From NCBI GenBank assembly GCA_031213475.1, contig JARUPZ010000013.1:10270794-10334793 (forward strand): a stretch of DNA of 64,000 nucleotides, given 5' to 3'. A model generated the notes under the pieces. It saw only the letters and a program-made list of their open reading frames with translations, had not been told where the DNA came from and did no database searches. Positions 1-64,000 of the stretch are shown here, in pieces. This stretch comes from Nereocystis luetkeana. Lineage: Eukaryota; Sar; Phaeophyceae; Laminariales; Laminariaceae. How positions within the stretch are numbered: the stretch's first letter is position 1; every line of letters begins with the position of its first letter. Made by a program: the position numbers and the translations under genes.

Positions 1-932
1 CCTCTCAAAATGAACCAAATCGGTTTTCAAGCCGACCCTGTTCCACATGGTGAATCTGCCCGGTCAGGCACCACGGCCCGACCCGCTACCGTGCTCGGCG
101 AGGCAATCGCCCGAGGTTCGTGACCATAGAGTGGAGGTGCAAGCGACCTCGCTCTTAAAAAACCCTGGTTTGCGTAGCGGTGTTGCACTGACCTGCCCGA
201 GCTCTCCCCAAGCCTCAAACCCAGCCAGGAATACATCCTCAACTCCGCTCGCAAAGTCACCCTCGCTTCCAACCCGGTTCATGTTCCCCACCCCGTCCGT
301 CTATCAACCAGTCAGCTCAGCTCTCCTCGGTGGTGCCCAGTGTGTATTGGTTGTTCTCCGCGCCGCGCGTGTTGCTGTTCGTTAGCCTCTGGGCTTATCT
401 CGCAGATATATATATCGAAGATGCCTGACCTCTGCTGTTTGCTTGCGGACGTCACCACCACGTTGGACCCTGAGGTGGTTCAGCGGATGTGGCACAAAAG
501 AAGGGAAAATCGACATCATGGAACCAATTTAGGTACCACGCTTCCCTCTACCTGGTCTCTACGCCTTTGGCCGTTAAAAAGAAACTGTCAACTGCAAGTC
601 TGTTCGAACAGACTTCAAGTCAACAACGGCTTCAACCAATCAGAAGAGGGCGAACAAAAGCGGAATGTGTCTTCTTGTCGGCATACTTTATCCTCCATGC
701 TGGTTGCCTGCCAACACGAGGAAACAGCTTGCACAGAAGCCCAGCGAGCGCACAGCAGCAGCAGTGTCACAGTGTCACACAATACACGGGTATACAGACA
801 CCTATCACAGAAGAAGCAAGCACCAGCTAGTTCTATTGTTGTCCGTACCCTGCGTTAGCTTGGCATGAGTCTGGGGCTCGATCGTGTCGGGTGTCGGGTG
901 TGTCAGTTGTTGTAGCAGACATAGAAGCATAC
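1..932. other. No assignable gene
   Basis: Several overlapping frames are open (340-858 plus; 64-291 minus) but none shows splice-supported structure or a known domain. The frame near 420 (M-P-D-L-C-C-L-L-A-D-V) could be an exon; this is a guess. Confidence 0.4.
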
Positions 933-1280
933 CTTTTTTTTTTTTTTTTTTTTTGCTCATCCCATTTATTATCTTCGCACATCTTCTTCTCTCTCTCCTT
1001 CCAACTCGTAACTCAGATCCGGGGTCACATAGCAGGCTCTTCTCCCCCCTTCCCGCTACGGTACGTGCCTTCATTTTTATCGCGAGAAGATTTCAGCCTT
1101 TTCTTCCCTCGTCGACTCGCATCGAATTGTGCCTACCCACGCTGCAAGGCGCTCTCAACAATTGAATCCCTTTTTTTATTTTTGCAAATAAAGTCAAAGT
1201 CCGACCCTCCTAGGGCTCGAACCCAGGACTCAAACAAGTAGAATTCGAGGTTAACCACTTGAACCACCGGGGCGACCGGC
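933..1280 (-). mobile_element. tRNA-headed SINE, full copy 1
   Basis: On the minus strand the head (GCCGGTCGCCCCGGTGG) has an A-box-like TTCAAGTGGTTAAC and a B-box GGTTCGAGCCC at about 1210-1225. Then come a TTTGCAAAAATAAA linker, a conserved body (TCGCGATAAAAATGAAGGCA, GAGAAGAGCCTGCTATGTGA, GATCTGAGTTACGAGTTGGA), AATAAATGGGATG and a poly-A tail (poly-T at 933-954 on the plus strand). Nearly identical to copy 2. Confidence 0.85.
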
Positions 1281-2104
1281 TACCTGGTAGAACACAACAG
1301 ACAGATACACAAGAAGTTACATTTTTTTTCACATGCCCACGCAAGTAACGGACGTTGATCGTACACAGCTGCTGTACTATTCGTACGAGTATTACTAATA
1401 ATAGGCATACACCACAGAGTCAGTATTTCACCGAGCGTCCTCCGCCCAGACCTCTGGACCTGGCCGTACAGAAGAGGAAAAAGAGGCCTACCATCATCAT
1501 CCCGAATCACGCAACTCTCCCGTGGGCCAAACAGGGTGCTGATATATATGCTGATTCATGCGCTGCGCGTTTGCCGTACGAGTACTTGTTACTAAAAACT
1601 TCGGGAAACGGACGACACATCCGACCCGACGCATCACGATCCATAGATACACATATTTTCTCATCCTCGTCTCGGTTGGTCGGTTCTTCCTTGTTGCAGT
1701 GTTGCAGTGTTGTTTTTATAAAAATAATGATGAAATACGTCAGCTGTGAGTTCGTCTGATTACACACATAGTTGATACTCAGCTTGTAAAATCGAGTTTT
1801 TTAGCCTTCGTTCACTTTTTTATGCGGCGGTTCGGCGGTTTGGGTTATTTAATATCGTCACATCGCTGCGAGTTGATGTTCCGCCTATTCATCATCCAAT
1901 AATAGTTAACCTGGTACAGACTTTTCGTGCAGCTGCTGTTTTACATGGTAGCGACCGTCAGCGGCTCATCAGACCTCGGACTGCATTCATGCATTGTATT
2001 GTTGTTGTGGCGATGAGTTAATGTGAGAACAACAACAGCAAAACAACAGGCCGCCCCTTGGCGCTACGTGCTCACTGCTGCTGCTGTGCTTACCACATAT
2101 ATAT

Positions 2105-3529
2105 GTGTGTGTGTGTGTGTGTTCTTCACATTAAACCGTTCTTTCTACCCGTCGACATCCAGCACAACCAGTGTCCGTGCCGATTCTTCCATCCTAGAAG
2201 AGATACAAGTTCTGTGGTCACAAAGCTACGCCACAGAGATACTACGTTGCCACGTGTGCAGTGTGAACTGCAGTGGGCAATGCAAAGCCATGTCATCATA
2301 CTAGATACGACAGGCACGACATACGCAATCTATGAAATAGTGAAACGAAAAGAAACAATCAAAGAGAAAACAAAAACAAGGTAGACAAGTCGAAAAAGAA
2401 GAAGAAGAAAAATGAAAGCAAAATCTAAGAGAAACAATCTGTCGTGCCCCCCCCCCCGCAGGCGAGGTGGCCTACACTTGAAAAAGAACGAGCTGGAAAA
2501 AAGAAGAAATAACAAAAAACACCACTGCTTGTGAACAGAGTAAGACAAAGACCCAAGGAGAAAGTAACAAGGAAAAATAACCAAGGGGAAATAACAGGCA
2601 GACCAAAGCCCAAAGCACCTTCTAGGTGGCGGCAGCAGCTTGTGGTACGAGTAGTATAGCCAGGTTCTCCCTGCTAATCCGCCTGGTACCTTGCTACCCA
2701 GACTGCCGTCTCCGCCCTGCGTTCGTCAACTATGCCCAGCCCCTTGGCGTCAGACAATACGAGCCGAGCAGAGCAGGTTCGTCTTCCAACCACGCCACAC
2801 GGCTCCTTGAGTACGGCTTATCAATCAGAAAAGGAAGAGGAAGAGAAGAAAATAATACCTGGTATGAAAATCACGGAGAGTCAGCGCAAGAAAGAAAAGG
2901 AAACAAAACTAAAAGAGAAGACAAGGGAAGACCACGTTCGAGCCAGCTGCACCAGTTGGTAGCACTAGTAGTATGTGGTCATATTCTACTTCCTAGTCGA
3001 CTTGGTGCCTTGCTACCCTGTCTGCCATCTCCTTCCTACTTTCGTCTACCGCCGTTTCCCTTCTACCCCTCCTGTTCCCCCCCCTCTCCGCATTCACTCG
3101 GTCGGGCTTTATGCCACTTCTCCTGTTGCCCCCTCCCCCCCCGTTCCTTTGGGCACCATCCACGGCGGATGCGCGGCGCTGTCTACTCATCTCAGCCTCA
3201 GCCTCGTGCCACCTCACCATGAACCATTCGGCTGCTTCAAGGATCCCCCGGTACCACTTCCCCACCTTTTTGGCTGCAGTGGACCACAACGCGGTCTCAA
3301 CTCCAAACACCAAGGGGGCAACTTCCGTTGACCCTTCGGTGGCTCGGAACTCCCTAAGGTCTTCGACTATGCATCTATGCCATGTAGCAACGTATAGTAT
3401 CTCTGTGGCGTAGCTTCGTGACCACAGAAGAACTTGTATCTATCTCTTCTGGGATTGAAGCATCGGCGCGGACACTGGTTGGAAATTGGTGCTGGATGTC
3501 GACGGGTAGAAAGAACGAACACACACACG
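2105..3529 (-). mobile_element. TIR DNA transposon, copy A
   Basis: Sequence 2118-2260 (GTTCTTCACATTAAACC, a GTCGACATCCAGCACAAC block, TCTGTGGTCACAAAGC) reappears inverted at 3374-3525, giving terminal inverted repeats of about 140 bp. The outer ends are GTGTGTG and CACACAC. The body matches copy B at 40347-41829 closely over its whole length. The minus strand has a reading frame (2993 to about 3400) shared with copy B. I see no DDE or other transposase motif, so the copy is probably non-autonomous or of an unrecognised family. A 7-bp insertion (TA-CCTGG-TA at 2856-2864) is absent from copy B. Confidence 0.75.
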
Positions 3530-3922
3530 ACGTGCTGCGTGGCTGCGTGCGATCAAAGATGCATACCTGGTATACCGTATGTTACGGGTGGATTTTGACC
3601 CCTGCTAGACTGCGCCACCCGAAAAAAAAACGGCGCTTCTCAACGGTCTCCTGCATATCTCTATACTAGCTGTATCTTCGCGTGCGAGAGAACGTTATTA
3701 TGCGCTCGTCACACACAACAAAAAAACGACCTAAAAAAGTACAGCCAAGCTATCGTATAATACCAGGTGCGTCACAGTCACAATCAATCCGTGTGTCTCT
3801 GGTGTGTGGCAGCGTGCGGTGCCTCTGTGTGTGTACCTGGTACATGTGTGTTGTGGTTGTTCTTGTACCTGGTACGTAATAATAATAGCAAGAAACAAAT
3901 ATAGTATCATCAATAATTATTC

Positions 3923-3953
<31 letters not shown>

Positions 3954-4829
3954 GTATAGTACACGGCGGCTATACTCACTACGTACGACATACATACGTC
4001 GCCAACATAGATAGCAGGTAGATAGATGCACGCCAAGCACAGGCACCTCTTTCTGAAGTCACACTTCTTCTGTGGATCGTCATCTCTCCTGGCACTCTTG
4101 CCTTCTCCACATCACAATTGGCGGCGTCGAAAGGATTACATCATCCAGGGTGGCCTGGAAGCCACACCAGCAGGAGCGCCACAGCGCCACAGCGGTCTCA
4201 CGGCGGGTTTCTCAGAGCTGGAAGGCGATTCGGCGATGGTCTCAGGTGATTGGGCCAAGTTGCCCCCCGCGCTAAAAGTTCATCACTCAGGGGGGGCTTG
4301 CGTGTTGTGCCGGAATTCACGGACCGAGCATTCCTCCACACGCATCGATCCGCCAATTATTTGACATCGTACGCGCGGCTGCAGCGGAGGTTGTATTATT
4401 GGTGTGGGCAATGAGGAGGGGGCCACTGGATACGTTGATGAGGAATACTGGTAGGATTTATGTGGGGAATGGAAATTGGAAACGGCTGGCAGAGAAGCGT
4501 ATGAGGAATACTACTGTAGTGCTGATTTACGGAAAGATATTCGGTGTGTGTTAGAATGGCATCTACGGAAGGCAAGCACAATAATAATAATAATAATACT
4601 GGGGGGGGGGGGGTATATATGTAGCGGTGGAATGGGGAGTGGGAAGTCGCTGGATATACTGTGGGGGTATAGTGGTGCAATGGGGATTGCGTTGTTTTCA
4701 GGGGGGGTGGGCGGGGCCTGTGCAGCGGCGCAATAGAGATTGCGCGGCTATAATCTACGTATGTTTCACGTTTCGCCCCGCCCTCACCCGCTCAGTACGA
4801 TATACTGCAGGTAAAACACCTTTTCACAC
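3530..4829. other. Intergenic, repeats only
   Basis: Contains TACCTGGTA words (3566, 3836, 3869), an AAT microsatellite at 3925-3955 and G-runs near 4600 and 4700. No coding region supported. Confidence 0.5.
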
Positions 4830-4938
4830 TATTACGGGGGGCCATAGTTAACAGGACCAAATATTGTTAGTAAAAATGGTTAAACATGTAGGTTTTTATG
4901 TATACCATAGGTCCTGTTAACTATGGTCCCCCGTAATA
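4830..4938. mobile_element. MITE-1, copy 1
   Basis: Palindromic element flanked by TA: TATTACGGGGGGCCATAG on the left and CTATGGTCCCCCGTAATA on the right, arms of about 35 bp. Between them lies the family core, CCAAATATTG...TTTTTATGTATACC. Length is about 105 bp. The TA flanks and terminal inversion fit a Tc1/mariner-type non-autonomous element (inference). This copy has no 7-bp insertion. Confidence 0.8.
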
Positions 4939-4989
4939 TTAATACGAGAGGACAAGAAGAAAAAAAACGTTCAAAAAAAGACAGAATAA

Positions 4990-5245
4990 ATAATAAATCG
5001 TTACCTAGTATGAGTGATCCATCCATGTGTTGAAGATCATGCTGCACATTGTCGGATGGCAAGAAGAGAAATAATAAGAAGGAAGGAGCAAATACAGCAA
5101 ATAAATAGAGTAGACAAGCCGAAAGTTGGCACGGAAGGGAGGTAGACTTGGTGCATGGGTTTCCTTTTGTTTCCGAGGTTTTCTTCTTTCGGGAAAGTTA
5201 TGAGTGATCCATGTTGAAGATCATGCTGCACATTGTCGGATGACA
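4990..5245 (-). repeat. Repeat R5, two direct copies
   Basis: GATCATGCTGCACATTGTCGGATGGCAAG occurs at about 5032-5061 and again at about 5219-5245. The sequence between resembles 29966-30150 inverted. Fragments also lie at 6118-6155, 61866-61945, 63597-63650 and 63690-63770 (the last two inverted to each other). R5 fragments lie next to MITE-1 copies 1, 2 and 9, and about 200 bp from copy 10. Confidence 0.6.
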
Positions 5246-6203
5246 AGAGAAATAATAAATCGTGGGAAGGGTATTTCGTCTCCCCGACTTCGGAAAATAA
5301 AGAATTACCTCTATTTCCAGCACGGTTTTACTTGATCACACTTTTCGTTTTCACTACACGTACGATATTTTAATTATCGTAGGTAATAATAGAACCCGAT
5401 CACAGAGGGAGGGGACGGAATTCAGGATAACTATAGTTGTATATCTGAACTGGCTTGGAAGAGGCGGCTTCTCCTGTTCAGGAGACTTCTTGTGTTGTTG
5501 TTGTTGTATATACTCTGTATATAGTCCTCCTCTTCATGGTGAGAGATGGGAAAGGGAGTAGTAGTCGTTGATAGTGGTCCGATAAAAGGGCTTGGTTCAA
5601 GGCATCAAGCGTACTCTGCTCTCTACCTTTCTATCAAGCCGCTAGACGGGTGAAGGCACACTTACGTGTCCGAGGAACTTTCCTCGGCACTCGTCTACTT
5701 TTCTCCTATCGGATATCCTAACCACACGTTTTACTACAACAAATGAAACTTCAGAGGCCCGGCGGCGGGAATATTATTCCTCAGGCGTTACTTGGCTTTA
5801 TATCATAAAGCACTTCTAAAATGTTATAGCCCAATGCTTCTCCATATCACATTAGCCCACTCTGGGTAGCCATATATTATGCAGACCACACGGCTGTCCG
5901 ATGCATGATATAAAGCAGTTATAAACCGACCATTTTGATGTACAGCGGGTTTTTGGTAGATGCTTCTCAGGAGGTAGGAGTTGTTGTTTTTCTGGTGGAT
6001 GAGATGGAAGGATGTTGGTTGCGGTAATCTTCATGTTGTGCGTAATATCGGTTTTGATTTGTCGTATGATACTGCTGCGCTTGTTCAGGTGAGTTCTTCA
6101 CTTTCTGATCCCAGTCTTTTTTAGAACAACACTACACTTTGTCGGATGGCAAGCATAATAATGTAAAGGGCCTCATCCGAAAAAACGGCGCAGGAGATAT
6201 CAT

Positions 6204-6308
6204 CGGGGACCATAGTAAATAGGACCAAATATTGGTCGTAAAAAAAAGGTAAATATATAGGTTTTTGTATGTACCGTAGGTCCTATTTACTATGACCCCC
6301 CGCAATAG
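6204..6308. mobile_element. MITE-1, copy 2
   Basis: Arms CGGGGACCATAGTAAATAGG and CCTATTTACTATGACCCCCC surround the family core. The left terminal TTA is degraded. A repeat-R5 fragment lies just upstream, at 6118-6155. Confidence 0.75.
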
Positions 6309-6539
6309 GAGATGCGGCTGTTCAAAACAACGTAATGAGTCTGTAAAGTTCCCCACACCTCGTAGCGAGGCCTACTGTTCGCGTCACGGACAGTGTTATT
6401 TTCTGGAACGCCCGCCGAAAGAGAGGCCAAAAACCAAAAACAGAAAAGGACACGGGACCGAAATAAACGCAACAAGAAGCACTATTAATAGGAGCACTGT
6501 AACCTGTAAAAAAAGGACGTGCAGAAACCCGAAATAAAG

Positions 6540-7580
6540 TCAGAGGAGATACCACAGCAACTGAATGCACAAGAGGGAGGCGGCACTCAGGGTGCGACCT
6601 AGTGCGTAGGGGCATATAAGACCAAGGCCGTGTCGGGCCCGAGGGTATACGCGTGCAGGGCCGGTCATGAAATCACGGCGAATACGATGGAGGTGCGCAA
6701 ACGAGAGCACCACACGAAGAGGGTGGAGAAGACACGACAAAACCGTCATGAACGTTCCTGGAAGTATGCCCAGGGGGTTTGATAGGGCCTGTGAGGGGAG
6801 TGAACACTGTTCCACCCGGGAGGGGTGAACAAATGGTGGGAACAACACCAGCAAACGGAACAAGTTAGCTCAACCAGAATCAAAGAATTGGCCGAAGAGA
6901 TCGTCACGAAGTTACTCGGGTGGGCAGGCCTAAATTGTCTAGTTCGATGTGGACAACGGGTTGTGTCCCTACAGCTTAGCATGCAGATGTGCTACATTCA
7001 GCGGCTACATCGTAGAAAAGGCGGGTGTGCCAGGGACATAAGGGTCATGAAGAAACTTATTGCGCCCTCAAATAGAACCAGATGGGATATTTAGCAAGTC
7101 ATGCATGTGCACCAGAAGCAGGAAACATATAGGACGTGTCCTATAGACACTCGATCGGGGCAGAGAAAACCAGGCAGTAATATTAGTATACTGCTCCAAG
7201 TGGGAATGTGGTAGCACCCCGGGGCAGCGGCCTGAACGAAGAGGAGGCAACAGGAAACGGTTGTGGGAAGTTGAAGAAAAAACAGAGGTCTCCCCAAAGG
7301 ACAATACCACAGATCGACGGTGGTATATGTTCAAGTATAATCCCAAACGCTCCCGAAAGTACAATATCGCGATCCGCAGGCTGTCGCGAAAAGAGGCAAG
7401 CGGAATCGGCGGTGGTAGGTTTGAGGGAAAATATACCAAAATGTGCGCTGTCACTGAAGTACAGCAGCCCTCGTGAGAGGAGGCGAGCGAAACCGGCAGT
7501 GGTACATTGAAGCAGCACACTAATTCAACACCAGAAGAAGCGCCATTGGTCGAAGGGCAAAAGAGAGAAAACAACGCACG
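6540..7580 (+). other. Possible decayed coding element with internal repeats
   Basis: A frame at about 6800-7094 looks coding (N-K-W-W-E-Q-H-Q-Q-T-E, I-K-E-L-A-E-E-I-V-T-K). A second frame ends at 7476. A block like GAGGAGGCAANNGGAAACGG...GTGG is repeated imperfectly at about 7239, 7389 and 7472. No family motif; it may be an old transposon. Confidence 0.25.
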
Positions 7581-8362
7581 CTGAGACTAACGAAAGCAGT
7601 GTCCCAAACCGGGTCTGAGACACGTATACGAAGTACACAACACAATGAAACAACAGTAGTACGAACGTAGAAAAAAGAAAGACTGTAGTTGTACAGGGCA
7701 CCTATAAGAAGAAAATGAGCAATAAGAAAGGCAAGCTGAGCTTAAAATGATAATAAGAAATGCGGGGGTCATTGTACTGACTTGAGACATTGGTGTAGAA
7801 CGCACTCATTCTCAAAAAAAAAATCAGCCGGCGCCAGCTTTCCTGTCTCTTACTGGGTGTCCTGTGTACTGCCGTGTGGTTACTCCTCGTATACTACTAT
7901 GCCTGGTATAAAATACTATACGATTACCACTTTTTTGTACTCACCCACTCCTATTATACTGCTACAAGTACTACTTCACTACAACAGCAGTGGGGGGCCG
8001 ACCTCAATTTTCCATGATGGCGTCCAGGCTTGCAGTAAAGAAATATGTATGTGCCCTCATCAACTGTAAAACAGTTGTACATTTCTTGTATCCTGGTTTA
8101 TTTTTGTTCTCGGCCCGAATCCGACCATTTCAGCCCTTCCTGTGTTTCTTATTTTTGCTTCGCAAAAGAACGCATCTCACGGGCGAGAAACAAACGGAGA
8201 ACACACCTCTCGCAGATGTTAACCGCACGGGTGTGTATGTGTGTTCTTTGTGGGTGTATGTGTGTGTCGTTCTTTGGGGGCAGGGGCGAGAGGGCATTGA
8301 CTGACCCGACTGTGTCAGCATCTTGACGGCACAAACAGTAGTCTTCTTGACGGCAAAACACT

Positions 8363-8570
8363 GGTGACACGTTGTGTTTTTTTTACGTTTCTTGCATAGT
8401 GCCAAACTCTGGGGCTCCCTCGTTTCTCGTTTTGGGCAGGAGTGGATCATTTCTGTTTTTAATATGACTGCTTCTCAACTTGTAGCCCCCAGTTTGAGCT
8501 GTGTTTTACACGCCCAATTTCCTAATGCTGTTTCTTCTATTTGAGCATTTCTCTCTTAAAATAATACCAG
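8363..8570. repeat. Direct-repeat pair, first copy
   Basis: GCATAGTGCCAAACTCTGGG through CCCCCAGTTTGAGCTGTG and TTTGAGCATTTCTCT recurs with about 80 percent identity (by eye) at 9166-9345. The two copies are about 800 bp apart, with a SINE fragment between them. Not recognised as a known family. Confidence 0.6.
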
Positions 8571-8667
8571 GTACAGTACTAGGTACTTCTTGAATGCGGG
8601 CACCTACTACTTGCTGTATACTACCAGCTACGTGCTAATATTCTACTCTTGCTACTCGTGCTACTTT

Positions 8668-8832
8668 TTTCCCCCTCGTCCCATCTAACATCTTCACCCT
8701 CTTCTTATCTCTCCCACCTGGTCGCAACTTAGAGCCGGGGTCACAAAGCAGGCTCTTCTCCCTCCTTCCCATCGCTCACTGTGCTTCCCTTGAACTTTAT
8801 CGCGAAAATACTTCAGATCAGCCCTTTCTTCC
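8668..8832 (-). mobile_element. SINE body fragment
   Basis: Minus-strand body fragment: AAAGGGCTG, TCGCGATAAA, GAGAAGAGCCTGCTTTGTGA, then degraded GACCAGGTGGGAGAGATAAG and GATGGGA. The head is missing. Confidence 0.65.
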
Positions 8833-9165
8833 CTACTGCCTGGTACTATTATTCTGCGAATACTTCAACAGACTATATTACTATTCATACCTGGCAGACT
8901 GCTGTAACAAGTAAAGTGTACATATGATATTGGTAGTTAAATTACATCAACATAACAACCGTGTCAACCATCAACAGCAACTACAACATTGTTTTTGCGT
9001 TATTACAGCACACAACTGTACCGTGGTACCGCTCTTTAGGTAGCTGTACCAGGTACAGATATTATTTTGTTTATGCGTCCGTCTGTCATGCTCACTTTTT
9101 TATTCCTGGTAGGACTATTTTCGTGCGCTTTCCCCCAAGAGAGAGCAACAAAGCATATACCCTTC

Positions 9166-9345
9166 TTACATAGTACCAAACTCTGGGGCTCGCTCGTTTC
9201 CCATGTCGGGTAGGAGTCGATCGCTTTCCTGTTTTTAGAATGACTGTTTCTTATCTCGCTGCCCCCAGTTTGAGCTGTGTTTATACGCCAAATTCCCCAA
9301 TGTTTTTTTTCAATTTGAGCCTTTCTCTGTTTATATGAGAGATAC
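9166..9345. repeat. Direct-repeat pair, second copy
   Basis: Partner of the 8363-8570 copy: ACATAGTACCAAACTCTGGG, CCCCCAGTTTGAGCTGTGTT, TTTGAGCCTTTCTCTG. Confidence 0.6.
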
Positions 9346-9429
9346 GTAGCTTCACTGGGCCAGCTCTCCGTCGATACGACGACCCAGCGAGGCACGGGTA
9401 ACCCACAAGAAGAGAAAGAGTCGAGGAGT

Positions 9430-11397
9430 TTGGCCAAGGCCCGGCAAAGGAGTCAATCGGGACCAGGGGCTACTGCATTCCTAAGGGCGAGAACTGTCGA
9501 CTCGGCCAGAGTCATCCCACCGTCAGAGCTCGTGGCTGCGGGACGGCGGTTGCTGGGGGTTGAGGAGTTATGGGAGGCCCGCCAGAACACCGGGGACAGG
9601 GTTAATACCTCCCCGCTACCAGAATGCCCAGGGATCTATCCTCCTCACACAGCCCACCGTCGCCTGTTGTGACCCCTACATGCTCAAGCGGCCGCGGCGA
9701 CACCTAGGGGTGAGAGAGGGGGGGGAACCGGCCGCGAAGGGTATACAAGGTCGGCCGAGCGAGGTCGGAGAGAGGACGTTACGAGCAACCAGGGTTGGGA
9801 GACGAGTTGATGCGGATTGGGGGGCGGGGGGCGGGCCCTGCGTGCGGTACACGCGGCGAAGGGTAGGCGTGCGTCGGTGCCTACGAGCACAAAGCCGGAG
9901 CTCCAAGACCGCGAGCGGAGTTTGCACCTCAACAAGGGACTAAGCCAACCCGGCGGGAGGGGGGAAAAATCCCAAAGAAATCACCCCCCCGGGCGCTGGC
10001 TTCATCCTTCCACAAGTGACCTCTCTTTTTCCTACCCAAACTCAACGTTCTTTTTTCCGACTTCCACGCGGACAAGTCTTCCGGCGGGGGGAAAGTGCGT
10101 CGCCTGCAGCTGTTGGTCAAAGGGAGAACTGAGACACAGAGAGCGAATCTCGGAAGCGGAGGGTGGGGGGCACGAGGGGAAGGGCAGTGAACCCCGGTGG
10201 CTCGGAGATCGGACGATTGAGAAGGGAGAGCGGAGAGCCTAACGCACGACAAGAGAGGGTTTGCGGGGAACGCGGGGGGGGAGTCTACGGTACCTGTATG
10301 CGCGGCACCAACTTGAGCTCGATGCTTTCTGAGGGCGTCGGGTGGAGCGTCCGGGAGAGCGACGCGACCCAGCGCCTTCCTCGGCGACGTCCCACAGGCA
10401 ACGTGGGCTCCAACGAGAGTATTCATCAGCATACTTGTCATGTGGACACGGGGACCACGTGCGACACGCGCGTTGTGCTGGTGGAGGCATTCGCTAGGCG
10501 CGCGGCACCAGCACCCCCTCCGTTACCCACAGTAGCCGATTGCGGGGTCTAGCGCCCGTGATAGGACGCGTTGGAGGTGGCGATTCAAGAGATCCCGGGT
10601 CTTCGCAGTCGAGCCGTACGGATGATGCGGGAGAAGGGATCACAATTGACGCAGACCTGCCTAGGTGAAGGCTTTGGTGCGGATGGAGTCAAAATAGCCC
10701 GGGAGGGGGGGCACCACTCGACGCCTTTTCCCTGGAAAATCTGCGGCAAATCTTAAGAATAGCCGCAGCTGGCTGGTGCATGTGCGCGCGTCTGAGCGTT
10801 CGCCATGTGCTGGGCACCCCCAACCACGCCTTGAGAGAGAACCGATTGACCAGCAACTTGTCGAGGCCGAACTTGGTCCAAGCGGACGATGAAGCTGTGA
10901 TGCTGTTCTGACGGCCCTGGTGCACCCGCCTGATGGTCGTACCGAGGGGTGATACAAGCTCGCGTTTGTCTAGAGCGGAAACATAGCCCTCCTGCTCCCC
11001 TGGTTAATCGCGTGCACCAGGCGAGGGGACACATGGCTGAGGAATGCCGCCCCAAGAAGTTTCGGAAGAAGGCTAAGCACGATGGTGCGCCATCAGCGCC
11101 GTCATTACGCAGGAAAGGTTAACGTCGCAGCACGCACCCCCGTGGCGAGGTCCCTCTCGGCCGGCAACGAAGAGAGCTGGGGTACGCTGGTGGCGAACCT
11201 CCCGTCTAGATATAACGCCGCCGTTTCCACGGTGGCAGTTCCGGTGGCGTCGGCGGTGGGTTGCCACCGAAGTAGAGGAAAGAGGAAACGTATCCCCCCG
11301 AAATATGTTCCCACTTCAGAGTTATTGGAGTCTTCCCTGTGACCACGGACTCGATTTTGGCGAGAGTTGTTGATCAACGACAGCAACAACAACAACG

Positions 11398-11428
<31 letters not shown>

Positions 11429-12110
11429 CCCCCAGGTACTCTCTTTGACGAATACTGGTATCAGCTTACGCGGTGCTCTACCCTGCCTCAGGAACGGCGG
11501 TCAACGCTTCGCGCACACCCCAACCCGTCATCCGCTGCAGCATCGGGTGGGAGAACGTTTGACAAAGGTGTAGTTGTCGTTGTGGGGCTGGTGTTAAAAG
11601 TACACTGCCCCTCTCCGCTAGCCCTACTTTGGTGCGAGGGAGAACAGGCTCACCCAAGCCGATTCCCGGCGTGGAAAGGTTTTGCTGGGGTTTAAGCCAC
11701 AGGCCCAGATGAGGTAGATGGATGTCCACTATTGTGTCGAGCCTGGTGAGACGGTTGAGTCGAGTGTCGGTGACTGGCTGCGGACAGCGGGAGAGGGTAT
11801 CGATATTTTACCGATGGCAGTGTCTTTTGCGCCATTCCGGGAGGTGCTGCATGTAGAAGCCGACAGGGGCCTCAGGCAGCAACTAGTTAACGCGGGCGTC
11901 GCGCTCACCAACCTTGGCGATGTTCTCAAGGGCATCGTGGTCGGAAGAAAGGGAGGAATTTGGCAACATGCGGTAAAACCATGGGTATTGCGGAAACGTT
12001 TTGAGGGCCCAGATGATGCTTCCAGCCTCAACGTTTGGGAGGGTTCTCCGAACGTTTGGAATCTAGGGTTGCGCGGCTGATGAAATGGAGGAGCGGGCAG
12101 ACCCTTGAAA
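9430..12110 (+). pseudogene. GC-rich island, possible decayed retroelement
   Basis: Base composition rises sharply relative to both sides, and several medium frames are open without forming one protein. Around 10650-10880 a plus frame with one stop reads I-T-I-D-A-D-L-P, then F-S-L-E-N-L-R-Q-I-L, then V-R-H-V-L-G-T-P-N-H...L-S-R. This resembles the end of a retroelement RNase H, where V-R-H-V-P-G-x-x-N-x-x-A-D-x-L-S-R is typical. A CAA microsatellite lies at 11380-11429. The frame at 11718-12080 is not recognised. Decay makes strand and boundaries uncertain. Confidence 0.3.
11380..11429. repeat. CAA microsatellite
   Basis: Uninterrupted CAA/AAC units, after a short imperfect CAACAACGACAA lead. 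Confidence 0.85.
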
Positions 12111-12347
12111 AGGGTTTTGCTTCAAGGTGGAGCCGGAAAGATCGCGACCTGAGGCACGATACCATCTGCAAGGGGTGGGAATTTCCTTTCCGTCACTACA
12201 GGTTGGACGTGTAGGCGTGTAGACGGGACCCCCCCCCCCCCATTTCGAGTTTTTAGTTGAAGGTGGGAAAAAGGGCAGACCTTCTGAGCCAAAAACGGTT
12301 GAAATTCAGGCAGAGAGTACTCGTAGTCAGATAGTCATTCGCCCCCG

Positions 12348-12680
12348 TAATCTAGTGGCTACCCTCGAATGCTGTTAATAATAGAATTGGTCCTGGAGTT
12401 CGAGTCCCACCGGGGTGAGGTGTGGAATTTATTTGCAAAAATGTTATTAAAAAAGCAACCAACTGCTTGAGAGCGCCTAACGGCGCATGGGTAGGCGCGA
12501 ATCGACGCGAGTTGGCGAGGGAAGAAAGGGCTGCACGGTGTGATCTTCTCGCGATAAAACAGGCAAGGCACGAACCTTGACTGGGTGGGAGGGAGAAGAG
12601 CCTGCTTTGTGAAGCCGCATCTGAGTTACGACTAAAAGGGAGGAAAAAAAGTGGATATAATAATTGGGATGGGAAACAAT
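12348..12680 (+). mobile_element. SINE with a different tRNA-like head
   Basis: The head is CCCCCGTAATCTAGTGGCTA...GAGTTCGAGTCCCACCGGGG, unlike the head of copies 1 and 2. The body is the same family: TTTGCAAAAATG, TTGAGAGCGCCTAACGG, TCTTCTCGCGATAAAACAGG, GAGAAGAGCCTGCTTTGTGA, TCTGAGTTACGA. A GTTAATAATAGA-like insertion interrupts the anticodon region. Confidence 0.75.
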
Positions 12681-12689
12681 TAAAAGAAA

Positions 12690-15600
12690 GAAAAAAGGTG
12701 TGCCCGGGTCTTTACAAATCAGGACCAGGTACGACGAGTATATACTATTAGTATGTGCCCTCGGTCGATCGCGTGGCTCGCGAGGTGTTTTCTTGTTTTT
12801 TTTTCGACTTGATTTTAGGCTGTGCCCGTTGTTGACTCAAAATGTACCGGACGTACACGTTTTTGTTGTTGACGTGGGGTACTATAAATAGTTTGTTTGC
12901 TGTTTGGCGCCGTGGAGTGTCTGTTCGTTTGTGTGCTCGGTATGTTGACTTTCTTTTGTTATCTTGTAGTGGGTGCGCTTGTGTTGTGTTGTACAGAACA
13001 GGCCCGCGAAAGAAAAAACAAAAACGAAGAACAACACAAGGCTCACTTTGTGGAGGAAGCTAAGAACATAGGGTTAAGAAATCGTGCTCAGCGGCGATCC
13101 GTGCACTGAACCTGCATAGTTGCCTGTGCTCAATGTTGTTTAAGCATGGTGGCACAATGGAGTTAAAATTCTTGCTCATACAATAATCAATCAACAGATG
13201 TTTCTTGTCGGCAGGCCCATACCGTATTGTGATAGTTTTGCTTTATTTTGCATGGGTTTGGGGCGGTTTCATTTACATACCCCTGTTATTCACTATTGTG
13301 GTTCGTGCGGGGATACTCTTCTGTGTTGTTCGTTCTCCTTTTTTAGTTGCCTTTTTGTGGATGTTTATTCTCGGTGTTTGCTTTCTGCTGACGGACTAGA
13401 TTTTGCCTAAATACCAATATATGACCGTCGCGGTTGTTCTTTCTGGCCAGCCAGGTGGGGGGGGTGGTACGATAGTGTGGCGTGATCCGGCATAAATAGT
13501 CGGGATATCAGTGAGTCCTGGTGTTGTGACGGCATAGCTGGGCTAATCCTTAGGCAAGGGAGTTGGTATACCCTAAAGTGTAGAGGGCTTGGTGTGAGAG
13601 TTGGTGTGACTATATGATACCAGGGTATGCATGGTAGTCGGTGTGAATGAGGGTGGAGCAATCGTTTCAACCGCAGCCCGAGATGTATCCCGTGTATACT
13701 TGGTTACTATATTGTTATTGCTTGAAATACGTCGGTGAGAGGGCAAGGTCGGCGCGTTTTTTTGCGCGGTGTGGCCCATCGTGTACTTTTGGTAAAATGA
13801 AATACCAGGCATGAGATAAAGCCCCCCTGCCTAGGATGATTAAAAATGACACAAAAGGTAAAAGAAAGGACTGCGTACTACGTATCAGACGCGGCCCGGC
13901 TGGGCCAGGCGTTCTTCCCGTAGAAACTTTCCTTGTGATTGGGTAATGTACGTAACACAGGGCGAACTTACCAATAGCAGCAGGTAGATGCAAAGCTGGA
14001 CACAAGTTCTCGGAATCATTTTATAAAATTACAACAAATCAATGTCATATCTTTGGGTTCGACCGATAAAGTGGTCGATGCTCAACTTTTCGCGAGCTGC
14101 GTGTGATTCATAAGGCGCGGTTTCGTCTTGAATGAATGTCATGACGTTCCACTAGGACTTCAGTTTATGGGAAGCGGCGAACAAGGTGCGAGTGACGGAC
14201 GCCCAGGAAAGTCTTTCATGATGTGAGGAGCGTTCCTTTCGTCACGATATGGATTTCAATGTGTATGTGTTTGGTGTCCAGGGGGAGCTTTTCTGGACGT
14301 GTACTGTAGTGTGGCCGGTTTCCCCTCCTCGGTCTTTTAGTCAGCGGAAAACTAATATCATGGCACGCTGACTTGTTCAGTCACAATGCTTGTCCCCAAG
14401 AGTTTATTTTTTTTTTAGTGTGGCGGCATCGACGACACAGACGTAGAAGATGTTATACCTGGTACACATTATGACAACAAGGGTAACTGAAAAAAACGAA
14501 AGGTGTATTGACATTTTGGTGTTGAAAAACTATGAATAACAACGTTGTAGACCTACCGCCTAGAGTATGGCGCGGCTGGCCTTCCTTCCGCCAACCAGCT
14601 GGGGGGGATGTTTTGAGGACGGTGTTCTACCGTTTCCGTGGATGAAGGCGGGGTTGGTTCCGGTTAGGGCGTGACAGACAGGGTAACGGGGGCAATGGCC
14701 CTCGGAACCGAGGCTTCCTGCGTATTCAAGCAAGTAAGCGCCCCCCCCTTGCAGCTATTATTACATTACTCAAAGAACTGGTACTATAGTGTCTGGCCAA
14801 TCGCGCTTGATAGCCTGAGCGGCTTAATATGATCTTCTCCGCGCGCCTTTCTTGACCACCGGGTGGTGCTCTGGTGCTCACTCATGGCGAGGTGGTTGCT
14901 ACATACCAGGCAAGTAAGTGTTCATGTAGTTGTGATAACATTAATGGTCACCTAGCTCATAATACAAATCTCCTATCACGTACCGGTATGAATGAATAAA
15001 GGTATAAACTGGGCTATGACGACGCCATCACATCAGAAGAAAACATCAAGCAGAGAAAAAATGGTGTGCTCACCAAAAACAGCCTCCTAGAGGGATGCTG
15101 GTGTACTCTGTAGCGCTAAGAGTAGGAGGATAATTCGAAGTAATAGCAAAGGTTCACGATCGCTTCGTCACACATTTGGTTTGCTCTCTAAAACCCCACG
15201 CCCGACCACTCGAGCGTGCCTCATACAATATGCAAACCCACTCAAACATCGGTTCTCTCACGAGAGGGGGGATCACTCCATCTTCTATGCGACTGCACGA
15301 GTGTTGGTAGCAGTTTAGCGCCGAAATCTCATCTGCTTCACGCCCTAGTCGACTGCAGGATGTCAGCTCGACATGCTTGATAGAGCTGCCTGGTCGCTAA
15401 CAATATACCTGGTAGGAGATATTCAACATCATCATCATCCTCATCAGCTCCCAACCGTGATGATCATCACGCACAGCCTCGACATAACCAGCTACAAAAC
15501 AGCCACAGCATGGTTTGCTTTGGCAATCACAGTAGGACCACCGGACCAACGGCTACGTTCGAGCCCCCTGGCTATATAGATTGGGCAAAGGTACGAATAC

Positions 15601-16890
15601 AACATTAATAACGAAACATACGTACACTCTCAAACCGGCACCAGGCACGGCAGACCAGTCAGATACATGCAGTACGTAGTATGACAGCGCCAAGCACAGC
15701 TGCTCGGTAGACGAGTGCTGTTGGGGAAATTACGGCACGACTAACACCTACTTGCAGCAAGTCCTACAGCAGTAGATGGCAGTCTCAAGCACTAGAAGAT
15801 AGCCTCAAGAACTAGAAAACAGTCTCGAGCACTAGATATTACTGTAGTTTCAAACACAAAATAAAATACAATCTCAGGTATTATTACAGCTATAATAATA
15901 GTAGGCTCCAAATAATATGCCCGTTCAGTTTTCTACCGTTCCGAGCAGACGCCTGACCAATCGGACGAGATAAACGGGTGGGGAAAAATACTTAAGATGA
16001 CAACGACGACAACAACAGCAATAACAACAACGACAAAAACAAACCAACGGTTCCGTTGTTTTGTTCGTGCAGACTTCACAAGTCTTACTCATACCCTACC
16101 GTCACCTTTTACGATAACAAGCGCAACTTCACCGACTACCCCTGTTGTTCAATACAGCCCACTCGGACGTACTGACTCGACACAAAGGCAACGAAAACTA
16201 AAGATGATGAGCATTACATAAATTAAGCTATTAATACCTCCCAGGGTTAACTCTCAGGGCTCAGCTAGAAGTACTCGTACCTCTCAGAGGTAAGCAACAT
16301 AAAAATAAATCCACGTACGTATATAGCCAAGGCAGGAGTAAACGCTGGTTCGCCAGTGAGTCCCACACCGACAACAGCGTTATTTTTTAGAATTTTTGAA
16401 GATTCCAAGATAAAACGTGTAAAAAACAGCGGAGCTTTTTGCGGGCGGCGGCGACAATTACGTCTCGACGCCGCGCCTTCAATAGCGCTTCCACCCCGCC
16501 ACAACACACTTATCCGGCCAATTTCTCTAATTTGAAGACCACAAAATGCTATGATAGCTACCTGGTTGAGCCTATAACGCTTGCTCACCGCCAGTAAAAA
16601 ACAAAAGGGACATAGTAGTACTGGGTGAAAGTGTTACGTAGTACGACGAATACTAAATAAACTACGTACGGGAAAGGGGGTTGCCGGGCCCGAAAACACC
16701 AGATGACTGGTTGCCTGGGCCTACAGCCTTAGGAGAAACAAACAAACCGAAGTAACGACACCACCGCGCCAAATACCCCAGCACCCGTGAGCAAACACGA
16801 CCAGATAATCTGCAGTAGTATTAATCGTAGTAACAGTCAAAAATAGTAGCCCCATCCCCCCACCCGATCACCGCCTTCGTCTCTACGCCT
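12690..16890. other. Intergenic, low feature density
   Basis: Apart from the repeat at 13031-13230, a few TACCWGGTA words (14457, 15406) and short AAC runs near 15996, nothing is recognisable. Frames are short and unsupported. Confidence 0.5.
13031..13230. repeat. Dispersed repeat pair, copy 1
   Basis: AACACAAGGCTCACTTTGTG, AATCGTGCTCAGCGGCGA and GATGTTTCTTGTCGGC correspond in order to blocks at 32365-32590. A moderately diverged, unnamed repeat. Confidence 0.5.
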
Positions 16891-16893
16891 GCG

Positions 16894-19800
16894 CTATTCC
16901 TCCCCACGCCCTGTAGCGTTCGCTTGTCGCTGTCTCAACCTTTCCGCCCTTTCCCGTCTCGCGCGCGGGTCAGAGCTGAACCTGGTTGAGCTCGGCTTCT
17001 TGGGAGCCGACGTAGCTACGACCGCGGCTACGCGTGCTTTCGCCACAGGTCTGCTCTCTCCCTCCCTACCGCCGCTGGCCCTCTTCTCCTCCCGTGCCGC
17101 CCGCGGCTGACCTCTCTCTTGCGGCGGACCGGGGCTCTTGCTGGTGCGCTCTTGACTCACCCTCCGTTCTTCCTGCATGAGCATCTTGTGAATATCTTTG
17201 CGGCCCGCGCTCTTCCGCCGCTCGTGTCGCTCCTGGTGCGCCTCAACGCTCTTCTCGCGGCCCGAGGAGGCGTACGCCTGGCCCTGGCTGCTCGAGCGGG
17301 CGCCGTGGCCGGCACGGTTCTCGGAACGGTGCTCGGAACGATGGGCCCGGCGCTCGCGGCTTCTTCCCCCCTGCCGTTGTCCGCGACCTTGCGAGGAGTC
17401 GTGGCCCTCGTCGCGGGCGCGCCGCCGCCTTCGCTCTCCCTCCGTCTCGCGATCCGGACCGGGAGGATTTGTTTTGCTGCGGACCCCGCGGCTCGCGTCG
17501 TTCGAAACGGCCCCCGCATCACCGTGGCCTCTGCGCTCGCTTTCTCTGCCGCGGTGCTGGTGCTCTTGACCCTGCCCAGAGCGGTGCTGGTGGACTTCTC
17601 CCGAGGAGCGGTGGCGGTTCTGCCCCTCCTTAGCTTCGCTCCTCGATCGGTGTCCGCGTTCAGCTGTGCGGTCGGCTCCCCCCCGGGCCTCTTGTGAGCG
17701 CCCTTGGCGGCGCCTCTGAACGGTCTCCGCGGCCTCCGCTCGGAGAGCCGCGGCCGCCACATTCGCTGTTGTGCTGTGGCCGTTGCCGCGTCGCTCACCC
17801 TCTGGAAGCCCGTGCCCCGCGCTGTGTCGTTGCGGGCGAAGTTCGTTGCCCCCACCGTCCCGCAAAGTCGACGGAGACGGTGGCGCGGGAGCGTGCGGAG
17901 CTTCCACCGAGGGGGCGTTCCAATTTTGCTCTGCGAAAGCCTTGTCCAGTGTGTGGAGCTCCTCCGCGTCCTCCGCGTCTTCGGTGGGCACCACGCGGCG
18001 GGAGCGGGACTTTGTCGAGCCCCCCCGCGATGGCCGGGATGGCATGCGCCTGTCCTCATCGTCGGCAGCGGCAGCATTGCCGCGGTCTCCATTCCCAACC
18101 GTCCCCTTTCCACCGCGGGGCCTAGGCCTTGATTTTGAGTTAGACCTGCCGTTTTTGTCTCTAGCCACCGTGATGCGGGCGGGAATCGGCGCGACGTCAC
18201 CCGGCGGCGGCGGGGGCTGCACGGGAAGATCACCGAGCGGGACCTCCGGAGAAGCGGCGTTATGACTGCTGGGAGCATCATCCAAATCGAGAGCGGCCAT
18301 GATGTCCATCATGGAAATCTGCCTGCCTTCCATCTCAGGAGTCTTCCCCGTCCGCACACCGTTCTCGCCCCCTATGTCAACACGTTGCGGGTCTTCTACC
18401 CAGTCGTACTTCTTGCTCTTGTCGCTCAGCCTGCTGCTGGCGCTCTTCATGGCCTGCAGCATCCTGTTCCCGGCGGCGCCCTCCAAGCGGGACGGTGGCT
18501 GCGCGTCGTGCTCCATATCCTCCGGCTCCACCTTATCATACCCCGTCCTCCGCAGGTACGCTTTCAGCTCCCTCCCCCCGCTCCAACGGGGGTTCTTCTT
18601 TCCACTCACCGATATCCCCACCCTGGGGTCCGACGGCCAGGACGCGTCGCTCGGCGGCCTGTCCTTAGCGGCTCCCGGAAGCCGCAGCGCGGTGTGCGCC
18701 TCAACAGGCGGCAGCGCGCTCCGTCTCGGGGGGTGGCGATCTAAGGCGGTAGCAGCGGTGGCGGCGGCGCTGCCAACGGTTGCCGCGGGGGCGGGTGGGA
18801 CGGGGCCGCCGTCGCGGCGCGGCGCCTTACCCCTCGGCTTGTGGGGCTGCTGTTGTCGCGGTTTCCTGCCGTGCGCCGGCTTTCCGGCTTCCGCGGCTGA
18901 CAGGCGCGCGGCCGTTGTCGGCACCGCTGTCTTCTTTGCGTCGGGATGGGGCTGCCTCCTTCCTCCCGGCTTCGTGGGGTCGGCGGCGGAGGAAGAGCCC
19001 TTGGCGCGGAGGGGCGGAGAGACGTCCGGAGAGGTCCCCCCGTCGTTGAAGTCTTCGTAGATCGCGGACCGCGAGTGTTTGTACGTAAGCGCTTTTTGTT
19101 GCTGGAAAAATGAATGGGGGGGGGGGGGGGGGGGGGGGGGACAAACGAAGGGGCTTAGCATAATAAGGAGGGGGGGCGGGGGAGATGTCCGGACTTAATA
19201 ATCGGGCATTTCGACCTAAGATTGTCAAGTGTCATACCAGATACTGTAGTATCTGTTCGACATTTGTGTTGCATATTTGTACAAGCAGTCGATAACCTTC
19301 AGCGACAACACTTGACGGCAAAATGGCTTATTCCCTCAAGCCGCGTCGTTTTCGGAAGTTCTGTCACGCTGCGATGGCTGGAGCAGGTGTCACGGCGGCC
19401 GGCACGGGCGCTAATCGAGTAATAACTCGCGTAGTTGAGCCTATAAAAAAGCCCGCGTACCGCACGCACTGCCAGACAAAACAGCAGCTCGTCTTGCCAT
19501 CGTGCCAATCGCACACGAGACCCTCGCGAACAAAGCAACAGAGGCATGAACATGGGCATGAAGCCTTGAGGACAATTTTCCGCCACAGCTGTTGCTATTA
19601 CAATATAACACAGTCATGCGTATGCGCATTTGCGGACACACGTCTACCCCAGTTGTTACTCGCAGTAGGTTCATCTACACCGTACCAGTATATACTTCGT
19701 ATACCGGGTACATAATTGTTGATGTTCGCAGCTCTGTAGACAAAATTGCACCCAGAGCTTTAGCCCTTTAGAGGCTGTAGAGGAATATCCTCGTATTTGT

Positions 19801-22800
19801 GGACAAAGGAATGCCCTACGTACGTAAACAATTTTGGACAAAACTATAAGATGGTATAATACACAATTGTCGAAACATCTACACACGTGGCATATACAAC
19901 TGTACACCGTAAATTTGCACATGTCTGTGGATAACGCTATACATCTATGTATACACTGGTGGACAAATATACATAGTTACACGTTTTTGTGGACAAATAT
20001 ACACGATGCCAGGTACAAATGAGTACACCTCCGGAGACAAATCTACAAATCTATGTTTATAGATATATGTGGACAAACTAGTTGTACATAATAACACACA
20101 ACTGTGGACAAATCTATTGATATACGCAGCATTTGTGGACACAGACCAACACGTTTGTGGACATTTGTCCGCCCACGGATGAAACTCTCACGTCTTTATG
20201 GATGCCCCGGTAGCAACAGATGGCCGTGAGCACGCCGAGGGCGATGATTGCGCTGACGGTCGCAATCATAGCAAAGCTACCCCCCGTGTAAAACGCCTTC
20301 GCTTTCCCTATGAACGACCCGGACGGAGCCGTTTCGACAAGGCCGCCCTGACACGTTACGCCAAGAGCGTCCGCCACACAGCACGGACAGTCGTTCCTGT
20401 TCCGACGTTTTCAGTGTTTGGGGAGAGAAACAGAAGGCCAGCAACAACGCGGATGAAGGGGGGAGGGGAGAGGGGGGAAGAGGGAGGGGGGAGGGGGACG
20501 ACGAGTCAACGGCTGGCTTGGCGGCGCGCCTAAGGCAAGAACGCAAAGAAGGGGGCGTTCCTATCGGTAGCAGCCAAGTCTTGGCTCTTTCATCCAAAAT
20601 GTTACCTACATGATGAATAGCGACGAGCAATGAAAATGCTGAAGCCATAGCGCGCTTTAACTGAAGACAAGTGCAGAGAGGGGGAGGCACGCGTGACCAC
20701 GGCTCAAACAGACAGCTACCGAGGGGGACAAGCTGGAAAAGTAAAAGTGATCCTTGAATAAATACTAGTGGTGTAAGCTATTGCTAGAAATTCGAGCAAG
20801 CAGGACATTTGTAACTGTCGTGACCTTGCGCGTGGGTTGGGGAGGGATACTTCGAACAAAAAAGTCACCAGTCCTGTTTTCGTCGTGGTTATCTACCGTT
20901 GTCTTTCGTCGGCGATCTCGAAAGGGGCAGCTGAAAGGTCCCCTAGGTTTTGGCGCCGTGGAAAGCAGAAACTAAAAAAAGTGCATCCGTTCGTGAAACA
21001 AAAGCACATGCACGCACGCACACATGCACATACCGCAGCCAGCCGCGCGCGCAAAACAAACCAAGGCTCACCAGTCCGGGTAACGAGCGTCGGGGAAGTC
21101 GGCCTGCCAGAACTCCCGATTCACGAAGCAGAGGCGGCACTCCGTCACCCCGCCTCCGCCGCACCCCGACACCCCGCCCCCCCCCTCCAAACACGCCTCG
21201 TCGTAGTACATCCCGACGCTGAGTCCGCTGAGCTCCACCACCCCTACATCTAAGCCTATGCATGGCGAATCATCTGGCAAGGAGCAATAGTCGTCTGAGC
21301 TGGTTTTCGAGTCTGTCGACGGTGGGCCGCTCGCAGCAGAGTCGTCGACAGATTTGCACGTCCCACCCCCCACCTATACCGGAAGAGCGGGAGAGGGGAC
21401 GGGGAGGGAGGGGTTGGGGGGGAAGAAGAGGAGGGGAGGTGAGGAGAGGGGTTAGGGGTGTAGTAGAGAAGGAGACGAAACATTAAACATCGTCTGGTGT
21501 TCATTCAACTGCCACCATATAGGGGGGCATGTCGCCCGCACCGTGTTTTCACGAACCAGCCACCAGACCCACAGGGTACTCACCACTCTGCCCAAATATG
21601 CAATACCCGACCACTATTCACATCAAACACCTAAATGCGAATATAGTAGCGGAAAGATCGGCATACTTTGGGACGGGCTGCCAAATACCAGCAGGATAGA
21701 GGGGCCGCTATCAGCCTCATATATGCAAGGATGAGGGCGGCATTTCACTGACGTGAGGGGAGACGCCTGCCGGAGCACAAAAAAAAAGGGAACAACATGG
21801 AAAGAAGCCAACTTGCCTCGAACTCCAGCGTTCCCCCCGACCCTCCCTGCACGCCGCAAACAGTCCACGACGCCTCCGAACTCCACGCCGAGTTAGCAGT
21901 GGATGTGAACGTGTAGTGGCCATCTTCAAGGCACAGGCTTTTCACCGCCGAGTAGTGGCCAGATGACAAGGACCCATCACCCACTGGAGAAGTTAGGTCC
22001 GATGCAGATAGGGCCTGCGTGATGCTCCAGGTGTCCACCCGCCCGGGAAGGGCTCCGGCCCAGCCATCGCCGTACTCGTCTTCCATGAGGACCTGTTTTT
22101 GTTTTGGGGGGGAGGGGGGGGGGGGGGTCGGCGTGGATATATCGTAATCATGATTTAAGTTTTACGGGGGGGGCGGGAGCGTTGGATTGGAACGTTGGGT
22201 TGGAGCGAGGTTGATGTGTCCATTGACTTTCAGGATTTATTCAGAACTCACAACAACTGAGGTGGCGTCACACGGGACAATTATTACGGGGACCATATTT
22301 TATAGGACTTATGGTATACATAAAAACCTATATATTTGACCATTTTTATTAACAATATTTGGTCCTACCTGGTATTAACTATGGCCCCCCGGAATAGGCT
22401 TACATCCATACTTGCTCTTTTTTGCGGTGGCGATGGCGTAAAAATTAGGCTTGCATCTACCTTGATATATTTAGCGCAGAGCTCCTCTCAAGACTTACCA
22501 CATAACTTACCGCAGGCGACAAACAGCAAAATCTAGCCAACTTATTACTGTAGTCAGCGACTTCTACCCATAACAACAGTCCAGCCAACTCACACAGCCT
22601 TCCAAAGGTTATCGCAGGCAACAAACCGCAACATCAACCAACTCACACAGTCCCACGAATTAAAACCACACGTGCCTGTTGATATTAAGATTCTACCACT
22701 GGCCATGTAAAACAACTCGTCAGCGACTTATAGTCATAGTCAGCCAACTTGCCGGTCGCCCCGGTGGGTCAAGTGGTTAACCTCGAATTCCACTTGCGTT

Positions 22801-23450
22801 TGAGTCCTGGGTTCGAGCCCCAGGTGGGTCGGACATTTGACTTTATTTGCAAAAATAAAAATAAAAAAGGATTCAATTGTTGAGAGCGCCTTGCAGCGTG
22901 GGTAGGCACAATTCGATGCGAGTCGACGAGGGAAGAAAAGGCTGAAATCTTCTCGCGATAAAAATGAAGGCACGTACCGCAGCGGGAAGGGGGGAGAAGA
23001 GCCTGCTATGTGACCCCGGATCTGAGTTACGAGTTGGAAGGAGAGAGAGAAGAAGATGTGCGAAGATAATAAATGGGATGAGCAAAAAAAAATAAAAAAA
23101 TAAAACTCACAGCCCCCTACTACGGGGTGGGCACAGTAATCACAACTAATAAGAGCCCACAATGGACCCAAAAGCCTTGTATTCCCCTATGTTTGCACAT
23201 CATACTTGGTTCTGGTTACTACCGTATATTCTCCCGTAATAGTACACGGCCAAGATTGACTCACCTCAACTCCCGTACTGATGGAGTTACACTCGCTTGC
23301 CGGCGAGCAGGTTTCCCCCAGATCGCACGATATGTCAATCACCCCGCCCGGGGAGGATGCTGATGCCGACGCCGCAGGCGAGGAAGTGGTGGTAAGCCCG
23401 CCAACTTGGGACGTTTGCCCCGGGACATCTTCGTACTCGTTGACGTACAC
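16894..23450 (-). CDS. Gene A: single-pass membrane protein with GDGW-type ectodomain and long basic tail (5' end missing)
   Basis: Five minus-strand exons join in phase: 23450-23265, 22092-21817, 21373-21072, 20396-20192 and 19101-16894 (stop included), giving 1,058 residues. Residues 1-62 are Ser/Thr/Ala-rich with four Cys. Residues 63-154 carry D-E-Y-G-D-G-W-A-G near the start and L-C-L-E-D-G-H-Y-T-F later, the layout of the DSYGDGWNG-type modules of secreted protist proteins. Residues 155-295 are Cys-rich, ending near W-N-D-C-P-C-C. A hydrophobic helix spans about 296-317, followed by C-C-Y-R-G, so the C-terminal 740 residues should be cytoplasmic. That tail is disordered, Arg/Ser/Gly-rich and basic, with one more ordered stretch at about 478-598. 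All acceptors are AG; the second intron uses a GC donor (GAG|GCAAGT). A poly-C tract precedes the last acceptor, so the long last exon should not be read as its own gene starting in poly-proline. No signal peptide or first exon was found upstream. Ligand and function are unknown; a surface receptor or scaffold is inference. Confidence 0.72.
19720..20170. repeat. TGTGGACAAAT-type imperfect tandem repeat in gene A
   Basis: A word close to TTTGTGGACAAATNTACA recurs about every 25-45 bp roughly ten times between 19720 and 20170. It fills the 5' half of the last intron of gene A (19102-20191). Several copies are followed by ATATACA. No coding content is visible in it. Confidence 0.6.
22282..22396. 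mobile_element. MITE-1, copy 3 (inside gene A intron)
   Basis: Inverted orientation of the core. The right arm reads GGTCCTA-CCTGG-TATTAACTATGG. Copy 4 has GGTCCTATTAACTATGG at the same place, so this copy carries a clean 7-bp insertion. It lies in the intron between the first two recognised exons of gene A. Confidence 0.8.
22751..23104 (+). mobile_element. tRNA-headed SINE, full copy 2 (in gene A intron)
   Basis: Complete element: head with GGGTCAAGTGGTTAACC and GGTTCGAGCCCC, linker TTTGCAAAAATAAAAATAAA, the full body, AATAAATGGGATGAGC and an A-rich tail. Inserted antisense to gene A between its first two recognised exons. No clear target-site duplication was found by eye. Confidence 0.85.
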
Positions 23451-23529
23451 CTGTCCAAACGATATCAATGTCAACTCGAGGATACGGGTGGGTTTTAAGC
23501 CGGTAGCGGGTTTCGAATGGAACTAGAGT

Positions 23530-24210
23530 AGGCTTTTGTCCAATCCCACTATGTATCCCCTCCCACCATCCTACGTATCACCTCAGCATCAATCAACTCA
23601 CCACCACCACCCCATCCTTCCGACATCCGCAAATCCCACCATCCCATCACCCCACCGTCCCATCAACCCGCAACCAATGTCACCATCACATCATCCTACC
23701 ATCAACCCACCACACCATTTCACTATCTCTTCATCCCACCATCAAGTCCTAAATTCCATAATCCGATCGTACCACCTTCCAATCGCCCCACCACCATCCC
23801 ACCATGCCTCCATCTAATCAATCCACGACCACTGCCCCATCATCCCGTCACTCAACCATACATGAACCAACCACCACCATCACGATCCCATCATCTCACC
23901 TCGCCATCACATCAACGCACCAACACCACCCCCCCCACGATCCGACTATCCCAGCACCCGCTTTTCCCAAGATCTGATTATCTCAACATCAAACGATCCC
24001 ACGATCCCATCCCCCCATCATCACCACCACCCACCATCACCACCAACACCCCATCAGACCATATCATACCATACCAAACCATGCCATATCATACCATAGC
24101 ACCCTGTCCCATACCATATCATTCCATACCATACTTTACCAAACCATACCTTTCTATCCCATCCCAGCACCATCGCATCTCACCTGGATACGAACACTGT
24201 GCGGTTCGGT
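23530..24210. repeat. CCACCATC minisatellite and CCATACCATA tract
   Basis: 23560-24060 is imperfect CACCATCCCA/CATCAACCCA repeats. 24055-24150 is CATACCATAC repeats. The region lies just upstream of the first recognised exon of gene A and may hide its missing 5' intron. No coding exon is visible. Confidence 0.6.
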
Positions 24211-24776
24211 ATCACTTTCATGCTCTACCGCCACACTGTATGCAAATCTATCTCCCTCCCATCGCGCCGTCGCGCATACGCTGTACCGACAAGCCCCCTC
24301 GTCCTGCCAAACGAGTTACAAAGAAAAACAGCGATTTTTTTAAAGCAAATTTTATGCAGTGAGTTTTAAACCGTAGAGTTAAAGTGGAAAGTTTCAAACA
24401 GGGAATAAAACAAACAAACTATTTTCAAACAGCAAAGTTAAAGCAAATGTCCGACAACTACTTCAAAAACGAGTTGTTTCGCACTACAAGCAAGTTTCAA
24501 AGAGCAATTTGTTTAAACAAGTTACAAGCAACAAACTTTGCAGACAACCTGTGAGTGTCAAGATAAAACCTTCGATCAAGGTTCAAACAACCAACGTTCA
24601 AAACAAAAACGTAAAATCTGTAAATAACAGCATTCGAACAACGACCACAATAATACGATACTTGAATTTCAAGCAGCTTTCAAACAGCAAGCAAGCGTCG
24701 AGCAACAACTTTCAAGCAACGAATAAGTTCCACAAAGCAGCCTACACACAACAATTTCTGGGTGTGGTACAGTAGT

Positions 24777-24940
24777 AGAACATCTGCACTTTTCTAGCGA
24801 GAAACATGAAGGCATGCACGGGAGCGGGGAGGGGCGACGAGTGCCTGCTATCTGATAGAGGGGTCTGAGATACGAAAGAGAAGGAGCTGGAGGAAAAAGT
24901 AGTGCAAATATCAAAACTAATAAATGGGATGCCGCCCACG
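24777..24940 (+). mobile_element. SINE body fragment
   Basis: GCGAGAAACATGAAGGCATG, GACGAGTGCCTGCTATCTGA, GTCTGAGATACGAAAGAGAA and AATAAATGGGATG are diverged versions of the SINE body. No head. Confidence 0.6.
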
Positions 24941-24959
24941 AAACGACCACACCGCGTCA

Positions 24960-25012
24960 AAAAGGTGGCAGCGGGTGGGTGGGTGGGTGGGTGGGTGGGT
25001 GGGTGGGTGGAT
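24960..25012. repeat. GGGT tetranucleotide run
   Basis: Eleven or so GGGT/GGTG units, at the 3' end of the SINE fragment 24777-24940. Confidence 0.8.
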
Positions 25013-25074
25013 GGGTTCACATCGTCCTGATACGTATACCGACGACGTCCGACGTGCCGACATGCACGGACATG

Positions 25075-25600
25075 TCCAGCCGATACACTGACATCGTTAC
25101 CGTTCGAAAGTATCCACCCGTCGTACAGATCATCTACAGATAGATCACATAGATCATATAGATCATACAGACCAATTAAATACTAACCTGCCGAGATGAG
25201 ATGTTGTGCAAAATCTGTACAGCACAGCGACGTACCGACATGCACCGAGGTATCTATCCGACACGGCCATCACTCACCGTTACCTACCCAAAAATACCCA
25301 CACGTCGGACGGACCATGATCCGGACCATTTAAATTATCTCGTACGAGTATATTGCCGTTATGATTCTGCTGTGTAGGATTTGCACAGCACGGATCCAAC
25401 CCAAAAAAAATGTGCTATTGATAGATCATGCAGATGATACGGGTCCCACCCGGCAACATGAGGCAGATCATACTGATCAGGGGTATAGATAAATAACCCT
25501 GAAATATCAGGGTCGTGAATACGGAATGATTTGTAGATGATCTGTAGATGGTCTGTGGATGATCTGCGGATGATCTGTAGATGATCTGTCCGAGTTGTGA
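25075..25600. repeat. GATC-rich dispersed element
   Basis: Repeats of AGATCAT/GATCTGTAGAT with interspersed GGGTCCCACCCGGCAACATG-like blocks. Similar blocks occur at 34090-34360, 49500-50050 and 54270-54530, including the shared GATTCCCACAGTTNATGAT and GCCGGGTGGGA words. Confidence 0.6.
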
Positions 25601-26195
25601 AATAGTTACAGTAGTATTACAGATTACCGGTATGCCATCGACGCTCTACTATCCATCTGCTTGCACCACATCAGGGCAAAGGCCTGAAATAAAAATATGG
25701 TTTCCCTGCGCAGCGCATGACACGCCTCGCCGTCGCTGCTTTAGCTTCTCAGCGTTCACTCCCACTGTGGGCAAACGGCACCGGCATACATATCTTAGTG
25801 AACAGGGGGTAAATTTTCTCCGAGAGCCCCCCTGCGGTTGCGAAAGCAAAGGAGTGGTGTCGTGTGTCGTTCGACCAGCAGGGGGGCGGGTGTGCCTGCT
25901 TGTTTGTTGTCTCGAAGTCGTCTGAATGAGGCGAACACTCACTCGTCTCATACGGGTGCTATTAATATAAATAGTAAAAGTACCTACTGACATGATACTT
26001 ACCTGGTAAGATATACCTGCTAGATAGCGCCATACCTAAGTGTACATCATTAGTACCTAGTGTATGATACGCACCAGGTACCTGGTATGTAAGAGATACC
26101 TGGCAAGGCGACTGACTCGTCGTACCCATCTTGAATAGACTACCAGGTAGGTACGAGTAGTTGTGCCGATGCGCCACGCTACTTACAGCTGGTCT

Positions 26196-26280
26196 TGTCC
26201 CTTTTAGGACTGCAGTCCCGTTATCGGCACAACCTATTCAGAATTTGATACCTTTAATCCCCAATCGGGACAGCAGCACT
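26196..26280. mobile_element. MITE-2, divergent copy 5 (next to MITE-1 copy 4)
   Basis: CCTTTTAGGACTGCAGTCCC and CAATCGGGACAGCAGC form eroded arms of the same family, about 12 bp before MITE-1 copy 4. Confidence 0.5.
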
Positions 26281-26291
26281 TACTATGAATA

Positions 26292-26437
26292 TTATTACGG
26301 GGGGCCATACCTCGTACCCTGGTAGGTAATAGGACCAAATATTGTTATCAATACCTGGTAGTAGAAAAGGTTAAATATATACCTGGTAGGTCTTTTATGT
26401 ATACCACAGGTCCTATTAACTATGGTTCCCCGTAATA
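26292..26437. mobile_element. MITE-1, copy 4 with several micro-insertions
   Basis: The longest copy. Extra blocks relative to the family consensus include CCTCGTACCCTGGTA in the left arm, ACCTGGTAGT near the centre, and CCTGGTA before the GGTCTTTTATG stretch. The last is a clean 7-bp insertion. A divergent MITE-2 copy lies immediately upstream. Confidence 0.75.
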
Positions 26438-27142
26438 GTAGCAGTCCTATTCATGAAAGGGTGAACCCCCATAGGACGGCACTCTAGTTCTACGGAAAAA
26501 TTACTTGCACTCAGTGTTCGGTTTAGGTTTCTGCGTACTGCAGCACTAAAAAGATGAGTAGGTTGCTGCCTTCTATCGGAACCATGTTATAAGGATTACC
26601 CTGGGCTGGGGCAATCGATCGATATTTTGCCCCTTGTTGTTGTTGTTCTCACATTAACTCACAATACAATGCAGTCCGTGGTCGCAGGACAGGCTCCAAT
26701 AACTCTGGAGTGAGTGGAAGAAATACCTCAAGCAAAACAGAGGCAAAAACAAAAAACAAGCATACGCACTCCACCACTGCGGACACCAGGGAAGCAAAAA
26801 GGAGACTATTAATAGCAGACAAAAACTTAAAAAAAAAGATGAAGCGAAGCGAAAAAAACAAAAAAAAACAAAACAGAAGCAGATAGCAAAACGCAAAAAA
26901 AGCAAAACGGGCGATATCAACAAAGACACAACAAAGAGGTACAAACGGGAATGAAAGAAAAATGAAAAAAAATGAAAAAAAAAAAGAAAAAAAAAAGAAG
27001 GGACAAAAAAGCGATAATCACGGGCGGGGGGGAAAGAAAAGACGAAAGGCAGGCACTGGAGCATACAGACACGCAACGTTGCCCAGATGGCACCATGCTA
27101 GTTACTTGGGTCCCAAAGAAGGGAGTGCATCATGACGATGAT

Positions 27143-27448
27143 GGCCATAGCTCAGTAGGTAACACCTTCACGTTTGACGTCGTCGTCAGGACACAGGTAG
27201 GTTCGAATCTCACCTCGAACGTTTATTATATAGAAACGCTTGCGCGTGTGTCCCCAATTCATATCTCCCTGGTTCCCCAGGTAGGTATTGAAACGAAGCG
27301 GGTAGGTCAGTGTACGGCCGTATACGGGTACAGACGCCACGAAAATCCCGCCGTTCAAAGGGGGGGTGTTACAAGGATTATTACCCTGGGCCTGGGCCGG
27401 GTGATCCATCGGTGTTTACCCCTATAGCTCAGTAGGTAACACCTTCAC
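27143..27448 (+). repeat. tRNA-like unit followed by the start of a second unit
   Basis: GGCCATAGCTCAGTAGGTAA and GGTTCGAATCTCACC give A- and B-box matches. About 150 nt of unique body follows, then TGTTACAAGGATTATTACCC, and at 27421 another TATAGCTCAGTAGGTAACAC begins. A tRNA fold is disrupted (extra GTAG before the B-box), so it is not a tRNA gene. The unit length is about 280 bp. Confidence 0.65.
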
Positions 27449-27724
27449 AATCACCACTGCCGCATATCTCTGGGTATCTAGTGTTCACCGCATTCTGTAC
27501 CTACCTGCCTGTTCTATGAAAACAGTACACATACCGGGTCTTTAAAACGTTAAAAATACCCGTGCGAAAAGTTGACCCTTCTTTGCCAACATCGTTACAA
27601 TAACAAAAAAAAAAGTATACCAAAGTACACTCGTGCGTTAATTTTTGTTGTGTAATATTGACAAATCTTACACAGATGTTTAACAAGTAATTATTGCTAC
27701 CAGATAGCAGATAGCAGCGTGTGC

Positions 27725-27956
27725 ATATGCACGACTATGCACGAGTCGACGCGAGTCAACTCGGGAATGGAAGGCCAAATAACTCTTCTCTAGATGAACA
27801 CGATATCGAGAGCAACCCAGTAGGAGGGCGGGGGGGGGGATGCCTGCCATGCGGCCATACCATACTGTTAGTACCAGAAAGAGATCTGAGATACGAGGGT
27901 GGGGTGGGCTGGGACTGAGGAAGAAGGGCGAATGCCGTAATAGATGGGACGGAAAG
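27725..27956 (+). mobile_element. SINE body fragment, strongly diverged
   Basis: GCACGAGTCGACGCGAGTCA, GATGCCTGCC, GATCTGAGATACGAGGG and AATAGATGGGACGG keep the order of the SINE body landmarks with heavy divergence. Confidence 0.5.
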
Positions 27957-28359
27957 AGAAAATACAATGAAACAAGCCCGTATTTTTAGAACGATGCAAC
28001 TGCAACTTGGACTGCCGCACTCTAGTACACCGAATGCTAGTATTAATAATAGTATTAGCAAGATATGGAGAGCGGGGAACGACGGAGGACCATTCGGCAG
28101 AGCAGACACGAAGAAAACGTGTTTCGGCTTTCTGTGGTATGATACACATAGATGTCCTACCGACGACGCCATTTGTTAGACCCTTGGTCCCTTGGGCTAC
28201 TGGTAAAAGGTTAACCAATCGCCTACTACCCAATCTAAGCCTAACGAAACTCGTACATAGTCTACGATAGTAGCAACCCACGAAAATATGTGCTGTGTCC
28301 GTACCTGATATCCATGATACTCTCGCATGATGCAAGGGTAGGGTATGTATCAGGTAGGA

Positions 28360-28735
28360 GGTGCCTACCTGGGGTGTTACAAGGATTGCCCAGGGCCGGG
28401 TAATCGATAGGTATTTTACCCTTAGGGTACCCTACCAGATATAGCTCAGTAAGCAATAGCTTCACATTTGGCGTCGTTGAGGGCACGGGTTCGAATCTCA
28501 CTTCGAACGTTTCTTTTAAAGAAACGCTTGCTTGCCCGTGCGGCCCCTAAAAACGTACTCCCTGGTCCCCCAGGTATTGACACGAGGCGGGTAGGTCAGC
28601 GTACGGCCATATACGGTACCGACGCCCCAACGATCCCGCCGTTCAGAGGGAGGGAGAGTGTTCTAAGGATCGCTCAGGGGTGGGTGATCGATCGGTCTTC
28701 TACCTCTATAGCTCAGTAGGTAATACCTGACATCT
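28360..28735 (+). repeat. Second tRNA-like tandem unit
   Basis: The order is: tail (GGGGTGTTACAAGGATTGCC), then head at about 28438 (TATAGCTCAGTAAGCAATAG, GGGTTCGAATCTCAC), then the same body (TCCCTGGTCCCCCAGGTATT, GTAGGTCAGCGTACGGCC), then tail again (GTGTTCTAAGGATCGCTCAG), then another head at 28707. The tail-head-tail-head order means tandem or once-circular organisation. A tail-only fragment lies at about 26588-26640. Confidence 0.65.
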
Positions 28736-28965
28736 ATTAAAACATCATGTTCTCAAGTAAGTAAGTGTCTTACTTGTATTATATATACCAGGTATGATTC
28801 TGAATGACTCGAAAATGAAGTACATTAACTCCTTCAGACGTCTCTTTAAAAAGAGTATCTACTGAGATATATTTCGGGCTCCAATCAACTTTAATCGTAC
28901 TGCTGTGCATTGATTACTGATTTACTTGGCTTCTTGGGCCCCTTCTTGTTGTGTGTGCGTTCTTC

Positions 28966-29056
28966 TTAACCTTTCTAGAACCGCAGTCCCGTTTTGGGGA
29001 CAAACCAGTCTAATTTCAAGTAGTTTGTCGCCAAAACGGGACTGCGGTTCTAAAGG
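28966..29056. mobile_element. MITE-2, copy 1
   Basis: Palindrome with arms TAGAACCGCAGTCCCGTTTT and AAAACGGGACTGCGGTTCTA around a short centre (CAGTCTAATTTCAAGTAG). It starts in a TTAACC-type flank. Second dispersed MITE family of the window. Confidence 0.75.
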
Positions 29057-29274
29057 CGGTGTTTATACCCGTCGATCATCGTGAATAGAGATTCAAGCTC
29101 TGTACGGAGCACTCAAACTAATTACGACACAGATGATACATGCACATAATACATAACAGGCACCTGGCCCTACTTTACTGTAGAATATACTTCGTGTATT
29201 ATACTATTATGCCTGGTACTTGCTACCATTCAAATATGATACCCTTGTCCTGGTATAACACATTATTATTATTG

Positions 29275-29371
29275 TTAACCCCTTTAGAACCGCAGTCCCG
29301 TTTGGGGACAAAACTACTTGAAATTTGACTGGTTTGTCCCCAGAACGGGACTGCGGTTCTAAAAGGGTTAA
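29275..29371. mobile_element. MITE-2, copy 2
   Basis: Arms GTTAACCCCTTTAGAACCGC and GCGGTTCTAAAAGGGTTAAT, centre inverted relative to copy 1. The outer GTTAACCC/GGGTTAA extends the inverted repeat to about 40 bp per arm. Confidence 0.75.
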
Positions 29372-29965
29372 TAAGGTTTTTGTTCTCACCAACAATAATA
29401 GCAGCAACAGCAACACGTACGCAACACGGAGTAAGAACAGAAAAAAAAACACAAACAAAAAAACAAGTCCGTGGGTGGCCATACGTCACAACAAAAGCTC
29501 AAGCACCAAGCAACAGGCAAGACGACTATTAATACTGCTATTAATACTACTCTGCACTACTACTGCTGCTGTGGTAACAACTACACCACAAGCAAGCGAG
29601 CTGACACACACCCTGCATCAAGTATCATGTACTCAAATATATAAACGCCTCGAAATCGAGCCATAAAGTAATACTTCTCATGCTCAGGAGAGGGAGAGTG
29701 ATCGACCTTAATAATACGTCTTATTGTTCTTGTTCTTGGTACGTATGTGCCTGTCTTCTTGCTCTGAGATTGCCTGGCGTCGGTTTCCACACAGTTTCTT
29801 GCTTGCTGTGCGCTGCTGTGGCCTTTTTTCACTACATATATTAACATAGTGTTGTATATGCGATATCTCGACCTCCTCTGTATGTAGGCGCTGCGTATGA
29901 TGCGAACCATTTTTTGTTTGTTTGTTTATGGTCTCACAGCCTACCTGGTATACAATATTATTATC

Positions 29966-30155
29966 TATTTTGCCATCCGACAATGTGCAGCATGATCTTC
30001 AACATGGATCACTCATAACTTCCCCGAAAGAAGAAAACCTCGGAAACAAAAGGAAACCCATGCACCAAGTCTACCTCCCTTCCGTGCCAACTTTCGGATT
30101 GTCTACTCTATTTGCTGTATTTGCTCCTTCCTTCCCATTACGTTCTATCCTTAAA
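29966..30155 (+). repeat. Repeat R5, longest plus-strand copy
   Basis: CCATCCGACAATGTGCAGCA, TTCAACATGGATCACTCATA, CCCGAAAGAAGAAAACCTCG and GTCTACCTCCCTTCCGTGCC match the inverse of 5032-5245 nearly base for base. Confidence 0.65.
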
Positions 30156-30181
30156 TCCTAAGCTGCATCAATTGATAGTAG

Positions 30182-30215
30182 GATGTATGTGTGTTGTCTT
30201 CACATTAAACCTCAA
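30182..30215. mobile_element. Solo end of the TIR transposon
   Basis: GTGTGTTGTCTTCACATTAAACCT matches the outermost terminal sequence of the 1.4-kb TIR transposon, without any internal sequence after it. It is a truncated remnant. Confidence 0.5.
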
Positions 30216-30720
30216 CTAACCAATACACCTACCGCACTATTAATACTTAATACTGCTGTGTAGTGTCCGTCCTGGTTCCTTAATAATGATCCTATTAATA
30301 GGTGTCACAGACTGCTGCTGTGAGGACTACGAAGAAAACAACACAAAAAAAACGCAAGTGACAGGCTAACGTACCGGGTACGAGAACACAGCAACACAAG
30401 TCTGAGCAGAAAATAAGAATAAAAAGCGTGCAACCATCGCATAGGTCACGAGTTACGGGTTCACTCAGTGAGTGATGCAGCCTGGATGATCGTGCGTACA
30501 GAAGCAGCGATCCTGGATCATCTTCTCATAGCACGCCTCGAAAATCACGCTCGCTCGCAGCCTCACACGACACAAGAAATATTAATTGAACTCAGTCTTC
30601 TTGTTCTTGTTTTTGCTCTTGTCTTCTTGATTGATAGCTTTCGGTTTATGGTTTCTGTCTGGCTTGCGTGTGTGATCCGACGTTTAGGCCGTTCTTGACA
30701 AAAAAAATGAGAAGCATTTG

Positions 30721-30815
30721 AACCCTTTTACTATCAATACTACAGCAGTCCCGTTTTTGGGGCACACTCCTTTAATTACAGGTGTTTTGTCCCCAAAACG
30801 GGACTGCAGTACTAA
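30721..30815. mobile_element. MITE-2, copy 3
   Basis: AACCCTTTTACTATC..., then CAGTCCCGTTTTTGGGG and CCCCAAAACGGGACTGCAGT. The left arm carries an extra ACTATCAATACTAC-like block relative to copy 2. Confidence 0.7.
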
Positions 30816-32364
30816 ATCGTACCGGTATATCGTACTCGATACCAACTCTGGCCGAAAACAGAATCTCCGTTTAAACTGTAACATGAATAGAAAACGAATC
30901 TTATATTTATGGCCAAAGTAGTAGGTGGTTAGTGAGTACCTGGTACCTGGTATCTATTAATAGGAATAGAATCTATGGCGTATTGAATGGCACGGTATGA
31001 AATAAGAAAAATGAAACCCGTCCCATTTCATCAGCCGTTTTGTTGACGTTGCGCCGTTCACGGGTTCAGATTCATTCATTCCTGGTATATAATCGGATAT
31101 GAGAACACATATCATAGATCGTAACGGCGGTTTACCCGTCGTTTTACCTCTGGATATACACCAGCACAGCAGAGTACTATAATACATCATTACAGCAGCT
31201 TTAGTATTTAATATAATACTGGGTACAGCAGTAGTATTAATAGTGGCCCCTCTATGGTGCCCGTATGCGCCAGCCAGCACGCCCGGCACTCCGGCACTTC
31301 GTAGCGGCAAGCGGCACTACTCCGTACAACAGTCAGTAGCCCCGTACTGGTTATAATCGCATCTGTGCCAAGTGCCAAGTGTCAAGAGATTCCAGAAACT
31401 ATATACCAGATATACTCGTAGCGGCCAATCGGCACACGTACTCAACTGGTACTATGGATGGCGAGTCTTCCTTGTTTCGTATTGCCTGACGCATCCTCTC
31501 CGGGGGAGGGGACGCATCCTCTCCGGGGGAGGGACAAAGCTGACGAAACAAGGACCGAGACGGTAGACAGGGTATCAAAGTACGAGACCGACTACTACCG
31601 TAGTTGGTAGAACCTGGCTATGTTAACTCGTGTGACAAACTGCGGCGGCTCCCTATTAATAGAGGTTGTTTTTTATGTGGTTCGGTCTGCCTGTTATTTC
31701 TTATTTCCCTTGGTTCTTTAGTATTACTTTATAATAAAGCAGTGTACATATGTTTTCTATGCAGTGGTATTGTTTCTTCACGTTTTGCTCGTTCGGTTTA
31801 GTTCGCGCTTGGCGCTCTCGGCCTCCGGCGGTTCCTGCGGAGGGCTGAATAAAGTATGGATGCACCACTAAGTGGGGTCAGGGTGCCAAATGGGATCAGG
31901 TCCAGGTGGGGGCGTGGTGTGGATGTTCCGACCAATAAAAATGGAGGGGTGGTCTATCGGGGTTGGTCCGACAACGCGTTTCGCCCTGAGACACTATCTG
32001 TAACACACCGATAAAGTTGCGCTGCGAGTTCTAGAACTGCAATTAGGTTTTACCGCTGTGGGTCGGCTGGGCTTGGCGGCTACTTATTGCTGTAGTTGGG
32101 TAGCGAAGTAAACCAACAAGCCAACTGACAACTGACTTGAGTCTTCACGTCAAGTAATACATACCCTGGCACTATACAATTTTCGGGCTACAAACGCGGA
32201 AGCCAGATGCAAAGACGCAGAGCTCTCCGCAAAATCACCGCACGCAAATATAAATGGCCGCAATACCTAGCCTAGCCAACTAATCACTAGTCGGTAACTT
32301 ATAGTCAGTCAAGTCACAGCCCGAGCAAATTATTGTCAGGCGCAATACCAAGAATTAACTTAAT
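30816..32364. other. Intergenic, TA-bounded short words
   Basis: Contains doubled TACCTGGTACCTGGTA at 30937, many TATTAATA and TACAGCAG words and the inverted repeat at 31467. No gene recognised. Confidence 0.5.
31467..31557. other. Inverted repeat enclosing a direct duplication
   Basis: TCCTTGTTTCGT (about 31469) and ACGAAACAAGGA (about 31543) are perfectly inverted. Between them, GACGCATCCTCTCCGGGGGA is present twice in a row. Confidence 0.6.
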
Positions 32365-32590
32365 AAAAACACAAGGCTCACTTTTTGGGGGGTACAAAGA
32401 AAATAGGTCTTGAGAAATCGTGCTCAGCAGCGAGCGCTGCACAAATCCTACCAGGTATATACGTAGTGGGTTAAGATTGCTCAAAAGATGCTGTCACAAT
32501 AAGTTTCTAAGCCTTGCTCACACTATAATCAAGTAATAGGTGGTTTTGTTGGCGGGTGCATACTATACCTGGTACAATACAGCATGCCAG
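32365..32590. repeat. Dispersed repeat pair, copy 2
   Basis: AACACAAGGCTCACTTTTTG, AATCGTGCTCAGCAGCGA and GTGGTTTTGTTGGCGGG match copy 1 at 13031-13230. This copy has gained two TACCWGGTA words (about 32450 and 32566). Confidence 0.5.
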
Positions 32591-32639
32591 CAAATACCTG
32601 CCTAGTAGTCGGTTTATAAGCTACGTCATACGATAACCC

Positions 32640-32884
32640 TGGCAACCGAGGCTCGCACGATTCGGATGCCAGCGAAGATGCTTGCAGCTATCCGTCAATT
32701 CCACGAAGGCATGCGAGCTCGCGTACGGATGGCGGCGAGCATTTCGAATTTACTTGTAATGTTTCAATCCACGCAAGCGCTGCGGCAAGGCTGCGTGCTG
32801 CCGCCGTTGCTGCCCAACATGTTCTTCGCCGCTGCAATACGAGTGTGCGCGAAACCAGCCGTAAGGTATAGAGCATACCTATGA
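32640..32884 (+). pseudogene. Non-LTR retrotransposon reverse-transcriptase fragment
   Basis: The frame reads P-A-K-M-L-A-A-I-R-Q-F-H-E-G-M-R-A, then L-R-Q-G-C-V-L-P-P-L-L-P-N-M-F-F-A-A-A. This matches the reverse-transcriptase segment of RTE/LINE-type retrotransposons, where the consensus is LRQGCVLSPLLFNLF. Only about 75 codons remain: the catalytic YADD block, endonuclease and 3' part are missing, and the stretch just before LRQGC is degraded. It is a dead, truncated insertion. The identification rests on the LRQGC block and the upstream I-R-x-F-H-x-G-M-R-A motif. Confidence 0.85.
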
Positions 32885-33057
32885 TAGCGTACACACATAG
32901 CATACACCCGCTGACAAACATCGTTGCATGCATGCCATTCCTATTTACATCCATGTTTTTCCATGGAGACAAGCATACTGTATGGGTAGTGTATGACACA
33001 TACAAACACTACCGGTCCCTTCACGACAAACAGTCCCATAAACTCCCGCATTGCAAC

Positions 33058-33180
33058 TACTACGGAGGACCATAGAAAATAGGACCTATCAGGTACGGTA
33101 CACACAAAAACCTACCAGGTACATATTTACTTATTTTTACTAACAATATTAGGTCCTATTTACTATGGTCCTCTGTAATA
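33058..33180. mobile_element. MITE-1, copy 5 with two micro-insertions
   Basis: Compared with copy 7, it carries TCAGGTA after GGACCTA and CCAGGTA after ACCTA. Both are 7-bp gains that duplicate a TA. Ends are TACGGAGGACCATAG and CTATGGTCCTCTGTAATA. Confidence 0.8.
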
Positions 33181-33222
33181 GTCCAATACGATGTACCAGG
33201 TACGAGGTATCCCACGAGACTA

Positions 33223-33270
33223 CACACGTCCTTGGACGAAATACACACGTCCTTGGACGAAATTCCACAC
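33223..33270. repeat. Short tandem duplication
   Basis: ACACACGTCCTTGGACGAAAT is present twice in tandem; each copy contains the small palindrome GTCCTTGGAC. Confidence 0.8.
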
Positions 33271-33445
33271 ATGTCATTCGTGCGGTGGTAGTAGTATAGT
33301 CCGTCCCGTACTGCCTCGCCGTATTCTGATCCAGTAGCTCTTGCCTCGAAGAGTTGTCTTCTAACCGCGAAGGGGGCGCAAGTGTTCCTCTTTTAAAGGA
33401 ACAGTAACGCCTCTACACACACAACAAAAAGAGGACATATCACAG

Positions 33446-33650
33446 GTGGCCACGACCCCCCCCCTTCGTAATATGGGCGTAAACAACTCCTTGTGCAGGC
33501 ACTAAGAAGATTTAGCAAACCCCACAAGGTGTCGGCAATCTCTCAATTCGGTACGCCTATGATAATGCTGTGCTACGTTGTTCAGTGTCTCCACAAGGAC
33601 CTGTTTACGCCTACACTGTGCAGGGCAGGGGGGGGGGGGGCACCTGCGAT
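33446..33650. mobile_element. MITE-3, copy 1
   Basis: The left arm (AGGTGGCCACGACCCCCCC, then TAATATGGGCGTAAACA) is mirrored on the right (TGTTTACGCCTACACTG, CAGGGCAGGGGG). The family is about 200 bp, with C/G homopolymers inside the terminal arms. Confidence 0.6.
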
Positions 33651-34089
33651 GCGGATACCATCACAACACCATAGTATTTGTATGTGCGGCTGCTTGCTGA
33701 ACATTCGAGAAAGGGTGAGCGCCCTCGGTAGCCAACTTTCAATATTTCTGCCCTAAATTGCGGGGAGCCTACACTTAGCAAGAAAACGAGCACTGGAGAA
33801 ACGCCAGGCAGATCACACGGGATATCATTTTTTGTGTCCCGCCCCCTCCCCCCCCCCGCTCGTCACCGTGGGCGATCGGGGTACTACTTTGTACTGGAAC
33901 CGCTCTAACTGAGGCACATAAATGCACTTACAGAGTCATAGAATGCCATAATATTGTTTTACCCCCCCCTTCTACTTTGCGGATACCGCGATTGTTCGTG
34001 TTCTTCCATTTTCGGCTGAAATTTTCGACCCCCCCCCCCCCCCTTCGCTGAGGATGGGGCGGTCGTTTTTCTTCGTCTCGTTTCAAGGA

Positions 34090-34360
34090 ATACGTACATC
34101 GGACAGATCATCGATAGATCATCGATTCCCACAGTTCATGATTTAGACCCTTCGGGGCAGATGTGTTCCAGATCTGTATGATCTGGCTCGTAGTGCCGGG
34201 TGGGAATACGCATAATCTGCATCATCTATCATACCACGTATTTCCTGGGTTGGACCTGTACCATACAGATCCTGCGCAACACCTCATAACGGCAGGTGAT
34301 GATCTACATGATCTACAGTATACAAACAGATAGATAGATAGATCATGATCTGTTCGAGGT
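34090..34360. repeat. GATC-rich dispersed element
   Basis: Shares CGATTCCCACAGTTCATGAT, GATCTGTATGATCTGGCTCG and GTGCCGGGTGGGA with the element at 54298-54420. Followed directly by MITE-1 copy 6. Confidence 0.6.
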
Positions 34361-34380
34361 TTGCAAGGATACCCGGTATA

Positions 34381-34489
34381 TATTATGGGAGACCACAGGA
34401 AAAAGGACCAAATATTGTTTGTAAAAACAGGGAATTATTATGGTTTTTGTGTTTACCGTAGGTCCTATTTACTATGGTCCCCCGTAATA
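34381..34489. mobile_element. MITE-1, copy 6
   Basis: Ends are TATTATGGGAGACCACAGG and CTATGGTCCCCCGTAATA around the conserved core. It directly follows a GATC-rich element. Confidence 0.75.
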
Positions 34490-34807
34490 GTACCTTTTCG
34501 CCCCCCCCCCTCTCCCCTCTTGCTGGGCATGTGCTGGCCGCTGCCTTCTTTCTTTTCAAGGACACACCGTTTCGCCTAAAACGTGATGAGCACCCAAACG
34601 TCCGAGGTGTCTCAATTAGGAGTAGGAACGATCCGTCTCAACAGGCATGTATGAGTGGTCAATGGTCAAATGTCCCTCCCCCGCTGGGGGGGGAGGCGGG
34701 GGGGGGTAGCTTAGGTACTTTCATGGGACTTTTGGTTTCTGAACCCTTCAGAGGAAGACTTAATTTCCCCTTTTGATGTTTCTTCGAGGAATCGCAGCCT
34801 TTCAGTC

Positions 34808-34865
34808 TGAGTTACGAGTTGGAAGGAGAGAGAGAAGAAGATGTGCGAAGATAATAAATGGGATG

Positions 34866-34911
<46 letters not shown>
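34808..34911 (+). mobile_element. SINE 3' end with long poly-A tail
   Basis: CTGAGTTACGAGTTGGAAGG through AATAAATGGGATG matches copy 2 almost exactly, followed by an uninterrupted run of about 45 A. The intact tail suggests a young, 5'-truncated insertion. Confidence 0.8.
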
Positions 34912-34915
<4 letters not shown>

Positions 34916-35159
34916 AGAGGTGTGGTAATTGGATATGAGGAACAGCACATTCGAGGGAGATTTTTGTCCGTGGAATCTGTAATTGCCCGAATCTTGCATA
35001 TATATGTATACGTCGACGGCTCATCCGGGTGGGGTAGTGTTATGGCATTGCCCTGGGGGGTCTGAAGTCTGACGACCCCGGATGTAAAGTGTGAATAGGG
35101 TAGAAGTATGGCGTAGTGCTTGGAAGGCCTATACCATGCGTGAATATACCAGGTACGAG

Positions 35160-37160
35160 GTAGGGAACACGGATTCAAGACGAGCCAAGAGCCGAGTCTC
35201 CCCTCCTTCTATTTAGAAATCCATCCGCCCGACTTTTGTGAAGTACCTGTACAACAAATCTTTTCTAAACGAAGCGCACGATGATGCCCGTAGTGATAAC
35301 GTGATAACGCGGGATATAGCCTGGAAGGAGACACGGGTGTGTCAACGGGAATATATTGACAGCAGGCCGTACAAGAGATGATATCCCATTAACAGCAAAA
35401 AGTTGAAAAAAAAAAACTAAATTGATGAGCAGTACGAAAAAAAGGAAAACGCAGGGATTGGTTGGTGGTCCTGTAGTCGTAGTGTCTCCAGTCTACAGGA
35501 CTGTCAGCTTTCACAACGGCTGGCGGTGCTATAACAGTACCAGGTATTAATATATAGTACCTTGTAGGACCCAAGTATGCCCCCCAAGCTGCACGTCGTA
35601 TCGTGATATATCACAAATTTGTTGCAAGATACACAAAAAAAATACTCGTACTCATCGCCGGCTGAAACCATCATGATGGATTGGATTATGTTCATGATGT
35701 GTTGAGATCATGTTGATCGATATCATACGGAGATCTGAGAAGGCGACCGTTACAAATTACCTGGTACAAGCTTCAAACAGAAGTTAGGTACTTCACGTCA
35801 CACACGTCAGCCACTACTACCCCACGACTCACGGTGGCGGAAACAAGAACAGAACGACTCAAAATAATTCATACCAGGTAAACTGTTGTTGCTTGCTGCT
35901 GTGCGTGCGTGCGTTCATGCGTGCATGCCGTTTTGCGTGCCGGTGCATTGTCGCTACGTACGGAAACCGTTTACGGGACGATATCTAAACTGGGAGCCGA
36001 AATCTTTACCTGGTAGGTGTTGCTGCCGTTGCTGGAGTTGCCTGTTATCTACTCCTACACTCGTACGTACTCTGTAGCTCTTATATATCGTCATCTTTAT
36101 ATATATTTGTGAGTCAAAAGCTAAAATGAGAACCCACGATAGGAGGAAACAAGAACACAAGCACGACAACGCGTGCATGGGCCGGTGCGTGCATGAGAAG
36201 ATGAGAGCGCCGGTGCATTGGCGCTCATCGTAAAACGGGCGATAGCCATCATACTGACTGCATCATTCACTATACAAGGCTACAAGAGGCTGGTATGCTA
36301 TTGCCGATACTTACCGAAGACACCGAATGTATTATTTACTTCCTGTATACTGCTGTACCCTTTCGGCTCTTTCCCGTTGGGTACTTTATTACTACTACTG
36401 CTGCGCCTCGTACCTGGTACGTTTTTTTAGGTACTGCTGTTGTACGCCCTACTATCCTGCTGCTGCTGCTGCTGTGACGAGCATCCGTGCCGCTACCGGG
36501 CTATCACTGTAACCGGCGACGATATGCAACAAACAAGCTGTATACCGAGTGAGTAATTTCACGGCAGTCGCAAGTCGCAAGCCAGAGCCGCACGAGCATC
36601 CGCCAGCTGCAACTCCTCGTGGCAAATCACCCGGGAGCCCTCTCGTCTACTCTCGGCCTTTCGTCTTTTTTTATCCTCTTCCTGCATGCTTCGGGAAATC
36701 TCACGTTTCAACTTCATAGCCTTCTCCTTCTGTTTTCAAATACTACTCCCATCATGTATATACTACGTGTATGCCACGCGCACAACTCCTACCCATAGGC
36801 CAGGTTAGGTACAGCCGCGAAGTAACCATCACCGATCACCCTGGGAGGAGCGGATTAACCTTTTCGAGCTCCGCTCTCCCTCTGCTGCTGCTGTCGCCGA
36901 ACATACAGCAGTAGATGTACCGCACGCAGTAATTTTGTAATTTCGCTACGATAACTCTCACCGCCTGCGGCTAGACAGCAGCAGCAGTCCCAAAGGTCTA
37001 GATAACTAGATAATAACAAAACCAACGACGATTTGCTGTGAGAGGAAGCAACAACAGGAACTATAATTTTCTACAGCAGCGAAGCAAGACAAGTGAGTAA
37101 GAAAGTAGGTATCTGGGAGGTTGTTCAACGCCGCGTTATTTATTTAGTACGTACGTAGTC
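35160..37160. other. Intergenic, rich in TACCWGGTA
   Basis: Six TACCWGGTA words lie between 35148 and 36412, with GCTGCTG runs near 36460. No coding region supported. Confidence 0.5.
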
Positions 37161-37486
37161 ACAGGGATACTCTGTGGGTGCCTGCTTTGCTGGCTCGCGT
37201 ACACGAGGAGGATGATGAACCTGCATGCATCATCATCACCAAAAAGTATCGAAATCTTGCACCATTGGTGCAAGAAATTATGTCGGATCTCTGCAGCATG
37301 CGGTGCAGAGCGGACGGGGAGATTTTGATAAAAGAAAAAAAGTACGTGTACTCGTACTTGCTTGGGTAGATCGGCTTTATTCGATCCAAAAACAAAGCTT
37401 CAAAAATGTCGTCGGCTCGACCATGGGTATACTGCTGCTGTGTCCTCTCTGATCTCTCTCTCTCCCTCTCACGAGCCGCACCTGGT

Positions 37487-37865
37487 ACAAGAGATTCCCA
37501 TCGGCGTCCGAGCACGAGTGCACCACGTTCAAGCTCCCCCCTGCCACATCCTGGTCAGTGTGATCCAACAAATTCTCGACCCGAAGCTCGCAGTCGATCT
37601 CCCCCAAAGCCGGCGCCACCGCGTCCACGACTTGTCGAACGCATCCACCCCCGCAGTTGCCGCTCAACTCGAGGTCCTCAGCTTCCACGTGGTCCGTGAT
37701 GTCCATGAGCGTGCGCTGGGCGGCCTGGCTAGAGCGCCACTCGCACATGGCAAGCATCACCGTGGCAATTTTCGCTGTGCGCCAGCAGCATGTTCGCCGT
37801 GCTGGTGCAGCTGCTGCTCCGTTCAGCGCATGGCGAGGACGAGTACGACGTGGACGATAAGCCAT
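37487..37865 (-). CDS. Candidate exon, unknown protein
   Basis: The minus-strand frame opens at ATG 37865 in a good initiation context (ACCATGG) and runs 126 codons to a plausible donor (CAG|GTGCGG) at 37487. The first 40 residues are basic; the rest is acidic and looks coding: D-I-T-D-H-V-E-A-E-D-L-E-L-S, C-G-G-G-C, C-E-L-R-V-E-N-L-L-D-H-T-D. No family recognised, and no downstream exon found with confidence. A short plus-strand frame at 37178-37369 (K-K-Y-R-N-L-A-P-L-V-Q-E-I-M) looks coding as well but cannot be joined to anything. Confidence 0.35.
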
Positions 37866-38199
37866 GGTAAGACGGTCTTGTGACCTCCTACGACTGACCA
37901 GGCAACAAGCTTTTCTTCCCTCTCCGGAAGCCCAACTATCCGGGCGGCCGCGCAGACCAGGACTGGTGTACGCTGGTGCGCGTACAGAGTATTGGTCTGT
38001 TTTTGTCGCGAGCGCACCCCCCGCCGCCCAGGTCGCATCTATCACCTACGGCAACTCACACACACAGCTTGAAAGAACTGTTCCTAAATCGATCCGTTGG
38101 GTGGTTAACTATTTTTACTTGTTTCAAGTTTCAACCATTGGGAACTTTGGACGATTCGGGGCGTCCTCCAATGTTGGAGATGTTTAATTGGTCAAATAA

Positions 38200-38637
38200 A
38201 GTCGGGGTGTATTATCCAATCAGGAGCCTCTAAAAGCCTTTTGGTGTCCATCTTGTCTTCCGCTGTATTTTTCTGACATTTTTGGGTTCACGGACCCTGA
38301 AGCCTGCGACCCTCGAACCCAAGCAGTCACGACGCTCTGCACGTGGCCTTTCATTGCACCCCCCAAGCCGCGTCTGGGAAAATTTGGTGAGTGCAATATG
38401 TTGCCTTTAAACGATAGCGGTGTAGGGTTGATGTGCGCTCGCTCCACCCACCAAGGGGACGGCGACGAAGCAAACACCTGGCGGCGGTCTCTCGGCCCGC
38501 TCCCATGCGTTGCAGAGAACTCAGAGAGAACGGGCAATTCCTCTAGGTCCAGGCAGCAGCAGCCGGCGTCGCAGCGAATGCTTCGCTCCGCTCCAGGAGG
38601 CTGCACGTTGGATCTGCCTCCTAGGTGCATATTCTAG
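38200..38637 (+). other. Stretch open on both strands
   Basis: The plus frame is open for 145 codons (F-W-C-P-S-C-L-P-L-Y-F-S-D-I-F-G-F-T-D-P early, Q-Q-Q-P-A-S later, stop at 38637). The minus strand is open over 38220-38630 in another frame. Local GC is higher than in the flanks. This may be an exon or a transposon coding remnant; I cannot choose a strand and recognise no domain. Confidence 0.3.
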
Positions 38638-39765
38638 GCGAAATGTACTGGAAGGGGTCGTCGGCGACGGTACGCGAGGCGTTGTTCGTGGAAGAATGTT
38701 ATTGCTGGGTGGGATTGTGTACTCTCCATTCGGCTGATTTTTCGGTACTTTAGGTACGTGTGCCACATACCACAGGTACGCTTCTTTCTGTCCATAGAGC
38801 TGCTTCGCGATATACAAGTCGATGTTGCTCGTCCAGATGAGCCTCGTACAGAAATCGATTGCCTCGCGGTTGTTGCGTTCACCAACAGCAGGCTGTTACC
38901 GTCCGGCTGATTCCATGACCTCCACTGTATCGGCCTGTACTCTAAGCTACTGCACCCGCTGCTGCTGCGGTAGTCCCCTCCCACTACTACGTATTAGCTC
39001 ACGTTCGACGAAAAGTTCGACAATTGAGCGCGACGGAATAGTTGGGAGTTCCCAAAGATCAAAGATACCTGATACCAGTGTGTTTAACTCACTAATTGTG
39101 TGCCATTTCTCATTCTGGTACGGCAGTATTCTGGTATATACGATTCGCTGTCACCTACCTCTATGTCCGAAAATATAAAGAGCTTTGGGGTATTGGTATG
39201 AATGACAACCAGTCCTTATTTTTCTGGGCATTCTGGTCTACATACTAGACCTGCTCGATGGGGCGGCCGGTGTGTTCGCCGTTGTCGGCGTCGACTTTGA
39301 TCTTGATCTTGATCTTGATTGATCGCCTCACATACCCGTAGACAACCTGCTTGCTGTCTCCACGAGCCGCGTGCTCTGCAGGCGCTGTCGTGGGTTCAGC
39401 ATGTTGGTGGGAGCGCAAGTTTACTGTACTCCTATTAATAACACGAATACCGGATCGTATGATATCATCATACTGCAGCATATGTTCGGTCCGAGCGACG
39501 TGGTCAATCTTTCGTACACAGCAGTGTTCTGAGCACCAGGTACAGCAGTATACCGGTACCGTATATGATGCCCGCCCGTAGAGGAGTGTTGGTACTGCTG
39601 CCCCTCGTGCAAGCCTTTGCGTTGATGGTTGGTGGAACCCGTGCGAGTAAAAATCCCCCCCTATATATCACCACCATCACCCATCAACTGTCAAGCCATC
39701 AACATGTTTGCGAATGTCACTTTAGAGCAGGTACAGCTATGTAACGGGTACACAGCAGCAGTACA

Positions 39766-39810
39766 GCAGTAGTAGTAGTATTAATAGTAGTATTAATAGT
39801 AGTAGTAGTT

Positions 39811-39883
<73 letters not shown>

Positions 39884-39884
39884 C

Positions 39885-39933
<49 letters not shown>

Positions 39934-39950
39934 TTAATAGTAGTAGTAGC

Positions 39951-40012
<62 letters not shown>

Positions 40013-40019
40013 CATTTAA

Positions 40020-40072
<53 letters not shown>

Positions 40073-40085
40073 TTCAATAGTAGTA
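39766..40085. repeat. AGT trinucleotide microsatellite
   Basis: About 320 bp of AGT units, interrupted by TATTAATA at four places and a CATTTAAT variant. Poly-leucine and poly-tyrosine frames in it are artefacts of the repeat. Confidence 0.9.
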
Positions 40086-40346
40086 CCAGCAGGTACGGCA
40101 CCAAAAGTATGCTGTAAGCCCTGTGAGCTGGTATCGATGTTGATGACCCCATATTCCGAGTGTTTACCGGCCTTGACCTCACTTGGCTTGGCAATGCCTG
40201 TCGTTGCGTCTTTCGGTCTTTCGAGGAAGACGCCAGGAGTAAGTAGACTGAGGAGTACCGCAGTCCTCGAATTAGGTAGGTCCCCGTATTCCGACTGCTG
40301 TAGATTTAGAGGATGCTCTGTACGTACTCTGTACGAACTGGTACCT

Positions 40347-41829
40347 GGTGTGTGTGTGTTCTTCACATTAAACCGTTCTTTCTACCCGTCGACATCCAGC
40401 ACAACCAGTGTCGGTGCCGATTCTTCAATCCTAGAAGAGATACAAGTTCTGTGGTCACAAAGCTACGCCACAGAGATACTGCGTTGCCACGTGTGCAGTG
40501 TGCACTGCAGTGGGCAATGCAAAGCCATGTCATCATACTAGATACGACAGGCACGACATACGCGATCTATGAAATAGTGAAACGAACAGAAACAATCAAA
40601 GAGAAAACAAAAACAAGGTAGACAAATCGAAATAAAAAAATAAAAAAATGAAAGCAAAATCTAAGAGAAACAATCTGTCGTGCCCCCCCCCCCGCAGGCG
40701 AGGTGGCCAACACTTGAAAAAGAACGAGCTGGAGAAACGAAAGAAAAAAAATAAAAATAAGAAAAAACACCACTGCTTTTAAACAGAGTAAGACAAAGAA
40801 CCAAGGAAAAAAGTAACAATGAAAAATAACAAAGGGGAAATAACAGGCAGACCAAAGCCCAAAGCACCTTCCAGGTGGCGGCAGCAGCTTGTGGTACGAG
40901 TAGTATAGCCAGGTTCTCCCTGCTAATCCGCCTGGTACCTTGCTACCCGGACTGCCGTCTCCGCCCTGCGTTCGTCAAATATGCCCAGCCCCTTGGCGTC
41001 AGACAATACGAAACGAGCAGAGCAGGTTCGTCTTCCAACCACGCCACACGGCTCCTTCAGTACGGCTTATCAATCAGAAAAGGAAGAGGAAGAGAAGAAA
41101 ATAATATGAAAATCACGGAGAGTCAGCGCAAGAAAGAAAGAAAAAAAAAAAACAAGAAGAGAAGACAAGGGAAGACCACGTTCGAACCAGCTGCACCAGT
41201 TGGTAGCACTAGTAGTATGGTCATGTTCTACTTCCTAGTCGACTTGGTGCCTTGCTACCCTGTCTGCCATCTCCTTCCTACTTTCGTCTATCGCCGTTTC
41301 CCTTCTACCCCTCCTGTTCCCCCCCATCTCCGCATTCCCTTGGTCGGGCTTTCTGCCACTTCTCCTGTTGCCCCCTCCCCCCCCGTTCCCTCGGGCACCA
41401 TCCACGGCGGATGCGCGGCGCTGCCTACTCATCTCAGCCTCAGCCTCGTGCCACCTCATCATGAACCGTTCGGCTGCTTCAAGAATCCCCCCGTACCACT
41501 TCCCCGCCTTTTTGGCTGCAGTGGACCACAACGCGGTCTCAACTCCAAACACCAAGGGGGCAACTTCCGTTGACCCTTCGGTGGCTCGGAACTCCCTAAG
41601 GTCTTCGACAATGCATCTATGCCAAGTCTTACACTGTCCGCCTGGTACGAGTATCTCAATCAATAATAGAAGGCGGGTAGTTTTTCTCGTGCCTGTTTAG
41701 GTGTTCTATCTCACTATTCATTATTAGTACTTGTAATAGGATTGAAGAATCGGGACGGACACTGGTTGTGCTGGACTTCGACCGGGTAGTACTGAGTAGA
41801 ACGGTTTAATGTGAAGAACAGACACACTA
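40347..41829 (-). mobile_element. TIR DNA transposon, copy B
   Basis: The left end (GTTCTTCACATTAAACCG at about 40359) is mirrored at the right end (CGGTTTAATGTGAAGAAC at about 41802-41820). The body parallels copy A, including the C-run at about 40683-40693. Copy B keeps a fuller right end than copy A. It is the empty-site reference for the 7-bp insertion in copy A: AATAATATGAAAATC around 41101. Confidence 0.75.
41235..41663 (-). CDS. Hypothetical protein in the TIR transposon
   Basis: This 142-codon frame is open in copy B. Its homologous frame in copy A (2993-3313 and upstream) is open too, with few replacements. The central part reads like a compact domain: E-T-A-L-W-S, then K-W-Y-G-G-I-L-E-A-A and F-M-M-R-W-H, followed by an Arg/Gly-rich segment. 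The K-W-Y-x-G and V/M-R-W-H spacing recalls Tudor- or chromo-like DNA-associated domains, but the match is too weak to assign. No catalytic motif is visible. The opposite strand is also open in places, so this call rests on conservation between the two copies. Confidence 0.35.
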   Translation of the reverse strand: MIEILVPGGQCKTWHRCIVEDLREFRATEGSTEVAPLVFGVETALWSTAAKKAGKWYGGILEAAERFMMRWHEAEAEMSRQRRASAVDGARGNGGGGGNRRSGRKPDQGNAEMGGNRRGRRETAIDESRKEMADRVARHQVD

Positions 41830-42119
41830 CACTGCTCTTTGTACCCGAGGGTGCAAGATACCCCCTTGGGTATACTCGTACCAGTGTTTTTTATCGTACA
41901 GTATGTGATGAGTGCGTGCGTACCAGACATCTCTCTACCTGAGCAAGTGGGAGTAAAGCAGTATCTGTACAACTGCTGTACGAGTACAACCAGTACGTAT
42001 TAATACGAAGTACTACACACGTATCAACATATACTCTGATTTAGTGGTGTTGCCATCTTGTTTTGACGGCAGACGGCAGCACCAGTACAGCACGATCGAA
42101 CAGAGTAGAGCAATTAATT

Positions 42120-42200
42120 GCTACCTGGTACCTGGTTATATACCAGGTACCCCTGGTACCTGGTTATGTACCAGGTACGAGTTACCAGGTACCTGGTATC
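42120..42200. repeat. Cluster of TACCWGGTA words
   Basis: Within 80 bp there are at least five TACCWGGTA words plus partial ones. They include CCTGG-TTATATA-CCAGG and CCTGG-TTATGTA-CCAGG inverted pairs bounded by TA. It is the densest occurrence in the window. Confidence 0.8.
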
Positions 42201-43096
42201 ATTTACCATGATTAGCATTGCTTCATAAAGGACCCCCGTTCTTTTCTGGAAACAAATGAATCCTTCTTTCATCCCTCAAACTAAGCCGTAAACAAAGTAA
42301 TTACAGTACCCCTCTTTCGTTACCGAAGTGTTTTTTCGGGTGCGTCGCCGTCGTCTCGCTCGACATCGCGCAAAAATCGAAGTATGTACTATAAATAGAG
42401 GGTTACGCTATGCCAGCCAGTATTAATATCCACGTACAACAAAAATAACGCTGTTTTCTTGGGCGATTTAATACCTGGTACTGCCGTGGTACAAAAAGCA
42501 GTAGTATTGATATTCATAGTAATATTGTAGTGTTAGTATTAATGTATTAATAGTAACCAGGATTGGTAAGTGTCTTTGTTTTTATTGCGGGTGATCCGGA
42601 AATGAACCCTCACTTAGTTGACTTCTTCGACGGCTGTTGTTGTGCTCTTTCCATGGAATAATAGTAGGGCTGTCATGGTGTCATGGTCGTGTGACTCGGT
42701 GTTGCGTAAACATGCTAAACTATTCTTCACAGCACCAGCAGCAGCAGCAGCAGCAACTCTTCCACAAGCGGGCCCGTCTATTTATTACCATGGTACTGAT
42801 TGTAGATTTTGTAGGTGGCCAACCTTGGAACCCCGTTGCATGGAGTTATTAGCTTATTGACTACTGACACCGCGACATGTGGTGAATCATTTACTAGAGG
42901 AAAAAATAAAGTCAGGCTGGGATGTTTGTTTTTATTTTATACCTGCCGTTTACAACTAATAATAAGCATATGCTGAGCGAGGAGGGCAACTTGACTTGAC
43001 TGCTGTCGCGTACTGCTGTATTGCTAATATTACTATTAATAGTCTACTTGCCGAAAGTTACATCGTAGGATATACCAGGTGATATTATATCCTCGC

Positions 43097-43136
43097 AGGT
43101 ATTTTCCCTCGTTTTCTCACGAGGAAAATACCTGTG
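43097..43136. other. Perfect hairpin
   Basis: CAGGTATTTTCCCTCG and CGAGGAAAATACCTG form a 15-bp stem with one bulged base and an 8-nt loop. It lies about 450 bp before the gene B start. Function unknown; it may be a tiny fold-back element. Confidence 0.5.
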
Positions 43137-43583
43137 CTATTAAATACCAGTATTCTCCACATTTCCACCAATTGGAGGATTCTGCTGGGTGTACGAGTAG
43201 TTTCTGTACAAACCTGTACCAGGTATTGACAGTTGAGGTCGGATGACTTGATGAGTTGAGACGACGAGATGTTTTGCCGTGTAGAATGCGAATATACTCG
43301 GGCCCGCAGAGATAGCCGTCATCGATGGCCGCCGTCGCAACCGAACACCGAACCGACAATGCTAGTTCTTCGCTTTTGGAATATCGAAAATTCGAACGTA
43401 CGGCTCAAACCCACGCCCCCCCCCCCCTCGCCCCATCGTCCTCGTCCTCCTCCCCCTCCTCCTCCCGGTAAAATAGCAGATACTCTCCTCAACAGGGTTT
43501 CTAGATCTTGCTGAGGCGTTGCACCGGTACTTGACGGCGGCCCTGGTCGAAAAGAACACCTGCCGCCCAAAAACAACAGCAGC

Positions 43584-46500
43584 ATGGCGGCCGCACATGG
43601 GATCGCGACTCCGATCTACTATGCGAACATGTTCCTGTTCGCGGCGACGATCGGTTTCGGTACAGCCTTCATCGTGTCTTCGGTGTCGGCTAACTTTTTC
43701 AAGTGGGAGCTGAGCAATTGTATCACTAAGGGAGAGGCCGCGGGGACCGGGCGGATCGTGGTGTTTTCTATTGATATGGAGGCGGATATCGGGTGGCGGG
43801 ACTTTACCGTGACGTATCTGGACCAGGGGGCGCAGGATTTCGGATGCTTCGGGACCATTGAACAGGGCGAGAAATACCCCATCGGGGACTACCAGGTGCG
43901 GCGCAGTATTAAGTCGCTTGTTGATTGGCGGTTACTGGGCGCGTCCCAATAGAGCTCGCTTGGTTATTGTATTGGCGGTTGTCAGGTGCAGCGTAATAGA
44001 GCTCGCCTGGTGATTGGCGGGTTTCTGGTGAATGGTGAATGGTTGGTGGTGGCCGAGGCAGTGTGTGGTGTGTGGGGATTAGTGCAGTGGCAGCTTTGGA
44101 GTACGAAATCTAAATATTTACAGATATAGGTATCCCGCATGCTATTTATTCATGTATCCGCCTTTGGTGCTGTTCGTACCTGACACCCGCTCAGCGTGAT
44201 TTGTTTCCGGTGTCGCTCGTCGGCAATATGTAAGGGAAGCGACGAGGATGTAAGGACGACAGACGCGTCGACGTCGAATGAGTCGTGCGTACAGAGAAAG
44301 GGTGCTGTCGAAACGGCTACTTCATCTGTGGTGGCACGCCGTCCTCTAATTCCGAAATCGGGTAATTCCTGTGTTCTTATAAAGCCGCTGTAGAATGAGT
44401 GTGTGGGCAGGCACAACGGAAGTCTTTCGTAGGTCTTCCTCATGTCGTACCGCACTATATTCCTGGTTTATATCGATGACCGGTTAGCTAGCTCTACGCG
44501 AGACCGAACTGCAGCGGTTTGCCCAGCCTCATCACGGAATTTCTGCCACCTTGTTACCCCCTTCAGCCTTTCCACAAGTCCGTTCCTCTCCCTCTCCAAC
44601 TCCATCCCTCCCTCCCTCCCTCCCTCCCTCCGGGCCGATTTCCCTCCCACGCTCTACAACTCTATGTGTCGCCCACCCCCACCCCCCCTCCTTGACCGTA
44701 TAACCCCCTCTCTCCCTTTAGCCCCGCCCCCTCCATCCCTACCCCCTTCCTCGATTTACAACTCCCTCCCTTGCTCACCAACTCCCCCCCTCCCTCTCTC
44801 TCTTCCCATGCCTCCCCATCCCCCCTCCCCCTCTACAACTCCCTCCCTCCCTACTTGTGGCGATTGTGATGACGGTTCGCAGGACAACAGCGGCAGCGCG
44901 GCTGCCTTCGGCATGATACTGTCGTGGGGTGTCGGCGTGGTGGTTGCAATGTACACGCTCCTCACCATGTTCCTCACCATGAAGGGCCGGACAACGTGCA
45001 CCTCCCTCGTCGTGCTTTCGAGATTGTGTGCTCTGTTTGCCTACGGCGTCATCATTGCCACCACGGTGAGAGGCAGATAATATGGTATGGTATGGTATGG
45101 TATGGTAGACTTTAGTATAATATACTGGTATACTTTAGGTATAGTATGGAATAGTATGGAATAGTATGGTATGGTACGGGCCCACGAGCAAGAAACAAGC
45201 CTTCGTAAAAAACTGAGACTCTTTAACTATTTTATGGTATGGCATGACATGGCATGGTATGGTATGGGGTGGTAGGGTATAGTTATAGTACGGTATGGTA
45301 CCTGCCCACGGGCATGAAAGAAGCCAGTAAGAAACCGAGGCTCATATTTTTGTGATCATGACGAATACGGTGATGGTGATTGACGATGGTTTGTCTCGCG
45401 ATGACGGTGATGATGTGGTCAGGTGTTCTGGTGGATGGTGGAAGGCAAGTTTGGCAACCGCGAGGAGGCCTTGGTTCCTCGGCTTCACCAGCTGGCTCTC
45501 GACGCCGCGGAGACCTGTAACGAGGGGACGAACGACTTCAACCCCTGCTCTACCGCCACCTGGCACATGGACACCCCGGGATGGGCTCTGGCTTTAGGCA
45601 TCACGGCGGTGAGGGCTGTCCTTCGTCCCGCCCTATCCTGTCATGTTTCCTGGGCGGTATTGTCCTGTCATGTGTGTCGTGCGTGGTGCTGCCCTGTTCT
45701 GCCATGTGTGCTGTGCGGGTGGTGCTGTCCTGTCCTGTCGTGCCTTGTGTGCTATGCTGTGGGTGATTTTCTATCCTGACCTGTCTGACCTGTCCTGCCG
45801 TCATCGACGTCGGATATCGATATCGATAACAAGACAGATATCGTATATCATTGTCAATATCGATATCGATATCGATATCGCACTCTTGATATCACACATT
45901 GTCTGCCCTCCTTTTGCCTCGCAGATATTGGTGTACCCGTGGCCCTCTCTGCCCTCCTTTCGCCTCGCAGATATTCGTGTACCCGTGGCTTCCTCAATGT
46001 CACGTATGACTTGTCGATATTGTGATATCGGGTATGCATCAATATCGATACCAAAATCGATATCGGCTATCGGATATCAGTATCAACATAAATATCGATA
46101 TCGCTCCCGTGTCGTCACACCCTTTCTCCCCTCCTTTTGCCTCGCAGATGTTCACGTACCCTGTGGCTTCCGCGATGCTCTGGTGGTCAGCGCCTCGCAT
46201 CGACGCCCTCAACAGCGGCGACGATGACCTCGAGATGGAAATGGAGCAGGCCAACAAGCCAGTCGTTGGGGGGGATTTCGTGGGGGAGAAAGTGAGCGAG
46301 ACTGACGCCGACCAAACTCCAGGGGTGGGTAGACGAAACGAGTGGAGTTCGTGGAGGCTTGGGGGACGTTTTTCTTTGTTTTTCTCTGGGGTGGGGTGGG
46401 GAGGGGTGGTTCGATGTATTACCTGGAGGTTTTATGGGAGGCTTTTTTTTTCAGTCGTCGGAGGGGATTTCGCGGGGGAGAAAGTGAACGAGGCTAACGC

Positions 46501-49500
46501 CGACCAGACTGCAGGGGTGGGTGGATGAGACTTAAATTCGTGGAGGCCTGGGATAATTTATTTTTTCATTTATTTATTTGTCGGGGATGTGGTGTGTTGA
46601 TGTATTCATAGTAGAGCAGGGTCGTAGGTAGACGAGACATGCGGAGTTCGTGGGAGGCTTGTGGTGTGGCATGTTGGTATTCACGGTGGTGGCTAGACGA
46701 GACGTGCGGAGTTCGTAAGGGCATTGGATTTTGCTTTTCTTCAGGGCTTCGATGGGTTGGTATTGTATTCTGTATTCTTAACCACCTCTCACTGTCTGTT
46801 TTTTTTCTCCCTGCGCTTTTCGAGCATACTGCTCCGCGTTTTTCTGCTCAACGTCTCGCTCTTCCGTGTTTTGGTCGCTGAGTGGGTTGCTTGCTCGGGT
46901 GTTTTGCTTGCTCCGCGTTTTTGCTGTTCCGCGTTTTGGGCTCTCGCAATTTTGGTTAAATCTTGCCCGCGGTTTTTCCTTTCTTCCCTGCCTCGCACCT
47001 CTCTTTACCAGGCAGTGCAGCCAGAAGAGAAGGCGAGGGCAAAGGACCGGCGCAGCGCCAAGACTGGTGTCCGTGCGGGCGGGCGGGCTCCGAGCAACAC
47101 GGTACAGGGGGATGCCGATGTCAGCGCGGACCCGATGACGTACGCGTTGCAGCAGGTGGGTGACGAATATGATCAGATGAGGTGCTGCGGTCCTGCTAGA
47201 GCTAGACGGAGGAAGGGGGTGTTTTGGGGGGAAAGGGGTAGTTTGGGGGATGCCGATATCAGCGTAGACCCGATGACGTACGCGTTGCAGCAGGTGGGTG
47301 ACGAAGAAGATTATATGTTGTGGTTGTGCTAGAGGGAGGAAGGGATGCTGCGGAAAGGGAGGGGGAGGGGCACTCATATCATGCATGACCGCAGTCATAT
47401 GTATGACCATAGACCCTCGCATCCCTACAATGCGGGGACGGAGCGGGGGGGGGGGGGTTGTTTGGCGGATACCCGATGCGAGCAGGGACGCAATTACGTA
47501 CGCTTTGCACCCGGTGGGTTAGTGCTGCTGTGGTTCGCCCAGAGGGAGGGAGGGAGGGAGAGAGGAATGTTTGTGTTTTTTTGGGGGGGGGGGCGGGGCG
47601 GGTGGTGACGGTTATTCCCGCTTTGCATGCAGCAAGTGACGATGAGATGCTGCTACTGTGGTTCTGCTATAGAGAGTGGTTCTGGTATAAGGAGACTACT
47701 TTTTTTTTTAGGAGAGGGGTTGTCGGACTGTCATATACCGCCCCATGCAGCACGTGGCGATGAGATGTGGCTGCTTTGGTTCGTTCTGCCTGAGGGAAGG
47801 TTGTTTTCTGGGACGGGGAGGGGGAGGGGAGGTGTTTGATGGCGTGGGGTGTTTTTTAAGTACTTTAGCCGGTGACGAATGAGATGCTGCTGCTATGGCT
47901 TCTGGCAGAGGGAGGGAGGGGTAGTTGATGGCGGGGGTTTGTGACTGTGGCGTACGAGGTACGCTTTACAGCAGGTGATATTTGGGATGAGGTGGGGTGG
48001 TTTTGCTAGGACAAGGGAGGGATGTTTGGGGGGGTGGGGGTTCCTTGATGGTGACGTACGCTATGCAGCAGGGGAGCGATGAGATAGTGCTGATTTTGCG
48101 GTTCAGCTGGAGGAAGTGAGGGGGAGAACCTTTTTTATGGTTGCCCCTGACCATGTTCCACCAAACCCCACTGCTACTGTTCGTCTGTGTGTTGCTTGCT
48201 GCTAGGGCGGAGAAGAAGAATTGGGTTCTCAGGATGACGAGGATGAGGTGGTGTACCAGAACCACCAGGTGCACCACAATGTGATCAACCACAGCAATTC
48301 AAACCGGCAGACGGCGGAAGAACCAGTAGGGAGGTGAGGAGACAGGTCTCGATCTACTTACTATCAATATTAATAGATCTCATGTATTTGTATATCCCAT
48401 GTTTTCGGAGACAGAACGAAAATTTGTTTGCTCGCGCTTTTTTTTTATCTTCCTAGGGCTCCATCCAGCACCTTTGTTTGGTCGCAGACCCCTTGATGTG
48501 AGAGTTGAAGGTGAGAAGGCCAACAGTAGATAATTAACCCGTGTTATTACGGGGGACCATATTAAATAGGACCTACGGTACACACAAACAAACACCTATA
48601 TATTTCGCTATTTTTACCAACAATATCTGGTCCTATTTACTATGGTCCCCCGTAGCAGTGGTGCAGTCCCGATTTTGGGACGAACCACGGTAATTCCAAG
48701 TGGTTTGTCCCCCCAAAACTGATCTAAAGAGACTGCAGTGCTCAAAGGGTTAGTTAGTTAATTAACCCTGTAACCCGAAATAAACCCTTGGATGTCGACC
48801 AAAAGAACGATGCTTGTGGTGGTATCAACGGCCTATGTAACAGCGCCGTGGGCGTCAAGCTTGTATTGATTGTCCCAGAATGACGCAGTGGCATTTGCTG
48901 CCATCGTCAATTTTTTATGGTCCCTTTTCGCCCTCCGAAGCCACCAACAGGAGCTGTAGATACGGCTGGGCTCTGCCTGGCTCACACAGTGGTGGCGACG
49001 ATACTGCCGTCGTCAAAATCAATCAGTAGAGACTGGATTGCAGCGGTGTACAGTCTCTCCTCTGTAGTCTCTTCTCCCACAACGTATCAAGTGGATTCCC
49101 TGTAATATGGCGTGTTTCTTGGGCGTAGAAATATACTGGCCACGTCAATCAGTAGATTACTACTGGCAGTAGATTACTATCGCCAGTGCATACTGTGCCA
49201 GCGCCCAGCCGTACTACTTCCTGTATTATATCCTAGGCGGGGCGACAGAACGAGCGGACTCAGTCCTGACAGTTGCAGACATGGGGACGTATCACGATGT
49301 ACATCGTCGAGAACGTTCATGTGTTGGAGGAGGCTGAACGAGCTAACGCTGCGAGTGCTGAAAGGCAGTGCTGATATATATATTACGGGGGACCATAGTT
49401 AGTAGACCAAATACAGTGAGTAAAAATTGTTACATATACCAGGTATAGGTTTTTATGTATACCACAGGTCCTGTTAACTATGGTCCCCCGTAATAGTAGT

Positions 49501-50273
49501 TGCACAAATGGGACGCGTAAGGATGTACTGTAGATCATCCAGATCTTACATTTGCCGTTGTGAGATGTTGTGCAAGATCTGTGACATAGAGATAGATCCC
49601 ACTCGGCAACCGTTGTATGCATAAATAGTAAAGATCGTATAGATCAGGGATACATCCGCTCCGAAATATCTACATAGATCTTGAACGGGGGTCTATCTGC
49701 TCCAAAAGATCTATATAGGGATCTATCTGATCTGTGTGGCATGTGCCCAACCATCCCAGATCGTGCAGCTCGTACAGATCAGGGACATATTTGCCCCGAA
49801 ATGTCTACGTAGATCATGAACTGGGGATCTGCCTGATCTGTGCGACATGTGCTCAACCATCCCAGATCGTGCAGCTCGTACAAATCAGGGATACATCCGC
49901 TCCGGAAGATCTAGATCGTGATATAGGGATCTAACTGATCTGCGCGACATGTGCCCAACTATTCCAGATCGTGCAGCTCGTACAGATCAGGGAGATATCT
50001 GCTCCAAAAGATCTAGATCGTGAAATAGGGATCTATCTGATGTGTCCGACGTGTGCCTGCGACCACCTCCCCCCCAGGCGCCAGCAACAGTTCAACAGGG
50101 AATACAGCCGCGGTACCAGCGGAGGTGACACTGGGGGAGAGCAATCGTACGACGAGCGTTCCGAGGCAGACTTCTCGGAAACAGCATCGTCGGCCCAGTA
50201 CTACGCCAACAACCAGGGGCGATCGTTCATGTCCGCGAGCAGTCAAGGGGAAAGCTTCGACGAGTACCGTTAA
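43584..50273 (+). CDS. Gene B: four-helix membrane protein with acidic, Tyr/Gln-rich C-terminal tail
   Basis: Eight exons join with consistent phase: 43584-43895, 44883-45065, 45423-45608, 46148-46328, 46455-46520, 47016-47155, 48206-48333 and 50078-50273, giving 463 residues plus TAA. The start ATG is followed by G-C-G and opens directly into the first helix region. Helices lie near residues 12-37, 112-137, 146-165 and 217-240; the fourth is split by the exon 3/4 junction. Loop 1 (about 38-110) has Cys46 and Cys88; loop 2 (about 166-216) has Cys197 and Cys207. Both loops should be on the same, probably extracellular, face. The tail (241-463) has acidic patches, a repeated V-V-G-G-D-F segment and a C-terminus rich in Tyr, Gln, Asn and Ser. 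The topology resembles claudin/tetraspanin-like four-helix proteins, but I recognise no family motif. Exon 5 is a near copy of the end of exon 4 (both phase 1). Exon 6 uses the second AG of a CAGGCAG acceptor to hold phase, so exon 4-6 usage may vary. Function is unknown. Confidence 0.72.
44565..44870 (+). promoter_or_regulatory. Extended polypyrimidine tract upstream of gene B exon 2
   Basis: Some 300 nt before the exon 2 acceptor (AG at 44881-44882) are almost entirely C and T, with TCCC runs around 44604-44634. This is an unusually long polypyrimidine tract. C-rich tracts also precede the exon 8 acceptor (50064-50075) and, on the minus strand, the last acceptor of gene A (19117-19140). Confidence 0.5.
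45081..45345. repeat. TATGG pentanucleotide satellite in gene B intron 2
   Basis: Repeated GGTAT/TATGG units with interruptions fill about 45081-45180 and 45235-45310. They flank two copies of a GCCCACGAGCA/GCATGAA...AAGAAGCC-like block ending in gaggctc or gagactc. This is ordinary intronic expansion and sits immediately downstream of the exon 2 donor. Confidence 0.6.
45610..46110. repeat. Intron 3 repeats: CCTGTC-type tract and GATATC array
   Basis: 45625-45795 consists of imperfect repeats of CCTGTCNTG/CTGTGCGGGTGG-like words. 45808-45895 and 46005-46105 are ATCGAT/GATATC tandem repeats. The duplicated exon 4 acceptors lie between the two GATATC blocks, so the GATATC arrays bracket the duplication and may have mediated it. 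Confidence 0.6.
45912..46175 (+). repeat. Three copies of the exon 4 splice acceptor and exon start
   Basis: The sequence around the exon 4 acceptor (CCTCCTTTTGCCTCGCAG followed by ATGTTCACGTACC) occurs in full at 46130-46165. Close copies lie upstream at about 45909-45945 and 45954-45995, each with the same CGCAG and then ATATTNGTGTACCCGTGG. The upstream copies would read I-L/F-V-Y-P, like the real M-F-T-Y-P. They are decoy or alternative acceptors formed by local duplication inside intron 3. Only the last copy continues into the open fourth helix. Confidence 0.7.
46148..46520 (+). repeat. Exon 4 end and exon 5: tandem-duplicated coding segment of gene B
   Basis: The last part of exon 4 (from about 46258) and all of exon 5 (46455-46520) encode nearly the same segment: V-V-G-G-D-F-V/A-G-E-K-V, then D-A/A-D, Q-T. 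Both end with the same donor context, a phase-1 break before GT. The intron sequence after each copy is also repeated: words of the type GTAGACGA...GGAGTTCGTG recur at about 46329, 46521, 46628 and 46694. The duplication unit therefore included exon end, donor and intron start. Because exon 5 is phase 1 on both sides it can be included or skipped without a frameshift. Confidence 0.7.
47110..48115 (+). repeat. About eight decaying copies of the exon 6 3' end and its donor
   Basis: Exon 6 ends in D-P-M-T-Y-A-L-Q-Q and a CAG|GTGGGTGACGA donor. The same DNA recurs almost intact at 47247-47315 and, progressively degraded, near 47490, 47615-47680, 47740-47790, 47870-47915, 47955-48000 and 48050-48110. 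Each copy is followed by G-rich sequence with a GATGAGATGCTGCTG-like word. The second copy has no acceptor in the right phase, so these are most likely unused exon fragments in the roughly 1-kb intron 6. Confidence 0.65.
48544..48655. mobile_element. MITE-1, copy 7 (in gene B intron 7)
   Basis: Ends are TATTACGGGGGACCATATTA and TACTATGGTCCCCCGTA, core inverted. No micro-insertion, so it serves as the empty reference for copy 5. A MITE-2 copy abuts its right end. Confidence 0.8.
48657..48752. mobile_element. MITE-2, copy 4 (abuts MITE-1 copy 7)
   Basis: GTGCAGTCCCGATTTTGGGA on the left and ACTGCAGTGCTCAAAGGGTTA on the right enclose a GAACCACGGTAATTCCAAGT centre. It starts within a few bases of the end of MITE-1 copy 7. 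Confidence 0.7.
49381..49495. mobile_element. MITE-1, copy 8 (in gene B intron 7)
   Basis: Full-length copy with near-perfect terminal arms. It carries CCAGGTA between ATATA and TAGGTTTTTATG, a 7-bp gain relative to the other copies. Confidence 0.8.
49500..50050. repeat. GATC-rich tandem array in gene B intron 7
   Basis: A unit of about 110-120 bp (GATCTATCTGATCTG, CAACCATCCCAGATCGTGCA, GCTCGTACAGATCAGGGA) is repeated about four times up to the exon 8 acceptor region. The head resembles the other GATC-rich elements. Confidence 0.65.
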
Positions 50274-50640
50274 GGGGCAGGAGGCAGTGGCGGGGGGGGG
50301 GGGCGAGGGAGCGGGAGGGGGGCAGTACTACGCCAACAACCAGGGGCGATTGTTCATGCCCGCAACCAGTCAAGCTGAAAGCTTCGACCAGTACCGTTAC
50401 GAGGGGGCAGTAGGATGAGGAGGGGGGGGGGGGTACTGTGCCAACCAACGACCAAGGGCGATCGTTGATGTAGGCAAAGGGCCAACCGGAGAGGTTAGGG
50501 AAGGATGTCGTTGAGTGGGGGAGGGGGGGGGGAGGGGGCAGTACTTCGCCAACGATCAGAGGGGATCGATGATGTCGGCAAAGTAGTCAAGCAGAAAGCG
50601 TCGACGAGTACCGTTACTGGGGGCAAGATGACGGGGGGAG
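50198..50640 (+). repeat. Four tandem copies of the last coding segment of gene B, three beyond the stop
   Basis: The final codons of exon 8 (Q-Y-Y-A-N-N-Q-G-R, then S-F-D-E-Y-R and stop) are repeated after the stop. Copies lie at 50324-50403 (Q-Y-Y-A-N-N-Q-G-R again, ending D-Q-Y-R), at about 50437-50500 (eroded) and at about 50535-50625 (ending D-E-Y-R). G-homopolymer spacers separate them. The in-frame TAA at 50271-50273 closes the coding sequence after the first copy, so the others are 3' UTR or flanking DNA. Confidence 0.65.
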
Positions 50641-50879
50641 GGCTGGGTGGAGGGCGTCGTTGGCGGACGGGGGCTGGATGAACTCCGTGCAACTTCGGAT
50701 GTTGGCTTTCTTGGGTAGGGGGTTGAGTGCCGGACTCGGTTAAGGGGTGGTGGTGGTGGTGGTGGTGGTGGTGGTGCTGCTGCTGCTGCTGGGTTGTTGG
50801 TTGCCTGGTGGCGCTGTTGAGGGCGTGTTGCGAGGCTTGAGGCAGCTGTTAGCTGAGGCAACTTAACTTGGGGAGACTT

Positions 50880-51295
50880 TTAAGTTGTGCGAGCAACAGT
50901 GCCCAAGATAAGTTGGGAAGCACTTTGCGAAGCCAGTTGTAAAGTGTTTTGTGAAGCAGTTTGTGAAGGCGCTTGTCACGCGGGTTGCGGAGCATGTCCA
51001 TGAAGCAGTCGTGAGGCGTTTCTTGTGAGTGGTTTTGCGGATCACTTGTGGAGCATTCTGCGGAGCACGTTGTTTGAAGCATTTTGTGCAGGCAGCACCT
51101 TTGAGGCTCTCGTAGAGCAAGCGCTGTGTGAGGCACTTTGCAAAATCTTTTTGTGAAACAAATATTTGCGAAGCAGCTTGCCTGACACTCGCAAAATGCT
51201 TGCACTGCGCGTGCGAACCAACTTGCACAGAGCGCTTGCGAACCAGCTTGCGAAGCTCAAGCATTTTCGGAAGTCCTTGTGCAAGCACCGCCCGA
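50880..51295. repeat. Degenerate TTGTGAAGCA repeat
   Basis: Words like TTTTGTGAAGCA, TTGCGGAGCA, TTGCGAAGCA recur about every 12-24 bp over 400 bp after gene B. They give open frames in several phases without a start or a conserved product. Confidence 0.6.
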
Positions 51296-51724
51296 CCGTA
51301 TCATCCGGCGAGGCGGGGGCAGCTGCATCCGCGGACCAACATTCGTCAAGCCGTGTAAGGATTATTCCAGGAATATTTTTCCGTTTGTGGTGGGGGAGCA
51401 GAGGATATCCCTTCCTTTGGTGGTAAGGAGTAGGGGATGGCCCTTGATGAGACTCGCGCAAATGGAGCGTCTCGTTTTACCGTACATATATTAGTTCATG
51501 GCGATCTTGGTTGTCTGAGCGTGCCAAGGCGATAGGGTGGGTGGGGGGGGTGGTCGCCGGATGTATGCCGGCGTGGGTTTGTATATGTTCCCTTGCACGC
51601 ATGTGACTGTCTCGCTTTATGTGTCGTTTCGATGTTGCCATCGGTCTACCCCTATAGTGTTTTCGCGCATTTTGTTTTGGAAAACTAACGGACTGTGGCC
51701 GCGCGCGGTCAACCGGCCGGTCGA

Positions 51725-52110
51725 TCAAACCGTTGTGTGGAAGACAAGAATCCGTTGTGCTAAGTGGGGGTGCTTCCCCACTTTCTGACTAAACGTTTTT
51801 CACTTTCCTTTAATTTTCGATGGCGTTTTCCTTGAACATCGAAGGCGTTTCAAGCACCATGCGTGGAAGTCCATAATCCGTTGATGCTTCTCCACTTTCC
51901 TTTCAAAACCGTTACGGTCTTCCATCAGAGTGGAAGGCGTTTTCAAGCCGTCTTGCGTGGGAATCCATACTCCGTTATGAATTGTACGGCCTGTAAGAAA
52001 ACGTTATATTTTCTCCTGAAAGGGAAAGGAATGCTCTACGATTGCCCACTTTTCTGACGAACCGCATCAGTTTTCCCTGGCAGCGGAAGGCTTCACGTTT
52101 TTTCTCTGTG
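51725..52110. repeat. Tandem repeat, period about 100 bp
   Basis: AATCCGTTGTGC...CTTCCCCACTTTC, CATAATCCGTTGATGCTTCT and CATACTCCGTTATGAATT mark units with shared GGCGTTTTCAAGC and CTTTCCTTT words. Confidence 0.5.
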
Positions 52111-52789
52111 GGTTCGACGTAAACGGCACCGTAAAAAAATCCCGCCGAAACTTGGGTTGAAATTTATTTTTGGTTTATTACCTCCCATCGTTATGAAGAG
52201 CGGAGCGGGTGGGGCCTATCGGCATAGTAGATTGAACTCGCTCGTTTTTTTTGTCCGTTTTTTTCTCTGGGCTCGTTTTTTTTGTCCGTTTTTTTCTCTG
52301 GGCATTGGTTGGCAATTCTGGGAGCGAGATATGCGAGCGGCTGAATTTAATGGCACAAGGGGGGCTGCGAAGGTGCTCGCATGCGCGTGTGTGGTAGTGT
52401 GTGTGTGTGTGTGTTTTTTTACCCCCCGTGGTTGTTTTTTTGCTTTTTTTTTTCGAGTTTGGGGGAAAACAACTCGCCGACTCAAGTGCGTGCGTAGCAA
52501 GTAAAATTCGCGCAGACAAAACGTGGGCGGTTTATGTGTGGTGTGCTTTATGTGTTGGATGGGAGACCCGCTCTTTTCGTCAAGTGTTCCCCCCCCCCCC
52601 GCTTTCTCTCGACTTGACTATCTGGAGGTGGTGTTTCTACCCCTCCGTTCATTCACGGCGTTTCGTGAGAGGGGGGGGGCAGGGGTTAGGGTACTGTAGT
52701 AGTAGGTAGTAATAGGCGTTTTTTTCTTGGTTGGAGTTGAACCAAGAATGTGAGGGTTTCCATATGAATGGCGGAGTGAAACGGGTGTC

Positions 52790-53040
52790 GTCGCGTCTTG
52801 TCACGCTTGTCAAGCCATTCATGTCTTGTAACGGCTGTAACGGTCTTTTTTAGGTCCTGTCACGCTCGTCGAGGCCTTTTTGAGTCTTGCAAAGCGTGCC
52901 AAGTATTGTTCGGGTCTTGCAACGCTTGCTTGTCGAGTAATTTTCAGGTCGCGTAACGGTTGCTTGCCAAGTATTTTTGTGGCCTTCTTGTATCGCTTGC
53001 AAGGGCTTTTCAGGCACTGTGACGTGACGCTTCTCAACCA
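52790..53040. repeat. Tandem repeat, period about 50 bp
   Basis: GTCTTGCAACGCTTGCTTGT-like units with CAAGTATTNTT and TTTTTAGGTC/TTTTCAGGTC spacers, about five copies. Confidence 0.55.
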
Positions 53041-53459
53041 ACTCTTGGCACATCGTGTTTCTAGGTTTGGCCGATGTAAAAGCTCTCGAATGTTTTATAT
53101 TTTGGTGTGGGAGCTGGGAGTAATTTTGTCGTCCTTATCGCTTCACGGAAAAGCAAGGTCGTCGGTCGCGCTTCGGTGCAGTCGGTATCGACTGACCGAC
53201 CGACCGCCAGTCACCAATCGATCAATCAATCAATTCACCCTCAGGTGGATGATGGAAAGATATGTGGTGCCCGCAGATTTCCCGTTTTGTTGTTGTTAAT
53301 GAAGGAATATTCTGATTGATGGGAAAACCTATGGCCGGCCGGTGACGTCATTCACCCAGCCAGGATAACGACGTCAAGTTTCGGAAAAAATGAAAAATAA
53401 TCCCAATTGGCCGTGGATGGATGATGCCACTTTTCCCCCCCGGTAGGTGCCAGCAGCTC

Positions 53460-54070
53460 TCCTATTAGTAGAAGATAACGCGTATGGTTGAGCACGCGTG
53501 ATTGACTATCAGTCATCAATTATCCACAAGTGGATGCGATGGTTGATGGTAGAGACCATGGTTGAGCAGCATGCGTCATTGGCTGACAGTCATCAATCGT
53601 TCCCACCAGACATATGTTATGGTTGAATGCGTTCGTGCGACTGACCGGGTGTGATGGGTATTGTAGTACGATTGCCGCGGTTTCTCTATTTCGTGTGTGG
53701 GCGCCGATCGAGAACCGGGGGGGGGTGTTGCTCACGTCATGCCTGGCCCTGGTCGTACGACCATAGACCCCGGGGAGGGCAGATAAAGCCTCTCTGACTC
53801 TCACCGATGATGCTATGGTTGATCGACGCACCAAATACGCTCCGGTTGGTCGCGTGCAACCATTGTAAAAGGTTGCCTCTCCATCTTCACCCAAAGATGC
53901 TACGGATAGACGACTCACCAAAAGTGCTATGGTTGATGGACTCACCTCAAATGCAATGGTTGATCGATTCGCCAAAGATGCCCTGGTTGATCGACCCCTT
54001 CATCAAGTATATGCTGTGATGGTTGATCGACTCACTCATCAAGTATGCTATGATGGTTGATCGCGTGCAG
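53460..54070. repeat. GGTTGATCGACTCACC repeat
   Basis: GCTATGGTTGATCGACTCACCAAA-like units of about 30 bp recur at least eight times between 53808 and 54068, with more distant ones from 53480. Confidence 0.6.
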
Positions 54071-54161
54071 CCCATTGGAAAATGATGCGGATGCACGTAC
54101 CAGATGCAGGCAGTTGCAAGCGCGTCGCCTCATGCTCAAGAGGCAAAGCTCGATGCCTTCA

Positions 54162-54163
54162 TA

Positions 54164-54201
<38 letters not shown>
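54162..54201. repeat. GCT microsatellite
   Basis: About thirteen GCT/CTG units. Shorter GTG (50747-50776) and CAGCAG (42738-42755) runs also occur. Confidence 0.85.
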
Positions 54202-54269
54202 CCCATGCATTTGTGGGCAAAACCACTTGAAATTGGTGTGGAATAGTTTTGGCAGTCGTCTGGAGGTTT

Positions 54270-54530
54270 ACAAGCTTCCACACGGGGAACAGATTTTCGA
54301 TTCCCACAGTTTAGTTCATGATCTAGGTATTTCAGGGCAGATAGATGACTGCATATATGATCTGTATGATCTGTACGATCTAGCTCATGTTGCCGGGTGG
54401 GAGCCGTAGGGTCTGCGTGATCTATGCACATGTTCCCTGGATTCGAGCTGCCCTGTAAGGCAGACCCTGCACTACCTCTCACAAGGCAGGTGAGGAACTG
54501 CGGTAGATGAAGCTAGATCATGAGCTGTCT
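54270..54530. repeat. GATC-rich dispersed element
   Basis: GATTCCCACAGTTTAGTTCA, TGATCTGTATGATCTGTACG, GTTGCCGGGTGGGAGCC and CTACCTCTCACAAGGCAGGT match the copy at 34120-34320 in order. Confidence 0.6.
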
Positions 54531-54999
54531 GAGGTATGCCAGCCTTGTACATACGGCAGTTTCAAAGAGCGGCCGTATATGCAACAACTCGATCAAGTTG
54601 GCGTTTAGTTTTTTGTCTTCGCCAACGTTTTCGGACGGGACGGGACAGGACGGGACGGGCATGAGTTGGTTGGTTTGGTTGATTCGTTCGAAGCACGCCT
54701 CGGCAAAGTAAAAGTGGGGCGCGGCCATGTCAGTTTTTTTGTTGGGTCTAACGATGGGGGTAGAGGGGGGAGGGGGGGTTGATGTTCCACGAATCGCCCC
54801 CCATTTGAGCGGCTTATCACTTTTCGGTCGCTGAAAGAACGCGAGCGAGAGCGTTGGCCTTTAGGTTTTGGCAAAATTCGATAAAGAAAAAATGACGAGC
54901 AGTGAATTTTGGAGTGCCTAGGGAAGACTTGCGGGAGGAGGGGTGTCTTAAGTCTTCGTGTTATGACGAAACTATACATGTGTATGCTCCTTTTTCCTT

Positions 55000-55268
55000 C
55001 CTAAATCACGTGCTTGTAGTATGGTATGATACGAGTATTTGTATTTGCACGTAAGGGTACATTTACACACGCACCACGAGCGGGCGCGTTCCGGCAAAGG
55101 TACAATATTTATATCGTTATTTTTTTTTTACGATAAAAACGAGATTGATTGGCTTGTTGTGTTCAAGAGGATTCCTGGGCCTTCTCCGCCCAACGAAACA
55201 ATGAGGGCGTGTTTTATTTAATGCCTGGTAAGTGCTAAGGTGAAGAAGGGTAAAAAACGAAAAAAACG

Positions 55269-55300
<32 letters not shown>

Positions 55301-56825
55301 GGGCCGCCACGTACGTGCTACGAATAAATAAATAATGAACAGCGCGAAGCGCGGCGTGCCGTTTTTTCGACGTCTCAAGCGAAGAAAGGCCTGCGGTAGT
55401 CACAATAATAACGGGGTTAGAGATTGGCCGACAACGCGTCAATCCGTTAATTGGTGTGGGTAGTCGGTTGTTGTGTTGCCGTTGTTGACGAGGGGGGGGT
55501 ATTCAAGGTATATTTATTCCCAGTTTTCCGGCGTGTACGGCCGTAAAGCGCCAAAAAGGAAGAGGATGAATGATGGTGCTCCATCGATATTTTCTTGTCT
55601 TTTTTTTAGAACCGAATGTCGCCTCTGTTCTGCGATGCACGCGATTCTCACATTTTGTTTATACCGGAGTGGCACCGGGCGTAACAAGAGTACTGCAGGT
55701 GAACTATTTATATGTCAGCTGTTTAGTTTCGAGATACGTGTACTGAGCTTCTTTGTGATCTGCGTGATAAGAAGCATGTTTCATACCCGTGTTTTTTTTT
55801 TAGTATTTCCGTCATCATCGCTTTCACTTTCCAGCCCAAATCGTTGGAGGTGTTACTCTCAACGGTTTCCTGGGTTATAGCAGTGGTCACAGGTGACCCC
55901 CCTCGCACCCCCCATGTTCTTGTCTTGATTTTTATCGCCCATTGAGGTCAGCATTTCCTCTGCTCATCTCTTTTCATAGAAGTTTGCCTGCTCGTGCTAT
56001 TGCACGCTCGGCGACGGAAGAAACTTGGGGGAAAAAAAACGCCTTGTATCTTGAATATTTTACCCGAAAAAGGTGTCATCCGGGCTAATATCCCGAGAAC
56101 GAGCACCCGGAGCCCGGCAAGTACGCTTGCTTCTTCGTGTCCGCTTCTGTTGCAGTAGGGTCCCCCCTCGAGATTTCGTTTGTCAGGATCCTACCGCAGT
56201 ATGTATCTACTGTTTTAACCCTAACCCAAACCCCAACTCTACCCTTAAGATAGGTCCTGGCACACAATGATGCGACGCTACAACTACTTATAAAATGTAT
56301 CAGGTATGTACCTTGTTGGCCACCTGTATATTTCTCATCACCTTACTGGCTCTCACAAAGTTTCAGCTTCTTTGGCGCCGCCTGAATGCACGGCAGTAGT
56401 TCCAACAAATACGCGAGGCGTGCTGCAGTAGGGGAAAGCATACATGTATGGTAAAATATTTTATGAGGCTCCTTCGTCACATACATGAGGAGCTCTGTAT
56501 CTCAATGCCTCAATACCTGCAGCAGTAAAATAAAGAACTGATTGCGAGGAACGCGAAAAGAGGACAACCTGACGAACAATCCCAAAGCCTCCGAGAAGCT
56601 ATAGTAATCACCAGAAAAGTTGTACAACATGATGCTTTTTCAACGATATTGGGTTAAGGAGCCCGCTCAGTCAGAACTGTTTTGGCCTAAAAAAGGTACT
56701 ACATACCCCTATCGTAGCGGGCGTTAAACCTGACGACATTCAAACCCCAGCGCAATCGCCAGCAGACTTTAGACGTGAGTCAGACGGTCCACCGTTCCTA
56801 TCCGACCGCATTCAACCCGTATGCA
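55000..56825. other. Intergenic, no gene assigned
   Basis: A run of about 35 A at 55267-55300 lacks the SINE body before it. A short CCCTAACCCAAACCCC stretch occurs near 56218. Frames such as 55473-55880 are unsupported. Confidence 0.45.
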
Positions 56826-57035
56826 TAGGTGGCTGGGACTCCGCGCTCTTGCGTAATACGGGCGTAAACAAATATTTGCAGAGACGTTGAACAATGTCGC
56901 ACACAATTTTTTCTAGGCGTGCCGAATTGAGAGGCTGTCGACATCTGGTGGGGTTTGCGACATTGCGCAACGTTTCCACGAGGAGTTTTTACGCCCACGT
57001 TGTGCAAGGTGGCAAGGTGGGGGGTCCTGGCCAAT
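56826..57035. mobile_element. MITE-3, copy 2
   Basis: Left arm AGGTGGCTGGGACTCC...TAATACGGGCGTAAACA; right arm TTTTTACGCCCACGTTGTGC...GTGGGGGGTCCTGGCC. The inner arms pair as well (GAACAATGTCGCACACAA with TTGCGACATTGCGCAACG). Confidence 0.65.
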
Positions 57036-57121
57036 CGTGTATTCATGTTGTCGTAGCAAGATGGAGAAATATTCTGCTGTGCAAGCTAAAGTTGCTACTT
57101 TAATAATACCAGGTACCTGGT

Positions 57122-57223
57122 ATATGATAATAATAGAAGGCTGCGAAGCCTTTTGGCGGAGAACCGTGTACCAGGGATATGATAATAATAGAAGGCTGCG
57201 AAGCCTTTTGGCGGAGAACCGTG
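57122..57223. repeat. 56-bp tandem duplication
   Basis: GATAATAATAGAAGGCTGCG through GGCGGAGAACCGTG occurs at 57125-57167 and 57181-57223. The first copy is preceded by the perfect palindrome TACCAGGTACCTGGTA. The second copy begins after GTACCAGGGATAT. Confidence 0.75.
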
Positions 57224-57239
57224 CATAAAAAAAAGTATC

Positions 57240-59659
57240 AAACCTTTCTCCATACACTACTGTGGTTGACAGGGGGCATCGCCTCTGCGCCATAGCTAGC
57301 TATAATACGATTTAAAGTGTGTGCTTCCCGAAAGAAAAAATCGTGAGGCGAGCGTGGTCATCCACACGCTAGACTATAATATCCACCATCACCGCTCGTC
57401 GCCACTGCCTTAAGTTTTTAACTTGGTCACATATTGCACAATCTCTTAATCGGGTGACACCAACTGAGTGCTTGCTTCCTTTGCAGACTGTCTGGACCGA
57501 ATTACCACATGTTCATCTCCGGGTTAGGGCCAGCATCGCTGAAGCACCTGACTGAGTGGGATGATCACTCTCCCAGACACGAAATAATGATAGACGCTGA
57601 CCAGTTTTAGTAGATACCGACCAAAGCAGAGAAGAGACGTCAGGGTGAGTGCTGTGCCCGATGTTCCCAACAGCAAACATCAGTATCCTAAACAGCCGCC
57701 TTAAGATCCATATATGTATAGGAAACCCGGGGATGTACCCCGGATGCCCCCTGACTATCACAAGTCGTACATGCCACAACCCGCAATAGGTTATGAGCCT
57801 CGATTCGTGTGGCAAGCGCTGCAGAGCTGCGGGCCACGAGGTACGTCGAGCGAATACTACGCCTGACGCCCGAGCCGCTGCTTCCACCGCGATCTTCACG
57901 ACGGAGCTGCCAGGGCTATCATGAGCTGGAGCAGTTGATGCTTGTTGCGAACAACATCAGCAACAACAACGACTACGACGCTCTACAGAGCTACCACGAT
58001 CGCCAATCTAGAAGTGCTGCTCCGGGCTTCAACTACTTATTTTTTCTACAGAGACCTGCCGCCGTGTAGAAACTTAAGAACTAGAACATGAGTTTTTCTC
58101 GAAACGTAGCTTTCGAGTACGTACCATGGCAATGCGACGGTCTGGTTGGGCTACTTTCTTTCGAAAACCTGACGTCAGGCACTCGATGGTCTGGTTCAAT
58201 TAATTCCTACTTCCAGATACATTTCGGTCCAGCTCCACTGCTACGAGTACGTCAGGGTCTGGTTCGATTCTGTGACGGTCTGCCTCGACACTACAGTACA
58301 CCTCTTTGCTCTACTGCTGCCGCTGTTGCGCTGGAGAAAGAACGGCTGTGTATCAAAGCCACTGGGGATCCTTCGAATCGTTGGCGGATACACTGGAGTG
58401 ATGATGCTGCAGGTACGAGAGGAACTACTACTACTACTTTTTACTATACTACTACTGCTGCTACTGCTGTATTTTGGGAGAGTTCGACGAGAACAACACC
58501 CTGACCGAGGTCATGGGGGTGTCAAATGACACCAAGCTTTTCCAAACTGCTCGTTGATATGCTGCTTTTCGGGGGGGGGTTCTGTTTTTGAGGATCAGCC
58601 AGACGTAGTTGCTCGTCGTTGGTACTACGAGCACGAGTTTCCATTTACTACGCATCTGATTACATCATTTCAGAACCAATGGCACCGAGTGATACCGCAC
58701 GCATGCCTGTCTGGTAAATGTATAGTGAAACCTGCGCGGGTCCAAGGTCCACATGTATCTGGTTGGACTTTGTCGAAACGCCAAACCTGCCACGGCAGCA
58801 GTACCTGGTATAGGTATCTACGTTGCCAAGTTGTTGCGTTATAGCTGTAGAAGGGTTGACCACCTGTTGAAACCGAAGCAGGAACGGTTGGTGTTGTTTT
58901 CGACGCCGCAAAGGAGCAAAGGAAATTTGCTGCGGCGAAACAATGGACTCCACTTCGTATGCAGACAAGTACATACTATGAAATAAGTAGTGCAGACATC
59001 AAGTAAACTCCCGACTAGCGACAGAATCATAACTCCCTGGAAGACCAAATCGTGTAGGTTCACGAAACTAGCAGTATTATAGATATGATCAGCAAGCACG
59101 AAGAGGACGTGTTGTAGAACCAAGGTATTGGGCAACGAAATTTGAAAGTTGAACGGCGCAACTTGACTATACGACCCGTCCATCGCGGGGTCGTATTGAG
59201 GATGGCTACTTTGCTACCTGGTACACAATAGTAGTCAGTAGCCCATTGATTCGCTGTAGGTGACATAACTATATAGTATGCTATAGTTCGTAGAGCACAG
59301 CAGGCAGTGTAATGAGCTGTTGATTTTTAATAGCAATGTGTTCAAAATGTGGGATCGGTCATTACGGTTGTATGCGGTGGAACCGCACAAACCCGTTCGC
59401 ATTACCGATATCGATCATGAAGTAGTGTTAACATCAAGCACCCACTTGCTTTCGGTGTGAATAGAAACCCAGGGTATGCAGCGCACTCTTCCGCACACTA
59501 TTTTTCCATCATGTTCATCACATAATGTGGTCACGAAATGACATGCACATATCATACGCCGCTTACAAAAATCCACACGATACTACCCGTGCGTACATAT
59601 ATATTGGCAAATCATGTACCAGTCCAATACGCAACACCTGATACGTACAGAACACAGAG
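57240..59659. other. Intergenic, ambiguous open stretches
   Basis: 57500-58550 is open for 80-140 codons in several frames of both strands (e.g. Y-H-E-L-E-Q-L-M-L-V-A-N-N at about 57920). No domain, splice chain or conserved copy supports a gene. TACCTGGTA words occur at 58802 and 59215. Confidence 0.4.
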
Positions 59660-59858
59660 GTGGCCGGAGCCTCCCCCATGCACAATGTGGGCGTAGAAAC
59701 ACCCTGATATGTTGAACAATGTAGCACACGCTTACGTAGGTGTACCGACATTGATTGCTCAACGCCTCCACAAACACAGCTGACGTGTTCCATAATTTTA
59801 TAAAATACCGGGTGCATGTTGACGCCCTCATCGTGCAGTGGGGGGGGGTCCCGGCCAC
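59660..59858. mobile_element. MITE-3, copy 3
   Basis: Left AGGTGGCCGGAGCCTCCCCC...CACAATGTGGGCGTAGAAAC; right GACGCCCTCATCGTGCAGTG followed by GGGGGGTCCCGGCCACT. Same arms as copies 1 and 2, more eroded centrally. Confidence 0.6.
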
Positions 59859-61194
59859 TTGTCTGTGCAGACGAGCTCCCCCTTTCCAAAAATACGTCGG
59901 ATAACTGCCTGCAGTGGTATAACACATTGTGTGGGTTGTATACACCCCCGTTCCCCTGCTCGCTGCCTCGGCCAGGCATGCTGCTAGGTATGCCCTATCA
60001 GGCTTATAGCGAGTGGGGTAGGTATTTCTAACGAGGGTAGGGCCGGACTCGCCCTCAAGGGGTGATACCTTCTCGCTGCTGCGTGTGGCCGCGAAGCTAT
60101 GTCGTGGCAGTAGAGTTGGGTCGTACGTGGTGCCTCAGGCACGGACACCTACGATTCGCGTGTCTTCTTCAGGCAGCAGCGGCAGAGCAACAATGATGTC
60201 CGAGCGCGGAGGCAGGCGCCACAGCACAGGCCAAACTACGGTACAGTCTAATTGCGCCGGCTGGAGGCTGGATTCGACGACAAAAGAGGAGGGAGACAGA
60301 GCGTCGATGGGCGAGGAAGATACGGATTGAACTCACCCTGTGCGCGAGATTTTTTTTCAGATCAGACCCGCAAGTGCGAGGAGTAATTTGTTTTGGGACG
60401 GGGGAGAAGGGGAACCGACTGGAAGGGAGTGGCAACGGGAGCACAGGCGGAGGCGGAGGAGCGGGCCGGTTGGGCTAAGGCAGTGAGTGAAGTGGCCATG
60501 GAGAACGGCAGCGGGATGGCACACAAAGACCCACGACCGGCGCGCACGCCATCACGAGACCAGCAGCCATCGTTTTTTTTTCTGGTTTTACACTCCAGGC
60601 AGTAGAGTATGAGCGTACCTGGTACCTGTTATTCGTGTCACAGCTCTGAGACTTTGCAATGTTGGCGAGTTGTATACCCTTCATGAGGAATGACCCCCGC
60701 AATTATCAGGGAGGGACGTGGTACCATAGGTGTGCTGCGCCTTTTGTCATACAGTGCGGGAAGACATGACGATCATTGATATTTGTATGGTGGTTTTGGG
60801 TTCGATCGTTTTTTTTCACTACACATTCGCGAGTCGTCACTCTGATAACACCCCAGACAGCAGGCGTGTTCCATTCAGTGTCCACGAGTCCCGTGCGTTT
60901 CGTACGATGCAGGCAGCACTCCGGACAGCTACCGCTGTAGTCAGTAGCTACGAGTTGGTTTAATAATTATTGGGAACGAGGGGAACTCTATGCTCTAGTT
61001 GATGAGTGGATACCCGCGGCCACGTTAGTTCAGTTTGCATGTTGAATTCGTTTCTCATGTTATGTGTGCGCCTTCTTTGTCTCGTGTGTGTTTTAGGTGA
61101 GAAGCGTCGTGCTTCCCAGCCGAACTTTGTTTTTCATTGTTTCTTTTTATTTTCCTAGGGCCCCAGCACCCTTGGGTGACCGCGGACTTCTTGA

Positions 61195-61320
61195 TTAAGA
61201 GTTAATGTGATAACAAAACAACAGCAACAACAACAACAACAATATTTACCTCTCTCTGCGTTGGCATCGTTGTGTGTGTCGCATCGTGGTCCCTCCCTCG
61301 GTGGTTTACAATAGACTCAT
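61195..61320. repeat. Dispersed repeat with GTTAATGTGA and TCGCATCGT blocks
   Basis: GAGTTAATGTGATAACAAAA with AAC runs recurs at about 2013-2045 and inverted at 26635-26670. The following TTGGCATCGTTGTGTGTGTC and GGTCCCTCCCTCGG blocks recur at 62430-62485. Confidence 0.5.
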
Positions 61321-61735
61321 ACACTATCATATCGGATGTGCATGTACTGTGTATGTATAACCTGTCTTGGGTATTGAGAGTGCCGTGTGTCAGCACACCC
61401 GTAGCCTAATGCGAGCTACTGTTATTATGAGGATACACTACTTGGGCTGAAAAATCCTCATATAATCCCATTGTTCTAGTAATGAGGGTTTTGAAGTCGA
61501 GGAAGCGACGTGACCGAGGCGTTTTGGGTAGAGGTGTCGATTTCTCACCACTAGACGTTGATGGCAACTATTAATATGAATAGCAAGTAAGTGCATCTAC
61601 ACTCGTTGACCTCGAAAGATCTTCATCGGTCGCCGTTTGAGTGTGATGCATTGCCACATTTCTAACATCAGAGGGCTTGAAGGCCCCGAATCGCATTCAG
61701 CGCTACATGCGCCGTGCATCTTACAGCAGTACTAC

Positions 61736-61846
61736 TATTACGGGGGACCATAGTAAATAGGACCTACGGTACACACAAAAAAAACTCTATATTTCCCTAT
61801 ATTTACTAGCAATATTTGGTCCTATTTACTAAAGTCTCCCGCAACA
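61736..61846. mobile_element. MITE-1, copy 9
   Basis: Ends are TATTACGGGGGACCATAG and a degraded CTAAAGTCTCCCGCAACA. A repeat-R5 fragment follows at 61866. Confidence 0.75.
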
Positions 61847-61971
61847 GCACTGCTATATTGGGTGTTCTGGACAATGTGCAGCATCGACTTCAACGTCGAT
61901 CACCCAAAAATATTACACATCCCCAGAACAGAGAAGAAAATCAACGGAAACGTTACTAACATAACCCTAAG

Positions 61972-62300
61972 CCGGTGTCCCCGGTGGCTTGGTAGGTGGT
62001 CCGCGTGCTTGCTACGATCATTTTCGTGGCTTCGAGCCTCACCGAGTGCGTAAGAATAAGGGCCTTTCCTTGCATAAAAAATGATTGACGGAAAGCGCGC
62101 GAGCGTGAGCTAGCAGCATTCGACGCAAATCGACTGCAGTGGGAATGCTGAACCCTTGCGCGATAAATACGAAGACACGCACCCGGGGGGGGGGAAATAA
62201 GGGACGACACCTGTGACCACGGCTTGTCCAGAAGATGGTTGAGGGTAAACACCTGCGGCGAGTGTAGCTGGAAAGTAAAAGTGATTGTAAGAAAAAAAAA
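61972..62300 (+). mobile_element. Second SINE family with tRNA-like head
   Basis: The head GTGTCCCCGGTGGCTTGGTA has an A-box-like region, and GTGGCTTCGAGCCTCACCG a B-box. The body shares only landmarks with the main family (ATTCGACGCAAATCGACTG, TTGCGCGATAAATACGAAG, GGGACGACACCTGTGACCAC). It ends near a short A-run at about 62291. Confidence 0.6.
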
Positions 62301-63300
62301 TGGTATCTGCGTAAATCACTCGATTTCTGCGTCCATGCCATCGTGGCCCTGTTCCCTGAACTACATGCAGCGTTGCAGCAGCAACATGTAACACATATCA
62401 TGAGTCTGGTTCTTATATCTCGATCTCTCTCGGCTTTGGCATCCTCGTGTGTCGCATCGTTGTCCCTCCCTCGGTAGGCTTGAAGGGCCCCCTCCCTCCG
62501 TACGGCTTCGGTATCCCAAGCTCGTCCGGGATGTAGGCGTTGGGCCGAGGCTCCGCCGTTGTTCGAATCTGACAATCGTCGACAATTGTGCGTTCAAGGG
62601 TAGAGGATGAAAGAGGAGGTAATTTTCAATAGCAGATCGCCCCATCAGAAACGGTTAATTGTGATTCGCTAGCGGCCTACTTTCGCCTGCGTCCCGCTGT
62701 TTGCTGTACGTCGTGATTGCTTCGCTTGTTTCGCAGGGATGATATATAGTAGCACTGCCAAGATGATCCAACTGAGAGTCCAAGCCCGTCCGGGATTTCA
62801 AGCATTAGGCCGAGGCTTCGTCATCATACGAAACTGTTTAGTCGCGGGGGGTGGGGAGTACTCTTGCCATGCGCGGTCATAGTCGTACGACCGTAGACCC
62901 TAGCATCGCCACAATGCCGGGACAAAGTACGTCGGGTGTTTACCGACTAGAAAGAACACACTTGCACCAGGCGCGGAGCGCGTGAGGTTTTTGGCGAGTC
63001 GCATAAAGGGTGAGCTGCATCCTATCAATACTAAAAACCGCTTGTTAGGCATAATAGACTTTCTTGCTTATGGGTGACAGCGTTGAGTTCACTGGTGTGT
63101 TTCCTGGTGGATATAATAATAGTGGTGGATGGTCCCACTATTAATAGACATAGTCGGTTCATTCTGGCTCGCGAGCGGCTGGTGTTATGTCGCGGCATAA
63201 TACTCGAGAGCGGTCCAGCTCGAAACACGTCCGCTTGTGCACCCCGCTGTCACTGCATACTACGGTTTCTTCGTGTTTGCAAGTAATATGATGCTGCAGG

Positions 63301-63396
63301 TATTACGGGGGGCCATAGTTAACAGGACCAAATATTGTTAGTAAAGATGGTTAAACGTATACCTGGTAGGTTTTTATGTATACCATAGGTCCTGTT
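63301..63396. mobile_element. MITE-1, copy 10, right end truncated
   Basis: Closest to copy 1 but stops at GGTCCTGTT without the right terminus. Contains CCTGGTA between GTATA and GGTTTTTATG, where copy 1 has none. Confidence 0.75.
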
Positions 63397-64000
63397 CTGC
63401 CAAGATTATTCGACGCTAATATCAAGCTTGTTCGAGTCTGACAACTGCTGTTGTGTGTTACAGAAGAGTGGAGCAAGGACAGCACGTGGAGTGCATTGAT
63501 ACTCAGCTGGAAGTAGACACAAAGAGGAATTAGACTCGAATGTGCATATATCTCCTTTTTTAGTTTCCCTCGGTTTTGAACGCATTTCTGGGGGATGTTT
63601 ATAAGTGATCGACGTTGAAGCTCACGCTGAACACTGTCGGATGGAAAACATTATTTTATTTTCAAACGGTTTCATTAGCACAGCACTGCGCCTGCCATCA
63701 AACAATGTGCAGCATGAACTCCAACGTTGATCTCTCCCGACCATTCCCCGAAAGAAGAACATCAAGGGATTGCTCGTTTCAACAAGGTTATACCAATGAG
63801 CGACCCAGTCAGCAAACCACTGAGCCACTCAGTCAAAGCTGACTGAGTATTTCAGTGGTTCATCCTTTGTAAAACGAACAAAAGAAGTACATTGGGGCTC
63901 GATACGGCTTTTCGCCGATAACATCCTCCGGGGTTGTTCAAGCCCTTGGTTGGCGCCCGGGTTTTTCTATCAAATGCCCCCCCCCCCCCCCCCCCACACA

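Follow-up and report, generated by a model that had tools for sequence, protein, structure and literature searches.

Here we describe a 9-bp word, TACCWGGTA, that is dispersed in great excess through a 465-Mb genome. CCWGG and one of the two TAs are a gain relative to empty sister sites. The TA-CCWGG-TA structure was probably left behind on excision by a cut-and-paste transposon, one that targets and duplicates TA, and the copies are referred to below as scars.

Abundance of the scar

The window (the whole 64-kb stretch of DNA analysed) contains 43 exact copies of TACCWGGTA against 0.48 expected from 100 dinucleotide shuffles, the largest of which gave 2. Among the TA-N5-TA words of the window CCWGG (43) is followed by GTAAA (8) and GGACC (6). 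A 264-kb sample, composed of the window and 20 pieces of 10 kb taken at round-number positions, holds 110 sites against 2.5 expected under a third-order Markov model, and a 314-kb sample holds 126. In the whole genome there are 182,395 sites, approximately one per 2.5 kb, versus 1,744 for the reversed-pattern control. Insertions in this number amount to roughly 1.3 Mb of the genome. The flanks differ at 126/126 sites of the 314-kb sample, and the scars are therefore separate events.

CCWGG is gained

Site 2856 is filled in repeat copy A, with AATA-CCTGG-TATGAAAATC, and its counterpart in copy B, at 41105, is the empty site AATATGAAAATC. All 20 of the 20 further sister copies fetched from the genome lack the insert. 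Eighteen of them read AAATGAAATGAAAATC, L044 reads AATAATATGAAAATC as does copy B, and L045 is empty with one additional TGAAA. The MITE-1 majority consensus, built from 41 copies (hits of 80-200 bp only), is free of the scar, which 8 of the 41 carry. The filled MITE-1 sites of the window are 22366, 26352, 26380, 33113, 49437 and 63360, with a TCAGG variant at 33087. The features are as follows (coordinates, strand with a point where none is assigned, description, basis).

1281..1289,., TACCTGGTA scar, exact-word count
2856..2864,., TACCTGGTA scar of repeat copy A (filled), absent from copy B and from 20/20 sisters (empty)
3564..3572,., TACCTGGTA scar, exact-word count
3834..3842,., TACCTGGTA scar, exact-word count
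3866..3874,., TACCTGGTA scar, exact-word count
8565..8573,., TACCAGGTA scar, exact-word count
9047..9055,., TACCAGGTA scar, exact-word count
14456..14464,., TACCTGGTA scar, exact-word count
15406..15414,., TACCTGGTA scar, exact-word count
22366..22374,., TACCTGGTA scar within MITE-1 copy 22282-22396, exact-word count and MITE-1 consensus
26000..26008,., TACCTGGTA scar, exact-word count
26079..26087,., TACCTGGTA scar, exact-word count
26141..26149,., TACCAGGTA scar, exact-word count
26352..26360,., TACCTGGTA scar within MITE-1 copy 26323-26437, exact-word count and MITE-1 consensus
26380..26388,., TACCTGGTA scar, central MITE-1 hotspot, exact-word count and MITE-1 consensus
28786..28794,., TACCAGGTA scar, exact-word count
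29942..29950,., TACCTGGTA scar, exact-word count
30937..30952,., two nested scars TACCTGGTACCTGGTA
32449..32457,., TACCAGGTA scar, exact-word count
32566..32574,., TACCTGGTA scar, exact-word count
33087..33095,., TATCAGGTA variant scar within MITE-1 copy 33058-33180, indel scan and MITE-1 consensus
33113..33121,., TACCAGGTA scar, central MITE-1 hotspot, exact-word count and MITE-1 consensus
33194..33202,., TACCAGGTA scar, exact-word count
35147..35155,., TACCAGGTA scar, exact-word count
35538..35546,., TACCAGGTA scar, exact-word count
35758..35766,., TACCTGGTA scar, exact-word count
35872..35880,., TACCAGGTA scar, exact-word count
36007..36015,., TACCTGGTA scar, exact-word count
36411..36419,., TACCTGGTA scar, exact-word count
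42122..42198,., five-scar cluster (42122, 42141, 42169, 42183, 42190; last two nested)
42472..42480,., TACCTGGTA scar, exact-word count
43217..43225,., TACCAGGTA scar, exact-word count
49437..49445,., TACCAGGTA scar, central MITE-1 hotspot, exact-word count and MITE-1 consensus
57107..57122,., two nested scars TACCAGGTACCTGGTA
58802..58810,., TACCTGGTA scar, exact-word count
59215..59223,., TACCTGGTA scar, exact-word count
60616..60624,., TACCTGGTA scar, exact-word count
63360..63368,., TACCTGGTA scar, central MITE-1 hotspot, exact-word count and MITE-1 consensus
13618..13627,., 6-nt variant scar TA-CCAGGG-TA
26315..26324,., 6-nt variant scar TA-CCCTGG-TA (reverse complement of CCAGGG)
42786..42795,., TA-CCATGG-TA, possible fully kept variant
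4830..4938, +, scar-free MITE-1 copy, 109 bp including both TAs, TA-TTACGGGGG..CCCCGTAA-TA, empty-site reference
41105..41106,., TA of the empty site, repeat copy B

A motif-blind indel scan of repeats in the 264 kb, which excluded alignments below 65% identity as well as poorly flanked insertions, gave 46 distinct 7-bp insertion sites. TA is duplicated at 17 of these, and 12 of the 17 have the core CCWGG. An earlier sequence-only reading of the window had estimated about 45 copies against some 0.5 expected, and had described filled and empty sister copies at 2856 as well as MITE-1 copies that gained CCWGG plus TA, one with a TCAGG core; the present counts and the 41-copy consensus confirm it. 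The genome-wide count stands far above its control, and CCWGG is gained, not lost, at the sites examined.

The palindromic and abundant word could be imagined as ancestral and since lost, or as retained for a function such as a binding or methylation site. This is very improbable: the 20 fetched sister copies and the MITE-1 consensus are without it, the flanks of the 126 sampled sites are all distinct, and singly mutated forms show an excess of about 90 against 123 intact copies, as expected from neutral decay. Expansion of TACCWGG as a tandem repeat is hardly credible either, and the same holds for an artefact of assembly or of adapters. Nested doubles do exist (5 in 264 kb, no triples), but most of the 110 copies are lone and dispersed, with differing flanks and many mutated forms, and one scar sits in a young repeat copy whose sisters are empty.

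Target signature and variant cores

The flanks of the 126 scars form a symmetric, palindromic AT-rich profile around TA that fades after +8. Position +1 is a pyrimidine in 79%, mostly C or T without being fixed. Of the 252 flanks, 81 have TA at +6/+7 (40 on the right, 41 on the left) versus a background of 7.4% after any TA, and 16/126 scars have it on both sides. With flanks resembling nested CCWGG removed, the figure is still 53/207 versus 6.4%.

The most frequent core with TA-N5-TA on both sides is CCWGG (16), followed by GGACC (7), A (7), C (6), CCGG (4) and CCAG (3, tied with three other entries); CCAGGG is found twice. With two-sided spacers of 3, 4 and 6 CCWGG is found 2, 3 and 3 times, and with a spacer of 7 it is absent among the 22 cores listed. 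The +6 TA is shared by the minor cores CCGG (13/40 flanks), CCAG (13/52), CCG (30/146) and CCAGGG (7/18), and is not raised for CGAG, CAG, TTAA and TCAA (all 6-8%). The 3- and 4-nt cores with this signature are rarer than the main 5-nt core. Against the excision model given below, some words outside it also have a raised +6 TA, namely GGACC, CGGGGGACCA, GGACCAAA and CCGTAGGTCC, which we infer to be MITE-1 words, and TACCA, GTAA, ATATA, CAC and GTTAA (20-33%).

The 4- and 6-nt variant cores are polar. In the 314 kb CCAGGG/CCCTGG occurs 9 times versus once for CCTGGG/CCCAGG, and CCAG/CTGG 26 times versus 13 for CCTG/CAGG. Genome-wide, behind the MITE-1 hotspot word, CCAGGG outnumbers CCTGGG by 72 to 3 (first 100 of 114 places). 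TA follows directly in 47 of 58 fetched CCAGGG places, and G then TA in 4; neither continuation is found at the two CCTGGG places fetched. This polarity argues against one-base slippage of CCWGG, because slippage should yield both polarities. The 7-nt cores of the 314 kb are CCAGGGG (2) versus CCTGGGG (3), and support for G as the seventh base is confined to pattern-selected places. At the MITE-1 hotspot the 5-nt scars are, in MITE orientation, 6 CCTGG and 1 CCAGG; this centre base looks skewed, an imbalance not expected from the simple model.

A proposed model of excision

The putative donor would have inverted ends reading 5'-CCAGGG, with one more G possible, and would appear beside TA as TACCAGGG with the inverted partner CCCTGGTA. 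It would prefer purine-TA-pyrimidine targets with additional TAs 7 bp off on both sides. Excision is proposed to cut the strands 5 nt apart, and such a stagger would therefore leave TA and a single-stranded 5-nt CCAGG tail on each flank. The two tails could pair at 4/5 positions (C-G, C-G, A·A, G-C, G-C) and be ligated; repair of the single A·A mismatch in either direction would give CCAGG or CCTGG, hence CCWGG. Cuts shifted by 1-2 nt may produce CCAGGG and CCAGGGG, and trimming of the ends CCGG, CCAG and CCG.

The sequence-only reading had left the choice between excision scars and a self-standing micro-insertion. The gain polarity, the symmetric target signature and the one-polarity minor footprints support the scars, and the varying length of the insert (3-7 nt) disfavours the micro-insertion. 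Neither a full element nor a transposase, the key link, was found by the searches below. The overhang of CCAGG or CCTGG suggested in the sequence-only reading is narrowed to ends reading CCAGGG.

Search for the putative donor

In the 264-kb sample TACCWGG half-sites form 861 pairs no more than 9 kb apart, none with convincing inverted ends (best 10/14 bases); among the best 25 are nested scars and, in one sampled piece, a 26-bp hairpin. Full elements with CCAGG or CCTGG ends at TA, a check proposed with the earlier reading, were likewise not found in the 264 kb. A broader scan for inverted repeats flanked by TA yielded 466 hits, and the 80 listed include none with CCWGG ends; no full element was seen at 60 fetched places. 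Behind 116 half-sites there are a few small groups with shared sequence and no dominant downstream sequence; the groups inspected share the upstream flank too and so are copies of repeats. The 6-nt CCAGGG places, whose dominance at first suggested the donor, are scars, since most have TA immediately behind the sixth base. When repeats were scanned for larger insertions flanked by TA, 14 rows resulted, which look like joins of adjacent MITE-1 copies.

Genome searches that did not handle introns gave 30 candidates for PF13358, none at E 0.001 (control matched in 3/14 genomes), and 3 weak matches for PF01359, the best at E 0.456, below the cut-off; the control for PF01359 matched 0/14, so that negative is without a positive control. 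Ten ORFs of the window match no Pfam family at E 0.01, and no Rfam family scores above its gathering score. One protein match to FNIP repeats (PF05725), the microsatellites and the size of the genome may point to a brown alga as the host. A low-copy donor is possible.

An integrase or repair enzyme that adds ready-made CCWGG plus TA, and never a larger element, would explain both the missing donor and the high uniformity of the insert. We know of no such mechanism and consider it unlikely, because insert length varies over 3-7 nt like a trimmed or shifted transposon end: the 3-, 4- and 6-nt cores share the target signature, and the 4- and 6-nt cores are one-polar, as for ends of one longer sequence. 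Alternatively, the scars could pool many donors from several unrelated TA-inserting families with common CCAGG ends, much as CACTA elements have a terminal motif in common. The lack of a dominant sequence behind the half-sites would suit this, but the single target signature and the single sixth base, G, suggest one donor lineage, and a mixture is quite improbable.

Relationship to known systems

PiggyBac targets TTAA and excises seamlessly, whereas here the target is TA and a scar remains. PIF/Harbinger elements duplicate 3 bp (TNA); the duplication here is 2 bp, and the adjoining base varies. The Tc1-type footprint (Sleeping Beauty, Tc1) is CAG/CTG between two TAs. The footprint proposed here is similar in its duplicated TA (12/17 TA-duplicating 7-bp insertions; site 2856), in a core that would consist of terminal bases and in an A/T centre attributable to mismatch repair, and the palindromic AT-rich target preference of Tc1/mariner is also present. 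Tc1/mariner footprints are 2-4 bp and those of ZB itself 0-3 bp (PMC7913693, partial text); here the main core is 5 nt, and no element was found. The scar behaves like a Tc1/mariner footprint, but 5 nt exceeds the published range; membership in the superfamily is unproven.

Mos1 mariner also targets TA, and its ends begin CCAGG (5') and TCAGG (3') (PMC3419177, partial text). However, its sixth end base is T where the scars predict G, and its strand cuts lie 3 bp apart (PMC5481204, partial text). Stowaway/Osmar elements leave TA-flanked fragments of their inverted ends in the non-coding DNA of grasses, but these are varied, 1-4 bp, and from single loci (PMC1925063, partial text), unlike one core at 182,395 places. 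In two rice species 94 putative excisions are reported, 8 leaving exactly both target-site copies (PMC4423477, partial text). There as here repair leaves small accumulating changes; in this genome, unlike rice, one scar dominates, though ragged outcomes are invisible to these searches. The brown alga Ectocarpus, a possibly related host, has 17 Mariner-Tc1 families with almost 12,000 copies, and the words footprint and excision are absent from the main text of that study (PMC12477816). Among the matches listed from the open-licence literature, in partial texts, no 5-bp TA footprint or genome-wide scar is described. Literature matches to TACCTGGTA look like primers, judged by title.

Implications

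Studies of excision footprints have usually dealt with small numbers of them, many with ragged outcomes. The present genome is filled with a single stereotyped scar. On balance we favour an undescribed TA-targeting lineage with a 5-nt stagger and ends self-complementary except for one base, so that excisions would commonly have healed into the same scar. The same proposal implies far more scars than surviving elements, and a single assembly would thus be a countable record of about 180,000 past jumps. If true, this record would give target sites and relative ages, and more than 180,000 jumps when decayed scars are counted. It would then be wrong to take short insertions flanked by TA for ordinary indels in genomes of this kind. 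If confirmed, the scar would exemplify an end sequence and a stagger that seem adapted to clean repair, and would be a natural transposition counter, independent of surviving elements and with a readable target preference, from which the history of jumps could be read in a single genome.

Abundance and gain of TACCWGGTA

The word TACCWGGTA, a CCWGG core between a TA and its duplicate and here termed a scar, occurs 43 times in the window against 0.48 expected, close to the 45 or so copies that the sequence-only reading had estimated by eye. The centre base on the + strand is T in 27 of these and A in 16. The excess extends to the whole genome (465,085,209 bp in 1,987 contigs), where 182,395 matches were found versus 1,744 for the reversed pattern as control. 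There are 110 scars in 264 kb (the window and 20 pieces of 10 kb from elsewhere in the genome) and 126 in 314 kb (five pieces added), with zero in three of the 26 pieces and 11 in one 10-kb piece. Among the 9-mers listed, microsatellites of period 1-3 left out, the scar has the highest count and the third highest observed/expected ratio (110 versus 2.5).

The proposal that CCWGG was gained, rather than ancestral and lost, is borne out by repeat copies. Of 2,281 first-look genome candidates for the repeat at 2111-3275, 40 were given scores; identity to the query is 98-99% in the long matches listed. At 2856 the filled window copy, copy A, reads AATAATACCTGGTATG, and the insert is absent from all 20 fetched copies. 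One common empty-site sequence is found in 18 of them, L045 contains one additional TGAAA, and in L044 the site is AATAATATG, the same as in copy B, the window copy that is empty at 41105. The TA is therefore the older part, and CCTGG plus TA were added afterwards to a young repeat. A motif-blind scan of indels in repeats also ranked CCWGG first among the cores of 7-bp insertions (12/51, or 12/46 under different filters).

Gains had likewise been reported in the short repeat family MITE-1 (109 bp including both flanking TAs; ends TTACGGGGG), and these were recovered. The 314 kb contain 41 copies of 80-200 bp. An intact scar is present in eight (nine words in total), and at one central TA run seven carry CCWGG, with small differences in register between copies and with the right TA decayed in one. 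This run is a hotspot struck several times independently.

Singly mutated scar forms exceed expectation by about 90, against 123 intact scars in excess (the raw sum of 99.8 counts one class, CCCGG/CCGGG, twice). The mean change per position is about 8% over nine positions, a rough value that assumes neutral decay and a single age for scars of mixed ages. Because the 2856 scar sits in a repeat with such similar copies, scar-making appears to have also reached recent times.

Target signature and minor cores

Both flanks of the 126 sites in 314 kb were read outward from the scar (252 flanks). A pyrimidine is present at +1 in 79% and a purine at +2 in 66%; T is found at +3 in 42% and at +6 in 56%, A at +7 in 50%, and there is little signal past +8. 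TA occupies +6/+7 in 81 of the 252 flanks versus 7.4% for all TAs (odds ratio 5.9, a rough test in which both flanks of each site are counted). Possible decayed nested scars do not account for it, since 53 of 207 flanks versus 6.4% retain this TA when flanks resembling such scars are dropped. A symmetric preference this wide would be the expected trace of a dimeric transposase and would be hard to derive from slippage or selection.

When TA-core-TA words were examined for the same +6 TA, it was shared by CCGG, CCAG/CTGG, CCG/CGG and CCAGGG, and not by the commonest other words (CGAG/CTCG, CAG/CTG, TTAA and TCAA/TTGA). The highest scores of all belong to GGACC and three longer words, which were set aside as probable MITE-1 words. 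Values of 20-33% are also found for TACCA, GTAA, ATATA, CAC and GTTAA, which have no place in the model below, and microsatellites confound the CCA/TGG core (89).

The minor cores have one direction. In 314 kb there are nine CCAGGG/CCCTGG versus one CCTGGG/CCCAGG, and 26 CCAG/CTGG (six with the +6 TA) versus 13 CCTG/CAGG (one with it). Genome-wide, the MITE-1 hotspot word followed by the half-scar TACCWGG and any base but T has 114 matches versus 6 for the control. Among the 100 listed there are 72 CCAGGG and 3 CCTGGG places, and in the remaining 25 the next base is A or C. The polarity is best stated as this 72 versus 3, because the places fetched (58, two and none of these classes, respectively) are chiefly CCAGGG. 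The 58 comprise CCAGGG then TA (47), CCAGGGG then TA (4), CCAGGGCA then TA (1) and others (6); TA directly follows in neither fetched CCTGGG place. Some of the 60 places, such as L073, L094, L099 and L109, apparently lie outside MITE-1 copies. CCAGGGG is no commoner than CCTGGGG (2 versus 3 in 314 kb), so a G as seventh base of the donor end is at the level of a suggestion.

Excision model and search for a donor

In the simplest model, the scar would be the excision footprint of an element with ends 5'-CCAGGG. One strand would be cut at the TA junction and the other 5 nt inside the element. The CCAGG tails would then pair with A·A as the sole mismatch, and so 5 nt would dominate with A or T at the centre. 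Cuts of 6 or 7 nt would give CCAGGG or CCAGGGG, or their complements, and trimmed ends CCGG, CCAG and CCG; the sequence is compatible with 3' or 5' tails. The excision scars proposed earlier thus gain from the insertion history, target signature and footprint spectrum, the suggested CCAGG or CCTGG overhang is narrowed to CCAGGG ends, and the donor itself was not found.

No donor with paired CCWGG ends was seen among 861 half-site pairs (264 kb) or at the 60 fetched hotspot-word places, and no widely shared sequence lies behind 116 half-sites. At least four small groups of these half-sites do have common sequence, and they look like repeat copies because their upstream flank is common too. Profile searches of the genome with introns ignored, which are weak negatives, gave nothing for PF13358 at E 0.001 and three weak matches below cut-off for PF01359, whose control was positive in 0 of 14 genomes. 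It may be that the donor has few copies, is long or divergent, or has died out.

The scar appears to work like a Tc1/mariner footprint and differs in length, the latter being described as 2-4 bp (PMC7913693). Mos1 ends are given as starting CCAGGTG and TCAGGTG (PMC3419177), with strand cuts 3 bp apart (PMC5481204); the sixth base G here speaks against a Mos1-type end. Stowaway footprints described in wheat relatives are pieces of inverted ends at single loci (PMC1925063), and in rice exactly the two target copies are recorded as remaining after 8 of 94 putative excisions (PMC4423477). We do not assign the scar to Tc1/mariner because of its length and because no transposase was found.

Other TA-flanked words

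There are 57 copies of TA-CGAG-TA / TA-CTCG-TA in 314 kb, 17 of them in the window.

Window positions of TA-CGAG-TA / TA-CTCG-TA
1384, 1577, 2646, 12318, 16272, 25343, 26152, 31413, 35643
37349, 40895, 41646, 41873, 41979, 43192, 55030, 58242

Two such insertions at TA distinguish repeat copies. Minos-type footprints are 4 nt, and this word is similar; since the +6 TA signature is absent from it, a second element may have left it as a scar. The palindrome TATTAATA occurs 79 times in 314 kb (e.g. L012:3767-3810); it and TATCAATA/TATTGATA favour flanking GTA or KTA, giving TACTATTAATAGTA. Insertions of TTAA (4) and TCAA (2) at TA were also seen. These words may represent a third scar or else a palindromic repeat. 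A 26-bp hairpin between TAs at L022:9715-9744 (TACCTGGCAGGCG..CGCCTGCCTGGTA) could be either a tiny element or a repair product of greater length. A long inverted repeat at L012:3474-5162, with several nested arms and ends like GCTGYCTACAGACAG, adjoins words of the AGCTAGC type, which the sample contains in excess. An open frame with FNIP-like repeats lies at L028:8713-9144 on the - strand, with PF05725 in one relative.

Orientation at the MITE-1 hotspot

At MITE-1 consensus columns 57-60, the 5-nt scars read CCTGG in six cases (one decayed) versus CCAGG in one, in MITE orientation. In contrast to these CCTGG-rich 5-nt scars, those of 6 nt that follow the hotspot word have CCAGGG. If the CCTGG/CCAGG skew is real, mismatch repair or the choice of overhang would depend on orientation.
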